This document shows, one piece after another, positions 1 to 64,000 of a stretch of 64,000 nucleotides of DNA. Position numbers and translations under genes: made by a program. Below the pieces are notes generated by a model, which worked only from the letters and a program-made list of their open reading frames with translations, did not search any database and had not been told where the DNA came from. Positions within the stretch are counted from its first letter, which is position 1, and every line of letters begins with the position of its first letter. Origin of the DNA: Bacteroides uniformis (GTDB taxonomy: Bacteria; Bacteroidota; Bacteroidia; Bacteroidales; Bacteroidaceae); contig NZ_CP102263.1 in NCBI RefSeq assembly GCF_025147485.1, positions 2,741,501 to 2,805,500 of the forward strand, given 5' to 3'.

Positions 1-775
1 CATAGGGAGCTTCTTCCAGGTTGTTCTGGGGAATGTAGCTCAACAGTTTGCGGATAAGAGCCAAACCTTCTTCTTCTGTCTGTGCAGTAAAATGAGTAAC
101 ACCAGATTTGGTGGAGTGAACGCTCGCGCCACCCAGGTTTTCCTGGCTTACGTCTTCTCCGGTTACAGTCTTTACTACCTTCGGACCGGTAAGGAACATG
201 TAGGATGTACCTTCCATCATCAAAGTAAAGTCTGTCAAGGCAGGAGAGTAAACGGCGCCACCGGCACAAGGACCGAAAATACCGGAAATCTGCGGAATGA
301 CACCCGAAGCAAGTATGTTACGTTGGAAGATTTCAGCGTAGCCAGCCAAGGCATTAATACCTTCCTGAATACGTGCACCGCCCGAGTCGTTGATACCGAT
401 ACACGGAGCACCCATTTTCATGGCTTGGTCCATAATCTTACAGATTTTCAGAGACATGGTTTCGGACAGTGAACCGGCAGAAACTGTGAAGTCCTGTGCG
501 AAGATATAAACCAGACGGCCTTCGATTGTACCGCAACCGGTTACTACACCGTCACCGGGGTAGTGTTTCTTTTCCATGCCGAAGTTGGTGCATCTATGTT
601 CTACGAACATGTCCATTTCTTCGAAACTGCCTTCGTCGAGAAGCATGGCTATGCGCTCGCGAGCTGTATATTTACCCTTCTCGTGTTGCTTTGCAATCGC
701 TTTTTCACCACCACCGAGACGTGCTGCAGCGCGGCGGTCTATAAGCTCTTTAATCTTTTCAAGTTGATTACTCAT
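1..775 (-). CDS. mmdA: Methylmalonyl-CoA decarboxylase / propionyl-CoA carboxylase carboxyltransferase subunit (3' end outside window)
   Basis: Read by hand from the ATG at 775; the frame stays open for 258 codons and leaves the window, so about half of the usual ~515 residues is visible. The protein is the carboxyltransferase subunit of a biotin-dependent acyl-CoA (de)carboxylase. Visible family motifs are [11 protein letters not shown] in the first crotonase-like domain and [14 protein letters not shown], the oxyanion-hole region. In Bacteroides this enzyme decarboxylates methylmalonyl-CoA to propionyl-CoA in the succinate-propionate route. The methylmalonyl-CoA epimerase gene lies 58 bp upstream on the same strand, which supports that role over a generic acyl-CoA carboxylase. 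Biotin-carrier and decarboxylase membrane subunits would be expected further left, outside the window. Confidence 0.93.
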
Positions 776-833
776 GAATTTATATTCTTTAAGTGTTTAT
801 ACAATTTATGATTTGATGATTTTACAGTCTTGC

Positions 834-1250
834 TTATTCCGGTTTCTCGCAAAGCTCGGTCAGGACACCGAGAGTTGACTTCGGATGCAGGAATGCAATG
901 TTCAGACCTTCTGCACCTTTGCGGGGAGCTTTGTCTATAAGGCGGATACCTTTTTCTTCGACTTCGGCAAGCGCACCGGCCACTCCGTCTTCAACGGCAA
1001 ATGCCAGATGATGCATGCCACCGTTACCGTTGTTCTTTTCGATGAACTTGGCAATTGTGCTTTCGGGAGAAGTAGGTTCCAACAATTCGATCTTTACATC
1101 GCCCACTTTCAGGAAAGCGGTTCTAACTTTCTGATCTTCCACGGTTTCGATGTTGTAGCATTTCAAACCTAAAACGTTTTCGTAGTACGGAAGGGCTTCT
1201 TCAATGCTCTTAACGGCAATGCCCAGATGCTCAATGTGTGAAATCTTCAT
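834..1250 (-). CDS. mce: Methylmalonyl-CoA epimerase
   Basis: 138 residues, glyoxalase/VOC fold, the normal family length (~135). It interconverts (R)- and (S)-methylmalonyl-CoA, linking the B12-dependent mutase to the decarboxylase encoded just downstream. Likely metal ligands are His8 in HIEHLGIAV, the His in MHHLAFAV and the Glu near the end in GVLTELCE. An in-frame ATG 99 bp upstream would add a hydrophobic, lysine-rich extension that is not family-like, so the start at 1250 (MKISHIEH) is chosen. The start is followed at once by the conserved first beta strand. Cytoplasmic; the first visible gene of a two-gene propionate operon. Confidence 0.94.
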   Translation of the reverse strand: MKISHIEHLGIAVKSIEEALPYYENVLGLKCYNIETVEDQKVRTAFLKVGDVKIELLEPTSPESTIAKFIEKNNGNGGMHHLAFAVEDGVAGALAEVEEKGIRLIDKAPRKGAEGLNIAFLHPKSTLGVLTELCEKPE

Positions 1251-1422
1251 AACTATATAAATTAATGTTAGTATTGTATCCTTTTTAATAAAGGTATAAA
1301 GCAGCACAAAGAAAGAGAATTCTTCCTTAATAAAGAAATTTTTCATCAATTAATTAATGGTTAATTGAACTTTAGAAGGATTTTTTCAGACTTTAGATAG
1401 AGACCGGTTGTTTTCTTGATAT

Positions 1423-1461
1423 CGTCCGCTAACGGACATCCCCACTGTCCGAAAATGAACA
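1423..1461 (+). promoter_or_regulatory. Candidate enhancer (UAS) pair for a sigma-54 activator
   Basis: Two tandem sites of the form TGTCCG-N4-CGGACA. The first, at 1423-1438, is CGTCCG CTAA CGGACA, a near-perfect dyad. The second, at 1446-1461, is TGTCCG AAAA TGAACA, a weaker copy. Their centres are 23 bp apart and they lie about 40-70 bp upstream of the -24 element. Enhancer binding by the NtrC-type regulator encoded two genes downstream is inferred from position and symmetry. Confidence 0.5.
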
Positions 1462-1492
1462 CTTACCCCTCTATGAAACCTTTCCGGCCACT

Positions 1493-1507
1493 TGGCACAC
1501 TCTTTGC
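1493..1507 (+). promoter_or_regulatory. Sigma-54 (RpoN) -24/-12 promoter
   Basis: TGGCAC at 1493-1498, five bases, then TTGC at 1504-1507. This reproduces the RpoN consensus TGGCAC-N5-TTGC, with the invariant GG and GC at the correct distance. The predicted transcription start is near 1519, giving a leader of about 21 nt before the ATG at 1540. The downstream operon encodes an AAA+ sigma-54 activator, which independently supports the call. Confidence 0.85.
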
Positions 1508-1539
1508 TTTTCTGTTTGCGACAATTTTAAAGATTGAAC

Positions 1540-3027
1540 ATGAAAAAGAATATTTTACTTGCAGTTTGTTTTTTGATGCCGTTGGCAACCATGGCGCAGA
1601 ATGATACTTTGGGACATGAACGCAATATTACGCTGTCGGAGGCCATTGTACTGGCCCGTACGCAGTCTGTGGATGCTGCTGTGGCATTGAATGAATTGAA
1701 AACCGCGTATTGGGAATACCGTACATTCCGTGCGGACTTGTTGCCGGAAGTGAATTTCACCGGTACACTACCCAACTATAACAAGTCCTACAGTACCTAC
1801 CAGAATTCCGACGGCTCCTATAGCTTTGTTCGCAACAATACACTGGGGCTGTCCGGACAGCTTTCGGTAGACCAGAACATTTGGTTTACGGGGGGTAAGC
1901 TGTCACTGACTTCTTCGCTGGATTATCTCAAACAACTGGGTTCCGGAGGAGCGAAGCAGTTCATGTCAGTCCCCGTGAGTCTGGAGTTGACGCAACCGGT
2001 CTTCGGAGTGAATACCTTGAAGTGGAACCGCCGTATAGAGCCCGTACGCTATGCCGAGGCAAAGGCCGAGTTCATTTCAGCTACGGAAGAGGTGACGATG
2101 AAAACCATCACTTATTTCTTTGAGTTGCTGCTGGCCAAAGAATCGCTCGCTACCGCCATGCAGAACAAGACGAATGCCGACCGCCTTTATGAAGTGGCCA
2201 TAGCCAAACGTAAAATGGGACAGATATCCGAGAATGATTTGTTGCAGCTTAAACTGAATTCATTGCAGGGCAAGGCCGACGTGACTGAGGCAGAGAGCAA
2301 CCTGAATGCAAAAATGTTCCAGCTCCGTTCTTTCCTCGGGGTGTCCGAGCAGGAAAGCCTGAATCCGGTGTTGCCCGCCACTGTTCCCGATATAAAGATG
2401 GAGTATGACCGTGTGCTGAACAAGGCACTGGAACGCAACTCCTTTGCACAGAACATTCGCCGCCGCCAGCTCGAAGCTGATTATGAAGTGGCAACGGCAC
2501 GCGGAAACTTGCGCAGCATCGACCTCTTTGCCAGTGTGGGCTATACGGGGCAGAACCATGAATTCTCTTCAGCCTACCGGGACTTGCTTGATAATCAGAT
2601 TGTGCAGGTAGGCGTCAAGATTCCTATCCTTGACTGGGGCAAGCGCCGCGGCAAGGTAAGGGTGGCAAAGAGCAACCGTGAAGTGGTCTTGTCCAGAATC
2701 CGTCAGGAACAGATGGACTTTAACCAGGACATCTTTTTGCTGGTGGCTAACTTCAACAACCAGGCGCAACAGCTGGACATAGCCGAAGAGGCGGATGTCA
2801 TTGCTGAGAAGCGTTACAAGACCAGTGTAGAGACCTTTATGATAGGTAAAATCAGCACCCTGGACCTGAACGATGCACAGAACTCTAAAGACGAAGCCCG
2901 TCAAAAGCATATTTCAGAGCTGTACTACTATTGGTATTACTTCTATCAGCTCCGCAGCTTGACCCTTTGGGATTTTGAACGCGATACGGAATTGGAAGCT
3001 GATTTTGAAGAGGTGGTAAGAGGATAA
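1540..3027 (+). CDS. TolC-family outer membrane efflux protein
   Basis: 495 residues, the usual length of outer membrane factors. A signal peptide (MKKNILLAVCFLMPLATMA) is followed by ITLSEAIVLA, the typical opening helix of TolC proteins, and by the two internally related OEP repeats with long coiled-coil helices. It would form the trimeric outer-membrane exit duct of a tripartite exporter or type I system. No adaptor (HlyD/RND-MFP) or inner-membrane pump gene is adjacent, which is odd for a regulated pump. An in-frame TTG six bases upstream is possible, but the ATG gives the cleaner signal peptide. The gene sits directly behind the sigma-54 promoter, and the activator and kinase genes follow. 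Confidence 0.9.
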   Translation: MKKNILLAVCFLMPLATMAQNDTLGHERNITLSEAIVLARTQSVDAAVALNELKTAYWEYRTFRADLLPEVNFTGTLPNYNKSYSTYQNSDGSYSFVRNNTLGLSGQLSVDQNIWFTGGKLSLTSSLDYLKQLGSGGAKQFMSVPVSLELTQPVFGVNTLKWNRRIEPVRYAEAKAEFISATEEVTMKTITYFFELLLAKESLATAMQNKTNADRLYEVAIAKRKMGQISENDLLQLKLNSLQGKADVTEAESNLNAKMFQLRSFLGVSEQESLNPVLPATVPDIKMEYDRVLNKALERNSFAQNIRRRQLEADYEVATARGNLRSIDLFASVGYTGQNHEFSSAYRDLLDNQIVQVGVKIPILDWGKRRGKVRVAKSNREVVLSRIRQEQMDFNQDIFLLVANFNNQAQQLDIAEEADVIAEKRYKTSVETFMIGKISTLDLNDAQNSKDEARQKHISELYYYWYYFYQLRSLTLWDFERDTELEADFEEVVRG

Positions 3028-3041
3028 GTCGACGGGTTGCA

Positions 3042-3120
3042 AGTGATAAGTTATGAATTATTTGCCGGTAAAAGTACCGTATATGCGATATTATAGGTGA
3101 ATAACTTATAACTTATCATT
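3042..3120. repeat. Quasi-palindromic low-complexity spacer
   Basis: The gap between the efflux gene and the regulator gene contains TGATAAGTTAT near 3044 and its inverse ATAACTTATCA near 3109, with further overlapping near-repeats of the same letters. It can fold into a long imperfect hairpin and may act as a terminator for the efflux transcript. A TAnnTTTG box (TATTTTTG, 3141-3148) follows it and could start a separate transcript for the regulator genes. Confidence 0.5.
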
Positions 3121-3170
3121 CATAACTCTGCTTTTTTACTTATTTTTGCGGGAAACAAACTACAATTTTT

Positions 3171-4532
3171 ATGATACTGATAATAGACGACGATAGTGCT
3201 GTGCGCTCTTCCCTCAGCTTTATGCTGAAGCGTGCCGGATATGAGGTGAAAACGGCTCCAAGTCCTCGCGAAGCTATGGACATAGTTAGGGCCGAAGCTC
3301 CCGCCTTGATTTTGATGGATATGAACTTCACTCTTTCCACTACCGGAGAAGAGGGACTTACCTTATTGAAGCAGGTAAAGGTGTTCCGTCCCGATGTGCC
3401 CGTTATTTTGATGACGGCATGGGGAAGTATCCAGCTTGCCGTGCAGGGTATGCAGGCCGGCGCATTCGATTTCATAACCAAGCCTTGGAACAATGCTGCT
3501 CTTTTGCAGCGCATCGAGACGGCCCTTGAGCTTACGGCCGCCCCGAAAGAGGTGCCGGAAGAGCAGACTACCGCATTGAATCGCAGCCATATTATAGGTA
3601 AGTCCAAAGGGCTGATGGAAGTGCTGAACACAGTGGCTCGCATAGCCCGTACCAATGCTTCGGTGCTGATTACGGGCGAAAGCGGAACGGGCAAGGAGCT
3701 GATTGCCGAAGCCATCCATATCAACAGCCAACGTGTGAAGCAGCCTTTTGTCAAGGTGAATCTCGGCGGCATCTCGCAGAGCTTGTTCGAGAGCGAGATG
3801 TTCGGCCATAAGAAAGGGGCGTTTACCGATGCCAGCGCCGACCGTATAGGGCGTTTTGAAATGGCAAATAAAGGTACTATCTTCCTCGACGAGATTGGTG
3901 ACCTCGACCCTTCCTGCCAGGTGAAACTGCTGCGCGTGCTTCAAGACCAGACATTCGAAGTGCTGGGCGATAGCCGTCCCCGCAAAGTCGATGTGCGCGT
4001 TGTGTCCGCCACTAATGCAGACCTCCGCAAGATGGTGTCCGAACGTACTTTCCGTGAAGACCTTTTTTACCGTATCAACCTGATTACCGTAAAACTGCCC
4101 TCCTTGCGGGAGCGCCGTGAAGATATTCCTTTGCTGGCACGTCACTTTGCCGACCGTCAGGCAGAGGTGAACGGCTTGCCGCGTACGGATTTCTCGGCCG
4201 ACGCTCTGAATTTCCTTTCCCGCCTGCCTTATCTGGGCAACATTCGTGAGTTGAAGAATCTGGTGGAGCGTACCATTCTGGTCAGCGGCAAGCCGGTGCT
4301 GGATGCCGCGGATTTCGATGCCCAATATCTGCGTCACGACGAACCGGCCAAAGCTGCCGAAGGTACTTCTTTTGCAGGTATGACCTTGGATGAAATAGAG
4401 CGGCAGACTATCTTGCAGGCGTTGGAACAGCATAAAGGGAATCTCAGTCAGGTGGCAGTGTCATTAGGCATCAGCCGCGCTGCGCTTTACAGACGTTTGG
4501 AAAAATATAATATTCAAGTCCCGTGCGCATAA
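3171..4532 (+). CDS. Sigma-54-dependent response regulator (NtrC/AtoC type)
   Basis: 453 residues in the classical order: receiver domain (about 1-120; acidic triad DDD at 6-8, phospho-acceptor Asp50, conserved Lys in ITKPW), AAA+ domain (about 140-375; Walker A GESGTGKE starting at 169, Walker B FLDEIGDL) and a C-terminal Fis-type helix-turn-helix (SQVAVSLGISRAALYRRL). The sigma-54 contact loop reads GAFTDA at 216-221, not the canonical GAFTGA. When phosphorylated it should bind an enhancer and remodel the RpoN holoenzyme. The obvious target is the sigma-54 promoter at 1493-1507. The last 10 bases overlap the start of the kinase gene, so the two are translationally coupled. Confidence 0.94.
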   Translation: MILIIDDDSAVRSSLSFMLKRAGYEVKTAPSPREAMDIVRAEAPALILMDMNFTLSTTGEEGLTLLKQVKVFRPDVPVILMTAWGSIQLAVQGMQAGAFDFITKPWNNAALLQRIETALELTAAPKEVPEEQTTALNRSHIIGKSKGLMEVLNTVARIARTNASVLITGESGTGKELIAEAIHINSQRVKQPFVKVNLGGISQSLFESEMFGHKKGAFTDASADRIGRFEMANKGTIFLDEIGDLDPSCQVKLLRVLQDQTFEVLGDSRPRKVDVRVVSATNADLRKMVSERTFREDLFYRINLITVKLPSLRERREDIPLLARHFADRQAEVNGLPRTDFSADALNFLSRLPYLGNIRELKNLVERTILVSGKPVLDAADFDAQYLRHDEPAKAAEGTSFAGMTLDEIERQTILQALEQHKGNLSQVAVSLGISRAALYRRLEKYNIQVPCA

Positions 4533-5836
4533 AATTCTTTTTCTTCATACTTGTCCTTTTTCTGCTCGGTCTGGGTGGAATGCTGGTATATCTGCTGAGT
4601 GGAAAGCCTTCTTTGTATCTGTACGTGTTGGAGGGGCTCATCGGGTTTATCCTTATCTATCTGATAGTATTCTATAATAAGATAGTGAAGCCGATGAACA
4701 CCATAGGCAGCGGTATGGAGTTGCTGCGCGAGCAGGATTTCAGTAGTCGTCTCAGCCGGGTAGGGCAGTACGAAGCAGACCGCATTGTGAATATCTTTAA
4801 CCGAATGATGGAGCAGCTCAAGAATGAACGGTTGCGCATGCGCGAGCAGAATCACTTCTTGGATTTGCTGATTCAGGCATCTCCAATGGGGGTTATTATC
4901 CTGACAATGGACGATGAAGTGTCGCAACTGAATCCGATGGCGGTAAAGATGCTCGGTGTCCGTATGGAGGAGGCGATGGCAAAGCGGCTGGACCAGATGG
5001 ACTCCCCGTTGGCTGCCGAACTTTCGTCCATTCCCAAAGACGAGACGGCAGTGGTCCGTCTCAATGACGCGAATATTTATAAATGCACCCATTCTTCTTT
5101 TATTGACAGAGGGTTCAAACATCCTTTTTTCTTGATAGAGCGTATGACGGAAGAAGTGATGCGTGCCGAGAAACGTGCCTATGAAAAGGTAATCCGCATG
5201 ATAGCTCATGAAGTGAACAATACCACTGCGGGCATCACTTCCACACTCGATACAGTGGAGCAGGCACTTTCTACAGAAGATGATATGGAGGACATCTGCG
5301 ACGTGATGCGCGTTTGTACGGAGCGTTGTTTCTCGATGAGCCGTTTCATTACCCGTTTTGCAGATGTGGTAAAGATACCCGAACCTACCCTGGCACCCGT
5401 CCAGCTGAATGAGTTGGTGTCCATGTGCAAGCGTTTCATGGAAGGAATGTGCAATGACCGCAATATAGAGCTACGTCTGGAATGCGACCCGGAGGTGGGA
5501 ATGGTGCGTATGGATGCTTCTCTTTTTGAGCAGGTGCTTGTGAATATCATCAAGAATGCCGCCGAAAGTATAGAGGGGGACGCCGGAGAAAACGGACAGC
5601 AAGGTGAGATAATAGTAAGGACCACTGCCCCCGCTTCTGTCGAAGTCGTTGACAATGGTCCGGGGATAAGTAAAGAGACCGAAGCTAAACTCTTCAGCCC
5701 CTTCTTTTCCACCAAGCCGAACGGGCAGGGAATTGGCCTGGTGTTTATCCGGGAAGTTTTGAGCCGTCATGGTTGCACGTTCTCCCTACGTACCTACAAC
5801 GATGGATTGACCCGCTTCCGTATACTATTTAATTGA
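4523..5836 (+). CDS. Sensor histidine kinase, NtrB-like partner of the sigma-54 regulator
   Basis: 437 residues from a GTG start that lies inside the previous gene. Two transmembrane helices near residues 3-25 and 33-52 leave almost no periplasmic loop, so the signal is probably sensed in the membrane or cytoplasm. A HAMP-like linker and a PAS domain (about 110-200) follow. The phospho-acceptor region is MIAHEVNNTTAGI with His229. The ATPase domain shows VNIIKNAAESI (N box), VDNGPGIS, FFSTK and GQGIGLV. The HEVNN form is an atypical H box. Known role of the family: phosphorylates the adjacent NtrC-type regulator. The gene is the last of the unit and is followed by a low-complexity spacer (5837-5869). 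Confidence 0.92.
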   Translation: MRIKFFFFILVLFLLGLGGMLVYLLSGKPSLYLYVLEGLIGFILIYLIVFYNKIVKPMNTIGSGMELLREQDFSSRLSRVGQYEADRIVNIFNRMMEQLKNERLRMREQNHFLDLLIQASPMGVIILTMDDEVSQLNPMAVKMLGVRMEEAMAKRLDQMDSPLAAELSSIPKDETAVVRLNDANIYKCTHSSFIDRGFKHPFFLIERMTEEVMRAEKRAYEKVIRMIAHEVNNTTAGITSTLDTVEQALSTEDDMEDICDVMRVCTERCFSMSRFITRFADVVKIPEPTLAPVQLNELVSMCKRFMEGMCNDRNIELRLECDPEVGMVRMDASLFEQVLVNIIKNAAESIEGDAGENGQQGEIIVRTTAPASVEVVDNGPGISKETEAKLFSPFFSTKPNGQGIGLVFIREVLSRHGCTFSLRTYNDGLTRFRILFN

Positions 5837-5869
5837 AATTTGAAAGTTTTACCTTTCACCTTTCAATTT

Positions 5870-7504
5870 TCAATTTTTATCTTTCGCCTTTCCATTTTTA
5901 AAGAATTCTTTTGCATACTCCTCCAGTATCTTTTTGATGCCTTGGCCGATGGTTGCATAGTCTTTCTCGTCCAGATTGGCGAGTGAGGCGCGCACGCTCC
6001 ATTCGGGGCCGTCAAAACCACCGCCGTTCAGCAGCACCAGAGAGGTTTCTTTGGCAAGGCGGAAGACTACGTTCAGCGGGCTGTAGGTGCGTTTCAGATA
6101 TTCTACAAAGTCGTCCCCATAGAACTTCTTTGCCCAAACCAGCATGTCGATTTCTGTATAATAACCTACGCGCAACGGGTCTTCCGTCAGCGTGAAACCG
6201 GTATTCTCCCAAAGGGCATGCAATCGGCGGCGGATAATCTCCTGCATCTTTTGCTTGTATTTGTTTTCCTTGTCCAGCAGGGCAAAGGCGGCGAAAAGGC
6301 CCATCTGCATCTGTTGTGGCAATGACAGTCCGGCGGTATGGTTCAGTGCCACCTGACGGCTGTCGGCAACCATACGGTCGATAAACTTCAGTTTTTCAGG
6401 TTCCAGAGTGAGGGTGGAGTAGCGGTGGTGCAGAATCTCCCGTTTCTCTTTCGGCAGTTTGGCTATCAGCTTGTCGAACAGGTTGAATTCGTGCAGGGTA
6501 ATGACCGCATTGCGCCATCCGGTGGCACCGAAGTATTTGGAGAATGAATAGACGCAAAGCGTATTGTAGGGAATTTCTGCCATGAACGAACGGAAATGTG
6601 GACTGAATGTACCGTATACGTCGTCTGTAATAATCATCAGATTAGGGTTGTCATTCCTGACGATGCTCACGATGCGCGCCATTGTATCCGGACTGAGTGT
6701 GTAGCTGGGCGGATTACTGGGATTGGTGACAAAGAGGGCCTTGATTTTAGGGCTTTTCAAGCGGTCTATGTCTTCGTCGCTGTACTGCCAGAGGTGCATC
6801 CCTTCGTTATTCATGCGGTTGGCATGTATTTTGGTCACTCGAAACTGGTAGCGGCTGAGTTGTGGGATTTCAATATAGGGGGTAAAGGCAGGAACCATGA
6901 GGACGATGCCGTCCCCTTTGTTCAGCAGGAAGTTTTCCTGCAGGGAGTCGAAGATGTAGCACATGGCGGCTGTTCCACCTTCGGTGGCAAACAGGTCATA
7001 GGCACCCCGGGGAGGACGGTTGTCGCACATCTCTTGCGAAAGGTAATCTTGCACAAGGATTTCCGTAAAATGAAGGATGCGGTCGGGCACGGGATACTGG
7101 TCGCCTACAATGCTTTCGGCCCATTCGTGTACAAGGCTGTCGGGGTCGGCGGCATGCTGCATCAGCAGGTAGTTGTAGGTTTGTTCCAGCAATTTGGCGC
7201 CCGGTACGTTATTGTTCTTTTTCAGGAAGGCTTCGAAGCGGGAGGCAATGCCTTTTTTTTCGGGGATGCCTGCAATGCCCTCGGGCAAATCCATGATGCG
7301 GCGGCACTCTTCCAGGCCGAAGCTTCCCAACAGGAAGAAGGCTTCGCGTGGAGCGGTTGCAATCCAGTTGGGGTTGCCGCGCCCTGCGTTCAGCATGGTA
7401 CGGGCGGTTTTCTTCAGACTCTCGTCTGCCATGTCTATCAGGCGGTTCTTCAGTTCGAAAGGACTGATAGATTCCATTTTCTTTTCTAAAAGTTTTGTAT
7501 CCAT
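5870..7504 (-). CDS. aspD: Aspartate 4-decarboxylase (bifunctional aspartate aminotransferase)
   Basis: 544 residues, the length expected for AspD (about 530-545) and well above ordinary aspartate aminotransferases (~400). PLP fold type I; the Schiff-base lysine is in CVYSFSKYFGATGWR, and the substrate-binding Asn/Asp/Tyr are in FVTNPSNPPS and ITDDVYGTF. It converts L-aspartate to L-alanine plus CO2. The gene lies 276 bp downstream of an AspT-type aspartate:alanine exchanger on the same strand. Together they import aspartate, consume a proton inside by decarboxylation and export alanine, generating proton motive force. The long gap before the gene contains a tandem 22-bp array, so separate regulation of aspD is possible. 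Confidence 0.93.
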   Translation of the reverse strand: MDTKLLEKKMESISPFELKNRLIDMADESLKKTARTMLNAGRGNPNWIATAPREAFFLLGSFGLEECRRIMDLPEGIAGIPEKKGIASRFEAFLKKNNNVPGAKLLEQTYNYLLMQHAADPDSLVHEWAESIVGDQYPVPDRILHFTEILVQDYLSQEMCDNRPPRGAYDLFATEGGTAAMCYIFDSLQENFLLNKGDGIVLMVPAFTPYIEIPQLSRYQFRVTKIHANRMNNEGMHLWQYSDEDIDRLKSPKIKALFVTNPSNPPSYTLSPDTMARIVSIVRNDNPNLMIITDDVYGTFSPHFRSFMAEIPYNTLCVYSFSKYFGATGWRNAVITLHEFNLFDKLIAKLPKEKREILHHRYSTLTLEPEKLKFIDRMVADSRQVALNHTAGLSLPQQMQMGLFAAFALLDKENKYKQKMQEIIRRRLHALWENTGFTLTEDPLRVGYYTEIDMLVWAKKFYGDDFVEYLKRTYSPLNVVFRLAKETSLVLLNGGGFDGPEWSVRASLANLDEKDYATIGQGIKKILEEYAKEFFKNGKAKDKN

Positions 7505-7601
7505 AAGCTCAAGTTTAGGTTCGTTATTTATTGTTTTCAGTCATTCGGCGAATAATCTCTGTTCATGCGGTATACTATTTCTTTCCTTGCTTGAAATTAA
7601 T

Positions 7602-7689
7602 CGTCCGATATATGTTTCCTTTTCGTCCGACAGTTGTTGAATCATCGTCCGACAACTGTTGAATTATCGTCCGACAGCTGTCGGACGAA
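7602..7689. repeat. 22-bp-period palindromic repeat array A
   Basis: CGTCCGA begins at 7602, 7624, 7646 and 7668, exactly 22 bp apart. Units 2 and 3 are nearly identical over their whole length. The last unit closes with the perfect 20-bp palindrome CGTCCGACAGCTGTCGGACG at 7668-7687. It lies between the exchanger gene and aspD, in the upstream region of aspD. The rest of the 7505-7780 gap shows nothing I can name. Confidence 0.85.
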
Positions 7690-7780
7690 TAGCTATTAGT
7701 GAATGGGTATATAGTCGCTTGCATTTCCGGCAATAATTCTTTGAATGCTCCGGATTAGTAAGCATTGGTACAGAATCGTC

Positions 7781-9475
7781 TTATATTAGCAAAACGATGA
7801 CTACACCCCATATTATTAATAAGGTATTGCCCACGGCATAGGTCACGGTGTATCCCAGAGCAGGTGTCTCACTCTCAACGGCATCCTGCACCGCGCCTAA
7901 AGCGGCCGTAGTGGTACGTGCCCCCGCGCAGACGCCCAAAGCCAGTGCCGGATGGAACTTGAAAACATACCTTGCCAGCAGCAAGCCGATAATCAGCGGC
8001 AGGGTGGTGGCGGCTGCTCCCACCAGGAACAGGCTGATACCTACGTCGTGGAAGCCCTGCACGAAACTGGGACCTGCCGAAATGCCCACTACCGCGATGA
8101 ACATGTTCAGACCGACATTGTTCAACACCCATTGCGAAGGTTCGGGAATGCGCCCGAAGGTGGGGTGCTTACTGCGGAGCCAGCCGAAGAACAAGCCGGC
8201 AATCAATGCGCCGCCGCTTGTGCTCAAGCTGATGGGGATGCCGCCGATATGGACGGAAAGTGCTCCGAACAAACCTCCGACAAGGATACCCAGGCCTACG
8301 AATATCATGTCCGTCTGGTTGGTAGGGCGGTCTATATACCCCAGACGTTTGGCTGCTGCTTCCACTTCCTGCCTGGTACCTACCACTTCGATGACGTCGC
8401 CGGCATCTACTACCGTTTGTGCCAGCACGGGAATGGATATTCCGGCGCGCTTGATGCTCCGGATACTGACACCGTGCATGAACTTTTCCCTTCGGATAAC
8501 TGCAACCGTCTTGCCGGCAACCGTCTTGCGTGTGATTGTAACCGGTAACTTTTCGGCAGGAAAATCCAGGAGCTGGGCATCTTGTACTTCCGGCCCTATC
8601 CAGCTTTCTTCGCCTATGATGTATTCGCGGCGTCCGCTTAGCACTACTTCGTCTCCCGGCTCTATCTGTATGTTCATGCTGACTTCCACCACAACTCCGG
8701 ATTTGCGGAGGCGTTCCACAAATAGACGTTTGTCGTGCTGCCGGAAGTAGACTTCCAGGTCAATCACCCGCTTTCCATTCTTGAACCATTCGTTTTCGAC
8801 CCGGTAGGCACGGAAAGTGACGGGGCGTGCCGCCGGCATGAATCCCGGTTCGTCAGCCAGAGAGCTGCCCATCTTCGCCTCCAGTTCCTTGCAGGCGGCT
8901 TTCACCTTTTCCAGCCCGCCTAGCATCTTGGGACCAATGGATGATAGGACCCATGCCGAGCCTGCCGTACCGAAAATGTAGGTGACGGCGTAGGATACGG
9001 GAATGATGTTGACGTAACTTTGTCGTTGGGCCTCGTCCAGTCCCATATTGGCCATGGTGTCTTCTGCCACTCCGATGACGGCGGAGATGGTTTGCGAACC
9101 GGCCAGCAGTCCGGCAGCTTCACCGGCATTGTAGCCCATCATCAGGGCCAGCAGCCAGGTCACTAACAGTACGGATACACACATCAGTACGGCAAAGCCT
9201 ACTTGGGGTAATCCGTCCTTTTTCAGTCCGCGGAAGAACTGGGGACCCACTTTATAGCCCACGGCAAAAAGGAAAAGCAGAAAAAATACCGACTTTATCG
9301 GACCCGGTACGGCTATATTCAGTTGCCCTACCAGTACGCCTACAAGCAGTACACTGGTCACTGTGCCCAGCGTAAACTTACCGATACGCAGTTTCCCCAG
9401 CCAGAATCCCAGGAATATAGTGAGGAAAATGGCAAGTTCGGGGCGTTCCCTGAGCTGGTTGAAAATCCATTCCAT
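7781..9475 (-). CDS. aspT: Aspartate:alanine antiporter, AspT family
   Basis: 564 residues from the ATG at 9475; an in-frame ATG 66 bp upstream would add a polar, non-family extension. The architecture is that of the AAE/AspT exchangers: an N-terminal membrane half beginning [17 protein letters not shown], two cytoplasmic RCK_C/TrkA_C domains in the middle (about residues 190-370), and a C-terminal membrane half ending in hydrophobic VVIVLLI. AspT proteins exchange external aspartate for internal alanine electrogenically. The neighbouring decarboxylase makes this substrate assignment firmer than for most members, whose substrates are unknown. Other YidE/YbjL-type transporters share the fold. 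Confidence 0.88.
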
Positions 9476-9630
9476 AATCAAGTTGTTTAGGTTATATATT
9501 GGTTGTTCCGATGCTTTCTGGAGCGTCGTTTCGCTATACAACGGCTTTTAACGGGAAGTGTTTTGTACAAAAGGAGTTTTTTAGAACATTTATTCCGTAA
9601 AACCGAACTTTAAGAAAAAGTTTTCTTCCG

Positions 9631-9638
9631 TACCTTTG
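9631..9638 (+). promoter_or_regulatory. Bacteroides -7 box
   Basis: TACCTTTG matches TAnnTTTG, 26 bp before the ATG of the DUF5686 gene. No convincing -33 TTTG was found at the usual spacing. Confidence 0.5.
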
Positions 9639-9663
9639 CCATCCAAATTAGGTAAAACAAGGT

Positions 9664-12201
9664 ATGAAGTTGTTTTTTAGGGTATTTCTGCTTATCCAGC
9701 TGGTTACTCTTCCATTGAGAGCACAATATATGGTGCAAGGCGTTGTCACCGATTCGTTGACGAAGGAGCCGTTGCCTTATACGTCAGTTTATCTGAAAGG
9801 AACTACGGAGGGAGGGATGACGGACAATAACGGCCGTTTTTCCTTCAAGACCTATCGCCCGGAGGCCACGCTGGTCATTTCGGCCGTGGGATATAATGAA
9901 TATGTCCGGCTGATTCATCCTGCAAAGTCTTCTAAGTTCAATATTGCCCTTTCGCCAGCCACTTATGCACTGGATGAGGTGGTGGTGAAGCCGAAACGTG
10001 AACGGTATAAGAAAAAGGATAATCCCGCAGTGGAGTTTGTACGCAAGATGATAGAGCATCGGGATGACTACTCGCCCGACGAACGCGACTTCTGGAAACG
10101 TGACCGCTATGAAAAGATGACTTTTGCCATCAATAACTTCGACAGCTTGAAGCAACAGAAGTGGCTTTACCGTAAGTTCAAGTTTCTGACGGATTATGTC
10201 GATACCTCTGCCGTTACCGGCAGGCCGGTACTGGCCATCTCCAACCGTGAGTTACTTGCCACAGACTATTACCGCAAGTCTCCGCATAGCCGGAAACAGT
10301 GGGTCACCGCCCGCAGGCAGGCAGGAGTGGACGAGATGCTTTCCCAGCAGGGTATGGAGCAGGCTATCAGTGTCACCATGACCGATGTAGACCTTTATGA
10401 GAACAACATCACCTTGTTCACCAATAAGTTTGTCAGTCCGCTTTCCTCCCTTGGGCCGTCTTTCTACAAATATTATCTGATGGATACGCTTACCGTTGCC
10501 GGAAAGCCTTGTGTTGACTTGACATTTGTCCCTTTCAACTCCGAGTCGTTCGGTTTTACGGGACATTTATACGTCATGCTGGACAGTACCTATTTTGTAA
10601 AGCGTGCCGTCATGAACTTTCCTCAGAAAATAAATCTGAACTTTGTGGACTACATGAAGATTGAACAGAATTTTGACCGCGCGGAGGACGGTACGAGGCA
10701 GTTGCTCAATGAGAGTATCACTACGGAATTCAAGTTGGTGGACAATAGTGACGGTATTTATGCCAAGCGGGATGTGTATTACAGAAACTATCAGTATGAA
10801 CCGGATGACAAGGCTCTGCAGGCTTTCCGAAAACCGGAAAAGGTGATTGAAGAGACATCGGCTTCCGGCTATTCGGAAGCATATTGGGATGCCAACCGCC
10901 AGGTGGAAGTCAGCAAGAAAGAGACTTCGGTGGACAAGATGATGGCCCAGTTGCGCAGCTATCCCGTTTATTTCTGGACGGAGAAAGTGTTGAAGGTGCT
11001 GTTCACGGGGTATATTCCCGCTCCGAAGGAAAAAGAACCTTTGTTCTATATCGGTATGATGAATACCACTATCAGCGGAAATACACTGGAAGGGGTGCGC
11101 TTGCGTGCCGGCGGTATGACGACGGCATGGCTCAATCCGCATTTGTTCGGCAGGGGCTATATGGCATACGGTTTTCGCGACCATCGTGTAAAGGGACTCG
11201 CCGAACTGGAATATTCTTTTCATAGGAAGAAGGAATATGCCAATGAATTTCCTATACATTCGTTGAAGCTCCGTTACTTGTCAGACGTCAATCAATATGG
11301 ACAACACTATCTTTATACCAGTCAGGATAATGTTTTTCTTGCCTTGAAACGTCAGAAGGATGACCGTATCGGTTATCAGCGGAAGGCGGAACTGACCTAT
11401 ACCAATGAGTTCCATTCCGGCTTTTCCGTACAGATGACGACGCGTCTGCGTAAAGATGAATCATCCCATCTGATTCCTTTCGTCAAGCAGGACGACCATA
11501 ATACGTATGTAAAAAGTATTTCGACCAGTGAACTGGAATTGAAGCTGCGCTATGCTCCCAACGAGAAATTCTTCCAGACCCAATGGAACCGTTTCCCCGT
11601 TTCGCTGGATGCTCCGGTCTTTTCGCTTACACATACCATGGCTGCCAAAGGGGTACTGGGAGGAGACTATACCTATCACTATACGGAAGCGGGTTTTCAA
11701 AAGCGTTTCTGGTTCTCGGCATTCGGTTATACGGACGTTATCCTGAAGGCCGGGAAAGTATGGAACAAGGTTCCTTTCCCTTTGCTCGTCATTCCCAACG
11801 CGAACTTGTCCTATACCATACAGCCCGAGTCCTATTCACTGATGAATGCCATGGAATTCATGAACGATGAATACGCTTCCTGGGATGTGACCTATTACTT
11901 GAACGGCTGGCTCTTCAACCGTATTCCTTTGTTGAAAAAGTTGAAATGGCGTGAAGTGCTTTCCTGTCGCGGCTTGTATGGGAATTTGAGTGATAAGAAT
12001 AATCCGGCTTTTCAGCAGGATTTGTTCCGTTTTCCTGCCGGCAGCACTACAATGGGGCATACGCCATACGTAGAGGCAGGTGTAGGTGTTGAAAATATTT
12101 TCAAAGTATTGCGTGTCGATTATGTATGGCGTTTGACTTACCGAAATTTACCAAATATCGACAAATCCGGGCTCAGAATCAGTCTACACATGACATTTTA
12201 A
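9664..12201 (+). CDS. DUF5686 / carboxypeptidase-regulatory-like outer membrane protein
   Basis: 845 residues. A signal peptide ending near LRAQ is followed by a CarboxypepD_reg-like beta-sandwich (about 22-110: VQGVVTDSLTKEPLPYTSVYLKGT, FSFKTYRP, LDEVVVKPKRER) and then a long DUF5686 region rich in amphipathic beta strands, ending in an aromatic residue (ISLHMTF), as expected of an outer membrane barrel. The N-terminal sandwich is shared with SusC receptors, but there is no TonB plug. The family is widespread in Bacteroidetes and its function is not established. It is transcribed alone, divergently from aspT. Confidence 0.85.
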   Translation: MKLFFRVFLLIQLVTLPLRAQYMVQGVVTDSLTKEPLPYTSVYLKGTTEGGMTDNNGRFSFKTYRPEATLVISAVGYNEYVRLIHPAKSSKFNIALSPATYALDEVVVKPKRERYKKKDNPAVEFVRKMIEHRDDYSPDERDFWKRDRYEKMTFAINNFDSLKQQKWLYRKFKFLTDYVDTSAVTGRPVLAISNRELLATDYYRKSPHSRKQWVTARRQAGVDEMLSQQGMEQAISVTMTDVDLYENNITLFTNKFVSPLSSLGPSFYKYYLMDTLTVAGKPCVDLTFVPFNSESFGFTGHLYVMLDSTYFVKRAVMNFPQKINLNFVDYMKIEQNFDRAEDGTRQLLNESITTEFKLVDNSDGIYAKRDVYYRNYQYEPDDKALQAFRKPEKVIEETSASGYSEAYWDANRQVEVSKKETSVDKMMAQLRSYPVYFWTEKVLKVLFTGYIPAPKEKEPLFYIGMMNTTISGNTLEGVRLRAGGMTTAWLNPHLFGRGYMAYGFRDHRVKGLAELEYSFHRKKEYANEFPIHSLKLRYLSDVNQYGQHYLYTSQDNVFLALKRQKDDRIGYQRKAELTYTNEFHSGFSVQMTTRLRKDESSHLIPFVKQDDHNTYVKSISTSELELKLRYAPNEKFFQTQWNRFPVSLDAPVFSLTHTMAAKGVLGGDYTYHYTEAGFQKRFWFSAFGYTDVILKAGKVWNKVPFPLLVIPNANLSYTIQPESYSLMNAMEFMNDEYASWDVTYYLNGWLFNRIPLLKKLKWREVLSCRGLYGNLSDKNNPAFQQDLFRFPAGSTTMGHTPYVEAGVGVENIFKVLRVDYVWRLTYRNLPNIDKSGLRISLHMTF

Positions 12202-12266
12202 CTTAAATCTTACTAATAGGACATTAAATCGGATAAAATGACTAATCCCAATTGAGTAAAATACCC

Positions 12267-12274
12267 TAAATTTG
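12267..12274 (+). promoter_or_regulatory. Bacteroides -7 box upstream of the inositol-lipid cluster
   Basis: TAAATTTG matches TAnnTTTG and lies 28 bp before the ATG of the inositol-phosphate synthase gene. It is the only such box seen before the cluster. Confidence 0.5.
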
Positions 12275-12302
12275 AGCAATTTTTTAAACTCTAAATAATA
12301 CA

Positions 12303-13598
12303 ATGGCAATGAAAGAAAACATTAAGCCGGCAACCGGACGCCTGGGCGTGCTGGTAGTCGGAGTAGGTGGTGCGGTTGCAACCACCATGATTACCGGTAC
12401 ATTAGCTGCTCGCAAGGGCTTGGCAAAAGCTATAGGCTCAATCACACAAATGGCTGCTATGCGCATGCAGGATGGCAAAGAGAAACTTATCAAAGACATA
12501 GTGCCTTTGGCTGATTTGAATGATATCATTTTCGGCGGTTGGGACATTTTCCCGGACAACGCCTACGAAGCTGCTATGTATGCCGAGGTTTTGAAAGAGA
12601 AAGACTTGAATTTGGTAAAAGACGAACTGCAAGCCATCAAGCCGATGCCTGCTGCATTCGACCACAATTTTGCAAAACGTTTGAACGGTACGCATATTAA
12701 GAAGGCTGCTACTCGCTGGGAAATGACAGAGCAGTTGCGTGAGGATATCCGTAACTTCAAGGCAGCCAATAACTGCGAGCGTATTGCTGTGCTGTGGGCT
12801 GCAAGTACCGAAATATATATTCCTCTGTCCAAGGAGCACGAATCTCTCGCTGCTTTGGAACAGGCAATGAAGGAAAACAATACTGAAGTAATCTCTCCGA
12901 GTATGTGCTATGCATATGCTGCCATTGCAGAAGGCGCTCCGTTTATTATGGGTGCTCCTAATCTGTGTGTGGATACTCCAGCCATGTGGGAATTCTCCAA
13001 GAAAATGAATGTGCCCATTTCCGGTAAGGACTTCAAGAGTGGCCAAACTTTGATGAAGACGGTGCTTGCTCCGATGTTCAAGACCCGTATGTTGGGTGTA
13101 AGCGGCTGGTTCTCTACGAATATTCTGGGTAACCGTGACGGCGAGGTACTCGACCAACCGGAGAACTTCAAGACAAAAGAGGTCAGCAAGCTGTCTGTTA
13201 TCGACAATATCTTCGAACCGGAGAAATATCCTGACTTGTACGGTGATGTTTATCATAAGGTACGCATTAACTACTATCCTCCTCGTAAGGATAACAAGGA
13301 AGCATGGGACAACATCGATATTTTCGGCTGGATGGGCTATCCGATGGAAATCAAGGTTAACTTCCTGTGCCGTGACTCCATTCTTGCTGCTCCCATCGCG
13401 CTCGACTTGGTTATTTTCAGTGATTTGGCATTGCGTGCAGGTATGTGCGGCATCCAGACGTGGCTATCCTTCTTCTGCAAGAGCCCGATGCACGATTTCG
13501 AGCATGAGCCGGTACACGATTTGTTCCAGCAATGGCGCATGGTGAAAGAGACTCTCCGTAACATGGTGGGTGAAACAGCACCGAGTTATCTGGATTAA
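12303..13598 (+). CDS. myo-Inositol-1-phosphate synthase
   Basis: 431 residues of the NAD-dependent inositol-3-phosphate synthase family, close to the ~430-440 residues of short bacterial forms. The Rossmann motif is GVLVVGVGGAVATTMI, and the active-site lysine region is ISGKDFKSGQTLMKTVLAPM. It turns glucose 6-phosphate into inositol 1-phosphate, the head-group precursor for inositol lipids. It is first in a run of same-strand genes for inositol phospholipid and inositol sphingolipid synthesis. As I recall, the B. thetaiotaomicron counterpart is BT_1526 in a similarly ordered cluster; this was not checked. Confidence 0.95.
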   Translation: MAMKENIKPATGRLGVLVVGVGGAVATTMITGTLAARKGLAKAIGSITQMAAMRMQDGKEKLIKDIVPLADLNDIIFGGWDIFPDNAYEAAMYAEVLKEKDLNLVKDELQAIKPMPAAFDHNFAKRLNGTHIKKAATRWEMTEQLREDIRNFKAANNCERIAVLWAASTEIYIPLSKEHESLAALEQAMKENNTEVISPSMCYAYAAIAEGAPFIMGAPNLCVDTPAMWEFSKKMNVPISGKDFKSGQTLMKTVLAPMFKTRMLGVSGWFSTNILGNRDGEVLDQPENFKTKEVSKLSVIDNIFEPEKYPDLYGDVYHKVRINYYPPRKDNKEAWDNIDIFGWMGYPMEIKVNFLCRDSILAAPIALDLVIFSDLALRAGMCGIQTWLSFFCKSPMHDFEHEPVHDLFQQWRMVKETLRNMVGETAPSYLD

Positions 13599-13736
13599 AA
13601 AAACAGTGATAAGGTGATAAAAATAAGGTGGTAAGGTGATAGAGTGATAGCACTTTACCACTTTATCACTTTTATTACTTTATTGCATTTATCACTTTAC
13701 CGTTTTTATCGCATTTATCACCTCATTACTTTTTTG
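13599..13736. repeat. Low-complexity quasi-palindromic spacer
   Basis: The gap between the synthase and PgpA-like genes is built from variants of GTGATAAGGTGATA on its left side and their complements (TATCACTTTACCACTT) on its right, so the two halves can pair. The longest ORF through it would put these letters into an implausible N-terminal extension of the next protein, so it is read as non-coding. Confidence 0.6.
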
Positions 13737-14210
13737 ATGAAGAAACCCTCCCTCCTCCCAGTCATTATCGGTACGGGCTTTGGCTCGGGCTTTTCTCCTT
13801 TTGCACCCGGCACTGCGGGAGCTTTGCTGGCTACGCTTATCTGGTTCGGGTTGTCTTATCTGGTTTCAAGTGCCTGCCTTTTGTGGCTGACAGTAGCATT
13901 GATTTTGGTATTTACACTTGCCGGTATCTGGGCTGCTAACCGCCTGGAGGCATCTTGGGGCGAAGACCCTTCGCGCGTGGTGGTCGATGAAATGGTCGGT
14001 GTGTGGATTGCCTTGCTTGCGGCGCCCGCCGGACATGTATGGTATGCATTGGGAGCATTTGTCTTGTTCCGTTTGTTTGATATATTCAAGCCCTTGGGCA
14101 TTCGCCGTATGGAAAGTCTGCCGGGTGGAATCGGGGTAATGATGGACGATATTCTGTCCGGAGTCTACGGATTTATAATTTTGATTGTGGCAAGATGGAT
14201 AATCAGTTGA
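13737..14210 (+). CDS. Phosphatidylglycerophosphatase A-like phosphatase
   Basis: 157 residues, normal for PgpA (~155-170). Family signatures are IGTGFGSGFSPFAPGTAGAL near the N-terminus and DPSRVVVDEMVGVW, which carries the acidic catalytic residues, plus several membrane helices. In this cluster the likely substrate is phosphatidylinositol phosphate, dephosphorylated to phosphatidylinositol, rather than phosphatidylglycerol phosphate; this is inferred from context and recollection of the B. thetaiotaomicron pathway. The start at 13737 places the conserved motif at the family's normal distance and leaves the repetitive spacer untranslated. The 3' end overlaps the next gene by 16 bp. Confidence 0.88.
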   Translation: MKKPSLLPVIIGTGFGSGFSPFAPGTAGALLATLIWFGLSYLVSSACLLWLTVALILVFTLAGIWAANRLEASWGEDPSRVVVDEMVGVWIALLAAPAGHVWYALGAFVLFRLFDIFKPLGIRRMESLPGGIGVMMDDILSGVYGFIILIVARWIIS

Positions 14211-14722
14211 AATCAAATGGCAAAGGTGTGTCGTGGCGCCATTCTGTCTGGATCTTCTTCAAGGCCCAGATTTCTGCGCAATTCGCAAGCTTTGTCGATT
14301 TTCTGGTGACTATCCTTCTGGTAAAGGCTTTTGCTGTTTTTTATCTTTATGCCACATTCACGGGTTCCGTGGTAGGAGGCATTGTAAACTGTGCCATTAA
14401 TTACGGATGGGTGTTCCATGCCGAAGACTGTAAGAAAACGCATGTTGCCGTGAAATATCTCTTTGTCTGGGGAGGCAGCATTATACTGAATACCTGGGGC
14501 ACTTTTGCACTGACCGAGTGGCTTACGGGCATGACATGGGTCAATGGGCTGTTGGGATATTATATAGACAATGTATTTATTCTGTCAAAGATAATAGTCG
14601 CAGTGCTGGTAGCTTTTTTTTGGAACTACCATCTGCAACGTTTTTTCGTTTATCGTAATCACAATATAAAAGGCTTTCTGAAACATTATTTAGAGAACAA
14701 AAAAGACGAATATGAATTATAG
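14195..14722 (+). CDS. GtrA-family membrane protein
   Basis: 175 residues with four predicted membrane helices and the GtrA-like motifs [14 protein letters not shown] and [16 protein letters not shown]. GtrA proteins are thought to help move polyprenyl-linked sugars or similar lipid-linked groups across the inner membrane. Here the gene overlaps both neighbours (16 bp with the PgpA-like gene, 11 bp with the CDP-alcohol transferase gene), so it is clearly part of the inositol-lipid operon. A role in flipping an inositol lipid or a lipid-linked glycosyl donor for it is inference only. Confidence 0.86.
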
Positions 14723-15365
14723 AGATTGGTTGCAGCAGGTGATATACAAGATTATCAATCCTGTGGTGCATGGTATGATTAGAATTGGCATTACGCCTAA
14801 CTTTATTACGACTACGGGGCTGGTGCTGAATATCGTGGCGGCTGCCTTGTTTGTGTATGCCGGGGTGTACAAGAGTGGTGAACTGGCCTATGTAGGCTGG
14901 GGAGGCGGTATTGTGCTCTTTGCCGGGTTGTTTGACATGATGGACGGACGTGTGGCACGCGTGGGTAAAATGAGTTCTACTTTCGGTGCGCTCTACGACT
15001 CCGTACTCGACCGTTACAGCGAGCTCGTGACATTGTTCGGCATCTTCTATTACCTGATGCTGCAAGGCTATTTGTGGGGCTCCATCATTACATTCATTGC
15101 GCTGATAGGTTCGCTGATGGTGAGTTACGTGCGTGCCCGTGCCGAAGGTTTGGGGCTGGAGTGTAAAGTGGGTTTCATGCAGCGCCCCGAACGCGTTGTG
15201 CTGACTGCCCTCGGTGCCATGTTCTGCGGTATCTTTGGTGATTGTACTTTATTCGACCCGATGCTGATACTAATTGTGCCTATGGCAGTGATTGCAATAT
15301 TGGCGAATTTGACGGCATTTGCCCGCTTGGCGCATTGCTATAAACTACTGAAAGACAAGGAATGA
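14712..15365 (+). CDS. CDP-alcohol phosphatidyltransferase (phosphatidylinositol-phosphate synthase-like)
   Basis: 217 residues, six membrane helices. The catalytic signature DG-x2-AR-x8-G-x3-D-x3-D is complete, starting [19 protein letters not shown] and followed by SVLD. The enzyme joins CDP-diacylglycerol with an alcohol head group. Placement after inositol-phosphate synthase points to inositol phosphate as acceptor, giving phosphatidylinositol phosphate. It overlaps the GtrA gene by 11 bp and the PAP2 gene by 4 bp. A phosphatidylglycerol-phosphate synthase is the main alternative but fits the context less well. Confidence 0.9.
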
Positions 15366-16294
15366 AAAATAGTTTGTTTCCCTCTGTGAGAGAGGCGGTG
15401 CTGGTGATTGTCATCACAGCGTTTTTCCTGATTCTGACAGCGGTCTGTATCGGGCTTCGTCCGGAACATTTCCTGATGGCGGGTATATTTTTGGTATTGT
15501 TCTTTGCCGGACAGACAACCCGTAAGTTGGCAGTGGCGCTGTTGCCGTTTTTCATATTCGGCATTTCGTATGACTGGATGCGCGTATATCCCAATTACCA
15601 GGTGAATCCCATTGATGTAAAAGGACTTTATGAGGCAGAAAAATCCCTTTTTGGCTTGTCTGTAGACGGTGCTGTCCTTATCCCTTGTGAGTATTTTGCT
15701 TTGAACCATTGTCCTGTTGCCGATTTCTTTGCCGGGATATTCTATCTCTGTTGGGTACCGGTTCCCATTGCATTCGGGTTGTGGCTCTATCTGAAGGGTG
15801 ACCGTAAGGTATATCTTCGTTTTGCGATGGTGTTCCTGCTGGTTAATCTCATCGGTTTTGCCGGCTATTACATCCATCCCGCTGCTCCGCCCTGGTATGC
15901 CATGAATTATGGTTTCGAGCCGATACTCGACACTCCGGGCAATGTGGCAGGCTTAGGGCGCTTTGACGAATTGCTGGGATGTTCCATCTTCAACTCCATT
16001 TACGGAAGGAATGCCAATGTATTTGCAGCAGTGCCCTCGCTCCATGCCGCCTATATGGTGGTGGCTTTGGCTTACGCGGTTATGGACCGCAGCAAAAAGT
16101 GGTTGATAGCGTTGTTTGCGGTGATTATGGTCGGTATCTGGTGGACGGCTGTCTATTCGGGACACCATTATCTGATTGATGTGATGCTGGGCATCTCTTG
16201 TGCATTGCTGGGTATTTTTGTTTTTGAGAAAGGACTGATGAAGTGGGGAGCGTTCGGACGCTTCTTTGAAAGATACAGTCGATACATTAAATAA
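15362..16294 (+). CDS. PAP2/Aur1-like inositol phosphorylceramide synthase
   Basis: 310 residues with about six membrane helices. The PAP2 catalytic motifs are spaced as in Aur1-type enzymes: [11 protein letters not shown] and [13 protein letters not shown] with the second and third histidine/aspartate set. Aur1 enzymes transfer phosphoinositol from phosphatidylinositol to ceramide. Bacteroides makes sphingolipids, and this gene ends a phosphatidylinositol biosynthesis operon, so inositol phosphorylceramide synthase is the best call. A generic lipid phosphatase cannot be excluded from sequence alone. Confidence 0.86.
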
Positions 16295-16302
16295 GGTATA
16301 CA

Positions 16303-17475
16303 ATGAATAATTTTGTTTTTTATAGTCCTACAGAGTTTGTCTTTGGCAAGAATACTGAAGTGCAAGTCGGTGCATTGGCGCGTAAGTATGGTGCACAAAA
16401 AGTGATGATAGTATATGGAGGCGGTTCTGTTGTACGGAGTGGTCTGCTGGATAGAGTGAAGCAATACTTGCAGGAAGCCGGTGTGGCTTATTGCGAAATG
16501 GGAGGTGTCCAGCCCAATCCCATTGACGGTAAGGTGTACGAAGGTATTCAGCTTTGCCGTCGTGAGCAGGTGGATATGATGCTTCCTGTGGGAGGTGGTT
16601 CGGTCATAGATACGGCAAAGGCCATTGCTGCCGGAGCCCTCTATGATGGGGACTTCTGGGATTTCTTTATCGGTCGTGCCAAGGTGGAGAAAGCGTTGAA
16701 AGTAGCCGTGGTGCTGACTATCCCGGCTGCCGGAAGCGAGGGTTCGGGCAATACGGTAATTACCAAGACAGAGACACTCCAAAAACTGGGTCTCTGTGCC
16801 CCCGAGCATTTGCGTCCCGTATTTTCCATCATGAATCCTGAACTGACCTACACCCTCCCGGCTTATCAGACGGCTTGTGGCATTGCCGACATGATGGCCC
16901 ACATCATGGAGCGTTACTTCACGAATACACCGGATGTGGAAATCAGCGACCGGCTTTGTGAAGGCACCTTGACAGCTATCATTAAAGAAGCTTACCGGGT
17001 GAAACAGCAACCGGACAACTATGCCGCGCGTGCCAACATTATGTGGTGCGGCACTGTGGCGCATAACGGAACTTGTGGGGTAGGGCGTGAGGAAGACTGG
17101 GCATCCCATGCACTGGAACATGAAATCAGTGCTATCTATAATGTAGCCCACGGTGCCGGCTTGGCTGTAATCTTCCCTGCCTGGATGGCTTTTATGGCAG
17201 AACATAATCCGGCAAAGATAGCCCAGTTTGCCCATCGTGTTTTTGATATACCCAAGTCCGAAGATTTGGAAGAGATGGCTTTGGCAGGTACTGCCCGACT
17301 GAAACACTTTTTCCGTTACATGGGCTTGCCGGTTAGCTTTAAGGAGTTGGGTATCGAGCATCCCGATATAGACCGTATGCTCGTCAGTCTGCGGCGCAAT
17401 AAAGGCGAACTGCTTGGCAACTACGTGAAGCTGACCATGACTGATTGCAGGGAAATCTATCGTTTGGCTTTATAA
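16303..17475 (+). CDS. Iron-containing alcohol dehydrogenase (YqhD/BdhA type)
   Basis: 390 residues, full length. The family signature is clear: PVGGGSVIDTAKAIA for NAD(P) binding, and metal ligands in ADMMAHIMERY (Asp, His) and HALEHEISAIYNVAHGAGLAV (two His). It reduces aldehydes to alcohols, usually with NADPH for the YqhD branch. It begins 8 bp after the PAP2 gene and probably shares its transcript, though no link to inositol lipids is evident. A strong terminator follows the stop codon. Confidence 0.92.
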   Translation: MNNFVFYSPTEFVFGKNTEVQVGALARKYGAQKVMIVYGGGSVVRSGLLDRVKQYLQEAGVAYCEMGGVQPNPIDGKVYEGIQLCRREQVDMMLPVGGGSVIDTAKAIAAGALYDGDFWDFFIGRAKVEKALKVAVVLTIPAAGSEGSGNTVITKTETLQKLGLCAPEHLRPVFSIMNPELTYTLPAYQTACGIADMMAHIMERYFTNTPDVEISDRLCEGTLTAIIKEAYRVKQQPDNYAARANIMWCGTVAHNGTCGVGREEDWASHALEHEISAIYNVAHGAGLAVIFPAWMAFMAEHNPAKIAQFAHRVFDIPKSEDLEEMALAGTARLKHFFRYMGLPVSFKELGIEHPDIDRMLVSLRRNKGELLGNYVKLTMTDCREIYRLAL

Positions 17476-17516
17476 CGAAAGGCATGTTTGGGGAGAGCTC
17501 CCCCAAAGCAAGAGCT

Positions 17517-17557
17517 AAAAAAGACGGCGAAGATAAATACCCTTCGCCGTCTTTTTT
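17517..17557. terminator. Bidirectional intrinsic terminator
   Basis: A perfect 16-bp stem (AAAAAAGACGGCGAAG at 17517-17532 with its complement at 17542-17557) around a 9-nt loop. The A/T ends serve as U-tract for either strand. It sits between the converging alcohol dehydrogenase and RNase G genes and reaches the last two bases of the RNase G stop codon. Confidence 0.93.
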
Positions 17558-19130
17558 ATTTGATTTCGATTTCTTCCTTCATGTCTATCTCTTCCCCTTG
17601 CAGGTCGTAGAATACATATTCCAGGAATGCTAATTTCTGGTTTGGAATAATCTTGATACCGAATCCGTACTTCATCTGCCACTTCCGTTTCAAGGAGACG
17701 AGTCCCTGATTGACGTAGGCTGCGATGTACGGGTGGATGTGTAACGAGAATTTCTTTATCTTCAATTTGTTGACCAGGTAGTCAATCTTACTCTCTAAGG
17801 TGTCCGTAAAGAGGATGGACGATTTGATGGTGCCTTTACCGAAGCAGGTGGGGCAGGTTTCCGTCGTATTTACATCCATAGCCGGGCGTACACGCTGGCG
17901 TGTAATCTGCATCAGTCCGAATTTACTGAGCGGCAGGATGTTGTGACGTGCTCTGTCTTTCTGCATGTTGGCACACATACGTTCGTAAAGCTTCTGTCGG
18001 TTTTCGGCTTCATTCATGTCGATGAAGTCCACCACGATGATACCACCCATATCCCTTAGTCTGAGCTGGCGTGCCAGTTCGTCGGCTGCACCCAGATTCA
18101 CTTCCAGTGCGTTGGCCTCCTGCCCGTTGGCATTCTTGGTGCGGTTACCGCTGTTCACGTCTACTACGTGAAGCGCCTCAGTATGCTCAATAATCAGGTA
18201 GGCACCACTTTTGTATGAAATGGTCTTGCCGAATGACGACTTGATTTGTTTGGTGATACCAAAATTGTCGTAAATGGGGAGTTGACCTTTGTACAGCTTC
18301 ACAATTCCTGCCCGTTCAGGGGCGATGAGGGTTACGTAATCCTTGATTTCGTGGTACACAGCCTCGTTGTTCACGTGGATGTTTTCGAAGGAAGGATTGA
18401 ACAAGTCGCGCAACAGTCCTACGGCACGGCTGGTTTCTTCGTAAATCAGTGTCGGAAATTTGGTGGCCTTCTGTACTTTTGTAATGGCATCTTCCCAATG
18501 TTTCAGTAATACTTTAAGCTCTCCGTCGAGCTCGGCAACACGTTTTCCTTCGGCCACGGTGCGGACGATGACGCCGAAGTTTTTCGGCTTGATACTCATC
18601 AACAGTTGCTTGAGGCGTGCGCGCTCTTCGCTCGATTTAATTTTTTGTGATACGGAAACCTTGTCATTGAAGGGAATCAGCACGAGGTATCTTCCGGCAA
18701 AGGAAAGTTCGGAAGTCAGTCGCGGCCCTTTGGTAGAGATAGGTTCCTTGACAATTTGCACCACTACTTCTTGTCCCACCTTGAGTGTGTTGGAAACCGT
18801 TCCGTCCTTTTCAAGGTCGGGAAGTATGGTTGCTTTGGTAATGGGATTCAGCTTCTTCTTGTCGCTTAAAGTTTGCTTTACGTACTTCTCTAACGAGTTA
18901 AATTGAGGACCCAGGTCCAGATAATGAAGAAAAGCGTCTTTCTCGTAACCCACGTCCACGAAGCAGGCATTCAGGCCGGGCATCAATTTCTTGACGCGTC
19001 CCAAATACATGTTGCCCACCGAAAAGGAGATGTTTCTTCCTTCGCTCTGGAGTTCCACCAGCTGCTTGTCTTCAAGCAGTGCAATGGATACCTCTTTGGG
19101 CTGTACGTCTACAACGAGTTCGCTTGTCAC
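17556..19130 (-). CDS. rng: Ribonuclease G (RNase E/G family)
   Basis: 524 residues, RNase G length. Starts with MTSELVVDVQP, then an S1 domain (MYLGRVKKLMPGLNACFVDVGYEKDAFLH, about 40-140). The catalytic region contains VDVNSGNR and GGIIVVDFIDM with the two Mg-binding aspartates, and the Zn-link cysteines are in CPTCFGKG. It cleaves single-stranded RNA, matures 16S rRNA 5' ends and takes part in mRNA decay. It lacks the long C-terminal scaffold of enterobacterial RNase E. It lies downstream of HU and a ribosomal-protein-like microprotein gene on the same strand. Confidence 0.95.
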   Translation of the reverse strand: MTSELVVDVQPKEVSIALLEDKQLVELQSEGRNISFSVGNMYLGRVKKLMPGLNACFVDVGYEKDAFLHYLDLGPQFNSLEKYVKQTLSDKKKLNPITKATILPDLEKDGTVSNTLKVGQEVVVQIVKEPISTKGPRLTSELSFAGRYLVLIPFNDKVSVSQKIKSSEERARLKQLLMSIKPKNFGVIVRTVAEGKRVAELDGELKVLLKHWEDAITKVQKATKFPTLIYEETSRAVGLLRDLFNPSFENIHVNNEAVYHEIKDYVTLIAPERAGIVKLYKGQLPIYDNFGITKQIKSSFGKTISYKSGAYLIIEHTEALHVVDVNSGNRTKNANGQEANALEVNLGAADELARQLRLRDMGGIIVVDFIDMNEAENRQKLYERMCANMQKDRARHNILPLSKFGLMQITRQRVRPAMDVNTTETCPTCFGKGTIKSSILFTDTLESKIDYLVNKLKIKKFSLHIHPYIAAYVNQGLVSLKRKWQMKYGFGIKIIPNQKLAFLEYVFYDLQGEEIDMKEEIEIK

Positions 19131-19236
19131 AATAATTGGCTTTTAAATGATTCAATTTACTACTTAAACAAAGAACAAACCCGCGAGACATTTTGCTTCA
19201 CAAGTTTGTTCTTTATTTTGTCCTTCAGACTAAAAA

Positions 19237-19329
19237 TTACTTTTTGCTTTTATGTCTGTTCTTTCTTAGTCTTTTTTTACGCTTGTGCGTAGACATTTTA
19301 TGTCTTTTTTTCTTCTTTCCGCTTGGCAT
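19237..19329 (-). CDS. 30-residue highly basic microprotein (AURKAIP1/COX24, mS38-like)
   Basis: Read by hand; an ATG at 19329 gives 30 codons and a TAA at 19237. Half or more of the residues are Lys or Arg, with two KKRxRK-like blocks and several His (starts MPSGKKKKRHKMSTHKRKKR). Very small basic proteins of this type, beginning MPSGKK and containing HKRKKR, occur across Bacteroidetes and are annotated as AURKAIP1/COX24-domain proteins, related to mitochondrial ribosomal protein mS38. A ribosomal role is therefore likely but inferred. It lies between HU (37 bp away) and RNase G. At this size gene callers easily miss it. Confidence 0.75.
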   Translation of the reverse strand: MPSGKKKKRHKMSTHKRKKRLRKNRHKSKK

Positions 19330-19365
19330 AGCTTCAAAATTTTTATGGGTTAATACTATTGTTTA

Positions 19366-19641
19366 TTATTTCTTCACTGAGAGGGTGAACGTTTTTGCAG
19401 GCTTAAATGCCGGAATGTTATGTTCCGGAATGATTATTGTAGTGTTCTTGGAGATGTTGCGAGCAGTTTTCTGAGCTCTTTTCTTCACTACAAAACTACC
19501 AAACCCGCGGAGGTAAACATTTTCATCTTTGGATAAAGATGCCTTTACTGCGTCCATGAATGCTTCAACGGTTGTAAGTACGGTTGTCTTATCAATTCCG
19601 GTGTTCTTTGTAATTTCGTTTACAATATCAGCTTTAGTCAT
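19366..19641 (-). CDS. HU-family histone-like DNA-binding protein
   Basis: 91 residues, a full HU/IHF fold: MTKADIVNEI start, the GFGSFVVKKRAQKTARN beta-arm entry and the intercalating-proline region ending PAFKPAKTFTLSVKK. It bends and compacts DNA as a dimer. The -7 box TATATTTG lies on the minus strand (19693-19700), giving a leader of about 47 nt. It is divergent from mutY and precedes the microprotein and RNase G genes. Confidence 0.95.
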   Translation of the reverse strand: MTKADIVNEITKNTGIDKTTVLTTVEAFMDAVKASLSKDENVYLRGFGSFVVKKRAQKTARNISKNTTIIIPEHNIPAFKPAKTFTLSVKK

Positions 19642-19764
19642 TTTTCTTTAAAAAAAATATTATTACTATAGTTTTCCTAATTTTTTGGACTGCAAATATA
19701 TAGCTTTTCCGTGGCTCTAAAAAATATATTTCGGACAATTTTCTAAAAAAGTCTTGGCATTAAG

Positions 19765-19794
19765 CTTTGTTAGGCTGAAAATGAAGTATTTTTG
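19765..19794 (+). promoter_or_regulatory. mutY promoter, predicted to give a leaderless mRNA
   Basis: A -33 element TTTG (19765-19768) and a -7 box TATTTTTG (19787-19794) are separated by 18 bp. The expected transcription start is about five bases after the box, at or next to the mutY ATG at 19799. Confidence 0.6.
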
Positions 19795-19798
19795 CAGC

Positions 19799-20839
19799 AT
19801 GAATATTTTTAGCGGAACATTGTTGGACTGGTATGCGGAGAACAAACGCGACCTTCCGTGGCGAAATACCACGGACCCTTATCTGATATGGATTTCTGAA
19901 ATCATCTTACAACAGACAAGAGTGGCGCAGGGGTATGAGTATTTTCTGCGTTTCATAAAACGCTTCCCGGATGTGGTGTCGCTGGCTGCTGCGTCCGAGG
20001 ACGAAGTGATGAAATATTGGCAGGGCCTGGGGTACTATTCGCGTGCCCGCAACCTGCATGCCGCAGCCAAAAGCATGAAGGGGACATTTCCGAAAACCTA
20101 TGCAGAGGTACGTGCTTTGAAGGGAGTGGGGGATTATACGGCAGCGGCCATCTGCTCCTTTGCCTATGACATGCCTTATGCGGCGGTCGACGGGAATGTG
20201 TATCGGGTGCTTTCCCGCTATTTCGGCATTGATGTTCCCATTGATTCTACTGAAGGGAAAAAGACTTTTACCGCTTTGGCGGGTGAGGTGCTCGATAAAT
20301 CCAGGCCGGCAGATTATAACCAGGCAATTATGGACTTCGGAGCCGTGCAGTGTACGCTGCAGTCGCCCAACTGTCTGTTTTGTCCTTTGTCCGGCAGCTG
20401 CCGGGCATTGTCTGAAGGAAAAGTGCAGCAACTGCCCGTGAAGCAGCACAGAACCAAGACCACCAACCGCTATTTTAATTATATATATGTACGCATGGGC
20501 GCGCATACCTTGATACATAAGAGGACGGAGGACGATATCTGGAAAAATCTCTTTGAATTGCCTCTGGTTGAAACGGAAAAAGATTTATCCGAAGAGGAAT
20601 TTCTGGCATGTCCGCAGTTTCATGCGCTGTTTGCAGAGGGAGAGGTGCGGATGGTCCGTACACTGCTTCGGGGGGTGAAACATGTATTGTCCCACAGAGT
20701 GATTTACACCAACTTCTACGAGGTTACTCTGCCCGATAATTCGAGCTCCTTCTCAAGTTACCAACGGGTTGCAGTCGAAGATTTGGGTCGTTATGCGGTG
20801 CCCCGCCTTATACATGCTTTCTTGGAGAAATATGTATAA
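19799..20839 (+). CDS. mutY: A/G-specific adenine DNA glycosylase
   Basis: 346 residues. An HhH-GPD domain (DLPWRNTTDPYLIWISEIILQQTRV; helix-hairpin-helix ALKGVGDYTAAAICSFAY with the catalytic Asp in AVDGNVYRV), four cysteines of the [4Fe-4S] loop (C-x6-C-x2-C-x5-C, from CTLQSPNCLFCPLSGSC), and a C-terminal NUDIX-like domain that recognises 8-oxoG. It removes adenine opposite 8-oxoguanine. The start at 19799 matches the family N-terminus; an upstream in-frame ATG at 19754 would precede the predicted promoter. The gene heads a mutY-ssb-gldE series seen in many Bacteroidetes. Confidence 0.94.
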   Translation: MNIFSGTLLDWYAENKRDLPWRNTTDPYLIWISEIILQQTRVAQGYEYFLRFIKRFPDVVSLAAASEDEVMKYWQGLGYYSRARNLHAAAKSMKGTFPKTYAEVRALKGVGDYTAAAICSFAYDMPYAAVDGNVYRVLSRYFGIDVPIDSTEGKKTFTALAGEVLDKSRPADYNQAIMDFGAVQCTLQSPNCLFCPLSGSCRALSEGKVQQLPVKQHRTKTTNRYFNYIYVRMGAHTLIHKRTEDDIWKNLFELPLVETEKDLSEEEFLACPQFHALFAEGEVRMVRTLLRGVKHVLSHRVIYTNFYEVTLPDNSSSFSSYQRVAVEDLGRYAVPRLIHAFLEKYV

Positions 20840-20877
20840 AAGTTGTTTGTATTCTTGCATGGTGTGAATATTCTCGT

Positions 20878-20885
20878 TAATTTTG
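20878..20885 (+). promoter_or_regulatory. Bacteroides -7 box for ssb
   Basis: TAATTTTG matches TAnnTTTG. A TTG lies 20 bp upstream (20855-20857) as a partial -33. The ATG of ssb follows 27 bp after the box. Confidence 0.55.
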
Positions 20886-20911
20886 GCAGCAAATTAATAA
20901 AATAGAAGCTT

Positions 20912-21367
20912 ATGTCAGTAAATAAAGTGATATTGATAGGAAATGTGGGACAAGACCCTAAAATAACCTATTATGAAGGTGGAAACTGTGTTGCCCAGCT
21001 TTCTTTGGCCACTACGGAGAAAGGATACACTTTGCAGAATGGTACGCAGATTCCGGACCGTACCGAATGGCATAACCTGATATTCCGTGGCCGTTTAGGC
21101 GAAATCGTTGAGAAATATGTGCATAAAGGCGATAAGCTTTACGTGGAAGGTAAGATACGTACCCGTTCTTACGATGACCAGGGAGGCATCAAGCGTTATG
21201 TGACTGAGATATTTGTCGACAATATGGAGATGCTGACTCCGAGAACGGCAACTCCCGGTGCTGGCCCTTATGCGCCGCAGGCGGGAGCCGCCCCCCAGCC
21301 ACAACAACCAGTACAACCGCAGGCTGCCCCTGCACAAGATAACCCGACGGACGACTTGCCGTTCTAA
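20912..21367 (+). CDS. ssb: Single-stranded DNA-binding protein
   Basis: 151 residues: an OB-fold domain (about 1-110; MSVNKVILIGNVGQDP, EWHNLIFRGRLGEIVEKYVHKGDKLYVEGKIRTRSY) and a Pro/Gln-rich flexible tail ending in the acidic tip DDLPF, the standard docking peptide for replication and repair partners. It binds ssDNA as a tetramer. It has its own promoter between mutY and gldE. Confidence 0.96.
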   Translation: MSVNKVILIGNVGQDPKITYYEGGNCVAQLSLATTEKGYTLQNGTQIPDRTEWHNLIFRGRLGEIVEKYVHKGDKLYVEGKIRTRSYDDQGGIKRYVTEIFVDNMEMLTPRTATPGAGPYAPQAGAAPQPQQPVQPQAAPAQDNPTDDLPF

Positions 21368-21390
21368 TTGTTTAACTAAAACCAAAATCT

Positions 21391-22740
21391 TTGGACCCAG
21401 ACGCTTATTTATGCCAGTTGGCAGATGTTTTTAACGGTATATCCGTACAGACTCCTTCTATTTCGGCCGTTGTAGCCATTGTGTTGGCAGGTTTGCTTTT
21501 GCTTGTTTCCGGTTTTGCATCAGCTTCCGAAATAGCCTTTTTCTCTCTTTCTCCGTCAGACCTGAATGCAATAGCGGAGAGAAAGCATCCTTCGGATGAG
21601 AAAATCAGTAATCTGCTGGACAACAGCGAACGTTTGTTGGCAACGATTCTGATTACGAACAACTTCGTGAATGTAACCATAATCATGCTCTGCAACTTCT
21701 TCTTTATGAATGTGTTCCAATTTCATTCTCCCATTGCAGAGTTCCTCATTCTGACAGTAGTCCTTACATTTTTGCTGTTGCTTTTCGGTGAAATCATGCC
21801 TAAGATATATTCGGCTCAGAAGACGCTGGCTTTCTGCCGTTTTGCCGCTCCCGGCATCACGTTTTGCCGTTCCGTATTCTATCCGATGGCATCTATGCTG
21901 GTACGTTCCACCTCTTTCTTGAACAAGCATATGGTCCGCAAGAACCATAACATATCGGTCGATGAACTCTCGCATGCGTTGGAGCTGACCGACAAGGCAG
22001 AGCTTTCGGAGGAGAATAATATTCTGGAAGGTATCATCCGCTTTGGCGGGGAAACGGCCAAGGAGGTCATGACCTCTCGCCTTGATGTGGTGGACCTGGA
22101 TATCCGTACCCCTTTCAAAGATGTGGTGAAGTGCATCGTAGAGAATGTCTACTCCCGTATTCCCATCTATGCGGATAGCCGTGACAATATCAAGGGGGTG
22201 CTTTATATCAAGGATTTGCTTCCCCATCTGAACAAAGGGGATAATTTCCGTTGGCAGTCGCTTATCCGGCCCGCCTATTTTGTGCCCGAAACCAAGATGA
22301 TTGATGATTTGCTGCGCGATTTCCAGGCAAACAAGATTCATATAGCCATTGTGGTCGATGAGTTCGGTGGTACGTCGGGCATTGTCACCATGGAGGACAT
22401 TATTGAGGAGATTGTGGGCGAAATTCATGACGAATACGATGATGAAGAACGTACATATGCCGTACTGAATGACCACACTTGGGTATTTGAAGCCAAGACC
22501 CAGCTGACTGATTTCTATAAAATAACGAAGATAGACGAGGAAACGTTCGATGAGGTGGCAGGGGATGCCGATACGCTTGCCGGACTTCTGCTGGAACTGA
22601 AGGGGGAATTTCCTGCTCTCCATGAAAAGGTGACCTACGGCCGTTATGAGTTTGAGGTGTTGGAGATGGACAACCGCCGTATCCTGAAAGTGAAGTTCAC
22701 AGTAAATGCCCCGGCAGAACCCAACTCTTCTTCCCTTTAA
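21391..22740 (+). CDS. gldE: GldE-like CNNM/CBS-domain membrane protein
   Basis: 449 residues. A DUF21/CNNM membrane domain (about 15-190), a CBS pair with the MTSRLDVVDLD entry and IVTMEDIIEEIVGEI exit motifs (about 205-335), and a C-terminal CorC_HlyC domain (about 350-440). The start is a TTG at 21391; I see no in-frame ATG before the first membrane helix. In gliding Bacteroidetes this paralogue is called GldE and sits beside ssb and mutY as here; in Bacteroides its role is unknown. Relatives transport or regulate Mg/Co. The next gene, a phosphopantetheinyl transferase, follows after 29 bp. Confidence 0.85.
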   Translation: MDPDAYLCQLADVFNGISVQTPSISAVVAIVLAGLLLLVSGFASASEIAFFSLSPSDLNAIAERKHPSDEKISNLLDNSERLLATILITNNFVNVTIIMLCNFFFMNVFQFHSPIAEFLILTVVLTFLLLLFGEIMPKIYSAQKTLAFCRFAAPGITFCRSVFYPMASMLVRSTSFLNKHMVRKNHNISVDELSHALELTDKAELSEENNILEGIIRFGGETAKEVMTSRLDVVDLDIRTPFKDVVKCIVENVYSRIPIYADSRDNIKGVLYIKDLLPHLNKGDNFRWQSLIRPAYFVPETKMIDDLLRDFQANKIHIAIVVDEFGGTSGIVTMEDIIEEIVGEIHDEYDDEERTYAVLNDHTWVFEAKTQLTDFYKITKIDEETFDEVAGDADTLAGLLLELKGEFPALHEKVTYGRYEFEVLEMDNRRILKVKFTVNAPAEPNSSSL

Positions 22741-22769
22741 TTTTTAATTATTAATTTTTAAATTGTTCC

Positions 22770-23399
22770 GTGCCCCTCTTCTTGCAACATACCGCTCTTC
22801 CCTGTCGATGGGGAATTTGGAAAACGGAGGAATCTCCGGAGGAATTGCTGGCCATGCTTCCTCATCAGGAAGTATACCGGGAAGGTATGCGGCGCTTCAC
22901 CGCGGCACACCGCCGTTTGGAGTGGTTGGCTGTCCGCGTATTGCTTTATACTCTGTCGGGAGAAGAGAAAGAGATTGCCTATCATCCCAGTGGGAAACCT
23001 TATCTGGCGGATGACTCCGCCTCTCTCAGTATTTCGCATACGAAAGGTTATGTGGCTGTTGTCTTGGGATTGCCGGGTCGGGAAGTGGGTGTTGACATCG
23101 AGCAGTATGGTGAGCGGGTAAGGAAGGTGGCACATAAATTCATGCGCGAAGATGAACAGCCATCCGTGTTTCGCGGAACAGACACTTGGTCACTGTTGCT
23201 GCACTGGTCGGCTAAGGAGACCATGTTCAAATGCCTGAATGCTTCCGAGGTTGATTTTCGCGGGCACATGCGCATTCTGCCTTTTGCTGTAAATGAAAGC
23301 GGCGTATTCTCCGCCGAAGAATATCGTACGGTGGAGAAACGCCGGTTCACTATTCATTATTATTTGTTTCCGGATTTTGTCTTGACATTGAGTCTGTAA
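22770..23399 (+). CDS. 4'-Phosphopantetheinyl transferase superfamily protein (Sfp-like)
   Basis: 209 residues from a GTG start. Core motifs: LSISHTKGYVAVVL, then GVDIEQYGERV with the Mg-binding acidic residues, and WSAKETMFKC with the catalytic Lys. It transfers the pantetheine arm of CoA to carrier proteins. The length and order fit the Sfp/AcpT group rather than the short AcpS trimer type. The gene converges with tnaA; only five bases separate the stops, and both stop codons lie in a short CTGTAA/TTACAG hairpin. Confidence 0.88.
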   Translation: MPLFLQHTALPCRWGIWKTEESPEELLAMLPHQEVYREGMRRFTAAHRRLEWLAVRVLLYTLSGEEKEIAYHPSGKPYLADDSASLSISHTKGYVAVVLGLPGREVGVDIEQYGERVRKVAHKFMREDEQPSVFRGTDTWSLLLHWSAKETMFKCLNASEVDFRGHMRILPFAVNESGVFSAEEYRTVEKRRFTIHYYLFPDFVLTLSL

Positions 23400-23404
23400 A
23401 TCTC

Positions 23405-24778
23405 TTACAGCCTTTCCAGTTGTACCGTGAAGTGTCTCATCAACGGAGCTTCCCAGGTGATGCGCACTCCGCGGGTAATACTTTCCCGTTTGTCATATAC
23501 ATTTTTCAAAGCGGCTGCCACCACATCCATGTGGTTGTTGGTATACACGCGGCGGGGGATGGCAAGCCGAAGCAAGTCCAGGCCGTTGAAGCGGTTTTCG
23601 CGGGTCACCGGGTCGCGGTCTGCCAGCAGATACCCGATTTCGCAGCCGCGTATGCCTGCTTCCAGATAGAGCTCAGCGGTCAGTGTTTGTGCCGGGAATT
23701 CTTCTTTGGGCACATGTGTCAGCACTTTGGGGGCATCCACAAATATGGCATGGCCGCCTGCGGGACGTTGGTAGGGTATCCCGTACTCATCCAGTTTCAT
23801 GGCTAGATAGCCCACCTGGTGAATGCGGGTTTCCAGATTGTCAAATTCAGTATTTTCATCCAGGCCGATGGCAAGGGCGTTCATGTCACGACCGTTCATG
23901 CCTCCGTAAGTAAGGTAGCCTTCGAACTGCACGCAGAAGCCTTTGGCACCTTCATACCAGTCTTTCCGGCGGGTGGCTATGAATCCGCCCATGTTGACAA
24001 TACCGTCTTTTTTGGCACTCATCGTCATACCGTCGGCAAGGTCAAACATCTCGCGGGTAATTTCCTTTATGCTCTTGTTGCGGTAACCTTCTTCTCTCAT
24101 TTTGATGAAGTAGGCATTTTCCGCAAAGCGTGCCGAGTCAAAGAGAACGGGCTTGCCGTACTTGTCGGCAATGGCGCGGACTTCGCGCAGGTTCTGCATG
24201 GAAACCGGCTGGCCGCCTGCAGTGTTGTTGGTTATGGTGACGATGACGAACGGTATCCGTTCGCTATGTTCCTGTAATGCTTTTTCCAGTTTTTTAGGGT
24301 CTACATTGCCTTTGAAGGGAATTTCCAGCTGTGTCTGTTTGGCTTCGTCTATGGTGCAGTCCAGAGCCAATGCCCGGCGTCCCTCGATATGTCCTTTGGT
24401 GGTGTCGAAATGGGAGTTTCCCGGCACAATGTCGCCCTCGTGCACCAAGTAGGAGAAGAGTACATTTTCGGCAGCGCGTCCCTGGTGGGTGGGGATAATG
24501 TATTCAAATCCGGTGAGGCGGGTGATGACTTCCTTCAGTTTGAAGAATGAGGTGGCTCCGGCATAGCTTTCGTCACCCAGCATCATGCCTGCCCATTGGC
24601 GGTCGCTCATGGCTCCGGTGCCCGAGTCGGTGATGAGGTCGATATAAACTTGTTCCGATTTGAGTTGGAATACGTTGTAGTGGGCCTCTTTCAGCCATTG
24701 TTCGCGTTCCTGGCGGGTACTTTTGCGGATAGGTTCCACCATTTTGATTTTCCATGCTTCGGCAAATGGTAATTCCAT
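23405..24778 (-). CDS. tnaA: Tryptophanase
   Basis: 457 residues, beta-eliminating lyase family (PLP fold type I). The N-terminal FAEAWKIKMVEPIR, the PTHQGRAAEN phosphate-binding stretch and the Schiff-base lysine region DGMTMSAKKDGIVNMGGFI are typical of TnaA. It splits tryptophan into indole, pyruvate and ammonia. No tnaC-like leader peptide with a Trp codon was found upstream. A near-consensus promoter (about 24855-24884, minus strand) seems to serve the gene independently of the riboswitch transcript behind it. Tyrosine phenol-lyase is the close alternative; the general sequence favours tryptophanase. Confidence 0.92.
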   Translation of the reverse strand: MELPFAEAWKIKMVEPIRKSTRQEREQWLKEAHYNVFQLKSEQVYIDLITDSGTGAMSDRQWAGMMLGDESYAGATSFFKLKEVITRLTGFEYIIPTHQGRAAENVLFSYLVHEGDIVPGNSHFDTTKGHIEGRRALALDCTIDEAKQTQLEIPFKGNVDPKKLEKALQEHSERIPFVIVTITNNTAGGQPVSMQNLREVRAIADKYGKPVLFDSARFAENAYFIKMREEGYRNKSIKEITREMFDLADGMTMSAKKDGIVNMGGFIATRRKDWYEGAKGFCVQFEGYLTYGGMNGRDMNALAIGLDENTEFDNLETRIHQVGYLAMKLDEYGIPYQRPAGGHAIFVDAPKVLTHVPKEEFPAQTLTAELYLEAGIRGCEIGYLLADRDPVTRENRFNGLDLLRLAIPRRVYTNNHMDVVAAALKNVYDKRESITRGVRITWEAPLMRHFTVQLERL

Positions 24779-24901
24779 AGACTCTGTATCTTTAATAATT
24801 TGACAATAGGTTAACGGATAAACCGATTATTGCGGTTTAATGTGCCGAATTTAGACAAAATCTATGTAATAACCAATTTAAATATGACTTTTTGTAATGT
24901 A

Positions 24902-24932
24902 AATGTCCGGACGAAATCACTTCGGCCGGACA
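24902..24932 (-). terminator. Hairpin terminator closing the riboswitch transcript
   Basis: On the minus strand the arms ATGTCCGG and CCGGACAT close a hairpin that contains an inner CGAA/TTCG stem; arms at 24902-24909 and 24925-24932. It starts a few bases after the stop codon of the gene remnant. The U-tract is weak (TTTACATTAC), so efficiency is uncertain. Confidence 0.6.
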
Positions 24933-24935
24933 TCA

Positions 24936-25030
24936 TCAAATAAACTTGGCAGAGTTTATTACCTTCTTTACTTTCTCTGAATTAGGTTTGATGAATGAAA
25001 TGATGGACGGTTTGTCCGGCTCATTAGACT
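24936..25030 (-). pseudogene. 3' remnant of a deleted gene, probably of the B12-regulated unit
   Basis: About 30 open codons (reading EPDKPSIISFIKPNSEKVKK...) end in a TGA at 24936, right before the terminator hairpin. There is no start codon with protein-like sequence upstream: the frame runs straight back into the riboswitch. The composition is protein-like, and the stop-hairpin arrangement is that of a normal gene end. I infer a deletion that joined the riboswitch leader to the last codons of the final gene. I cannot identify the gene. Confidence 0.4.
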
Positions 25031-25064
25031 CAACGCTTTTTCCTCGAAAGCAATGATAAAGTAT

Positions 25065-25240
25065 GCATGGCAGGTCTTCTGACTTGTTTCTGTTGCAGGC
25101 GCCTTCCCGGAAGAATATTCCAGTGGCATAGAGTAATTGTCTGCAACGTTGCACGAAACTTACAGCAGCGGGACTGTCCAGGATTTACACCTGATTCCCT
25201 TTTAATCGCTTTCCCAGAAGAGGGGGAGCGAACCAATGCA
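25065..25240 (-). ncRNA. Cobalamin (B12) riboswitch
   Basis: On the minus strand the conserved core reads in order: AAAAGGGAATCAGGTGTAAA, TCCTGGACAGTCCCGCTGCT, GTAAG, TGCCACTGG, GGGAAGGCGCCTGCAACAG and finally AAGTCAGAAGACCTGCC, the class-defining B12 box and 3' closing strand. It should bind adenosyl- or methylcobalamin and switch off the downstream gene. The expected target (BtuB-type uptake or a cobalamin pathway gene) is missing; only a short gene remnant and a hairpin follow before tnaA. Confidence 0.92.
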
Positions 25241-25243
25241 TGA

Positions 25244-25273
25244 CAAAGATACGGATTCTTTTTGAGAAAACAA
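25244..25273 (-). promoter_or_regulatory. Promoter of the riboswitch transcript
   Basis: Minus strand: TTG at 25271-25273, 19 bp spacing, then TATCTTTG (25244-25251), an exact TAnnTTTG. The predicted start near 25239 coincides with the 5' end of the riboswitch fold. Confidence 0.75.
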
Positions 25274-25324
25274 TTCTATGAGTGATAAATTTTCTTCCCC
25301 TCTCTCTTTCTTTTTGCCGACAAA

Positions 25325-25429
25325 TTGGCAAGGTTTTGCCACCCTCTTGGCAAGACTTTGTCACCGCGTTGGCAAAACTTTGCCATAGGCATGGCAAAAG
25401 TTTGCCAAAAGCATGGCAATAGGTTGGCA
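25325..25429. repeat. 22-bp-period palindromic repeat array B
   Basis: Units start at 25325, 25347, 25369, 25391 and 25413 (all exactly 22 bp apart), and a final half-unit starts 11 bp later at 25424. The core is a dyad of the form TTGGCAAAACTTTGCCA with 4-5 bp between units, so direct and inverted half-sites alternate every 11 bp, one helical turn. It lies between the histidine kinase 3' end and the riboswitch promoter. The rest of 25252-25579 holds no gene I can support. Confidence 0.88.
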
Positions 25430-25579
25430 AAATTACTCTCTGATTGATAGTGACTTAAGGCGATTTAAGCAATCCGTCATGTCGGTAAGGTGAAAAGATA
25501 CCAATACAAGCCACACTTGCCACAAGAACCTTCTCCGGAGGTATGCAAAGCATTTTGTTTGGTGTGGTAAAACGGGCTG

Positions 25580-27373
25580 TTATCTCTCTTTTGCCAGTGT
25601 GAATACAAACTCCAGTCCTCCGCCTTGGTTGTTTTTGGCAGAGATGGTGCCTCCGTGAATAAGGACTGCATTCTTCACTATGGCGAGCCCCAAGCCGGTG
25701 CCGCCCAACTTGCGCGAGCGTCCTTTGTCTACACGGTAGAAGCGTTCGAACAAACGGTTCAGATGTTCGGGAGAAACGCCGATGCCGGTATCGGCAAAAC
25801 TGAAATAGTAGTAATTCTCGTCTTCGCGGAAACAACTGATGTTGATGTGTATGTTGGTGCCGGCATAAGCGATGGCGTTGTCCATGAGATTGCGGAAGAT
25901 GGAGTAGAGTAGAGAGTAGTTGCCCCGCAACTGTATCTTCGGTTTTAGGGAATTGACAACGGTGATTTGCTTCTGTTCCAGTTCCAGGGACACTTCGTTG
26001 ACGATGTTTGAAACCAGCATGCTGATGTCCACCTTTTCCATATCAATCATGTTGGCGGCTTCGTCCATGCGGGTCAGTACGGATATGTCGCGCAGCAGGC
26101 GGCTCAGGCGGTTGCTTTGCGCGTAGCAGCGTTCCAGGAAGACCTGCATCTTTTCGGGTGCAATGTTTTCGTTGTTCACGATGGTTTCCAGATAACCTTG
26201 TATGCTGCTTACGGGGGTTTTCAGCTCGTGGGCGATGTTCTGGGTCAACTGCCGTTTCAGCCGTACTTGCTCTTCTTCCTGGGTGATGTCGTTGATGGAA
26301 ATTTCAAAGCTGAGGTCTTGGAAGATGATGCACTCCACGATGAAGGTGCGTCCGTTCTTGTTGATGTGTACGGACATCCTTCGTTCTTCGTTGTAGGAGG
26401 GGCGCTTCTGCGCCTTGTTGATGAAATCCGTTATCTTCTGGAATTCGCAGATGGAGAATATCTCTTCGGTAGCCTGCAGGTTGGAGTCTGAAATCAGATT
26501 GCCGTATTGGGTGAACAGATTGTTTACCAATATCTCCTTTTTGTCTCTGTTGAATACGCCCAGTCCTTCGCGGGAGGTTTGCAAATGGGTGATAAGCTTT
26601 TCGCGCTCAATGTAAAGCGCCTCTTTGGTTTCGCGCAGGCGCTTGTATATCTGTATGATATGCTGCGAAATCTCTCCAAGCTCATTGTGCGGAAAGGCGG
26701 CTTGTATGTCCATGTCTATAGGTTCGTTCTTGTCGGCTCTTTTGGCAAACTCGCGCAGGTGGTTGATGGCGCTGCCCAGTTTGGAGGTGAATTTGTAGAA
26801 GACGGATATCAGCAGCAGTGATACAATGACCGTGAACCAGATGTAGTGTGGGTCGGCAGCCAGATTGTTCATCAGGTTGACGTTGTAGGGGAGGGCTGAG
26901 CGGATGATGCAGCCTTCGTAGGCGGTGGCAGAATAGAAATAGGTCTTGCCGGTGGTTTCGGAGATGCGCCGTAGGTCGTAGCCCTTGCCGTCTTTCAGCG
27001 CTTTCTGCACTTCGGGGCGTTTGATGTGGTTGTCCAGTTCATGGCTGTCGTTCTGGGAGCTGTCGAACAATACGTTGCCATGAAGGTCTACCACAGTGAC
27101 GCGCAATTCCTTGTTCACATGCTTGGAGATGTAGCTGTCCAGCATGGAAGTCCATAGGCTGTCGGGGAGATAACGAAGTTCCTGGTGTAGTCTGTCATTA
27201 TAGTCTTGCAACTGCGTGTCCAGTAGCTCCACTTTATATTCCTTTTCCCGCTGATACTGGTAGGCGATGAAGCATGCGGCGAATATGAGGAACAGTGAAA
27301 TGACCGAAAGGAAAAGCTTCCGGCTGAAGGACAGAAAGTGTCTGTCGTTATTCGGCTTCGAAACAATATCCAT
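25580..27373 (-). CDS. Sensor histidine kinase (PhoR-like)
   Basis: 597 residues: N-terminal membrane helix (about 20-42), a ~140-residue periplasmic sensor region, second membrane helix (about 178-195), a linker with PAS-like domain, then HisKA (NIAHELKTPVSSIQGYLE, classical H box) and HATPase (LMDNAIAY, FADTGIGVSPEHLNRLFERFYRVDKGRSRKLGGTGLGLAI). Membrane-bound partner of the response regulator whose gene overlaps its 5' end by 26 bp. The PhoR label reflects domain order and the type of regulator; the stimulus is unknown. Confidence 0.93.
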   Translation of the reverse strand: MDIVSKPNNDRHFLSFSRKLFLSVISLFLIFAACFIAYQYQREKEYKVELLDTQLQDYNDRLHQELRYLPDSLWTSMLDSYISKHVNKELRVTVVDLHGNVLFDSSQNDSHELDNHIKRPEVQKALKDGKGYDLRRISETTGKTYFYSATAYEGCIIRSALPYNVNLMNNLAADPHYIWFTVIVSLLLISVFYKFTSKLGSAINHLREFAKRADKNEPIDMDIQAAFPHNELGEISQHIIQIYKRLRETKEALYIEREKLITHLQTSREGLGVFNRDKKEILVNNLFTQYGNLISDSNLQATEEIFSICEFQKITDFINKAQKRPSYNEERRMSVHINKNGRTFIVECIIFQDLSFEISINDITQEEEQVRLKRQLTQNIAHELKTPVSSIQGYLETIVNNENIAPEKMQVFLERCYAQSNRLSRLLRDISVLTRMDEAANMIDMEKVDISMLVSNIVNEVSLELEQKQITVVNSLKPKIQLRGNYSLLYSIFRNLMDNAIAYAGTNIHINISCFREDENYYYFSFADTGIGVSPEHLNRLFERFYRVDKGRSRKLGGTGLGLAIVKNAVLIHGGTISAKNNQGGGLEFVFTLAKER

Positions 27374-28037
27374 ATCCCAAGCGTGTTACGATGCATTTGC
27401 CATAAACTCCGATTTTCTTGCGTAGGCGTGTGATGTTTACGTCGATGGTACGGTCCAGCACATATACTTCATCACTCCAGATGCGGTTCAGTATATCCTC
27501 GCGCGAGAATACGCGTCCTTTATTCTGCAAAAGCAGCAATAAGATTTCAAACTCTTTTTTGGTGAGCGGTGCCTCTTCACCGTCAATGCAGACTTTCTTC
27601 TTGATGACGTTCAGCACCAGTGTCTTGTAGACAATCTGTTCCGGTGCATGCTCTGTCTCTCCTTGTTGGGTGCGTCTCAGTACGGCTTTGACACGTGCCG
27701 CTACTTCGCGCAGCGAGAAGGGTTTGGATATATAGTCGTCCGCTCCCAGGTTGAAGCCAGTCACGGTGTCATTTTCCGTATCTTTGGCGGTAATGAAGAT
27801 GATGGGTATCTGGGCCGTCTTCTTGTCCTTCTTCAGCATACTTGCCATTTTGAAGCCGGAAATTTCTCCCATCATCACGTCCAGCAGTAGTAGGTTGTAG
27901 CTGCCAATGTCCATTCTCAGAGCTTCTTCGGCAGAGTTCGCCGTGTCCACTTCGTAGCCTTCGTTTTCGAGGTTGAACTTCAGAATTTCACATAAGTCTT
28001 CTTCATCATCCACTACTAAAATCCGGTAATTGTTCAT
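27348..28037 (-). CDS. OmpR/PhoB-family response regulator
   Basis: 229 residues: receiver (DDEEDLC acidic pocket, phospho-Asp in NLLLLDVMMGEISG near residue 53, Lys in YISKPFSLRE) and a winged-helix DNA-binding domain (PLTKKEFEILLLLLQNKGRVFSREDIL, VLDRTIDVNITRLRKKI). It activates or represses promoters by binding tandem direct repeats. A -7 box (TATTTTTG on the minus strand, 28113-28120) precedes the gene, and a 20-bp dyad covers the -33 region. PhoB-box-like direct repeats face the divergent gene. Confidence 0.94.
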   Translation of the reverse strand: MNNYRILVVDDEEDLCEILKFNLENEGYEVDTANSAEEALRMDIGSYNLLLLDVMMGEISGFKMASMLKKDKKTAQIPIIFITAKDTENDTVTGFNLGADDYISKPFSLREVAARVKAVLRRTQQGETEHAPEQIVYKTLVLNVIKKKVCIDGEEAPLTKKEFEILLLLLQNKGRVFSREDILNRIWSDEVYVLDRTIDVNITRLRKKIGVYGKCIVTRLGYGYCFEAE

Positions 28038-28139
28038 TGCTTTGTTGTTTATGTATGACAGGAATAAAACAATTTTCTTGTCACAAAGTTAAACTTTATT
28101 TCTTTTTATCGGCAAAAATAGTGCAAACCGAATGCAGAA

Positions 28140-28159
28140 TTTTCATGTTTACATGAAAA
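28140..28159. promoter_or_regulatory. Dyad operator candidate at the response-regulator promoter
   Basis: TTTTCATGT-TT-ACATGAAAA, perfect 9-bp arms. It occupies the expected -33 position of the minus-strand promoter with the -7 box at 28113-28120, so a protein bound there would block or tune the two-component operon. Confidence 0.45.
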
Positions 28160-28215
28160 GTTGTGCCGAGATGCAGGCCATTTCTGCTTTCTGGGTACAA
28201 AAGTGAGGCTAATTT

Positions 28216-28288
28216 GTTACGGAATGATGAAACAAGTGTTACATTTGGGTTACATTAAATTCCCGTTTATCTAAAAGCCCCGTCACAT
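28216..28288 (+). promoter_or_regulatory. PhoB-box-like direct repeats upstream of the transglutaminase-like gene
   Basis: GTTACAT occurs at 28238 and 28249, a tandem 11-bp repeat with the 7+4 layout of a Pho box. Related copies are GTTACGG at 28216 (22 bp earlier) and GTCACAT at 28282 (33 bp later). All four are in phase on an 11-bp grid. They precede the -7 box TATCTTTG (28297-28304) of the next gene. The PhoB-type regulator encoded on the other side is the obvious candidate ligand. Confidence 0.6.
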
Positions 28289-28324
28289 TAAAATATTATC
28301 TTTGCTTCGTAAATACTGAATTGT

Positions 28325-29521
28325 ATGAAAGAACTTATGTATATCAGGAGTTTCTCTAAGAGACATTTGTCGGTTATTATGGGAACTCTACTTTTAGTGA
28401 TAATCGGCTCTGTCTGGCTGAATACGGCTACTTTCCGCTCGGGATTTGAGATTACGGATGAACTGGGCGGTAATATATTCCCTTCCAGTATCCTTTCGGT
28501 GGCTACTACCGATGCTCAGGTCATAGTGCCGGTAGACTCCATGTATGTAGGTAATCCGAAGTCCTGCATCGCTGTCCGTGTCCGTTCGAGGAATGCTTAT
28601 AGCCGGGTGCGGGTAGAGGTTGCAGAGACTCCGTTCTTTTCCCGTTCCGTGTCGGAGTTTGTGCTGGCAAAACCGCGTACGGAGTATATTATCTATCCTG
28701 ATATCATATGGAATTACGAGGCTCTGAAGAATAACAACCAAGCGGAACCCATCAGTGTGGCCGTTATGGTAGAGATGAACGGCAAGGATTTGGGGCAGAG
28801 GGTGCGTACTTTTTCCGTTCGCAGCATTAATGAATGTCTGTTGGGGTATGTCACGAATGGTACAAAATTCCATGATACCGGCATCTTTTTTGCAGCATAT
28901 GTAAATGAGGAGAATCCTATGATTGACAAGCTGTTGCGTGAAGCGCTGGATACGCGTATCGTCAACCGTTTTTTAGGCTATCAGGGAGGTGCCGAAGTGG
29001 TGGACAGGCAGGTTTATGCCTTGTGGAATGTACTGCAGAAGCGTAAGTTCCGTTATAGCTCGGTCTCCAATACGAGCCTTTCCAGCAATGTGGTCTTTTC
29101 ACAGCGTGTGCGCACGTTCGATGACGCCTTGGAGTCCTCGCAAATCAACTGTGTGGATGGAAGTGTGCTTTTTGCTTCTCTGCTCCGTGCCATCAACATA
29201 GAACCTATATTGGTGCGCACCCCGGGGCATATGTTTGTAGGATACTACACGGATTCCAGTCATAAAGACATGAATTTCCTTGAAACGACCATGATTGGTG
29301 ATGTGGATTTGGATGATTTCTTTCCGGACGAACAGTTGGATTCGACGATGGTGGGAAAGTCGCAGAACCAGATGTCGCGCATCACCTTTGACAAGTCCAA
29401 GGAGTATGCCAATAAGAAGTATGCCCAGAATAAGGAAGGTATTCATTCCGGCAAACTGAACTATATGTTTCTGGAAATATCCAAAGAGGTGAGAAGGAGA
29501 ATACAGCCGATAGGGAAATGA
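28325..29521 (+). CDS. Membrane-anchored transglutaminase-like protein
   Basis: 398 residues. A single N-terminal membrane helix (about 15-33) anchors a secreted domain. The C-terminal third has a transglutaminase-like triad: Cys in NCVDGSVLFASLLRA, His in RTPGHMFVGYY and an acidic residue further on (NFLETTMIGDVDLDDF). Such proteins are often papain-like peptidases or structural folds. The specific function is unknown. It is divergent from the two-component operon and has repeats in its promoter that fit that regulator. The stop is followed within 13 bp by the left copy of the inverted repeat bounding the SusCD locus. Confidence 0.8.
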   Translation: MKELMYIRSFSKRHLSVIMGTLLLVIIGSVWLNTATFRSGFEITDELGGNIFPSSILSVATTDAQVIVPVDSMYVGNPKSCIAVRVRSRNAYSRVRVEVAETPFFSRSVSEFVLAKPRTEYIIYPDIIWNYEALKNNNQAEPISVAVMVEMNGKDLGQRVRTFSVRSINECLLGYVTNGTKFHDTGIFFAAYVNEENPMIDKLLREALDTRIVNRFLGYQGGAEVVDRQVYALWNVLQKRKFRYSSVSNTSLSSNVVFSQRVRTFDDALESSQINCVDGSVLFASLLRAINIEPILVRTPGHMFVGYYTDSSHKDMNFLETTMIGDVDLDDFFPDEQLDSTMVGKSQNQMSRITFDKSKEYANKKYAQNKEGIHSGKLNYMFLEISKEVRRRIQPIGK

Positions 29522-29533
29522 GGCGTAGAATGC

Positions 29534-29604
29534 AAACAGCCGATTTTCACGAACCGGCCGTTCCAATCATCATCTATGAATGAAGACCGTTGAGAGGCTT
29601 CAAT
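29534..29604 (-). repeat. Left copy of ~70-bp inverted repeat bounding the SusCD segment
   Basis: Matches the reverse complement of 35493-35562 with about six mismatches. It includes a stem-loop (ACAGCCG ... CGGCCGT) and the block CAATCATCATCTATGAATGA. Read on the minus strand it has the layout of a gene-end hairpin, with a decayed T-run compared with the right copy. Confidence 0.85.
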
Positions 29605-29620
29605 GAATTAAAACTGAACA

Positions 29621-29865
29621 CTAGTGATTTCTATTATAAAATTTATCAGCGCTGAAAGTATATGTAGCAGGTGTATATGTCTCTTTACCCTCAGTGTCTT
29701 TTCCATTAACAATTGCCCTTTTGATTGTTGGATTTTCACGGTTTGCATTTCTCACACTCATGCTACGTGCTGTCATGAAATAATCTGTACCATTATATAT
29801 GTCACCACTGATATGGAAATTCCACAACATGGAAAGAGACCAGTTTTTATAAGTGAAACTTGTAT
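29621..29865 (-). pseudogene. SusC C-terminal fragment
   Basis: The minus-strand frame reads FTYKNWSLSMLWNFHISGDI then YNGTDYFMT, which aligns with the conserved late-barrel segment LTWKNFTFNMLWEFRVGGDV then VNGTQYAMD of the intact SusC downstream. Homology has no start and stops about 70-90 residues before a normal SusC C-terminus, 17 bp from the left inverted repeat. The fragment is related to but clearly different from the neighbouring SusC, so it comes from another receptor gene, in the opposite orientation. Confidence 0.8.
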
Positions 29866-30334
29866 ATATTAGTATTATGCTGAAAAATAAAATGTTAATG
29901 TAGATTATATGTGGAATTTATTATTGTTAATAGTCTAACACTATTTTTTGATGAACTTATGAATCATTTTAACTAATTTGCTTTTTAGAATCCTTATCCA
30001 TACTAATATCCCCACGTAATCAAGTTCTTTTTATATAAAAAGATTTATGAATATGCTTTAATGCGTAAATCAAATAGTTCAAAACATTGCTATATATAAA
30101 TGATAAATGTGATGTGTTTTTCGTTTTTTCGCATCATTGAGATATATTATATACAAGTACGGCATTAATATGATTAAGAGTTAATGCTTTGAATAATTAC
30201 TAAATAGATATTTAAAACTTTGCAAAAATATAAATGCAAATGTTTTAATATTTATTAGTAATTTTTAATTCGATTGATGATAGAATTTCTAAATTAATTC
30301 ATATGTTTGCAAACAAATCCAAATAATAGAGCTT
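29866..30334. other. AT-rich non-coding stretch upstream of susC-like gene
   Basis: About 470 bp, very rich in A and T compared with the surrounding sequence, with no ORF worth reporting. A -7 box TATGTTTG lies at 30302-30309, giving a predicted leader of about 20 nt before the ATG at 30335. No regulator gene or HTH protein is encoded nearby. Confidence 0.6.
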
Positions 30335-33300
30335 ATGAAAAGAAATTATTGCTTATCATTAGTGTTGCTTGCATTGTTTGGGGTGTCTGCACCTTTTGCT
30401 GCTAATGCAGCTGTTGAAAGTGTGCTAAGTTCCCAAAGTACTCAGCAAGCCAAGAAAATCACAGGTAAAGTTTTAGATGCGGCAGGCGAACCCATCATCG
30501 GCGCCAGCGTGTTAGTAAAAGGTTCTGGTACCGGCGCTGTGACGGATATTGATGGAAATTTTTCTGTAGAGGCGCCGGTGGGTAGCACATTGGAGGTATC
30601 TTTCATTGGCTACAAAACAGTGACATTGAAGGTGACGAACGCCACTACTTATACTGTGAGTTTGCAAGATGACTCGCAAGCGCTGGACGAAGTGGTTGTG
30701 ACGGCAATGGGTATCAAGAAAGAGCGCAAGGCTTTGGGATATTCAATGGAGGATGTGAAGTCGGATGAATTGATGAAGATGAAAACTGCCAATCCTATTT
30801 CATCCCTTTCGGGGAAAGTGGCCGGTGTGAATGTTACTCAGTCATCCGGTGCCGCTGGTGCGGGCGCTCAGATTATATTGCGTGGAGGAACGTCGGGTGC
30901 TGAAGGCAAAGACAATCAGCCGCTCTTTGTGGTGGATGGTGTTATTTTTGATAACTCTTCATCAGTGGTGGGCAATTCGGCTTTCGATGGTTCCATGCGT
31001 TCTGCCTCTACTACTTCCAATCGTTTGATGGATATAAATCCCGAAGATATAGAAAGTATGTCGGTGCTCAAAGGCCCTGCAGCTGCCGCTTTATACGGTT
31101 CACGTGCAGCCAACGGAGTTATTCTTATCACTACCAAGAAAGGTAAAGAGGGCGTGGTTGAAGTGAATATCAATTCTAAGTTTACTGCTTCATGGGTAAA
31201 GAGCCTGCCGCAAACGCAACGCCAATATGCCCGTGGATATATGGAAGACCAATATGATTCAAAGAAGAACTATACTGGTACTGTGTTTAATGACTTTGCT
31301 TATACTTCGTGGGGAGAGAAGTCGAACGCAGCTACTTATGATAACATAGGTGATTTCTTTCAAGGCGGAAACATTTTCGATGAAAGTGCCAGCGTAGCCG
31401 GGGGTACCAAGAATAGTAAATTCTATCTTTCAGGGTCTTACTATGATCAGGTAGGTGTTGTGCCCGAGACCGGATACAAGAAATATGCTTTCCGTTTCAA
31501 TGGTGAGCAGAAGGTGGGGATTTTTACCTTTAACGCCAGTGCCGCATATAGCGATGCTCATACGGACCGTACTTTGACGGGTGCCGGGCTTTATAATTCG
31601 AGTGGTAATGGTGCTCTTTATGGTGTGTACAACTGGTCTCCTTTCGACCGAATGACCCACTATCAGAACGAGGATGGTACCCGTTATCGTTTGTTTGGCG
31701 ATCGTCTTGATCCATGGGACGAACGCGACAACCCCTATTGGATTGTCAATCGTAACCACATGTATGACGACATCGACCGTTTCAATGGGATGCTCAGTAT
31801 AAAAGCCGATATTGCCAAATGGTGGTTTGTTTCTTATAAAATAGGTATTGACCGTTATACCCAAACTGCTTCCAACCGTTTGGCTGCCAATGGCGTGCTT
31901 AAACAAGTGTGGCAAAAAGGTATGATGAGTGACAACACCCAGCAGTTCCGCTATATGAGCCATGACTTTATGTCGAACATGAGCCATAAGTTCGGTGATT
32001 TCGATTTGAATCTTTTGTTGGGTGCCACAATGGACGAAACCAAGACAGACCGTAGCTCGATGATGGCTTGGAACTTTTCCGTTCCTGATTTCTTCTCATA
32101 CGCCAATGCCAGTAAAGACAATAAGCAATTCACACATGCAGCTACTAAGAAACGTTTGGTAGGAGCTTTTGGAGAATTCCGTGCATCATGGAAAAATATG
32201 CTCTATCTCACTGTGAGCGGTCGTAATGACTGGACTTCTACTCTTCCTCTTGAAAACCGTTCGTACTTCTATCCTTCGGTAAGCGGTTCATTCGTATTTA
32301 CTGAAGCCTTGCAGCGACTCGGTTGGCTGGATGACAGTGTGCTCAACTTTGGTAAATTGCGTGCATCGTGGGCCAAGGTAGGTAAAGATACCGGTGTGTA
32401 CGAATTGGAAACTGCCTTATGGCCTACGGGTACCTATCTTGACGGTACGGTAGGTGTGGGAAATACTTGGACACGCGGTAATGACAAACTGAAACCGGAA
32501 ATGACCAAGTCTACCGAAATAGGCGTGGAATTGAGTTTCTTCAAAAACCGCCTGCACATAGACTATGCTTACTATACCAACGATTCATATAATCAGATTC
32601 TTGCTCCTCGCGGTCCGCAATCTACCGGTTACATCTTTTGGAGTATCAATGCGGGCAATGTGTATAACAAAGGTATGGAACTCTCTATTTCGGGAACTCC
32701 CATACAGACTAAGGACTGGACATGGGACATTGGCTTGAACATGGCAGGTAATCGTGGTACTTTGGACGGGCTTCCCGAAGGTATGGGCGTGATGTATGTT
32801 ACCGATGTGCAATATGCCGGTATGCAGGCAGCCTCGTTCAGCGGTGGAGATTTTATGGGTATTGCCGGTACCAAATGGAAACGTAATGACGCCGGTGAGG
32901 TGATACTCGACAAAAACGGTATGCCTACTTATGACAAAACCCTTGTAGCAGTAGGTAATCGTGAGTCATCGTTTACCGGTGGATTGAACAACACCCTTAC
33001 TTGGAAGAATTTTACTTTCAATATGCTATGGGAATTCCGTGTAGGTGGCGATGTGGTCAACGGTACTCAATATGCTATGGATAACAGCGGTGTGAGCCAG
33101 TTCTCTGCCGATGTACGCAATCGTTCTCTCACTGTAACGGGTGTCAATGCCAATGGTGACCCAGTGACCAATACTTGGGAGGCCGATAAAACCTATACTT
33201 TTAATGGAGTACAAATGAGTGGTTACAACATCATTAAGGATTACTATCAGAACTATTATTCTAAGGAGTCAGCCAACTATATTACCGATGTCAACTCTTT

Positions 33301-33544
33301 GCGTTTGCGTTCTGTTTCATTGAGCTATGAGTTTCCTAAAACGTGGCTTTCCAAGATTGGATTTGTAAAGCGTGCTTCGGTATCGGTAGCTGCTACCAAT
33401 CTATTGCTCATCACCAATTACGACGGTGATCCTGAAGTGGCTGCCGCTGGTGCGGGTGTAGGTGGCTCATCATCAGTAGGATTTGACTACTGCGGTGTAC
33501 CTGCCACTTCTACCATGTCATTTGGCTTGAATCTTACTTTCTAA
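30335..33544 (+). CDS. SusC/RagA-family TonB-linked outer membrane receptor
   Basis: 1069 residues, complete. Signal peptide to about residue 25, CarboxypepD_reg-like domain (ITGKVLDAAGEPIIGASVLVKGS, about 40-125), the LDEVVVTAMG TonB-box region, plug domain (LRGGTSGAEGKDNQPLFVVDGV, VLKGPAAAALYGSRAANGVILITTKKG) and a 22-strand barrel ending in SFGLNLTF. There is no N-terminal STN signalling domain. With the adjacent SusD it forms an importer for a glycan, peptide or other large nutrient. No glycoside hydrolase, sulfatase or regulator gene accompanies the pair, so the substrate cannot be guessed. Confidence 0.96.
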   Translation: MKRNYCLSLVLLALFGVSAPFAANAAVESVLSSQSTQQAKKITGKVLDAAGEPIIGASVLVKGSGTGAVTDIDGNFSVEAPVGSTLEVSFIGYKTVTLKVTNATTYTVSLQDDSQALDEVVVTAMGIKKERKALGYSMEDVKSDELMKMKTANPISSLSGKVAGVNVTQSSGAAGAGAQIILRGGTSGAEGKDNQPLFVVDGVIFDNSSSVVGNSAFDGSMRSASTTSNRLMDINPEDIESMSVLKGPAAAALYGSRAANGVILITTKKGKEGVVEVNINSKFTASWVKSLPQTQRQYARGYMEDQYDSKKNYTGTVFNDFAYTSWGEKSNAATYDNIGDFFQGGNIFDESASVAGGTKNSKFYLSGSYYDQVGVVPETGYKKYAFRFNGEQKVGIFTFNASAAYSDAHTDRTLTGAGLYNSSGNGALYGVYNWSPFDRMTHYQNEDGTRYRLFGDRLDPWDERDNPYWIVNRNHMYDDIDRFNGMLSIKADIAKWWFVSYKIGIDRYTQTASNRLAANGVLKQVWQKGMMSDNTQQFRYMSHDFMSNMSHKFGDFDLNLLLGATMDETKTDRSSMMAWNFSVPDFFSYANASKDNKQFTHAATKKRLVGAFGEFRASWKNMLYLTVSGRNDWTSTLPLENRSYFYPSVSGSFVFTEALQRLGWLDDSVLNFGKLRASWAKVGKDTGVYELETALWPTGTYLDGTVGVGNTWTRGNDKLKPEMTKSTEIGVELSFFKNRLHIDYAYYTNDSYNQILAPRGPQSTGYIFWSINAGNVYNKGMELSISGTPIQTKDWTWDIGLNMAGNRGTLDGLPEGMGVMYVTDVQYAGMQAASFSGGDFMGIAGTKWKRNDAGEVILDKNGMPTYDKTLVAVGNRESSFTGGLNNTLTWKNFTFNMLWEFRVGGDVVNGTQYAMDNSGVSQFSADVRNRSLTVTGVNANGDPVTNTWEADKTYTFNGVQMSGYNIIKDYYQNYYSKESANYITDVNSLRLRSVSLSYEFPKTWLSKIGFVKRASVSVAATNLLLITNYDGDPEVAAAGAGVGGSSSVGFDYCGVPATSTMSFGLNLTF

Positions 33545-33565
33545 CTCTTAAAAAACAGAAGCAAT

Positions 33566-35413
33566 ATGAAATTATTCAAATCTATGATATTATGTAGTGT
33601 GGGTGCCCTTATGACTTTGTTCTCGGGGTGTAGTGACTGGCTCGATGTAAATGTCGATCCCGAAAATCCCACAGCTGGAAATGCGACCTATGATTCACGA
33701 TTGGCACATATTGAATTTTATACCAACAGTGCCACTCAGTTTGCTGCTTGGCGTTCCAGTATGTCTATGGGCGATTGGACACGCTATTATGACGGCGGTA
33801 CTTATTGGAGCATGTCTTATTGGAGTCCTCAGACCGGTGCCGTTACCACTCCCTACCAATGGTGGTTCTGTGGAGCTGCTGTAAATATTCCATTTTTGAT
33901 TGACAAGGCTACGGCAGCCGAGGCTTGGCATTATGTGGGTGCAGCTCGCGTAATTCGTGCCTATGGTTTTATGCTTATGACAGACCTTTATGGAGAAATG
34001 CCTTACAAGTCGAGTGAGGCTGAAGCCGGTGTTACTCCTACCTATAATGACGGAAAAACAATCTATTTGGGCTGTTTGGCCGATCTTGACACCGCTATCG
34101 AGATGTTCCAAAAAGAGCAAGGGTCTGCGACAGCTTCGTTGGCTGTAGGCGATATTTGGAACGGTGGTAGTGTAGACAAGTGGCTTAAATTGGCATACTT
34201 ACTTAAAGCACGTTACATTAACAAGCTTATTAAAAAGGGTGAAGGCAGTTATCTTGAAGGGAAATACGATGCCGCAGAAATCTTGGCTTGTCTTGACAAG
34301 GCTCAGCAAAGCAATGCCGACAATACCGTATTCAATCATATTGATGCCAATAATTCGCATGATGTATTGGGATGGGATGAACCGGTTGATTATTCACCGC
34401 TCTTTTCTGTATGTGGCATGAATGCCGGCTATATGCCTACCAAGATGCTTTACGATAATCTGACAAATTTTGCCGGAAGTGGAATAGAAGATCCGCGTGC
34501 CGATAAGATTTTACCTTGGGCATATTCGAAGCAATCAAGTAATTCACCCGCAGAGGTGAAGTTCAAAAACGGTTGGCGTCGTTCTATGGGTGTAGATATG
34601 ATTGGCAATGATAGTCCCAGCCTTACCGGCGGACCGTTGCGCTCGAACTTCTCGGCAGCCAAAGGTTGGTGGATTGACAGTGAATCTTCTACCCGTAAGG
34701 GGGACACTATTTATGTAGAGTGTACCAGTCAGTGCAAAGCTTATCAAGGACGTCCTGATTTACTTTATCGTCGCGATGGCACTGATGCCTCTCGCGAATC
34801 GGGAACTTTCTATACTCGCGTGTCTTCTCCCACCTATATTGGAACCTATGCCGAAGCTTGTTTCATACGTGCTGAAGTACTCTTTAACCAAGGTAATAAA
34901 GGAGCGGCTTTTAATGCTTATAAGAAAGGTATTGCAGCCAGTATCGACGGTATGAACGATAAGTTGAAAGTGTGGTGCCGTGAAGATGCCAATTTGGAAG
35001 CATGCCCCTCGTTCTCTCCTATGACGCAAACCGACATTGACAACTATTTGAACAATGGTATCGGCACTGAAGAGAATATTACTTTGGGCAAGATTCTTAC
35101 TCAAAAGCGTTTGGCATTGCATTTTTCCATGGAAATTTGGAACGATATGCGTCGCTACGATTTTAATCCGGAGCTTTTCTTAGGCTGGGGTATTCCTGCA
35201 CGCTATGGCGTTGATGCTACTGCCCAAAAGAATATTCCGCAAGGTAAACAGTTCCGTCGTTGGCAGCAATGCAGTCATGAACTCAACTACAATACGGCCA
35301 ATCTGCAAGCTATCGGTGCCACTGTTCCGGGAGCTGATACTTCAATTGCACTTTGGAATGCTGCCGAGGACGTATGGACTTTACCCGTATGGTGGGACAG
35401 TGCCCAAAACTAA
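33566..35413 (+). CDS. SusD/RagB-family surface lipoprotein
   Basis: 615 residues. Lipoprotein signal with lipobox LFSGC (Cys22), then the SusD-like opening SDWLDVNVDPENPTAGNATY and helical TPR-like body (AARVIRAYGFMLMTDLYGEMPY, EACFIRAEVLFNQGNKGAAFNAYKKGI). The N-terminus and length resemble the SusD-like group found in peptide- and small-glycan-type systems. It caps the SusC barrel and captures substrate at the surface. It starts 21 bp after the SusC gene, and a terminator within the right inverted repeat ends the operon. Confidence 0.95.
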   Translation: MKLFKSMILCSVGALMTLFSGCSDWLDVNVDPENPTAGNATYDSRLAHIEFYTNSATQFAAWRSSMSMGDWTRYYDGGTYWSMSYWSPQTGAVTTPYQWWFCGAAVNIPFLIDKATAAEAWHYVGAARVIRAYGFMLMTDLYGEMPYKSSEAEAGVTPTYNDGKTIYLGCLADLDTAIEMFQKEQGSATASLAVGDIWNGGSVDKWLKLAYLLKARYINKLIKKGEGSYLEGKYDAAEILACLDKAQQSNADNTVFNHIDANNSHDVLGWDEPVDYSPLFSVCGMNAGYMPTKMLYDNLTNFAGSGIEDPRADKILPWAYSKQSSNSPAEVKFKNGWRRSMGVDMIGNDSPSLTGGPLRSNFSAAKGWWIDSESSTRKGDTIYVECTSQCKAYQGRPDLLYRRDGTDASRESGTFYTRVSSPTYIGTYAEACFIRAEVLFNQGNKGAAFNAYKKGIAASIDGMNDKLKVWCREDANLEACPSFSPMTQTDIDNYLNNGIGTEENITLGKILTQKRLALHFSMEIWNDMRRYDFNPELFLGWGIPARYGVDATAQKNIPQGKQFRRWQQCSHELNYNTANLQAIGATVPGADTSIALWNAAEDVWTLPVWWDSAQN

Positions 35414-35492
35414 TTTTTCATTGCATTTTATTTTGTGATACAAATTCATTATCTTTACGCCCAAAATGTGGATTTTAAGATATAGTTAAGAT

Positions 35493-35562
35493 ATTGAAGG
35501 CTCTAATGGTCTTCATTCATAGATGATGATTGGAACAGCCGGTTCGTGAGAATCGGCTGTTT
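35493..35562 (+). repeat. Right copy of ~70-bp inverted repeat bounding the SusCD segment
   Basis: Inverted relative to 29534-29604, about 90% identical. The outer half is the terminator hairpin described separately. Confidence 0.85.
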
Positions 35563-35567
35563 TTTTG
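35534..35567 (+). terminator. Intrinsic terminator of the SusCD operon
   Basis: AACAGCCG (35534-35541) pairs with CGGCTGTT (35554-35561), followed by a run of seven Ts. Confidence 0.85.
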
Positions 35568-35685
35568 TTTCGTTTGTTTGCATATCAACGGCGGTAATAT
35601 GTTACTTTTGCCCTAAAACCGAAGATAGGCTGCACCTCAGCATAAAAAATGGACAAGTTCATTTTATTTTGCATTCGGTTTGTAC

Positions 35686-35693
35686 TATCTTTG
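35686..35693 (+). promoter_or_regulatory. Bacteroides -7 box for the DUF3805 gene
   Basis: TATCTTTG matches TAnnTTTG. Transcription from it would start near 35698, after the farther-upstream ATG at 35649, which supports the start at 35745. Confidence 0.6.
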
Positions 35694-35744
35694 CGAGAAA
35701 TAGCTGAGATGGTAGGAACTGTCTTTGCAAAGATTAGTCTATAT

Positions 35745-36551
35745 ATGGAACAAAGCAAGAAATTTATCTCTCCGGGGGCATGGTTCTCCATGACTTATCC
35801 GGCAGACTGGAATGAATTCGAGGACGGGGAAGGCTCTTTCCTTTTTTATAACCCCAATGAGTGGACCGGTAATTTTCGCATTTCGGCTTTCAAAGGGAAT
35901 GCTACATATGGCAAGGACTCCGTGAAGCAAGAGTTACGGGAAAACTCCTCTGCCATTCCGGTTAGGATAGGCCGGATGGAATGTGCATATAGTAAGGAGA
36001 TGTTCGAGGAAGAAGGTGCGTACTATACTTCCCATTTATGGATAACGGGCGCGGATGAAGTTGCCTTTGAATGTTCGTTTACGGTGAAGAAAGGAGAGCC
36101 GGTTGCAGAAGCGGAGAAGATTATCGCTTCGCTGGAAACGCGGAAGGATGGAGTGAAGTATCCAGCGGAGATAATTCCGGTGCGCCTTTCGGAAATCTAC
36201 CAGATTAATGAAGCATACGAGTGGGTGGATACTACTATAAAGGAATTGTTGAAGAAGGATTTCCAGGGAGCCGAGGAAGACATTGCCAAGATGCAGCAGA
36301 TGATGGAAGAAAGCAACATCGGTCCTAAGAAGAAGGATGCATGGCTGGCTTTTGGCATCGCGCTTTGTGTTATTTTCGCCAATGAAGTGGACGGTATGGA
36401 ATGGCGTACCTTGGTGGACGGAAACCGGGAAGCGCCCATATTGCTGAACACGTCTACCGGTGAATGGATAGACCCCATGAAGCTGGTTTGGAGCAAAGTA
36501 AAGGCAGGAGGTAAAGTGAATCTGCCGGAGATATACAGCTCCTTGTTCTAA
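35745..36551 (+). CDS. DUF3805 domain protein
   Basis: 268 residues from MEQSKKFISPGAWFSM. I recognise the DUF3805-type N-terminal half (PGAWFSMTYPADWNEFEDGEGSFLFYNP) and a DUF3806-like C-terminal half (AWLAFGIALCVIFANEVDGMEWRTLVDG, ... TSTGEWIDPMKLVW). No signal peptide; probably cytoplasmic. The family's function is not known to me. The upstream in-frame ATG at 35649 lies before the predicted transcription start and is rejected. Confidence 0.78.
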   Translation: MEQSKKFISPGAWFSMTYPADWNEFEDGEGSFLFYNPNEWTGNFRISAFKGNATYGKDSVKQELRENSSAIPVRIGRMECAYSKEMFEEEGAYYTSHLWITGADEVAFECSFTVKKGEPVAEAEKIIASLETRKDGVKYPAEIIPVRLSEIYQINEAYEWVDTTIKELLKKDFQGAEEDIAKMQQMMEESNIGPKKKDAWLAFGIALCVIFANEVDGMEWRTLVDGNREAPILLNTSTGEWIDPMKLVWSKVKAGGKVNLPEIYSSLF

Positions 36552-36614
36552 GGTCCGGTCATCTCGGTACTGTGATTTTCAACTTTCAATTTTCATTTTT
36601 CAACTATTAAAGCA

Positions 36615-38504
36615 TTGGCAGCAGTAAATTCAATTCTTCAGGTGGAAAACTTGACCAAGTCGTTCGGTGACTTGGTACTATTCGAAAATATTTCTTTGGG
36701 CTTGTCCGAGGGACAGCGTGTCGGGTTGATAGCCAAGAACGGCAGTGGCAAGACGACATTGCTCAATATCCTTTCCGGCAAGGAAGGGTATGACAATGGC
36801 ACCATTTCCTTCCGTCGTGATTTGCGTGTGGGTTATCTGGAACAAGACCCGCAATATCCCGAAGAGCTGACCGTGCTCGAAGCGTGCTTCCATCATGGCA
36901 ACAGTACTGTCGAGTTAATCAAGGAATATGAACGTTGCATGGAAACGGAGGGGCATCCCGGCTTGGACGAAATTCTGGTGCGTATGGACCATGAAAAAGC
37001 TTGGGAGTACGAGCAGAAGGCGAAACAGATTCTGTCTCAACTTAAAATACGTGATTTCAGTCAGCACGTAAAACATCTGTCCGGCGGGCAGTTGAAGCGT
37101 GTGGCACTTGCCAATACCCTTATCACTGAACCCGATTTGCTGATACTGGACGAGCCTACCAACCACCTCGACCTCGATATGACGGAGTGGCTGGAGGAAT
37201 ATCTCCGCCGGAATAACCTCAGCTTGTTGATGGTGACACACGACCGTTATTTCCTCGACCGTGTATGCTCCGAAATCGTAGAGATAGACAACCGGCAGAT
37301 TTATCAGTATAAAGGCAATTACAGTTATTATCTGGAGAAGCGCCAAGAGCGTATCGAGGCCAAGACTGTGGAGATAGAACGTGCCAATAACCTCTACCGC
37401 ACAGAGCTGGAATGGATGCGCCGCATGCCGCAAGCCCGCGGGCACAAGGCACGCTATCGGGAGGATGCCTTTTACGAGTTGGAGAAGGTGGCAAAGCAGC
37501 GTTTCAACAACGACAATGTAAAGCTGGACGTTAAGGCTTCTTATATAGGCAGTAAGATATTCGAGGCAGACCATCTGTACAAATCCTTTGGTGACTTGAA
37601 GATTCTGGATGATTTCTCTTACATCTTCTCCCGTTACGAAAAGATGGGTATCGTAGGGAATAACGGTACGGGCAAGTCGACCTTCATCAAGATACTGATG
37701 GGGTTGGAGCAGGCAGACAGCGGTACGCTGGACATTGGCGAGACGGTCCGCTTCGGTTACTACTCGCAGGACGGCTTGCAGTTTGACGAGCAGATGAAAG
37801 TGATTGATGTAGTGCAGGACATTGCCGAAGTCATAGAACTGGGCAACGGCAAGAAGCTGACGGCATCGCAATTCCTGCAACATTTCCTGTTTACTCCCGA
37901 GACACAGCACAGCTATGTCTACAAGCTGAGTGGGGGAGAACGCCGCCGCCTCTATCTGTGTACGGTCCTGATGCGCAATCCCAACTTCCTGGTGCTGGAT
38001 GAGCCGACCAATGACCTCGATATTGTGACGCTGAATGTGCTGGAAGAGTATTTGCAGAATTTCAAAGGATGCGTGATTGTGGTGAGCCACGACCGTTATT
38101 TCATGGACAAAGTGGTAGACCATCTGTTAGTGTTCAACGGACAAGGGGACATCCGCGACTTTCCCGGCAACTATACACAATATCGCGACTGGAAAGATGC
38201 GAAAGTCCATCAGGAAAAGGAGAAAGAGAAAGAAGCCGCCAAGGCTCAGGAGGACAAGACGGCGAAGGTGCGTCTGAACGAAAAGCGGCGCATGTCTTTT
38301 AAGGAAAAACGCGAGTTTGAACAATTGGAGCAGGAGATAGCTGACCTGGAAACCGAAAAGAATGCAATTGAAGAGGCTTTGTGCAGCGGTACTTTGTCTG
38401 TGGACGAACTGACGGAGAAGTCGAAACGTTTGCCGGAATTGTCGGACTTGATTGACGAAAAAACATTGCGCTGGCTGGAGCTGAGTGAGATAGAATCGAA
38501 CTGA
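36615..38504 (+). CDS. ABC-F family ATPase (Uup-like)
   Basis: 629 residues, two ABC domains without membrane segments. Walker A KNGSGKTT and NNGTGKST; signatures LSGGQLKRVALA and LSGGERRRLYL; Walker B LLILDEPTNHLD and FLVLDEPTNDLD. A charged linker (about 240-310) and a C-terminal coiled coil (about 545-625) are the Uup-type extension. ABC-F proteins act on ribosomes or, for Uup, on nucleic-acid intermediates. The start is a TTG at 36615; no ATG fits. A low-complexity A/T spacer precedes it. Confidence 0.92.
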   Translation: MAAVNSILQVENLTKSFGDLVLFENISLGLSEGQRVGLIAKNGSGKTTLLNILSGKEGYDNGTISFRRDLRVGYLEQDPQYPEELTVLEACFHHGNSTVELIKEYERCMETEGHPGLDEILVRMDHEKAWEYEQKAKQILSQLKIRDFSQHVKHLSGGQLKRVALANTLITEPDLLILDEPTNHLDLDMTEWLEEYLRRNNLSLLMVTHDRYFLDRVCSEIVEIDNRQIYQYKGNYSYYLEKRQERIEAKTVEIERANNLYRTELEWMRRMPQARGHKARYREDAFYELEKVAKQRFNNDNVKLDVKASYIGSKIFEADHLYKSFGDLKILDDFSYIFSRYEKMGIVGNNGTGKSTFIKILMGLEQADSGTLDIGETVRFGYYSQDGLQFDEQMKVIDVVQDIAEVIELGNGKKLTASQFLQHFLFTPETQHSYVYKLSGGERRRLYLCTVLMRNPNFLVLDEPTNDLDIVTLNVLEEYLQNFKGCVIVVSHDRYFMDKVVDHLLVFNGQGDIRDFPGNYTQYRDWKDAKVHQEKEKEKEAAKAQEDKTAKVRLNEKRRMSFKEKREFEQLEQEIADLETEKNAIEEALCSGTLSVDELTEKSKRLPELSDLIDEKTLRWLELSEIESN

Positions 38505-38548
38505 AGTTCGAAATTGAAAATTAAGAATTAAAAATTAGAACTGAGAAA

Positions 38549-39391
38549 GTGGGAAATCTGACGAATTATCATAGCCATAGCCTTTATTGTGACGGGCGTG
38601 CCGGCATGGAGGACTTTGTGCGTTTTGCATTGAGTGAAGGTTTTACATCTTATGGCTTTTCATCGCATGCTCCATTGCCTTTTTCTACGGCATGGACTAT
38701 GGAGTGGGATATCATGGACGACTATCTATCTGAATTCCATCGTCTGAAGGAGAAGTATGCCGGACGTATCGAACTGTATATCGGTCTGGAGATTGATTAT
38801 CTGAATGAAGCGAGTAATCCGTCCATCGCCCGTTTCAGGGAGTTGCCGTTGGACTACCGTATTGGTTCTGTACATCTTCTCTACAATGACAAAGGGGAAG
38901 TGGTGGATGTAGATGTACCTGCGGATACCTTTAAGACCATTGTAGACGGACATTTCTGCGGTGACTTGGAGCATGTGGTCCGTCTCTATTATGGTAGGTT
39001 GACGAGGATGCTCGAGCTGGGTGGTTTTGATATTGTGGGCCATGCCGATAAGATGCACTACAATGCAGCATGCTATCGCCCGGGATTGCTGGACGAGCCT
39101 TGGTATGATGAGCTGGTTAGGGCGTATTTCGCAGATATTGCCCGTCGCGGCTATCAGGTAGAGGTCAATACCAAAGCCTATCATGACCTGGGTACTTTTT
39201 ACCCCAATGAGCGGTATTTCTCCTACCTGCATGATTTGGGTGTACGTGTGCAGGTAAACAGTGATTCACACTATCCGGAACGGATAAGCAACGGACGTCC
39301 CGAAGCTTTGTGTGCCTTGAGGAAAGCTGGATATGAATCGGTGATGGAACTACACGGAGGAGAATGGAAAGAGATGCCTATCGTGTTTTGA
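38549..39391 (+). CDS. Histidinol-phosphatase, PHP family (HisK type)
   Basis: 280 residues from a GTG start. PHP-fold metal motifs: NYHSHSLYCDG at the N-terminus, GLEIDYL, RIGSVHLL, VGHADKMH and NSDSHYPE near the C-terminus. It is homologous to HisK/HisJ-type histidinol-phosphate phosphatases, the last-but-one step of histidine synthesis. The rest of the his operon is not here. Many Bacteroides also carry HisB with this activity, so the exact substrate of this one is less certain than the fold. Confidence 0.85.
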   Translation: MGNLTNYHSHSLYCDGRAGMEDFVRFALSEGFTSYGFSSHAPLPFSTAWTMEWDIMDDYLSEFHRLKEKYAGRIELYIGLEIDYLNEASNPSIARFRELPLDYRIGSVHLLYNDKGEVVDVDVPADTFKTIVDGHFCGDLEHVVRLYYGRLTRMLELGGFDIVGHADKMHYNAACYRPGLLDEPWYDELVRAYFADIARRGYQVEVNTKAYHDLGTFYPNERYFSYLHDLGVRVQVNSDSHYPERISNGRPEALCALRKAGYESVMELHGGEWKEMPIVF

Positions 39392-39404
39392 GTGAATAGG
39401 ATAC

Positions 39405-39449
39405 AAAAACTCCTGACTTGCCTTTTTGTAAAGGTAGTCAGGAGTTTTT
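39405..39449. terminator. Bidirectional intrinsic terminator
   Basis: AAAAACTCCTGACT (39405-39418) pairs with AGTCAGGAGTTTTT (39436-39449), with T-runs available for both strands. It separates the histidinol-phosphatase and thioredoxin genes, which converge. Confidence 0.92.
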
Positions 39450-39464
39450 TCTTTCTATTATGAA

Positions 39465-39893
39465 CTATTCTGTTTTCAGTAAAAAGTCGTCAATCGCCTT
39501 TTTGTAGGTAGCCTTATCGGCTGCTCCGCGGAAGAGCTGAGGCTCTCCATTCATAGGGATGAATACAAAAAGAGGGATGCTTGTTGCATTGAACAACGCT
39601 GCCAGTTCCTTTTCCTTATCCACATTGACTTTGTAGACAACGATTTTATCGGCATACTCTTTGGCCAGTTCCTTCATAATGGGAGCCACCATGCGGCAAG
39701 GTCCGCACCAGTCGGCATATAAGTCTATGATGGCAGGCTTGTTTCCCTTGTATTTCCAGTCCTGGGATTTCTCATAGTCGAACACATCCTTGATGAACAT
39801 GGCTTTGTTCATGACGATAACTTCTCCGTTTGTTTGAGCATAGGCCAGCATGCAGGAAAACACGAGGGCAACCATTGCTATAATCTTCTTCAT
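39465..39893 (-). CDS. Secreted thioredoxin-like protein
   Basis: 142 residues with a signal peptide (MKKIIAMVALVFSCMLAYA) followed by a thioredoxin fold with active site DWCGPCRM and the cis-Pro in ATSIPLFVF. Probably a periplasmic disulfide reductase or isomerase. It is 9 bp downstream of the cytoplasmic thioredoxin gene and probably cotranscribed. Confidence 0.92.
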   Translation of the reverse strand: MKKIIAMVALVFSCMLAYAQTNGEVIVMNKAMFIKDVFDYEKSQDWKYKGNKPAIIDLYADWCGPCRMVAPIMKELAKEYADKIVVYKVNVDKEKELAALFNATSIPLFVFIPMNGEPQLFRGAADKATYKKAIDDFLLKTE

Positions 39894-39902
39894 TTCTTCT
39901 TG

Positions 39903-40199
39903 TTAAGAGTTTTGTTCTATAACGGCTTTCAAATCCTTACCGCTGATGACACCCGAGTGGCGCCATACGGCTTCGCCTTTCTTAAATACGATAAATGTCG
40001 GTACTGCTTGTATACGGTAGCGGGCAGCAAGTTCTTCGTGCTGGTCTACATCTATTTTGGCGATACGGGCAGCATCTCCTATTTCGTTTTTGAGTTCTTC
40101 CAGTACCGGATGCATCGCCTTGCACGGGCCACACCAGGTTGCAAAGAAATCAACTAAAACGGGCTTTTCTGATTGTATCAATTCTTCAAACTTTTCCAT
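39903..40199 (-). CDS. trxA: Thioredoxin
   Basis: 98 residues from MEKFEELIQ; the longer in-frame start 42 bp upstream would add a Lys-rich tail unlike the family. Active site TWCGPCKA, cis-Pro in QAVPTFIVFKKG. A cytoplasmic disulfide reductant. First of a two-gene thioredoxin unit; 71 bp separate it from the peptidase gene upstream. Confidence 0.93.
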   Translation of the reverse strand: MEKFEELIQSEKPVLVDFFATWCGPCKAMHPVLEELKNEIGDAARIAKIDVDQHEELAARYRIQAVPTFIVFKKGEAVWRHSGVISGKDLKAVIEQNS

Positions 40200-40270
40200 A
40201 ATTTTTTCCTTTCTGTTTTTATTTATTTGTAATGATAACAAAATAGGAGGAGGATTTGTTCGCTAAATCA

Positions 40271-42430
40271 TTATTTAATTGTCATCTCTTCAATGAGATG
40301 CGAAGCTCCCGCGTATTTGTCGATGATGAACAAGGTGTAGCGGATGTCTACACATGCTGCTCGTTGGGAGGACGGACGGAAGGCAATGTCGCCAGTCAGA
40401 CCTTCGTAATTGCGGTCAAAGCCGGTACCTATCAGTTCTCCTTTGGCATTGAACACTGGGCTGCCGGAGTTTCCACCGGTATTGTCTGTGTTGACAATGA
40501 AGCAGATGGGCATTTCGCCGTTCGGCATGGCATAACGTCCGAAATCCTTTGCCTGATACAGCTGTTTCAGTTTGGTGGGGACTACAAACTCCCAATTGTC
40601 GGGATCTTCCTTTTCCATAGCTCCTTTCAGAGTGGTGTAGTAATCATATTTCACACCGTCTGCCGGAGCGTAGGGGAGTACTTGACCGTAGGTCAGGCGC
40701 AAGGTGGAGTTGGCATCCGGATAGATGGGCTGACCATTGGCAAGTTTCATGTCCATCATGCCCTTTACCCATACCTTGTGGGCGGCATTGTAGTTTTTAT
40801 TGGCATCCATCATGGCAATGGAGGTCTGAAGCAGGCCGTCCGTGATGGAATATTTCAGCAAGACCATCCAGTCTGTATTAATCTTGTAGAGGCTGGGCTT
40901 GCGGATGAACTTGGCAAAGTTCTCCTTGTTGCCGAAGATGGAATGTTCAAAGCAGGCGTCGATGAAAGCGTCGCTGTTGCCCTTGAAACGCTTGTCTATG
41001 ATTTGGAAAATACCGATGCGTTGTTCGGCAGGGATATACTTCATGTAGATTTTCAGCATTTCCTTGCCAACAATACGTTCCACTTCGGGGAAGGGGACAG
41101 AGGCAAAGTAGCGGTCGGCTGCCTTCTGAAGGCTGTCTTTAGCTGCTGCAATCTGTTTTTTGTCCTTGTTCTTCAAGGCAGATACCAGTCCTGCGGTGCT
41201 GGGGATACGCATGAAATCGAGTCCCGTCACCAGTGCTTCCTGAATGGCTTGCTGGTGGTAGAGGGCTGGACGGCGTTGCTTTACGATGGCGCGTATCTGG
41301 TCGAATGCTTGCTGATAGCTATTGTCGTTCAGCGAGCGTCCGCGTGCCAGGAGTGCCTCTTGCTGTGCACGTTTAGTGTCCAATACTTTCAGACGGACGA
41401 GACCTTCGTTCATACCGATGGCATTTTTCCAGTAGTTGGCAGAAGATGCATACTTGCTGGCATAGTGGATGCGTACGGCATCGTCTTGCAACATTTGTTT
41501 CATCAGAGCTTTCTGGCGGACATCGCGCACGTGGTGGCGCATGAAGTTGGTGGTTTGCATACGCTCTTCCACCTCGTCGGAAATCATGTAGCGCCAGTTG
41601 CGTCCGGGGAATCCCATGACGAAGGTAAAGTCGCCCTTGCGATAGCCGTCAAGGCTGATGGTGAGATGTTTCTTCACTTTTAGGGGAACGTTGTCTTTGC
41701 TGTAAGCGGCGGGTTTCCCGTCTTTGTCGGCATAAATGCGGAACATGGAGAAATCTCCCGTGTGGCGGGGCCACATCCAGTTGTCGGTGTCTGCACCGAA
41801 CTTGCCGATGGAGGAGGGGGGAGCGCCTACCATGCGGATGTCGCTATAGGTGGTCTTTACGAACAGATAGTATCTGTTTCCACCGTAGAAGGCTTTCAGT
41901 TCCAGTTTGCGGCCGGGTGTCAGGGCGATGCCTTCGGACTTGGCGAAGCGGTCGGCTACTGTTTTCAGGTATTTGGGAGACAGATAATTGGTGCCGTTCG
42001 GGTCGTCGTCGGTTTTCAGTTGTTCGTTTACGTAGTCTGTCACGTCCAGTATCCGGTCGATGTAGGTGACGGTGAGTCCCTTGCAGGGAAGCTCCTCTTC
42101 GCGGGACATAGCCCAGAAACCGTCGGTCAGGTAGTCGTGTTCCACCGAGCTGTGTTGTTGTATGGCGCCATAGCCGCAGTGGTGGTTGGTCAGTACCAGG
42201 CCTTCGGCAGAGATGACTTCGCCGGTACAGCCACCGCCGAAATGCACCACGGCATCCTTCAGGGCAATGCCGTCGGGATTGTAGATTTGGTTGGTGGGGA
42301 TGAGCAGTCCGAGTTCCGTCATGGCTACTTCGTTCTGCTTTTGCAGGTCGGTGAGCATCCACATACCTTCGTCGGCGTGTGCGGCAAGGACAGAAGATGT
42401 AATGAATAATGATAATAGGATTCTTTTCAT
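40271..42430 (-). CDS. S46 dipeptidyl-peptidase, DPP11-like (Asp/Glu-specific)
   Basis: 719 residues with a signal peptide. The S46 triad is visible: His in [12 protein letters not shown], Asp in the [19 protein letters not shown] region, and Ser in [10 protein letters not shown]. The residue 18 positions after the nucleophile Ser is Arg (GTGFDRNYEG). In P. gingivalis the equivalent Arg673 of DPP11 binds acidic P1 side chains, whereas DPP7 has Gly. So this enzyme should release dipeptides with Asp or Glu in second position in the periplasm. It is in tandem with a Gly-type paralogue. Confidence 0.9.
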   Translation of the reverse strand: MKRILLSLFITSSVLAAHADEGMWMLTDLQKQNEVAMTELGLLIPTNQIYNPDGIALKDAVVHFGGGCTGEVISAEGLVLTNHHCGYGAIQQHSSVEHDYLTDGFWAMSREEELPCKGLTVTYIDRILDVTDYVNEQLKTDDDPNGTNYLSPKYLKTVADRFAKSEGIALTPGRKLELKAFYGGNRYYLFVKTTYSDIRMVGAPPSSIGKFGADTDNWMWPRHTGDFSMFRIYADKDGKPAAYSKDNVPLKVKKHLTISLDGYRKGDFTFVMGFPGRNWRYMISDEVEERMQTTNFMRHHVRDVRQKALMKQMLQDDAVRIHYASKYASSANYWKNAIGMNEGLVRLKVLDTKRAQQEALLARGRSLNDNSYQQAFDQIRAIVKQRRPALYHQQAIQEALVTGLDFMRIPSTAGLVSALKNKDKKQIAAAKDSLQKAADRYFASVPFPEVERIVGKEMLKIYMKYIPAEQRIGIFQIIDKRFKGNSDAFIDACFEHSIFGNKENFAKFIRKPSLYKINTDWMVLLKYSITDGLLQTSIAMMDANKNYNAAHKVWVKGMMDMKLANGQPIYPDANSTLRLTYGQVLPYAPADGVKYDYYTTLKGAMEKEDPDNWEFVVPTKLKQLYQAKDFGRYAMPNGEMPICFIVNTDNTGGNSGSPVFNAKGELIGTGFDRNYEGLTGDIAFRPSSQRAACVDIRYTLFIIDKYAGASHLIEEMTIK

Positions 42431-42473
42431 GGTGATGTGCGTTAGAAGAGCATCTGAGAGGGGGGCTATTCAG

Positions 42474-42539
42474 TATACGACTGAATAGGGTTAAGTATAC
42501 GACTGAATGGCATTCACTATACGACTGAATGCCATTCAG
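42474..42539. repeat. 22-bp-period palindromic repeat array C
   Basis: TATACGACTGAAT begins at 42474, 42496 and 42518, exactly 22 bp apart. ATTCAGT / ACTGAAT dyads span the unit borders, and ACTGAATG-C-CATTCAGT closes the array. It lies between the two S46 genes, upstream of the DPP11-like one. The rest of the 42431-42569 gap shows nothing else. Confidence 0.85.
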
Positions 42540-42569
42540 TATGGGAGGTAATCTCTCAGAGGCTTTAAT

Positions 42570-44735
42570 TTATTCTATAATGTTCATTTCTTTTATCAGA
42601 TGACTGCAATTGCCCAGTTTGTCGAGGATGAAGAGCACGTAGCGTATATCCAGTGCAATGCAACGCTGCAGGTCATTGTTGAAGTTGATGTCACCGCTCA
42701 GAGATTCCCAGTTGCCGTCGAAAGCAGTACCGATGAGCTGTCCTTCGCCATTGATGACGGGGCTGCCGGAGTTACCGCCGGTGATGTCGTTCGTCGTGAG
42801 GAAGCAAACCGGCATGGTGCCGTCTGCCATGGCGTAGCGTCCGAAGTCTTTCTTTTGAATCAGTTCTTTCAGCTTGGCGGGTACCACGAATTCACGGTCT
42901 TCGGGATTCTCTTTTTCAAGGATACCGTCGGTAGTGGTATAGTAGTCGTAGTGTACGGCATCGCGTGGGCTGTATGATTTTACATTACCATAGGTCAGAC
43001 GCATGGTGAAGTTGGCATCCGGATAGGAGGGGACGGGCTGTTTCATTTCACCCAAGCCACGGATGTAGGCCTTGTGGAGCAGTTCCATTCCGCTTTCCAG
43101 TTCCATGTATTGCTTTCCGAGTTCCTGCAGCTTTTCGTTCTTGGAGCGCGAGTAAGCCGTAGCAGGGTCTTTCTCGATGGCTTTCACGGTGGGCTTTGCC
43201 AGGAATTTATCCAGGTTCTTGCGGTTGGAGAGGATGGAGTTGTCGTAAATGTTGTCTACGTATGTGTTGTAGTCGCCCTTGAACTCTCCGTTGATGGTTT
43301 GGTAGAAGGAGGGCAGCTCGTCGGCGTTCAGTGCCTTGGCAAGGGCGGGCAGGATGGCTTTGGCTACGGCGCGGTCCACTTCGTGGTCGTAGTCTTTATT
43401 GTGGATACCATCGTATGCATTTTCCAACTGCTTCTTCGAAGCTTGCAGCAATGAGTCGTTCTTCTCTTCGAGCGCTTTCTTTATGTTATCCATGATAAGG
43501 TAGGTACTGCCGAATTCGATAGCACCGCGCAATGCTTCGTTGGTATAGTAGAGCTGGCGCAGCGTGGGGGTGCTTTTCTCGATGATGGCATCAATTTTCT
43601 CTACCACACCCTCGTATTCGGGTTTTCCTTGGGCAAAGGCGGCATACTTTTTCTCGATTTCGGCTTTGGCGCCCAACACGTCATTGTCGATGATTGCCTT
43701 GTTCATACCGATGGAGTTCTTCCAGTAGTTACTGCTTCCGGCAAACTTGCTGGCATACTGGATGCGGGTCTTGTCACTGGCATCCATATACTTGCGCAGC
43801 ACTTCGAGGCGTACGCCGCGCATATCAATCATTGCCTGATTCACGGCGTTCATGCGTTGCTTCACTTCGCTCTGGGTGAGGTAACGTTCTGTGCTGCCGG
43901 GGAAGCCCATAATCATGGCGTAGTCACCTTCGTTCAGACCTTTGATGGAGATGGGCAGGAACTTCGGGGTTTTCAGGGGTACGTTGCTTTCACTGTATTC
44001 AGCCGGCTCTCCGTTGGCATCGGCATAGATACGGAACATGGAGAAGTCGCCCGTGTGGCGCGGCCACATCCAGTTGTCGGTCTCACCGCCAAACTTACCT
44101 ACCGAGGAGGGAGGAGCGGCAACCATACGCACGTCGCTGTATACCTTATAATAGAACATATAGAATTTGTTTCCTGCATAGAAGGGGAGTGCGCGCACTT
44201 CAATGCCCGGTTTACCCTTCAAATCGCTCTTCTCCAGTTCCTCTTTTGCCAGTTTGTTGAGGAACGGGGAAGTCAGTGCATCGATTTCCGTCACTTCGCC
44301 TGCCTTTATTTTAGCGTTGACAAGGTCGGTGATGTCTACAATGCGGTGCACGAAACGGAATTTCAATCCCGGGGTGGGCAGTTCTTCACTGCGGTTCATG
44401 GCCCAGAAACCATCTGTCAGATAATCGTGTTCCACGCTGCTGTGCTGCTGTATGGCACCGTATCCGCAATGGTGATTGGTCAGAATCAGTCCTTCCGGAG
44501 AGATGATTTCGCCGGTACAGCCACCGCCAAAGATACCTACAGCATCTTTCAGTGACACGCCGTTGGGATTATAAAGGTCGTCAGCCTCCAGCTTCAGTCC
44601 TTGCTTTTTCATCATGTCGATGGAGTTCTGCTGCTTCATCAGTTGCAACAACCACATTCCTTCGTCTGCACGCGCAGAGCAGACTGTCAGTGCGGCAATG
44701 GCCGCAAGCAAACCTTTCTTAAATGTAATCTTCAT
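42570..44735 (-). CDS. S46 dipeptidyl-peptidase, DPP7-like (hydrophobic P1)
   Basis: 721 residues, signal peptide ([23 protein letters not shown]). Triad regions [27 protein letters not shown] and [10 protein letters not shown]. Eighteen residues after the Ser is Gly ([10 protein letters not shown]), the DPP7-type S1 pocket that prefers hydrophobic P1 residues. Periplasmic. It and the downstream paralogue give complementary specificity and together could strip dipeptides from most oligopeptides. Confidence 0.9.
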
Positions 44736-44787
44736 ATAATCAATTATTAAGTAATGTCTTTGAATTTCATTGTCATCGCTTGTGGGC

Positions 44788-46023
44788 TTATGGCTTTATG
44801 GCATTGTTTCTTATTGCTTCCATAATGTTTGCAGGCGGACGCCGGTTCATCAGTTCGTTCTTCATAAAGTCCATGTATGGGGCTGCGTGACTGAAGAACT
44901 TATGATATCCTGCACAAAGGTAATTCAGTCCCGGCTCTCCGTCGGCTGTACGTGCAAAACGGTTCTTTGGACATTCGCCGTTGCAGGCAAACAGCCATTC
45001 GCACTCCCTGCATTGGGTGGGGAGAGATTGTTGCTTCATCAGTCCGAAGGCTTGTTGCCGTTCTCCGTACATCATCTCCACCAGTGTATTCTGATGGATG
45101 TTGCCCAGTTTATATTCGGGGAAAACAAAATGGTCGCACGCATATACGTCTCCGTTGAACTCCATGACGCCTGCATGGCCGCAAGTCTTTGCCATGGAAC
45201 ATACACCCGGTTGTTCGCCTATCCAGTTGGCAAGGGTAGAGTCGAATAACTGTATGTAGTAAGTACCCACGTCCTGCTTTACCCATTCGTCGAACAAGGC
45301 GCATAGGAAGTCTCCCCATTGTTCCGGCGTGACGGAAAAGTCTGCCAGCTGCGTGCTCTTTTCCTTGTCTGCCAGGGAGGCAAGATGGCGTCCGTCCCCA
45401 TGAGGGGCAATGCGCTCCACGATGGGGGCAAACTGGATGTAATGGCATCCTATCTCCTTGAAGAAATTATAGAAGTCCAGCGGATAGTCGGCGTTGTAGT
45501 CATTGACCACTGCCATTCCGTTCCATTCCACACCGTGCTTTTTCAGCAGGTTGATGCCCTGCATCACCTTGACGAAAGAGGGCTTGCCCTGCTTGTTCTT
45601 CCGGTATTCGTCATGGAACTCCTGAGGCCCGTCTATGGAGACACCCACCAGCCAGTTGTTTTCTTTGAAAAACCGGCACCATTCATCGGTCAGCAACGTG
45701 CCGTTGGTCTGTATGCAGTTGTCTATGGTGCGTCCGTTGGCATATTTCTTTTGCAGCTCCATGGCACGTTTGTAGAAAGAGAGCGGACGCATCAGCGTCT
45801 CTCCGCCATGCCAGGTGAACAGAACCTGGGGCATGGTCTGCGAGTTGATGTACTCCTCGATGAACTTTTCCAGCAGTTCCTCGCTCATCACATGCTTGGG
45901 GTTGTCTCTATATAGTTTGGATTTCTCCAGATAATAGCAATAATCGCATGCCAGATTGCATACCGCACCTACCGGTTTCAGCATTACATAGAGCGGTTTG
46001 GCAAAAGGTGCATAGGTTGACAT
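44788..46023 (-). CDS. chuR: Anaerobic sulfatase maturase (radical SAM)
   Basis: 411 residues, the normal length. Radical SAM motif [10 protein letters not shown] near the N-terminus, WHGGET, and two C-terminal Cys clusters ([11 protein letters not shown] ... CDHF and [19 protein letters not shown]) for the auxiliary [4Fe-4S] centres, SPASM-type. It oxidises the active-site Cys or Ser of sulfatases to formylglycine. No sulfatase is encoded in the window, so it works in trans. The start is 2 bp from the window position of an opposing ORF, but the real divergent gene begins at 46157. Confidence 0.93.
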
Positions 46024-46119
46024 GTATATTTTCTCTATTTTTATGATTTATAATTGTGCAAAAATACGTAAACCGAATGAAAAATCCTTTCTTTCTATTC
46101 GGTTTATAAGGAATATTAA

Positions 46120-46127
46120 TACCTTTG
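46120..46127 (+). promoter_or_regulatory. Bacteroides -7 box for the DUF4369 lipoprotein gene
   Basis: TACCTTTG matches TAnnTTTG, 29 bp before the ATG at 46157. It rules out the farther-upstream start near 46022. Confidence 0.6.
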
Positions 46128-46156
46128 CTGGGTGTAATTCAAAAATCGTTTCTTGC

Positions 46157-46906
46157 ATGATTAGAATGAGTGTGAACCGCATTTTACCCTTTTTGCTCCT
46201 GCTTGTGCTCTTTACTTCTTGCAACCGCAAGTATAAGATAGAGGGCAGTTCCTCGGTAACCAGCCTTGACGGAAAGATGTTGTTCCTCAAGACGCTTCGG
46301 GACGGGCAATGGGTGAACGTCGACTCGGCAGAGGTTATCCATGGGCATTTCAAGATGAAAGGCCGGGCCGATTCCGTGATGATGGTGACTCTTTATATGG
46401 ACCACGAGGGCATTATGCCTTTGGTGCTGGAAGACGGCAAAATCGTGGTTTCCATCTCCAATACTCAGTTGATTGCCAAAGGGACTCCTTTGAATGACAA
46501 ACTGTACGAGTTCATAGACAAGCGCAATTCCCTGGAAGTGAAGATAGAGGAGCTGGAACGGAAAGAGGCGCGTATGGTGCTGGACGGTGCCAATCTGGAT
46601 GACGTGCATGGGCAGTTGGCAAAGGAAGGCGAAGCACTTGTGAAGGAGATGAACGACTACGTCCGGCAGTTCATTGTAGATAACTTTGAGAATGTGCTGG
46701 GCCCCAGTGTATTCATGATGATGTGCAGCACACTGCCCTATCCGGTGATGACTCCGCAGATTGAGGACATCATGAGAACTGCTCCCTTGTCTTTTAAAGA
46801 GAATACTTTGGTGAAGGATTTCCTTACAAAGGCGAAGGAGAACATGCAGCTGATTGAAGAGCAGAAGCGCATGAAGCAAAATGCTTCTGTAGGAGGACAG
46901 AAATAA
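46157..46906 (+). CDS. DUF4369-type lipoprotein
   Basis: 249 residues. The lipoprotein signal PFLLLLVLFTSC gives a lipidated Cys. The following beta-rich domain (YKIEGSSSVTSLDGKMLFLKTL, HGHFKMKGRADSVMMVTLYM, PLVLEDGKIVV) is the DUF4369 pattern often found before thioredoxin-like domains in Bacteroidetes. Here a helical, charged C-terminus replaces the thioredoxin domain. Envelope protein of unknown role. Confidence 0.8.
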   Translation: MIRMSVNRILPFLLLLVLFTSCNRKYKIEGSSSVTSLDGKMLFLKTLRDGQWVNVDSAEVIHGHFKMKGRADSVMMVTLYMDHEGIMPLVLEDGKIVVSISNTQLIAKGTPLNDKLYEFIDKRNSLEVKIEELERKEARMVLDGANLDDVHGQLAKEGEALVKEMNDYVRQFIVDNFENVLGPSVFMMMCSTLPYPVMTPQIEDIMRTAPLSFKENTLVKDFLTKAKENMQLIEEQKRMKQNASVGGQK

Positions 46907-46920
46907 ACAGGAATGAGTTG

Positions 46921-46985
46921 ATAATGACAAACGGAAATGCCTGAATATCCTATCAAGATATTCAGGCATTCCCGTTTGTCATTAT
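46921..46985. terminator. Long bidirectional hairpin terminator
   Basis: About 28 nearly perfect base pairs between 46921-46949 and 46957-46985, with a 7-nt loop. It separates the convergent lipoprotein and plsC genes. Confidence 0.9.
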
Positions 46986-46989
46986 GTCT

Positions 46990-47748
46990 TTATCTGTCCT
47001 GGTCTTCGTTCTTCACCATCCCTTTATACTTTTCCGGCAATGCACTCTCCACCGCCGCATAAGCCTCGTTCATGCTTGCCTTGATGTTTTCTGCCCCTTT
47101 CCCTTTGGGAGGAATAGGTTCATGGATGGTCAGTATCATCCGGTGGCGGTGTATCCACTTTCCGGTGCGTGGAAGAATCTCGAACGAGCCGTCTATAGTG
47201 ACGGGCACCACTTCCAGTTGCAGTTCATCTGCCAACTGGAAAGCACCTCTCTTGAAGTACCCCATGTGTCCCGTGAAGGTACGTGCCCCTTCGGGAAATA
47301 CTACCAGTGACACGCCGTCTTTCAAAGATGATTCTGCCTGCCGCATGGTGGCAAGCACCTTCTTGGGGCTGGAACGGTCGACGAAGATATGTCCTGCGCT
47401 CTCGCATGCCTTGCCGACAAACGGGATTTTGCGCAGGCTCTTCTTCATCATCCATTTGAAGTTCCGTCCCAGGAATCCGTATATCAAGAATATGTCGAAG
47501 GCACCTTGGTGATTGGGCACAAACACGTAGGAAGTACGTTTGTGTATTTTCTCCCTTCCATGTACCTCCACCGGAATAAGCAGTATATAGCAGATGAGCT
47601 GTGACCAGATTTTACCGGGATAGTAACCCCAGATATGCGCTCCTCCTATCAGCGAACCGATGATGGTGACCAATGCTGTAAGGATAGTCAGTACCAATAA
47701 AATGGGCAACGCAAAGCAAACCTGATAAATAATATAAAGTATCTTCAT
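46990..47748 (-). CDS. plsC: 1-Acyl-sn-glycerol-3-phosphate acyltransferase
   Basis: 252 residues. Two N-terminal membrane helices, the catalytic NHQGAFD motif (His80, Asp85) and FPEGARTFTG, the glycerol-phosphate-binding block. It acylates lysophosphatidic acid to phosphatidic acid at the inner membrane. It lies 49 bp downstream of the phosphoesterase gene and may be part of that operon. Confidence 0.92.
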   Translation of the reverse strand: MKILYIIYQVCFALPILLVLTILTALVTIIGSLIGGAHIWGYYPGKIWSQLICYILLIPVEVHGREKIHKRTSYVFVPNHQGAFDIFLIYGFLGRNFKWMMKKSLRKIPFVGKACESAGHIFVDRSSPKKVLATMRQAESSLKDGVSLVVFPEGARTFTGHMGYFKRGAFQLADELQLEVVPVTIDGSFEILPRTGKWIHRHRMILTIHEPIPPKGKGAENIKASMNEAYAAVESALPEKYKGMVKNEDQDR

Positions 47749-47797
47749 AGGTGTCGGATTTTTTATTGCTACAAAGATATACCTTTTTCTTATTTCG

Positions 47798-48973
47798 TCA
47801 CTCTTTCTCTCTTACTAATTTTAGTACTGTAATTTCCGGCCATGCCCCGAACCGGAACGGCAGTCCTACATAGCCGATGCCAATATTTACGTACAAAGCC
47901 CTCTTGCCTTCGTAGTACATTCCTCTCCATTCCGGATAGATAAGTTCGGCAAGGGAATGTCCGAACAAGATGCCTTGCATGGCGTGGGTGTGTCCTGCAA
48001 GCATCAGTGAAATATCCGATTGGGGCAGTACCTCGCGCCTCCAGTGGGTAGGGTTATGGCTGAGCAATATTTGGAACATTCCCTCCGTGCCCTGCATGGC
48101 TTGCGGCAAGTCTGCAAATTGGGAGAAAGGAGGCTCCCCGTCGTTTTCCACACCGATGAGGGCTATGCTGTCACCTTTGTGATGAAGGATGTCATGCTCA
48201 TTGTTCAGCAGTTTCCATCCCATTGCTTTCTGCTGCCGGATTAAATAGTCCAGATTGGCGATTTCTGCTTTCGGGCTTTGCCAGTGATAGTATGAGCCAT
48301 AGTCATGGTTGCCGAGGATGGAGTATACTCCGTCCGGTGCATATAGTTGGGAGAGTATTTCTTGGAAACCATCCAGTTCGTGGCTCTGCTGGTTCACGAG
48401 GTCACCGGTGAAGACAATCAGGTCCGGCTTCTGTCCGTTGACTAAATCGACCAACTGTTTGATGGGTTCCGGATTGCCTTGCCAACTGCCGATGTGTATG
48501 TCCGATATTTGCACGATGCGGTAGCCGTCGAAACCTTCCGGAATATTGGCAGAACGGTATTCCACTTCTTTTGTATCGAAACGGGTGATGCCTGCCAGGG
48601 TACCGTAAAGGATATTGAAGAAGCTGACGACAGCCAAAACCAGTCCTATAGCGGTGAACGGGCTGCGGGGACAACGACGGATGATGAAGTGCGCCAGTAC
48701 TCCCACCAGCGAGCAAAGCATGAATATGGTTTTTGGAAAGACAAACAGCATGATGGTAATTGCCAGTCTGCCTATGGCCTGCGTATGGTTTGACATCGCA
48801 TTGTCGCCCGTAAGGAATATGAAGTAAACATAGCCTGCCGCTAATAGCAAGGTGGGAAGCCAATAAAGGCAGTGAAGGACTGCCTTTCTGGTTTTTCTTA
48901 CTACATAAACCAAGTAAATGTAAAGGTCGGGGATGAGAAGGAAAAGGATGAAAACAAGAGTTACTCGGTGCAT
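47798..48973 (-). CDS. Membrane-anchored calcineurin-like metallophosphoesterase
   Basis: 391 residues. About four N-terminal membrane helices (to ~residue 130) are followed by a phosphoesterase domain with all metal motifs: ISDIHIGSW, FTGDLVNQ, LGNHDYGSY and LAGHTHAMQG. It resembles YkuE/YaeI-type enzymes, whose substrates may be lipid pyrophosphates such as UDP-sugar lipids; the true substrate is unknown. The gene overlaps the end of the four-helix membrane protein gene by 13 bp, so it belongs to the ECF-sigma operon. Confidence 0.88.
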   Translation of the reverse strand: MHRVTLVFILFLLIPDLYIYLVYVVRKTRKAVLHCLYWLPTLLLAAGYVYFIFLTGDNAMSNHTQAIGRLAITIMLFVFPKTIFMLCSLVGVLAHFIIRRCPRSPFTAIGLVLAVVSFFNILYGTLAGITRFDTKEVEYRSANIPEGFDGYRIVQISDIHIGSWQGNPEPIKQLVDLVNGQKPDLIVFTGDLVNQQSHELDGFQEILSQLYAPDGVYSILGNHDYGSYYHWQSPKAEIANLDYLIRQQKAMGWKLLNNEHDILHHKGDSIALIGVENDGEPPFSQFADLPQAMQGTEGMFQILLSHNPTHWRREVLPQSDISLMLAGHTHAMQGILFGHSLAELIYPEWRGMYYEGKRALYVNIGIGYVGLPFRFGAWPEITVLKLVREKE

Positions 48974-49587
48974 ATATCTTTCAATTCTTCAATGTTCTTT
49001 TTAATATTGTCCAGATGTTTGTAAATCACTTTTTTGTAGAGAATATAGATAATTAGCGCGTCAAATACTACGAAAAGGGTAATCAGTAGGGCTTGTACGC
49101 TGGCTGGTGCCAGATGATATTCCATCACCCAATAGTTGAGGATATTGAAAAGGATAATCCAAATGGAGATGCCCATCACTTCATATCTGGTCCATTGGCG
49201 GAAGGTGGTCATACGGCGACTGACTTCGGCAACCCCCATTTCATCAATACGCGTGTCCTTGTTCCAGCGGTATGTTTTCCAGTCCCACCACATGCCTATG
49301 AGGATGCTTATAGCGATGAATCCCAGTAAAGCGACAATCTTGCCTTGCAGCTGCTCATTGAAGCCGAAGGTGGGCAGCAACAGCCATATAAGCAGAAGGG
49401 CTGCCAGACCTACCGCTCCCATTCCGATAGAGAAACGCTGTATGACTACGAGTCGTCCCAGACTTTTGCGGGTATTGGCCTTGTAGCCGGCAATCAGTTC
49501 GGTAATCTGCTGTTCGTCAGCAATCGGTTCTTTCTGCAACTGTTCATTCAGTGCGTTCCATGATTTCTTCAGTTCATCCAGTTCCAT
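48961..49587 (-). CDS. Four-helix membrane protein, putative anti-sigma factor
   Basis: 208 residues. A short cytoplasmic helical N-terminus (MELDELKKSWNALNEQLQKE), then four membrane helices (about 46-70, 80-100, 135-160, 165-185) and a charged C-terminal helix. No family assigned with confidence. It is encoded 4 bp after the ECF sigma factor gene, the normal place of an anti-sigma factor, and its cytoplasmic N-terminal helices could bind sigma. It does not show the HxxxCxxC zinc motif. Confidence 0.65.
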   Translation of the reverse strand: MELDELKKSWNALNEQLQKEPIADEQQITELIAGYKANTRKSLGRLVVIQRFSIGMGAVGLAALLLIWLLLPTFGFNEQLQGKIVALLGFIAISILIGMWWDWKTYRWNKDTRIDEMGVAEVSRRMTTFRQWTRYEVMGISIWIILFNILNYWVMEYHLAPASVQALLITLFVVFDALIIYILYKKVIYKHLDNIKKNIEELKDICTE

Positions 49588-49591
49588 ATAT

Positions 49592-50077
49592 TTATTCCTC
49601 CTTATTCATTTTTTTCAATTTGTCCTTGATGCGGCTGAGTTTGGTGGCAACGTTTGTCAAGGTCAGCCCGGTGATTTCGGCAATTTCTTCGTAGCTTTTC
49701 TCTTCCAGATAGAGCAGTATGATGGACTTTTCCAATTGTCCCAGTCGGTTTATCATCCGGTAGAGCTGCCGTAGCATGGCTTGTGTCTCGTCGGTTTCTT
49801 CAGTCCGGTCGGCTTCCTGGGTGAGGGTGACGATTTCGGGGATGTTCTTTTCTTTGCGGATAAAGCTGATGCACGTGTTCAGTGCGATGCGGTAAATCCA
49901 TGTGGAAATCTTACACTCCCGCCGGAACTTGGGAAATGCTTTCCATAAGTTGAGCACCACTTCCTGATACAGGTCGTTGAGGGTAGCATTGGGCGTGGTG
50001 TACAGATAGCACACCTTATATATCACGCGCTCATACTCCCGTACCACGGATACAAACTCTTGTTCTGCATTTTCCAT
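49592..50077 (-). CDS. ECF-type RNA polymerase sigma factor
   Basis: 161 residues: sigma region 2 (NDLYQEVVLNLWKAFPKFRRECKISTWIYRIALN) and region 4 (LGQLEKSIILLYLEEKSYEEIAEITGLTLTNVATKLSRIKDKL). Usual ECF length. It directs transcription of a stress or envelope regulon, probably including its own operon. It is the first gene of sigma - membrane protein - phosphoesterase. Its upstream region holds a large inverted repeat. Confidence 0.93.
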   Translation of the reverse strand: MENAEQEFVSVVREYERVIYKVCYLYTTPNATLNDLYQEVVLNLWKAFPKFRRECKISTWIYRIALNTCISFIRKEKNIPEIVTLTQEADRTEETDETQAMLRQLYRMINRLGQLEKSIILLYLEEKSYEEIAEITGLTLTNVATKLSRIKDKLKKMNKEE

Positions 50078-50156
50078 CTTTTAGCTTCTTTCGAATTGCT
50101 TTTGCACTGTTAGTCGCATTGTGTGGCGATAAATCACAGTTCAAAAAGGATTATTT

Positions 50157-50284
50157 TAATGTGTTAATGTGCCTATATGCTAATGTGCCTATATGCTAAT
50201 GTGCCAATGACCTGCGGCATGGTAGCACAATATACATATAGCGCAGCCAATTGGCACATTAGCATATAGGCACATTAGCACATT
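50157..50284. repeat. Large inverted repeat with 16-bp tandem units
   Basis: TAATGTGCCTATATGC is repeated in tandem at 50165 and 50181, with a partial third copy at 50197. The complementary arm (CCAATTGGCACATTAGCATA ...) fills 50248-50284. The arms pair over 30-plus bases around a ~40-nt centre. It occupies the gap between the MetH-activation gene and the sigma gene. Confidence 0.8.
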
Positions 50285-50286
50285 AT

Positions 50287-51201
50287 TCATATTGTAGTGG
50301 CTAAAAACTTCCGCATATCCCCTATTGGCATTCCCCGGCGGCGGGCGTAGTCGTCCAGCTGGTCTTCTCCAATCTTGCCCACTGAAAAGTATCGGGATGC
50401 GGGATGTGCCAGCATCATGCCGCAGACGGAGGAGTGAGGGTGCATGGCTCCATGTTCAGTCAGCGTGATGCCTATCTGCTTCATGCCGAGCAGTTCGTCC
50501 AGCAGGAAATTCACGGATTGGTCGGGTAGGGAGGGGTATCCCACAGCGGGGCGGATGCCTTGGTATTTCTCGACCAGCAGATCCGGAATGGACAAGGATT
50601 CGTCGGGGGCATACCCCCAAGCCTCCTTGCGGACATATTCGTGCATCTTTTCTGTGGCGGCTTCGGCAAGGCGGTCGTTCAGAGTCTGTACAAGGAGATG
50701 TTTGTAAGGGTCGCTTTTATAAGTCTCTTCGGCCTCTTCACTGATGGTGGAGGCGAAAAGTCCTACGATGTCGGGCGTGCCTGAAGAGAGGGGACGTACA
50801 AAATCGCTCAGACAGAGAAATGGACCGCCATCGGGTTGGGGTGTCTGCTGGCGGAGCAGTGGGAAGGTTGTTCCTTCTATCAAGAGGTTATCTCCGTCTG
50901 CATTTGCCTGGCAAAGCCTGAAGATGCAATGGATGGAGATTGTTTCGTCCAGTCGGTCGAGCATTCTATTGGCCTCCTTGAAGAGCTGCATGGCTTCGGA
51001 AGCCTTGGTGCGTTCCTCTTCGGGAAAGGTCGTCAGCCAAAGTGCACGGCAAGAATCGCAGCCATGGATGTTTGCGATAGCTGCAAAGCGAGGCTGGAAG
51101 CCCCAGGCATGGAAGAAATAAATCCAGTTGATGTAAGGGGTTACTTCATGAATCCGATACGAAAGCAATTCATGCCCCAGTGCCAATATTGTCCTTTTCA
51201 T
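50287..51201 (-). CDS. Stand-alone MetH reactivation (AdoMet-binding) domain protein
   Basis: 304 residues. The C-terminal two thirds match the activation domain of cobalamin-dependent methionine synthase: RPAVGYPSLPDQS, then LTEHGAMHPHSSVCGMML and YFSVGKIGEDQLDDYARRRGM. In full-length MetH this domain binds AdoMet and remethylates inactivated cob(II)alamin. Here it is a separate protein with no methyltransferase or B12-binding domain, so it presumably works in trans with a MetH lacking the domain, encoded elsewhere. 33 bp downstream of pyrC. Confidence 0.85.
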   Translation of the reverse strand: MKRTILALGHELLSYRIHEVTPYINWIYFFHAWGFQPRFAAIANIHGCDSCRALWLTTFPEEERTKASEAMQLFKEANRMLDRLDETISIHCIFRLCQANADGDNLLIEGTTFPLLRQQTPQPDGGPFLCLSDFVRPLSSGTPDIVGLFASTISEEAEETYKSDPYKHLLVQTLNDRLAEAATEKMHEYVRKEAWGYAPDESLSIPDLLVEKYQGIRPAVGYPSLPDQSVNFLLDELLGMKQIGITLTEHGAMHPHSSVCGMMLAHPASRYFSVGKIGEDQLDDYARRRGMPIGDMRKFLATTI

Positions 51202-51234
51202 CCCATTTCATCCCTAATCCTTAATCCCTAGCCT

Positions 51235-52581
51235 TCACTCTCCAAATCTCAGTTCCTCGCCACGATAAGCATCGTCCACCATGCCGTCGCTATAAACGGG
51301 ATGTCCGTTGGCAAAAGTCCTTTCCACTTTCCAGTTGAAGGTATGTCCTTCCAATGGGCTCCAGCCGCATTTGCTCAAAACTTTGTCGGCTGTCACTTCC
51401 CACGGGGTATCGGGGCGTACCAGCACAAGGTCTGCCCGGTAACCTTCACGGATATAGCCGCGCTCGTTGATGCGGTAAATTTGTGCGGGAGCATGGCACA
51501 TTTTTTCAACGATGGTCTCGAGTGTGAATATTCCCTCATCTACCAGTTGCAGCATGCTGACAAGCGAAAACTGTATCATCGGCATGCCGGACATGGCCTT
51601 CAAGGCACCTCCTTCTTTTTCGGAGAGCAGATGGGGCGCATGGTCGGTGGCTATAACGTCTATCAGGCCGGAGTTGACGGCTGCACGCAGGGCATCGCGG
51701 TCGGCTTGCTTCTTAATGGCAGGATTGCACTTGATACGTGTGCCCAACGTGCGATAGTCACTGAGCGTGAAGAGGAGATGGGCAACGCATGCTTCGGCGG
51801 TGATATGCTTCTCGGAAAGTGAATAGTCATTGAACAGTTGCAGTTCCTTGGCTGTGGACACATGCAGAATATGCAGCCGTGCACCGGCAATCCTTGCCAG
51901 CCGTACTGCCAGCTCAGAAGATGCACAGCATGCTGCCGAGGAGCGGATGTAGGGATGCTTGCCTATGGGAATATCATTCTCTCCGGCAAACATTTCCTTA
52001 TACTTGGCAATATTGTTCTTGATGGTTTCCTGGTCTTCGCAGTGGGCGGCAATCAGCATGTCTGTACCGTTGAAGATGTTCAGCAGGCTGTTCATCTTGT
52101 CTACCAGCATGTTTCCGGTACTGGAGCCCATGAATAGCTTGATACCGCAGACGCGGTGCTTGTCCAGCTTGCCGAATTCGCTGTAATTGTCGTTTGTTGC
52201 GCCGAAGTAGCAGGAATGGTTTACGATACACTTCTCGTTCAGCAAATCAAGTTTGGCGTTCAAGGCATCCAGCGTAGTGGTCACCGGATTTGTATTGGGC
52301 ATATCCATGATGGAGGTCACACCACCTGCGGCAGCCGCACGGCTTTCGGTGAGGATGTCCGCTTTGTGGGTCAGCCCGGGATCGCGAAAATGTACATGGT
52401 CGTCGATGATGCCAGGCAACAGATAGCATCCGGTGGCATCTATGGTCTCGTCACAAGGGGCGGAGAGCGGTTTCCAGTTGGTCAGTACCTCTGCAATGCG
52501 CCCGTCTTCTATCACTACGGAACCTTTCACGGATTGTCCTTCGTTGACAATCGTAGCGTTATGTATCAATGTTCTTTTCAT
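51235..52581 (-). CDS. pyrC: Dihydroorotase
   Basis: 448 residues, class I amidohydrolase. Metal motif DHVHFRDPGLTHKAD, Lys in CGIKLFMGSSTGNM (candidate carboxylated or structural Lys), AAHCEDQE, ILHVSTAKE and ATDHAPHL. It closes N-carbamoyl-aspartate to dihydroorotate in pyrimidine synthesis. Allantoinase or hydantoinase are relatives, but DPGLTHK and the overall pattern are dihydroorotase-like. It is flanked by a GT2 gene upstream and the MetH-activation gene downstream. Confidence 0.92.
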   Translation of the reverse strand: MKRTLIHNATIVNEGQSVKGSVVIEDGRIAEVLTNWKPLSAPCDETIDATGCYLLPGIIDDHVHFRDPGLTHKADILTESRAAAAGGVTSIMDMPNTNPVTTTLDALNAKLDLLNEKCIVNHSCYFGATNDNYSEFGKLDKHRVCGIKLFMGSSTGNMLVDKMNSLLNIFNGTDMLIAAHCEDQETIKNNIAKYKEMFAGENDIPIGKHPYIRSSAACCASSELAVRLARIAGARLHILHVSTAKELQLFNDYSLSEKHITAEACVAHLLFTLSDYRTLGTRIKCNPAIKKQADRDALRAAVNSGLIDVIATDHAPHLLSEKEGGALKAMSGMPMIQFSLVSMLQLVDEGIFTLETIVEKMCHAPAQIYRINERGYIREGYRADLVLVRPDTPWEVTADKVLSKCGWSPLEGHTFNWKVERTFANGHPVYSDGMVDDAYRGEELRFGE

Positions 52582-52625
52582 ATCTTCCTAATATTTGTAG
52601 TAAACCCCTATCACTCTATCACCCA

Positions 52626-53381
52626 TCACTTCATCTCCTTATCTACGGTAGGATATTTATGGAACCAACTGTTCCATTTCAACCGAATCACTCCGAATAC
52701 GGCTTCACCAAAAATACTACTGTTCATTTTGGAGGTGCCCAGTTCGCGATTGATGAAGATGACAGGCACTTCCTTTACCTTGAAGCCACATTTGTAGGCG
52801 GTGAATTTCATTTCTATCTGGAAGGCGTATCCTTTGAAGCGGATACCGTCCAGATTGATGGTCTCCAATACCCGGCGGCGGTAACATACAAATCCGGCTG
52901 TAGTGTCGTGGATGGGCAGCCCGGTGATGAAGCGCACATACTTGGAGGCAAAATAAGACATCAGTACACGTCCCATGGGCCAGTTCACTACGTTCACACC
53001 ACTCACATAACGTGAACCGATGGCTACATCGGCACCCTCTTCGGAGCAGGCGCGGTAGAGTCGCGGCAGGTCTTGGGGATTGTGGCTGAAGTCGGCATCC
53101 ATTTCGAAGATATACTCATAACCTCGTTGCAATGCCCACTTAAAGCCGGCTATATAGGCTGTTCCCAATCCCAGCTTTCCTTTGCGCTCCACCATGAAGA
53201 GGCGTTCAGGAAACTCCTGCTGCAAGGTCTTTACAATGGCAGCCGTTCCGTCGGGCGAACCGTCTTCAATGACAAGGATGTGAAAACCATGTTTCAGAGC
53301 AAAAACGGCACGGATGATATTTTCTATATTCTCCCGTTCATTGTAGGTGGGGATGATGACAATGCTGTCTGATGTTTGCAT
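52626..53381 (-). CDS. Polyprenol-phosphate mannosyltransferase (GT2, DPM1-like)
   Basis: 251 residues. GT2 motifs IVIIPTYNERENIENII, LVIEDGSPDGTA, FEMDADFSHNP (DxD) and the DPM1-type IGSRYVSGVNVVNWP ... RFITGLPIHDTTAGFVCYRR. It moves a sugar from a nucleotide donor to a polyprenyl phosphate on the cytoplasmic side of the membrane, giving a lipid-linked donor for protein O-glycosylation or lipid modification. There are no membrane helices, as in soluble DPM1 proteins. Confidence 0.9.
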   Translation of the reverse strand: MQTSDSIVIIPTYNERENIENIIRAVFALKHGFHILVIEDGSPDGTAAIVKTLQQEFPERLFMVERKGKLGLGTAYIAGFKWALQRGYEYIFEMDADFSHNPQDLPRLYRACSEEGADVAIGSRYVSGVNVVNWPMGRVLMSYFASKYVRFITGLPIHDTTAGFVCYRRRVLETINLDGIRFKGYAFQIEMKFTAYKCGFKVKEVPVIFINRELGTSKMNSSIFGEAVFGVIRLKWNSWFHKYPTVDKEMK

Positions 53382-54035
53382 ACTTATAGGTAATGGGGGT
53401 TATAACTGGGAACAAATGTAATACATTTCTTTTTTATCTGGCAGCATTTTCACACAAATCTTGATTTTGCAAAGTTCTGGCACCACGACTCTTTCATTTA
53501 TGTAGCTCCTTCTAACTCCTGACTATAAGGAATGCAGGTTAAATCAAAGAACCGTATGCTTGACTTTGAACTTTAGCCTCAATCTTTAGCTATTCCCGTT
53601 TCAATCATTAACAGAAAACATTCAAACTATTAAAGAAAAACTTTCGAAGTATAAAGGATAAAGTGGGTAGATATAGGGAGAAAAAAGTGCTCTTCAGTCT
53701 TGGTCTGTCTATCCCAAGCCTTGGGATAGACAGACCAAACCCTGGGATACATGTCCGCGGGCTGGGGATAAACTTTGTGTAACATAACTCCTGAATAGGG
53801 ATTGTGCAGGCTGTGTTATTCATAATTGGAGGAAAAGAAGTTTCATTGCCTTCCCCGATAAATAGGGCGATACAGAAAAAAGGTGAAGGATGTGCAGGCT
53901 GACAGCAGAAAGATTATTTCAGAGAACATAGTTGCCGACAGGTCAAAGCTAAAGATTATTTGTGTATTTTTGCACCGAATTTATTTCGGTAGGATACCTT
54001 ATGAGAGGTAATATCGGGGGAAAAAGCGCAAAGCA
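53382..54035. other. Divergent intergenic region before mfd
   Basis: 654 bp without a gene I can support. It contains repeat array D (listed separately) and a -7 box TATTTTTG at 53965-53972 that probably starts the mfd transcript with a ~60-nt leader. A small frame at 53608-53823 on the minus strand runs through the palindromic array and is not protein-like. Confidence 0.6.
53702..53770. repeat. 21-bp-period palindromic repeat array D
   Basis: A perfect 16-bp-arm hairpin occupies 53702-53717 and 53721-53736 (arm TTGGGATAGACAGACC). The GGGATA half-site then recurs at 53723, 53744 and 53765, exactly 21 bp apart. Confidence 0.82.
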
Positions 54036-57000
54036 ATGAATATAACTGAACTGCAACAATCTTATGCTTCCCATCCCAATGTAGAGGGGGTGTGCAGGCT
54101 TCTGAAAGATAACTCTGTCCGTCACCTATATTGCGGAGGTTTATATGCCTCTGCCGCTTCTTTGTTTTCGTCTGTATTGGTTCAGCGGGCTACTTGTCCG
54201 CTCGTTTTCATTCTGGGCGATATGGAGGAAGCCGGTTATTTCTATCATGATTTGACGCAGATATTGGGGACAGAGCAGGTATTGTTTTTTCCTTCTTCGT
54301 TCCGCCGCGCCATCAAGTACGGGCAGAAGGATGCGGCAAACGAAATACTCCGTACAGAAGTGCTGAGTCGCCTGCAAAAAGGAGAAGAGGGGCTTTGCGT
54401 GGTGACCTATTCGGATGCGCTGGCCGAAAAGGTTGTCTCTCGTAAGGAACTGGGAGAGAATACACTGAAACTGCATGCAGGCGAGAGGGTGGATATGAAC
54501 TTCGTGACGGACGTGTTGCGCAGTTACGGTTTCGAATATGTGGACTACGTCTACGAGCCGGGGCAGTATGCCGTTCGTGGCAGTATTATCGACGTCTTTT
54601 CCTTCTCTTCCGAATATCCCTTCCGTATAGACTTTTTCGGCGATGAGGTGGAAAGCGTCCGTACCTTCGAGGTGGAAACACAGCTCTCGAAAGAGAAGAA
54701 AGAAAGCATCGTGATAGTTCCCGACTTGAGCCATAGCCTGGAAAAAAAGGGAAGCGGCGGCATGGTGTCGTTCCTCGATTTCCTTCCGTCGGACAGCTTG
54801 CTTGCCATGCGCGACTTTCTCTGGTTGCGCGAACGCATCCAGACCGTGCACGACGAATCGCTCACCCCACAGGCCATCGCCGCCCGTGAGTCGGAGGAGA
54901 ATGGAGCCATCACGCTGGAAGGCAAGCTGATTGATGGTGGCGAGTTCACCCTGCGCGCCCTCGATTTCCGCCGGATGGAGTTCGGCAACAAGCCCACCGG
55001 AACGCCGGATGCTACCGTCTCGTTCCATACTACGGTACAGCCTATCTTCCATAAAAACTTCGACATGGTGGCAGAGAGTTTCCGCGAATACCTCTCCCGT
55101 CACTACACCATCTACATATGCAGCGACAGCCTGAAACAGACCGACCGCATCCGTGCCATCTTTGAGGACCGTGGAGACAACATATCCTTTACCGCCGTGG
55201 AACGGACGCTGCACGAAGGCTTTGCCGACGACACTTTACGTATCTGTATTTTTACCGACCATCAGCTGTTCGACCGCTTTCACAAGTATAACTTGAAGAG
55301 CGACAAGGCACGCAGCGGCAAGGTGGCCTTGAGCCTGAAGGAGCTGAACCAATTCACCCCCGGCGACTATGTGGTGCATACCGACCACGGTGTGGGGCGT
55401 TTTGCCGGACTGGTACGTATCCCCAACGGTGACACCACGCAGGAGGTGATGAAGATTGTCTATCAGAACGAAGATGTGGTGTTTGTCTCCATCCACTCTC
55501 TGCACAAGGTTTCCAAGTACAAGGGAAAGGAGGGTGAAGCGCCCCGCCTCAACAAGCTCGGCACCGGAGCCTGGGAGAAGCTGAAAGACCGCACCAAGAC
55601 GAAGATAAAGGATATTGCCCGCGACTTGATAAAACTCTACTCGCAACGCCGCGAGGAGAAGGGGTTCCAATACAGTCCCGACAGCTTCCTGCAACGGGAG
55701 TTGGAAGCCTCCTTCATCTATGAGGATACCCCCGACCAAAGCAAGGCTACTTCCGACGTGAAGGTCGACATGGAGAGTGCCCGTCCGATGGACCGCCTGG
55801 TGTGCGGTGACGTGGGCTTCGGCAAGACGGAGGTGGCTGTTCGTGCCGCTTTCAAGGCTGTGGCGGACAATAAGCAGGTGGCTGTACTGGTGCCCACTAC
55901 CGTACTTGCCTATCAGCATTTCCAGACCTTCAAGGAGCGCTTGAAAGGCTTGCCTTGCCGGGTGGAGTATCTGAGTCGTGCCCGCACCGCTGTTCAGGCA
56001 AAGGCTGTAGTGAAAGGGCTTGCCGAAGGGGAAGTGAATATTCTTATCGGTACCCACCGTATCCTGGGAAAAGACGTTAAGTTCAAAGACCTTGGTTTGT
56101 TGATTATTGATGAGGAGCAGAAGTTCGGCGTCTCCGTCAAGGAGAAACTCCGCCAATTGAAGGTGAATGTGGATACGCTGACCATGACGGCTACACCCAT
56201 TCCCCGTACCTTGCAGTTTTCGCTGATGGGTGCGCGCGACTTGAGCGTCATCCAGACACCGCCGCCTAACCGCTATCCCATCCAGACGGAAGTGCACACC
56301 TTCAACGAGGAAATCATTGCCGACGCCGTCAATTTTGAGATGAGCCGTAACGGGCAGGTATTCTTCGTGAATAACCGTATTTCCAATCTGGTTGAGTTGA
56401 AGGCCATGATAGAGCGGCACATTCCCGACTGCCGTGTCTGTATCGGACACGGACAGATGGAGCCTGCCGAACTGGAGAAGATAATCTTTGATTTCGTCAA
56501 TTACGATTACGATGTGCTGCTTGCCACTACCATCATCGAAAGTGGCATCGACATACCCAATGCCAATACCATTATCATCAACCAGGCGCAGAACTTCGGC
56601 CTCAGTGACTTGCACCAGATGCGCGGACGTGTGGGGCGGAGCAATAAAAAAGCTTTCTGTTACCTGCTGGCACCGCCTTTGTCCTCCCTTACTCCCGAAG
56701 CAAAACGACGCCTGCAAGCCATCGAGAACTTCTCCGACCTGGGCAGTGGCATCCACATTGCCATGCAGGACCTTGACATCCGTGGCGCAGGCAATATGCT
56801 CGGTGCCGAACAGAGTGGTTTCATTGCCGACCTAGGCTACGAGACGTATCAAAAGATTCTCTCCGAAGCTGTGCACGAACTGAAGACCGACGAGTTTGCC
56901 GACCTTTATGCCGAAGAACTGAAAGCAGACGGAGGCGTCATCAGTGGAGAACAGTTTGTCGACGAATGCCAGGTGGAAAGTGACCTCGAACTTCTGTTGC

Positions 57001-57425
57001 CTGCCGATTACGTGACCGGCAGCAGCGAGCGTATGTTGCTCTATCGCGAGTTGGACGGATTGACACTCGACAAGGATGTGGATGCTTTCCGTTCCCGCCT
57101 CGAAGACCGCTTCGGCCCGATTCCTCCCGAAACGGAAGAACTGCTGCGCATCGTTCCCTTGCGACGCCTGGCTGCCCGCCTCGGCGTGGAGAAAGTCTTT
57201 CTGAAAGGTGGGCGCATGTCCCTGTTCTTCGTCTCCAATCCGGACAGCCCGTACTATCAGAGCCAGGCTTTCGGTAAGGTCATTGCCTACATGATGAAGT
57301 ACACCCGGCGTTGTGACCTGCGCGAACAGAACAACAAACGGAGTATGTTGGTGAAGGATGTCAAGACGGTAGAAGAAGCTGTCTGTGTGTTGCAGGAGGT
57401 AGTGGCAATGCAGGTGGAAGAGTAA
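54036..57425 (+). CDS. mfd: Transcription-repair coupling factor
   Basis: 1129 residues, full length. N-terminal UvrB-like domains, the RNA polymerase interaction domain (LNQFTPGDYVVHTDHGVGRFAGL, about 420-490), then an SF2 translocase with Walker A CGDVGFGKTEVAVRAAF, DEEQ box, TATPIPRTL and the TRG motif near MRGRVGRSNKKAFCYLL, and a C-terminal regulatory domain. It removes stalled RNA polymerase and recruits UvrA to lesions on the transcribed strand. Confidence 0.97.
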   Translation: MNITELQQSYASHPNVEGVCRLLKDNSVRHLYCGGLYASAASLFSSVLVQRATCPLVFILGDMEEAGYFYHDLTQILGTEQVLFFPSSFRRAIKYGQKDAANEILRTEVLSRLQKGEEGLCVVTYSDALAEKVVSRKELGENTLKLHAGERVDMNFVTDVLRSYGFEYVDYVYEPGQYAVRGSIIDVFSFSSEYPFRIDFFGDEVESVRTFEVETQLSKEKKESIVIVPDLSHSLEKKGSGGMVSFLDFLPSDSLLAMRDFLWLRERIQTVHDESLTPQAIAARESEENGAITLEGKLIDGGEFTLRALDFRRMEFGNKPTGTPDATVSFHTTVQPIFHKNFDMVAESFREYLSRHYTIYICSDSLKQTDRIRAIFEDRGDNISFTAVERTLHEGFADDTLRICIFTDHQLFDRFHKYNLKSDKARSGKVALSLKELNQFTPGDYVVHTDHGVGRFAGLVRIPNGDTTQEVMKIVYQNEDVVFVSIHSLHKVSKYKGKEGEAPRLNKLGTGAWEKLKDRTKTKIKDIARDLIKLYSQRREEKGFQYSPDSFLQRELEASFIYEDTPDQSKATSDVKVDMESARPMDRLVCGDVGFGKTEVAVRAAFKAVADNKQVAVLVPTTVLAYQHFQTFKERLKGLPCRVEYLSRARTAVQAKAVVKGLAEGEVNILIGTHRILGKDVKFKDLGLLIIDEEQKFGVSVKEKLRQLKVNVDTLTMTATPIPRTLQFSLMGARDLSVIQTPPPNRYPIQTEVHTFNEEIIADAVNFEMSRNGQVFFVNNRISNLVELKAMIERHIPDCRVCIGHGQMEPAELEKIIFDFVNYDYDVLLATTIIESGIDIPNANTIIINQAQNFGLSDLHQMRGRVGRSNKKAFCYLLAPPLSSLTPEAKRRLQAIENFSDLGSGIHIAMQDLDIRGAGNMLGAEQSGFIADLGYETYQKILSEAVHELKTDEFADLYAEELKADGGVISGEQFVDECQVESDLELLLPADYVTGSSERMLLYRELDGLTLDKDVDAFRSRLEDRFGPIPPETEELLRIVPLRRLAARLGVEKVFLKGGRMSLFFVSNPDSPYYQSQAFGKVIAYMMKYTRRCDLREQNNKRSMLVKDVKTVEEAVCVLQEVVAMQVEE

Positions 57426-57444
57426 ACTGTTGCCACTCCTGCCA

Positions 57445-58089
57445 CTAACGTCCGAACTGCAAGGCGAATCCCAAATTGAAGAAAGTGATGTTGTTTTTGA
57501 ACCAGCTATGGTCTACTCCGTCATCATACCCGTCTGTGTTATAAAGTCGTGCATCGGGGTTGGCAAACCAGTCTGCTGTCAGGAAATCACAGCGAATCAT
57601 ACCCGAGAGTTTACGGCTGATGCGGAACTCATAGCCTGCTGCGAAAGTTATTCCACAATATCCTTTATGGAAAAGGTGTCCGTTCCGTTCACCGCGTTTA
57701 TATGTCCGTTCCTGATAGTTCATATACCCGATGCCGAACGAGAGGAACAGTCCTTGATTCCCGTTGCTCCACAAGGGCCGGTATGTGATGTTGGGGCGTA
57801 TGCAGTGCAGATGTGCCTTATCCGGCAGGCGTGCCATGCGTAGATAGTCATATTGAAGTCCTGCGGCAAATAGGGGCGTGATGTAGTAGCGGCCTTCTGT
57901 CATCAGGTCATATCCCACCCGGTTGCCATTCTTGCTGAAGAAGTCGTTACGGTTTCCCTCTACATGAGGTAAGGATACACCGCCACCGAAGATGATACTG
58001 TAATTTTGCGGCAGGCATTCGCTTTGTGCCAGCAGACCTGTCGCTCCGATGGGGAGTAGGGATAGGCAGAGGAGGAGGAATCGTTTCAT
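57445..58089 (-). CDS. Outer membrane beta-barrel protein of unknown role
   Basis: 214 residues from MKRFLLLCLSLLPIGATGLLAQ, a clear signal peptide; the longer in-frame ORF upstream overlaps YgiQ and is rejected. Alternating polar/aromatic strands with Gly turns (YYITPLFAAGLQYDYLRMA, GLFLSFGIGYMNYQERTYKR) and the C-terminal Phe/Arg (LGFALQFGR) indicate an OmpW/PorT-like small barrel. It is 35 bp downstream of ygiQ and probably cotranscribed. Confidence 0.78.
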   Translation of the reverse strand: MKRFLLLCLSLLPIGATGLLAQSECLPQNYSIIFGGGVSLPHVEGNRNDFFSKNGNRVGYDLMTEGRYYITPLFAAGLQYDYLRMARLPDKAHLHCIRPNITYRPLWSNGNQGLFLSFGIGYMNYQERTYKRGERNGHLFHKGYCGITFAAGYEFRISRKLSGMIRCDFLTADWFANPDARLYNTDGYDDGVDHSWFKNNITFFNLGFALQFGR

Positions 58090-58124
58090 GCAGTTGCTGT
58101 GAGTTTCTTGGAAATATCGTATTT

Positions 58125-59963
58125 TTATCGTTTCCCGTATAGCTTGTCTATCAAATCCGTCCGTCCTATCCGGCGCAGTTCGTTTATGATGTTCCTGCGC
58201 TCTTCGGGTTTGTACCAGAAGAAGAATTGGCGTTGAGCCAGTTTCTCGCGCTGCGTTTTGGCACTGAATACCGGTTCCAGCGTATAAGGATGGAAGCCCG
58301 TGTACCATGCTTCGGTGGCAACGGTCATGGGAGTAGGGGTAAAGTCTTGCACTTGCTCCAGATGGAAGTCCAGTCGCTTGGTGATGACGGCAAGTTCCGC
58401 CATATCTTCCTCCTTGCATCCGGGATGGCTGCTGATGAAATAAGGAATAAGCTGCTGGCGTAGTCCTTCTTCATGGTTAATCCTGTCGAATATCTTCTTA
58501 AACTCACCGAACTGGCTGAACGGAGGCTTGCGCATGATGTTGAGCACGCGGTCTGACGTATGCTCCGGTGCTACCTTCAGGCGACCGCTGACATGGCGGG
58601 CAATGAGCTCGCGGGTATATTCCTGCGTACTTTTGTTAGTGTTCGGGTCCTTGCTCTGGTGCAGCAGCAGGTCATAGCGTACACCGCTGCCAATGAAGGA
58701 CTTCTTGATGCCGGGCAGGGCATCTACGGCATGATAGATGTCGAGCAGCGGACGGTGGTCCGTATTCAGGTTGGGGCATACCTTGGGGTAGATGCACGAC
58801 GGGCGTTTGCATTTCCTGCAGACGGCCTCATCCCGTCCCTTCATGCGGTACATATTGGCCGACGGGCCTCCCAAATCGCTCAAATAACCCTTGAAGTCTG
58901 GCAGCTCCGTGATGGCTTTCACCTCTTTCAGAATGCTCTCCTTGCTGCGGCTTACGATGAATTTGCCCTGGTGTGCGGAGATGGTGCAGAAGGCACATCC
59001 TCCGAAACATCCGCGATGCAGGTTGACGGAGAACTTTATCATGTCGTATGCCGGAATACGTTTTCCCTTGTATTTGGGATGGGGCAGGCGCGTGTATGGC
59101 AAGTCGAAAGAACGGTCGAGTTCAGCTTCCGTCAAAGGGGGATAGGGAGGATTGACTACTACCGTCAGCTTGCCGCTCTTTTGCAAGATGCGGGATGCTG
59201 TATATTTGTTACTTTCCTCCTCGATATGACGGAAGTTGGCAGCTTCTTTCTTTTTATCTTTCAGACATTCTTCATGGGAAAAGAGGGTGATATCCCCTTC
59301 TTGTACCACTACTTCCTTGTCAAGGTAAACCATTTGGGGAATATCGGCGATGAGCTTTTTGAAGCTTGGGGCGTCCATCTGTGTCTGTTGGCGTTTCAGC
59401 CTTTCCGCAAGTTCCACCACCGGTTTCTCTCCCATACCGTAGATGAGTGAGTCGGCTCCGCTGTCGAGGAGGATGCTGGGGCGTACACGGTCCTGCCAAT
59501 AGTCATAGTGCGTCAGGCGGCGCATGCTTGCCTCGATGCCGCCCAGTACGACGGGGACATCGGGGAATAGCTTCTTTAATATCTGGGTATATACAATGGA
59601 AGGGTACTCCGGACGCATATCCGGACGTGCATCCGGGGTATAGGCGTCATCACTGCGCAAGCGTTTGTTGGCAGTATATTTGTTGACCATCGAATCCATA
59701 CAGCCGGGACTGATGCCGAAGAACAGACGGGGACGTCCCAGTTTTTTGAAGTCGCGCAAGTCGTCGCGCCAGTTGGGTTGGGGGATGATGGCTACGCGCA
59801 ATCCTTCTGCTTCGAGGATGCGGCCTATGACAGCGGCTCCAAAAGAAGGGTGATCCACGTAGGCGTCACCGCTGAAAAGTATTACATCCAATTCGTCCCA
59901 ACCACGTAGTTCCACTTCTTTCTTGGTAGTAGGAAGCCAGTCTGTAAGGCGATATTCTTTCAT
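58125..59963 (-). CDS. YgiQ-family radical SAM protein
   Basis: 612 residues from the ATG at 59963; a GTG two codons earlier is possible. A UPF0313/YgiQ N-terminal domain (DVILFSGDAYVDHPSFGAAV, GGIEASMRRLTHYDYW) precedes the radical SAM motif RGCFGGCAFCTISAHQGK. Further Cys appear in CRKCKRPSCIYPKVCPN. The reaction is unknown. The start overlaps the TusA-like gene, so the two are cotranscribed. Confidence 0.9.
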   Translation of the reverse strand: MKEYRLTDWLPTTKKEVELRGWDELDVILFSGDAYVDHPSFGAAVIGRILEAEGLRVAIIPQPNWRDDLRDFKKLGRPRLFFGISPGCMDSMVNKYTANKRLRSDDAYTPDARPDMRPEYPSIVYTQILKKLFPDVPVVLGGIEASMRRLTHYDYWQDRVRPSILLDSGADSLIYGMGEKPVVELAERLKRQQTQMDAPSFKKLIADIPQMVYLDKEVVVQEGDITLFSHEECLKDKKKEAANFRHIEEESNKYTASRILQKSGKLTVVVNPPYPPLTEAELDRSFDLPYTRLPHPKYKGKRIPAYDMIKFSVNLHRGCFGGCAFCTISAHQGKFIVSRSKESILKEVKAITELPDFKGYLSDLGGPSANMYRMKGRDEAVCRKCKRPSCIYPKVCPNLNTDHRPLLDIYHAVDALPGIKKSFIGSGVRYDLLLHQSKDPNTNKSTQEYTRELIARHVSGRLKVAPEHTSDRVLNIMRKPPFSQFGEFKKIFDRINHEEGLRQQLIPYFISSHPGCKEEDMAELAVITKRLDFHLEQVQDFTPTPMTVATEAWYTGFHPYTLEPVFSAKTQREKLAQRQFFFWYKPEERRNIINELRRIGRTDLIDKLYGKR

Positions 59964-60178
59964 TTGCACATTAAAAACTGTAATGTCATCCGTTCTCCGT
60001 CGTAAATCTCACGGAAGCCTATCTGCTGTTCGGAAAGATACTCTTTCATGTCATTGAAGGCAGCAGCGTCGTCCATGATGATTTCCAGCTTCTCGCCTTT
60101 TCCGGCCTCGCACATGGCCTTGATGGCAGGGATTAAAGGGCTGTAATGCTGTTGTCCGCAGGTGTCGATGGTTTTCAT
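59960..60178 (-). CDS. TusA/SirA-like protein lacking the CPxP motif
   Basis: 72 residues with the TusA fold pattern: IDTCGQQHYSPLIPAIKAM ... GEKLEIIMDDAAAFNDMKEYL. In TusA the first motif is D-x-R-G-x2-CP-x-P; here the catalytic CP is replaced by HYSP and a Cys sits at the Arg position. A sulfur-carrier role would need that shifted Cys. It abuts the upstream small gene (no gap) and overlaps ygiQ by 4 bp. Confidence 0.7.
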   Translation of the reverse strand: MKTIDTCGQQHYSPLIPAIKAMCEAGKGEKLEIIMDDAAAFNDMKEYLSEQQIGFREIYDGERMTLQFLMCK

Positions 60179-60493
60179 TTATTCTTCTTCTATGGTGTCT
60201 TGTTGGGAAAGCCATTGCAGATAGAGCTTGATGAGCTGTTGTAGTCCGAAGGCCTTCATGTTGTTGTGATAGATAACGTCGATACAGAGGTCGAGCAGGT
60301 CTTTGCTGTCTTCCTCTTGCGCGGCGATGAGGGAGCGGATGTTCAGTTTCAACTTGTCGAGCACGGTTTCGTCCACAATACCGTTGCTGTCGATGAGATG
60401 GCGGAAGAGGCCGTATTTCTCGATGGTGGCAAGATTCTCTTCAGAAACTTCTAAACTACGGGTTCCGCTGGGGTTGGCTTGTATAGTGTACAT
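60179..60493 (-). CDS. Small conserved-looking protein of unknown function
   Basis: 104 residues, acidic and mostly helical (EENLATIEKYGLFRHLIDSNGIVDETVLDKLKLNIRSLI). No family recognised. No signal peptide or membrane segment. The tight junction with the TusA-like and ygiQ genes implies a common process. Upstream is a TTAATG/GTTTAATG-type low-complexity spacer. Confidence 0.65.
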   Translation of the reverse strand: MYTIQANPSGTRSLEVSEENLATIEKYGLFRHLIDSNGIVDETVLDKLKLNIRSLIAAQEEDSKDLLDLCIDVIYHNNMKAFGLQQLIKLYLQWLSQQDTIEEE

Positions 60494-60547
60494 GATGTTT
60501 AATGTTTAGTGGTTAATGTTTAATGATTAATGGAAGCAAAGATAGTT

Positions 60548-60635
60548 TTTTCACTACAGATTACACAGATTTTCACAGATTATTTATAGGGATTGCTATT
60601 TTGTCTGTGTTAATCTGTGTAATCTGTGGTGAGAA
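60548..60635. repeat. Inverted repeat encoding TTDYTD when translated
   Basis: The arms 60548-60579 and 60604-60635 both contain ACAGATTACACAGATT and pair with few mismatches. The stop codon of the golvesin-domain gene (60610-60612) lies in the right arm. Confidence 0.8.
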
Positions 60636-63540
60636 AGCGGAGTATGGATGCCATAATTACATTTCTGGATGTTTCTTCCCGGATGCTTTCAAAAGGGAAT
60701 CCCATGACAAAAGTGCGATAATCACTGCCTTGATAGGCTACGGCGGCGGGTGTGTTGCCGATGGCATAGGTCATGACTGGAAAAGCGGGAGACATGGGCA
60801 GGATGCAATCAGGGGAAGTGACCGGATAGCTTTGCTCATTCGGCAGGCGGGGAAGGGTGAAGGTATGCCCCAGTCCCCGGACAGCGATTTTGTCCCCGTC
60901 TGTTTTCAGAGAGTTGCCATGCCGGTACTTCAAGATATTCTGAATAAATTCTTTATTGCCCTGCGAGCTGTCCATATCGCTGCCTACATAGGCACCGCTG
61001 ACCAGGAGATGACCTCCCGACTGGCAATAGGAAGTCAGTATGCGCTGCATGGGCGAGGAGAATGTTTTGTAGTAGGTATTGCGTGCCGGATTGCTGGAAT
61101 TGTCTTCTTTCTCAAGTCCGAGGATATAGTCCACTATCGGATAATCCTCTAATGAGAGGATGCCCTTTTCCACAGCCTCGTCGCTGCATGAGACGAAGCT
61201 GTAATTTCCGGCTGCCTGGATGGCTTTGCCATGTACGAAGGGGTAATCGAAAGTGTTTCCGATGATTTTCATGCCTTCGTATTCGTCACTGCTCTCTCCC
61301 AGACGTCGTCCTGCTTCCTTCCGGCTAAAATTCTGCTGGGCGCCGCAGAGGGAGATGTCATAGAGATAGGGTACGCCGGGATCTTGTGACAAGTCGAAGC
61401 CTGCCGCATCGGGGGTGTCTATAACGGCAGGCCCGCTGATGCGGTCGAATCCGTTGACGATAAGTATCTGTCCTTTTTCACGCTTTGCCTTGTAGGCGGC
61501 AAGAATTTCCGAAGGGAAGCTTTCGCCACCCCGGTTTACGGCGGTTACTTTAAAGGAATAGACGATGCCCGGTTCTATTTTTACGGTGTGGGATGAGGAG
61601 CTGACGCGTACGCCATTGTCAAATCCTCCACGACCGATACGTGTATATACAATGTATTCACGTGGTTTGGCAGTCGGCTCCAACGGGTCTTCCTCTCCTT
61701 GCCAGGAAAGCTCTAAAGTATTCTTCTTTTGACCGAAGCGGATGGCAAAGTGGCTGACGGGAAGGGGTTGGACAACGTAGTCTCTGCCGTGCTGGCTGCA
61801 TATGTATTGCAGAATGGCTTTATAGAGCGCACGCCCGACGGTGAACTTGAAGTTAGGGTCATGTCCCAAGCGCATATCTGCGAAGTTCTGGTGCGACAAC
61901 AGTTCTACGATGGTGGAAGGGACGGCGGGCAGGCGTGTTTCACTGTAGTTGCGGTTCCATAGGCTGCGGCGTGTCCAGTCTACGTTGAAGGTAGAGCGGA
62001 TATCACGCTGCAACTGCGTTAGCAGAATGTCCGAAAGGTCACGGGAGGCATGGCGGTCTGTACCGGCATGCAGTCGGCCGTTGTTGAAGTTGGTGGTATA
62101 AATGCCGAGAGTGCCTATAATCTCATCTTCCTTACTGAAACCGGCATCGCTATGCAGGGCCATACTCATTTCAAAGGGGATGCCCAAACCTTCTTCCGTC
62201 GGGTTGAATAGTGATTTTCCTGCAAGGTAATTCACTGTACGGGAACGTACGTTGATGTCGTCGTTCATATCATTCTTTCCCTCATAGCCTCCATAGACGG
62301 GATAGGGCATGCCTGCCCATTGGGCAAAGTAGCGTGCGCCTTCCAGGTATCTGGGCAAGCCGCTGGTTTGTCCTCCGCGGGCAATGTTGCCCATGCCTCC
62401 TCCAAAGCGGACGGCATCGGCACAGACCACGCCTTTCTCTTTGCTTTCGTTGCTCAATACCACCATGCCATAGTCATTCCGGCCTTTGTCGAAAGTGAAT
62501 GTGCCGAGGTACACCCATGTGCCGCCTCCTATTTGCTGGTTCACCTTGAACTCCGTGACGCCTCCATTGTGAAATACAAGATATTTGGCATCGCTTACGC
62601 TGCCCGGCAGTGTTTGGTAAGATACGTATACAGCATATTCTCCCGTTTCCGGAATATCGGGTACCCATTCGGCAAAAGCCTTGTCTTTCTTCTTTTCAGT
62701 TTTGGCAAAGCGTGCCGTGCCGGAGAGGAAAGGGTTTTCATTGTCCTGATAGATTCGTTTCCGTTGGGCAAATCCGGGTCGGAAGGTCTGTTCCCAACGT
62801 GCTTTCCGGCTTTTCACGTCCAGATAAAGGGAACCTTGTCCTCCATGTCCGCTCAGGCTACCGTCATTGTCTACGATGACTTCCTGCTTCTGCGTGTCCC
62901 TTTCGCGGGGAGTGAATACATTGGCTCCTGCATTCTCTAGCATGGGCAGGAGGTAGGGCAGGATGAAGGATTGGGTGAACTGGTCTTCTGTAGTGCAGAA
63001 CAGCCTCGGGCGTTGCCATCCCCATTTGTCCTTGTCATTGATATAATATTTCCCGTGGCTTTGCCAAAGGGCGATGTGGCGTCCTTCCAGTCCGCGGGTG
63101 ATGTCGTAGGGGCGCGAGGTACGGGTTACCCAGGGGGTACCTTTGTATTCCAGGTGGCTGAACAGACGTGCCTTGTCTTTCTTCCCTTTCCGGTAGAGGT
63201 TGGGGATAAGCTCTTCGATGCTCTTCCCGTCAGCAAAGACGGTGAGGTCGAAATAGTTCACCGGTCCTGGCAGGATTTGTCCCAGATGGCGGTAAATGGC
63301 ATCAACGGTTTCAGGCCGTAGAGGCTGGTAGGCAAAGCGCTCGTTTGTATAGACAAGCAATTTCTTCTTCCGGAAGTCAATGCGGAAACTATCCAGCTTG
63401 CAGGTACCGATGTTGGCCGTATGGGTGGTGTATTCCCTAAAGAATGTCTGGAGGCGTTCTTCCACATTCTGCTCTAGTTCTTGTGCCGGAAGGAGGAATC
63501 CACACAAGAGCCATATGCCGGTTAGGATAAGTTTTTTCAT
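60610..63540 (-). CDS. Secreted golvesin C-terminal-like domain protein (amidase/xanthan-lyase annotated family)
   Basis: 976 residues from MKKLILTGIWLLCGFLLPAQ (signal peptide); the ATG 57 bp upstream is rejected. A central golvesin-like sandwich (FAEWVPDIPETGEYAVYVSY, GTWVYLGTFTFDKG) is inside an amidase-like region (HIALWQSHGKYY, HSDAGF, ETRLPAVPSTIVELLSHQNF, typical of zinc amidase_3 enzymes), then a fibronectin-III-like domain (YIVYTRIGRGGFDNGVRV) and a C-terminal domain. Probably acts on peptidoglycan or another polymer in the envelope. The last residues LTTDYTD are encoded by the inverted repeat, suggesting that the original end was replaced. Confidence 0.78.
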   Translation of the reverse strand: MKKLILTGIWLLCGFLLPAQELEQNVEERLQTFFREYTTHTANIGTCKLDSFRIDFRKKKLLVYTNERFAYQPLRPETVDAIYRHLGQILPGPVNYFDLTVFADGKSIEELIPNLYRKGKKDKARLFSHLEYKGTPWVTRTSRPYDITRGLEGRHIALWQSHGKYYINDKDKWGWQRPRLFCTTEDQFTQSFILPYLLPMLENAGANVFTPRERDTQKQEVIVDNDGSLSGHGGQGSLYLDVKSRKARWEQTFRPGFAQRKRIYQDNENPFLSGTARFAKTEKKKDKAFAEWVPDIPETGEYAVYVSYQTLPGSVSDAKYLVFHNGGVTEFKVNQQIGGGTWVYLGTFTFDKGRNDYGMVVLSNESKEKGVVCADAVRFGGGMGNIARGGQTSGLPRYLEGARYFAQWAGMPYPVYGGYEGKNDMNDDINVRSRTVNYLAGKSLFNPTEEGLGIPFEMSMALHSDAGFSKEDEIIGTLGIYTTNFNNGRLHAGTDRHASRDLSDILLTQLQRDIRSTFNVDWTRRSLWNRNYSETRLPAVPSTIVELLSHQNFADMRLGHDPNFKFTVGRALYKAILQYICSQHGRDYVVQPLPVSHFAIRFGQKKNTLELSWQGEEDPLEPTAKPREYIVYTRIGRGGFDNGVRVSSSSHTVKIEPGIVYSFKVTAVNRGGESFPSEILAAYKAKREKGQILIVNGFDRISGPAVIDTPDAAGFDLSQDPGVPYLYDISLCGAQQNFSRKEAGRRLGESSDEYEGMKIIGNTFDYPFVHGKAIQAAGNYSFVSCSDEAVEKGILSLEDYPIVDYILGLEKEDNSSNPARNTYYKTFSSPMQRILTSYCQSGGHLLVSGAYVGSDMDSSQGNKEFIQNILKYRHGNSLKTDGDKIAVRGLGHTFTLPRLPNEQSYPVTSPDCILPMSPAFPVMTYAIGNTPAAVAYQGSDYRTFVMGFPFESIREETSRNVIMASILRFLTTDYTD

Positions 63541-63688
63541 ACTGATGAAATATTGAAGTTGCCAATATCTGCTTTTACCAGACGGTGGTGCGTGCAAAAG
63601 TACATAAAAGAAAGCTTCACTGATGAGCGGGTTACTTTCTTTTTATTATTTTGCAGACATATAAGTAAGTCTTAAGAATTAAAAAGCA

Positions 63689-64000
63689 TTAATCGGCAAT
63701 CTTTTTCAGTTCTGTCAGTTCCGTAACTTTGTCCGGATAGAGGATGGCGTTGTGCGCAGCCATTTGAGCTGCTTTCTTATGGATTGGGTCTATTCCTTCG
63801 GGAGAATATGGGTTTTCTGTTACATTCCGATGGGTCAATGCCTCAAACCATGTGCAGGCAGCTGTATATCTGCCTATGGTTAAGTCAAGGTGGTATCCGT
63901 CCCTATTCATATGGTCGCCGATAAAGGAGGTACGTGCATTTTGTATGGCGGTTCCCGAAGGGATAATTTTCTTGATACCCACCAGGTTGGCGGCTTTCTT
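63689..64000 (-). CDS. DUF4886 protein, C-terminal part (5' end outside window)
   Basis: About 104 codons are visible and the frame stays open to the edge. The DUF4886 hallmark MNRDGYHLDLTIGRYTAACTWFEALT is present, with the Asp-x2-His pair of SGNH-type hydrolases (DGYH). Probably a secreted esterase-like enzyme acting on glycans. Its start and signal peptide are beyond 64000. Confidence 0.8.
   Translation of the reverse strand, partial: KKAANLVGIKKIIPSGTAIQNARTSFIGDHMNRDGYHLDLTIGRYTAACTWFEALTHRNVTENPYSPEGIDPIHKKAAQMAAHNAILYPDKVTELTELKKIAD

Follow-up and report, generated by a model that had tools for sequence, protein, structure and literature searches.

Intergenic arrays of palindromic units at a 22-bp pitch in Bacteroides: candidate operators of HU-HIG paralogues

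INTRODUCTION

HU binds DNA with little regard to sequence, and the partition proteins TubR and AspA bind centromere arrays. In P. gingivalis, which belongs to the same order as Bacteroides, an HU-type protein binds a palindromic region upstream of the operon co-transcribed with its own gene and shows some preference for that palindromic sequence (PMC3969353, in the part available). The HTCS/SusR regulators of Bacteroides are paralogous; their operators differ in sequence but are alike in spacing, the two boxes lying 21 bp apart on average (available part of PMC3878776). REP, BIME, and REPIN elements, including the GTAG and CGTC super-families, are short palindromic intergenic repeats that form families, and CGTC REPs were reported from Bacteroidetes without a transposase (PMC3733652, as far as its available text goes). 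ERIC, NEMIS, CIR, and other small mobile repeats are imperfect intergenic palindromes of about 100 to 150 bp present in several copies (PMC2229807, available portion).

We analyzed a stretch of 64,000 nucleotides from Bacteroides uniformis (NZ_CP102263.1, positions 2,741,501 to 2,805,500; the window), in which four gaps between genes carry rows of palindromic units. These arrays resemble the HTCS/SusR operators in combining differing sequences with one spacing, and REP- and ERIC-like repeats in being intergenic, palindromic, and dispersed. In the titles and abstracts of the open-access literature, no description of 22-bp four-unit arrays or of HU-HIG operators was found, and the available part of PMC5771137 contained nothing on such arrays.

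RESULTS

The four arrays are listed in Table 1. Array A had one strong half-site, TCGTCCGACAG, in three of its units, and its last unit was a perfect 22-bp palindrome, while the half-sites TTGGCAAA and TTTGCCAA alternated in array B. Tandem Repeats Finder assigned a period of 22 to arrays A, B, and C and gave an entry at 53600-53656 within the flank of array D. Array D itself was absent from its list; the pitch of 21 bp was read directly from the sequence and the unit coordinates. The initial annotation had described palindromic units at a 21- to 22-bp pitch in four gaps, with no consensus across loci and an 11-bp half-step in array B, and had excluded CRISPR. All four arrays were found in the sequence and had no sequence in common, the half-step was borne out by the half-units of array B, and the exclusion of CRISPR held, as there were no unique spacers of at least 25 bp and the linkers recurred between copies within a family. 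A search for known RNAs gave a cobalamin riboswitch beside array B as the only match at the gathering score.

Table 1. Positions of the arrays and of the associated flank in the window
Feature	Position	Strand	Description
Array A	7601..7688	.	Four 22-bp units; aminotransferase gene on one side, Asp-Al_Ex permease gene on the other
Array B	25314..25436	.	Eleven 11-bp half-units, equal to 5.5 units of 22 bp
Array C	42466..42548	.	Four 22-bp units (ATTCAGTATACGACTGAAT), the fourth decayed; gap flanked by two S46 peptidase genes
Array D	53698..53773	.	Pitch of 21 bp, four core dyads by eye (TATCCCAAGCCTTGGGATA), final unit short
Array D flank	53592..53697	.	A-tract repeats at about 22 bp; belongs to the copied element

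To compare the pitch with chance, we used a 464-kb sample of this genome, made up of the window and 20 stretches of 20 kb. With at least 30 matches out of 44, lag 22 was found 10 times, lag 21 twice, lag 23 three times, and every other lag from 12 to 40 between zero and three times; one dinucleotide shuffle of the sample gave none. At a looser 28/44, there were 14 real matches at lag 22 and four in total in the shuffle, one of them at lag 22. At 31/44, nine of 20 matches fell at lag 22, and three shuffles gave none. A scan for chains of at least three dyads at pitch 22, which among arrays A to D caught only B, detected 8 chains at 6 places and none at 22 in the shuffle. The initial annotation had proposed a scan for a 21- to 22-bp period combined with dyads against shuffled sequence; in samples of three Bacteroides genomes, the excess was at 22, a pitch that was prominent there and not in the shuffles. 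Eight genomes of other families (626 kb, non-random since only contig starts were sampled) gave six matches at pitch 21 to 23, one with a strong dyad, and their dyad scan (617 kb) gave three chains at 22 and two at 21, with one plausible array (G039, locus L204). By eye, the outgroup pitch matches among those listed look like 7-bp repeats.

The results also showed that each array was one member of its own dispersed family, with 7 places in this genome for A, 10 for B, 8 for C, and 7 for D, after one row of B (E 0.95) and one of C (E 0.76) had been dropped. The claim that no repeated element had spread was therefore refuted, since every array recurs at 6 to 9 other places in this genome. The families were common to several species. 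A pattern of two adjacent family-A units, searched in one genome per species, matched Bacteroidota records only, and 43 of 51 matches extended to exactly four units. Array C occupied the same gap in G022 and G031, i.e., in three species. Amino acid or peptide catabolism genes, noted initially as neighbors, do lie beside arrays A, B, and C; this did not hold for the families, whose other copies were beside unrelated genes, among them those for enolase, sigma-54, topoisomerase subunit A, pyruvate formate lyase, and carbamoyl-phosphate synthase. With such unrelated neighbors, and with 14 of 54 family-A gaps lying between convergent genes, we rejected the operator of one transcription factor's regulon as an explanation.

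Proteins annotated merely as "HU family DNA-binding protein" include a family reportedly named HU-HIG by Burroughs and others in 2017. Each of seven genomes searched had between 14 and 41 profile matches, canonical HU and fragments counted. Under a fixed rule, arrays were present upstream of 11 of 28 HU-HIG genes versus 9 of 296 controls in this genome (Fisher, 2.6e-8) and of 7 of 21 versus 6 of 227 in a second species, G026 (1.4e-5); by eye, the counts were 14/28 and 10/21. Arrays were also found upstream of 14 of 17 selected HU-HIG genes in G012, G021, and G031. In G032, 6 of 14 upstream regions passed the rule, and four were convincing. Two that passed, L376 and L384, do not look like arrays, and L382 and L386 carry direct repeats of 20 bp in which no clear dyads are seen. 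In 26 of 40 regions, a TAnnTTTG box preceded the array window by 0 to 60 bp, compared with a frequency of 0.149 at random positions. No array was found for the HU-HIG proteins of 150 to 169 amino acids (10 in this genome) or for six of about 141 amino acids in G026. The predicted structure comprised an HU-like part and a winged helix, for which the array-bearing members of 127 to 146 amino acids have no room.

Two of the families in the window include an array upstream of a candidate cognate HU-HIG gene of this genome: family A at G000:C1:3977210-3977593 (L309), which scored 131.6 bits against the HU-HIG profile (PF18291; cut-off, 26.2), and family D at G000:C1:3138143-3138526 (L321). Positions 53592 to 53778 of the window were 70.9% identical to the region upstream of L321 over 189 aligned columns. 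For family C, a weak 18-bp match was found upstream of HU-HIG locus L326 (E 0.026). Family B had no match among the HU-HIG loci of this genome and no HU-HIG gene within its own loci; in G032, none of 18 HU-HIG matches adjoined a B copy among the B copies listed, and no B units were seen by eye in 14 HU-HIG upstream regions. An HU-HIG gene was within reach at only 2 of 32 family loci (L005 and L046).

The arrays varied with species and paralogue. An HU-HIG gene paired with a family-A array was found again in G018, a MAG, B. congonensis, and B. finegoldii. The A variant CGTTCGAC occurred in G035 both at scattered copies and at the HU-HIG gene, and the variant CGTCTGAC was found in G021 and also in B. 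congonensis and B. finegoldii. Of 12 sampled G026 arrays, 8 matched HU-HIG upstream regions of G026 (one being the same place) and none matched those of this genome. Among 14 arrays of this genome sampled by the same criterion, some of them doubtful, 11, including B and C, matched none of its HU-HIG upstream regions. Between HU-HIG paralogues, the upstream arrays differed in sequence but kept their pitch and place.

DISCUSSION

We propose that each HU-HIG paralogue probably has such arrays as its cognate operators, which would serve autoregulation at its own gene and be present as copies at other places, with binding inferred. This would be one form of the initial suggestion that different DNA-binding proteins share one architecture, a suggestion supported by the many HU-HIG paralogues that each have a sequence-distinct upstream array. 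Each family would be the set of binding sites of one member of the expanded HU-HIG family in Bacteroides, proteins with an HU-type dimer domain that, in the class of about 200 residues, would be followed by a winged helix. The home array, upstream of the HU-HIG gene and mostly shortly after the TAnnTTTG promoter box, may be occupied by dimers in a row, two helical turns apart on the same face of the DNA, which would repress or tune their own gene. Copies of the promoter-operator stretch may then have reached other gaps between genes, and binding by the same protein there would shape DNA or transcription. Joint divergence of paralogues and arrays would give one geometry with many sequences. In the window, this reading bears directly on arrays A and D; for array C the case is weak, and array B is included only by analogy. 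That two of the four arrays match arrays upstream of HU-HIG genes suggests that each protein has its own chromosomal addresses. A further idea, which we regard as possible though rather doubtful, is that these form parallel private address systems, each paralogue recognizing its array at its own gene and at scattered places and bending or gathering these. A dozen or more sequence-specific nucleoid proteins would then write different layers of chromosome folding, and new layers would arise by duplication of a paralogue with its promoter array, followed by array copying to new gaps.

The arrays could instead be non-autonomous mobile palindromic repeats, MITE- or ERIC-like and moved by an unknown enzyme, with HU-HIG proximity reflecting preferred landing or hitch-hiking and not binding. 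We consider this unlikely. Array D did come with about 500 bp of inserted DNA, G035 has eleven copies of a 300- to 400-bp element with 86 to 100% identity over long stretches, and the neighbors of the copies are unrelated. The G035 copies have inverted arms, and their ends are not sharply defined. Against this reading, no target duplication was visible by eye in these copies; array C stayed at one place in three species; and the arrays of different paralogues vary in sequence yet keep the pitch and the position upstream of the gene. A search for the Y1 tyrosine transposase (PF01797) gave no match in this genome at E 0.001, the same profile being positive in 5 of 14 genomes, which also led us to reject REP/REPIN elements with a RAYT. 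Spread and binding are mutually compatible. A structured 5' leader RNA, in which the transcribed array forms hairpins that either cause attenuation of the HU-HIG gene or serve as an RNA target of the protein, seems very improbable. It would suit the promoter box found before many arrays, the long inverted repeats of some copies (33 bp, perfect, in L004), and the RNA role suggested in the related case of P. gingivalis (PMC3969353, available part), but some copies, array A among them, have no long hairpin, three of the four units of array A point in the same direction, the convergent family-A gaps do not fit, no known RNA family matches the arrays, and a constant pitch of two helical turns suits DNA better.

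Least probable, with only a slight chance of being right, is that the arrays were built locally by template switching at small palindromes, without a binding partner. Events resembling it do occur, although they are not the main process: at L234, the array with its small loop is inverted between its arms; at L237, exactly 66 bp was lost; two units at B. finegoldii L299 stand against four at B. congonensis L269, which has similar flanks; and the orientation of array C units changed between species. Against it stand the sharing of families between species, the predominance of four units among family-A matches, and the likeness of the units, which was 0.746 within arrays versus 0.766 between copies for A, 0.680 versus 0.681 for B, and 0.588 versus 0.606 for D. 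Only family C showed the opposite (0.656 versus 0.557), but for this family the lattice fit did not capture the array or its phase in L037, L039, L034, and L035. Because units of A, B, and D were no more alike within an array than between copies, whole arrays were copied in these families, and local unit expansion was rejected for them; the initial idea of local copying from any palindrome was thus not borne out as the main process.

If HU-HIG paralogues bind the arrays as proposed, an expanded HU-related family appears to have specific target sequences, identifiable for each paralogue in turn from the genome. Proteins with no name beyond HU family would gain testable targets, some of the unassigned repeats between genes of gut Bacteroides would be accounted for, and candidate orthogonal protein-operator pairs would be on offer.

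Compared with known systems, the arrays depart from REP, BIME, and REPIN elements, which have 8- to 9-bp stems and 4- to 5-bp loops, occur mostly as dimers and rarely in clusters, and are described in the available text of PMC3733652 with neither an HU gene nor a fixed lattice of four 22-bp units. A stem-loop with an unpaired GTAG or CGTC tag was rejected, the units being dyads in a 22-bp lattice, and array A is not a CGTC-tagged REP because its initial CGTC is part of the palindrome. ERIC, NEMIS, and CIR are not four tandem units, and the available part of PMC2229807 describes no copy that is followed by the gene of a cognate DNA-binding protein. HTCS/SusR operators consist of two direct boxes instead of four palindromic units, serve polysaccharide-use genes, and are bound by another protein family (PMC3878776, available part). 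The P. gingivalis protein, at about 10 kDa, is close to canonical HU, and its site is a single inverted repeat with eight mismatches; the available part of PMC3969353 describes neither a dispersed family nor units of 22 bp.

Foldseek matches of the HU-HIG model included structures of TubR and AspA. These serve plasmid partition, of which there is no sign here, and have no HU domain, but their centromere arrays resemble the arrays described here in that a row of sites adjoins the gene of a winged-helix protein.

Arrays in the window and their pitch against chance

The initial annotation had described four intergenic rows of palindromic units spaced 21 to 22 bp apart; all four (arrays A to D) were found in the window sequence, with slightly corrected extents. 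The autocorrelation scan that it had proposed was run on samples of three Bacteroides genomes: 464 kb of G000, the genome that contains the window, plus 400 kb from each of G021 and G026, which represent two further species. It gave a peak at lag 22 in each. Under a stricter threshold, there were 10 hits at lag 22 in G000, 4 in G021 and 8 in G026, and none in shuffled sequence (one shuffle each). Dyad chains at pitch 22 numbered 8, 5 and 14, at 6, 4 and 10 places, respectively, because one array can contain several chains; 3 were found in outgroups and none in shuffles. With one to three shuffles per scan, these chance levels are coarse. Outside the genus, one plausible four-unit 22-bp array was seen at L204:15853 in G039, a genome of a different family of the same order.

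Arrays and other features of the window (window positions, strand in parentheses)
Feature	Position	Neighbors and remarks
Array A	7601-7688	Aminotransferase gene 5870-7504 (-); Asp-Al_Ex permease gene 7781-9541 (-)
Array B	25314-25436	Cobalamin riboswitch; histidine kinase gene 25580-27373 (-)
Cobalamin riboswitch	25052-25253 (-)	Beside array B, directly ahead of beta-eliminating lyase (tryptophanase-type) gene 23405-24778 (-); DNA matched in many of 41 genomes searched
Array C	42466-42548	S46 peptidase genes on both sides
Array D	53698-53773	Divergent gap, glycosyltransferase gene/gene with TRCF/mfd domains
Short tandem repeats	13651-13733	Run of repeats resembling TTTATCACT
91-aa open frame	19366-19641 (-)	Probable canonical HU gene at a weak PF18291 match; 400 bp read upstream had no array
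16-bp tandem repeat	50165-50205	Perfect, 2.6 copies; outside the 22-bp class

Dispersed families and the unit lattice

When each array was used as a query against G000 (4.63 Mb, one contig), copies were located at 7 places for A, 10 for B, 8 for C and 7 for D, one row each for B and C (E above 0.7) being left out. Open frames called with a simple reading-frame script overlapped 8 of these 32 places; seven were 71 to 126 aa long, and the eighth, at L005, was the frame of an HU-HIG protein (HU-related, profile PF18291) with an upstream start used. A four-unit lattice was fitted to family A. In G000, 27 of the 28 units scored at least 12 of 22 and the remaining one scored 10 (99th percentile for random sites, 11), and the positions just outside scored 4 to 8 in all seven copies. 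Four copies each in G012 and G035 gave at least 13 inside and at most 9 outside. The fit imposed four positions, and the evidence is in the sharp ends: with high scores inside and low scores outside, family A arrays therefore consist of four units and end sharply. Array B exceeds four units, and the D copy L051 may contain five.

A pattern of two adjacent family A units was then run over one genome per species (84,980 species, contigs of at least 3 kb). It matched 51 stretches, every one in Bacteroidota records (Bacteroides, Parabacteroides, Phocaeicola, Tannerellaceae, Prevotella MAGs and some less precisely named). After lattice extension, 43 stretches had four units, 4 had two, 2 had three and 2 had five; among the short ones, L268 and L307 were truncated by the locus end, and L261 looks by eye like a chance resemblance in coding DNA. 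In Bacteroides rodentium JCM 16496 (L302), 700 bp around array A was identical to the window, which places the window in this species or a very close one. For 7400-7900 and L001, the phage-collection records MT836176.1 (99% over 501 bp) and MT837553.1 contain the array A region or a sister array; filed as "Bacteriophage sp.," they look like host DNA.

The same gaps in other species

Array C was present in the corresponding gap of G022 and G031, with the half-site and unit orientation altered in G031, and was absent from that of G064. The A gap held a four-unit array in B. rodentium and, with different letters, in a MAG (L297), different 22-bp arrays in G018 and G031, and none in G022. The B gap had a 21-bp array of another sequence in G022 and was just 37 bp long in G018 and G031. 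The D gap measured 600 bp in the window versus 58, 141 and 199 bp in G031, G022 and G064, where no array was seen by eye. Array positions are old, and the array sequence is changing. The A gap of G018 (L216:7512-8300) and G031 (L222) additionally contained another 22-bp array with several units, together with a large nested hairpin element, so such gaps can gather several repeat kinds.

Arrays upstream of HU-HIG genes

Among the neighbors of 66 family A loci, one gene was seen repeatedly, at four loci that came from different genomes. It encodes an HU-HIG protein with the N terminus MSAxYDLYETP, and the same gene type adjoins L005; one family D copy also adjoins an HU-HIG gene. PF18291 had 28 matches in G000, and arrays with a pitch of 21 to 23 bp were present within 400 bp upstream of 14 of them by eye, the hypothesis being known to the counter in all by-eye counts, and of 11 by a fixed rule. 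Control genes, called with a simple script, passed the rule in 9 of 296 cases; this rate is if anything overestimated, since the passes include the gaps of arrays A, C and D and HU-HIG genes were left among the controls. In G026, 7/21 HU-HIG regions passed versus 6/227 controls (10/21 by eye). The rule was defined after the G000 and G026 regions had been viewed but before those of G012, G021, G031 and G032. It was passed by 14 of 17 HU-HIG regions selected from the first three of these, two more having an array by eye and one having none; the 17 were picked from among the best of 96 matches, with frames mostly near 200 aa, a bias toward the array-bearing class. The upstream regions of 14 of the 18 matches in G032 were examined; 6 passed, and 4 were convincing. 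Two G032 genes of the class with 160- to 173-aa frames (L382 and L386) were preceded by 20-bp direct repeats, a different repeat type.

Presence of an array varied with protein size. In G000, arrays preceded 11/11 genes for proteins of 176 to 214 aa (9 by rule) and 3/3 for those of 135 to 145 aa (2 by rule), 0/10 for those of 150 to 169 aa and 0/4 short matches, which were fragments or had the size of canonical HU. The array-bearing members of G026 were one of 200 aa and nine of 127 to 146 aa; those without an array were six of one 141-aa sequence type and five short or partial matches, two of which were examined with the fixed rule only.

Sequence pairing of arrays and HU-HIG genes

Among 12 arrays sampled in G026, 8 matched HU-HIG upstream regions of G026 (one being the same place) and none matched those of G000. 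Of 14 sampled in G000, 3 matched its own regions, none matched those of G026, and one, array A, matched a G021 region (L369). Among the G000 HU-HIG loci, none paired with array B, and array C had one weak candidate partner. In the 400-kb sample of G026, the array upstream of L344 (TGTACA) had seven further matching stretches and that upstream of L348 (TGATGTACATCA type) had two. The A variants track the genome: CGTTCGAC occurred in G035 both in scattered copies and upstream of an HU-HIG gene, and CGTCTGAC occurred in G021 and also in B. congonensis and B. finegoldii. In G012, arrays with a CTATAG core adjoin A copies, and similar arrays lie upstream of the HU-HIG locus L362. Window positions 53592-53778, around array D, aligned with the promoter-array region of L321, an HU-HIG locus of G000, over 189 columns (70.9%). 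The alignment takes in the flank and suggests that HU-HIG promoter regions are the ancestors of the scattered copies.

Proposed working and protein model

We propose that the arrays are putative binding sites of HU-HIG proteins, whose dimers would sit at a 22-bp spacing, all on one DNA face. In family A of G000, one unit appeared by eye nearly fully symmetric, and the strong halves of the others pointed away from it, the pattern expected if binding were to begin at the symmetric unit and then extend outward. In 26 of 40 HU-HIG regions, the best-scoring array window was preceded by a TAnnTTTG box that ended 0 to 60 bp before it, versus a fraction of 0.149 for random positions; an array just after this box would be a good site for blocking transcription of the protein's own gene. 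For the scattered A copies, both neighbors were called in 54 of 66 loci, and the gaps were tandem in 26, divergent in 14 and convergent in 14. These orientations make a purely promoter-bound role unlikely and an architectural role attractive.

A 205-residue HU-HIG protein of B. congonensis was modeled from 33 sequences. The best model had a mean pLDDT of 86.1 and a pTM of 0.52, and the other four had mean pLDDTs of 81.4 to 59.2, so the domain folds are usable and the domain arrangement is not. An HU-type domain lies within the first 128 residues, and residues 142 to 201 fold into three helices plus a wing of two strands. Array-bearing members of 127 to 146 aa have no room for such a winged helix and would need a different mode. 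Pfam matches to C-terminal winged helices were weak, either exceeding the usual limit or falling short of the cut-off, and the array-bearing L309, L318 and L326 scored below the cut-off of the related NCBIfam model HU_rel. The top Foldseek match was 4fmr, a putative DNA-binding protein of Bacteroides vulgatus (E, 1e-4), followed, at E above 0.001, by IHF, HU, TubR, ArsR-type repressors and AspA.
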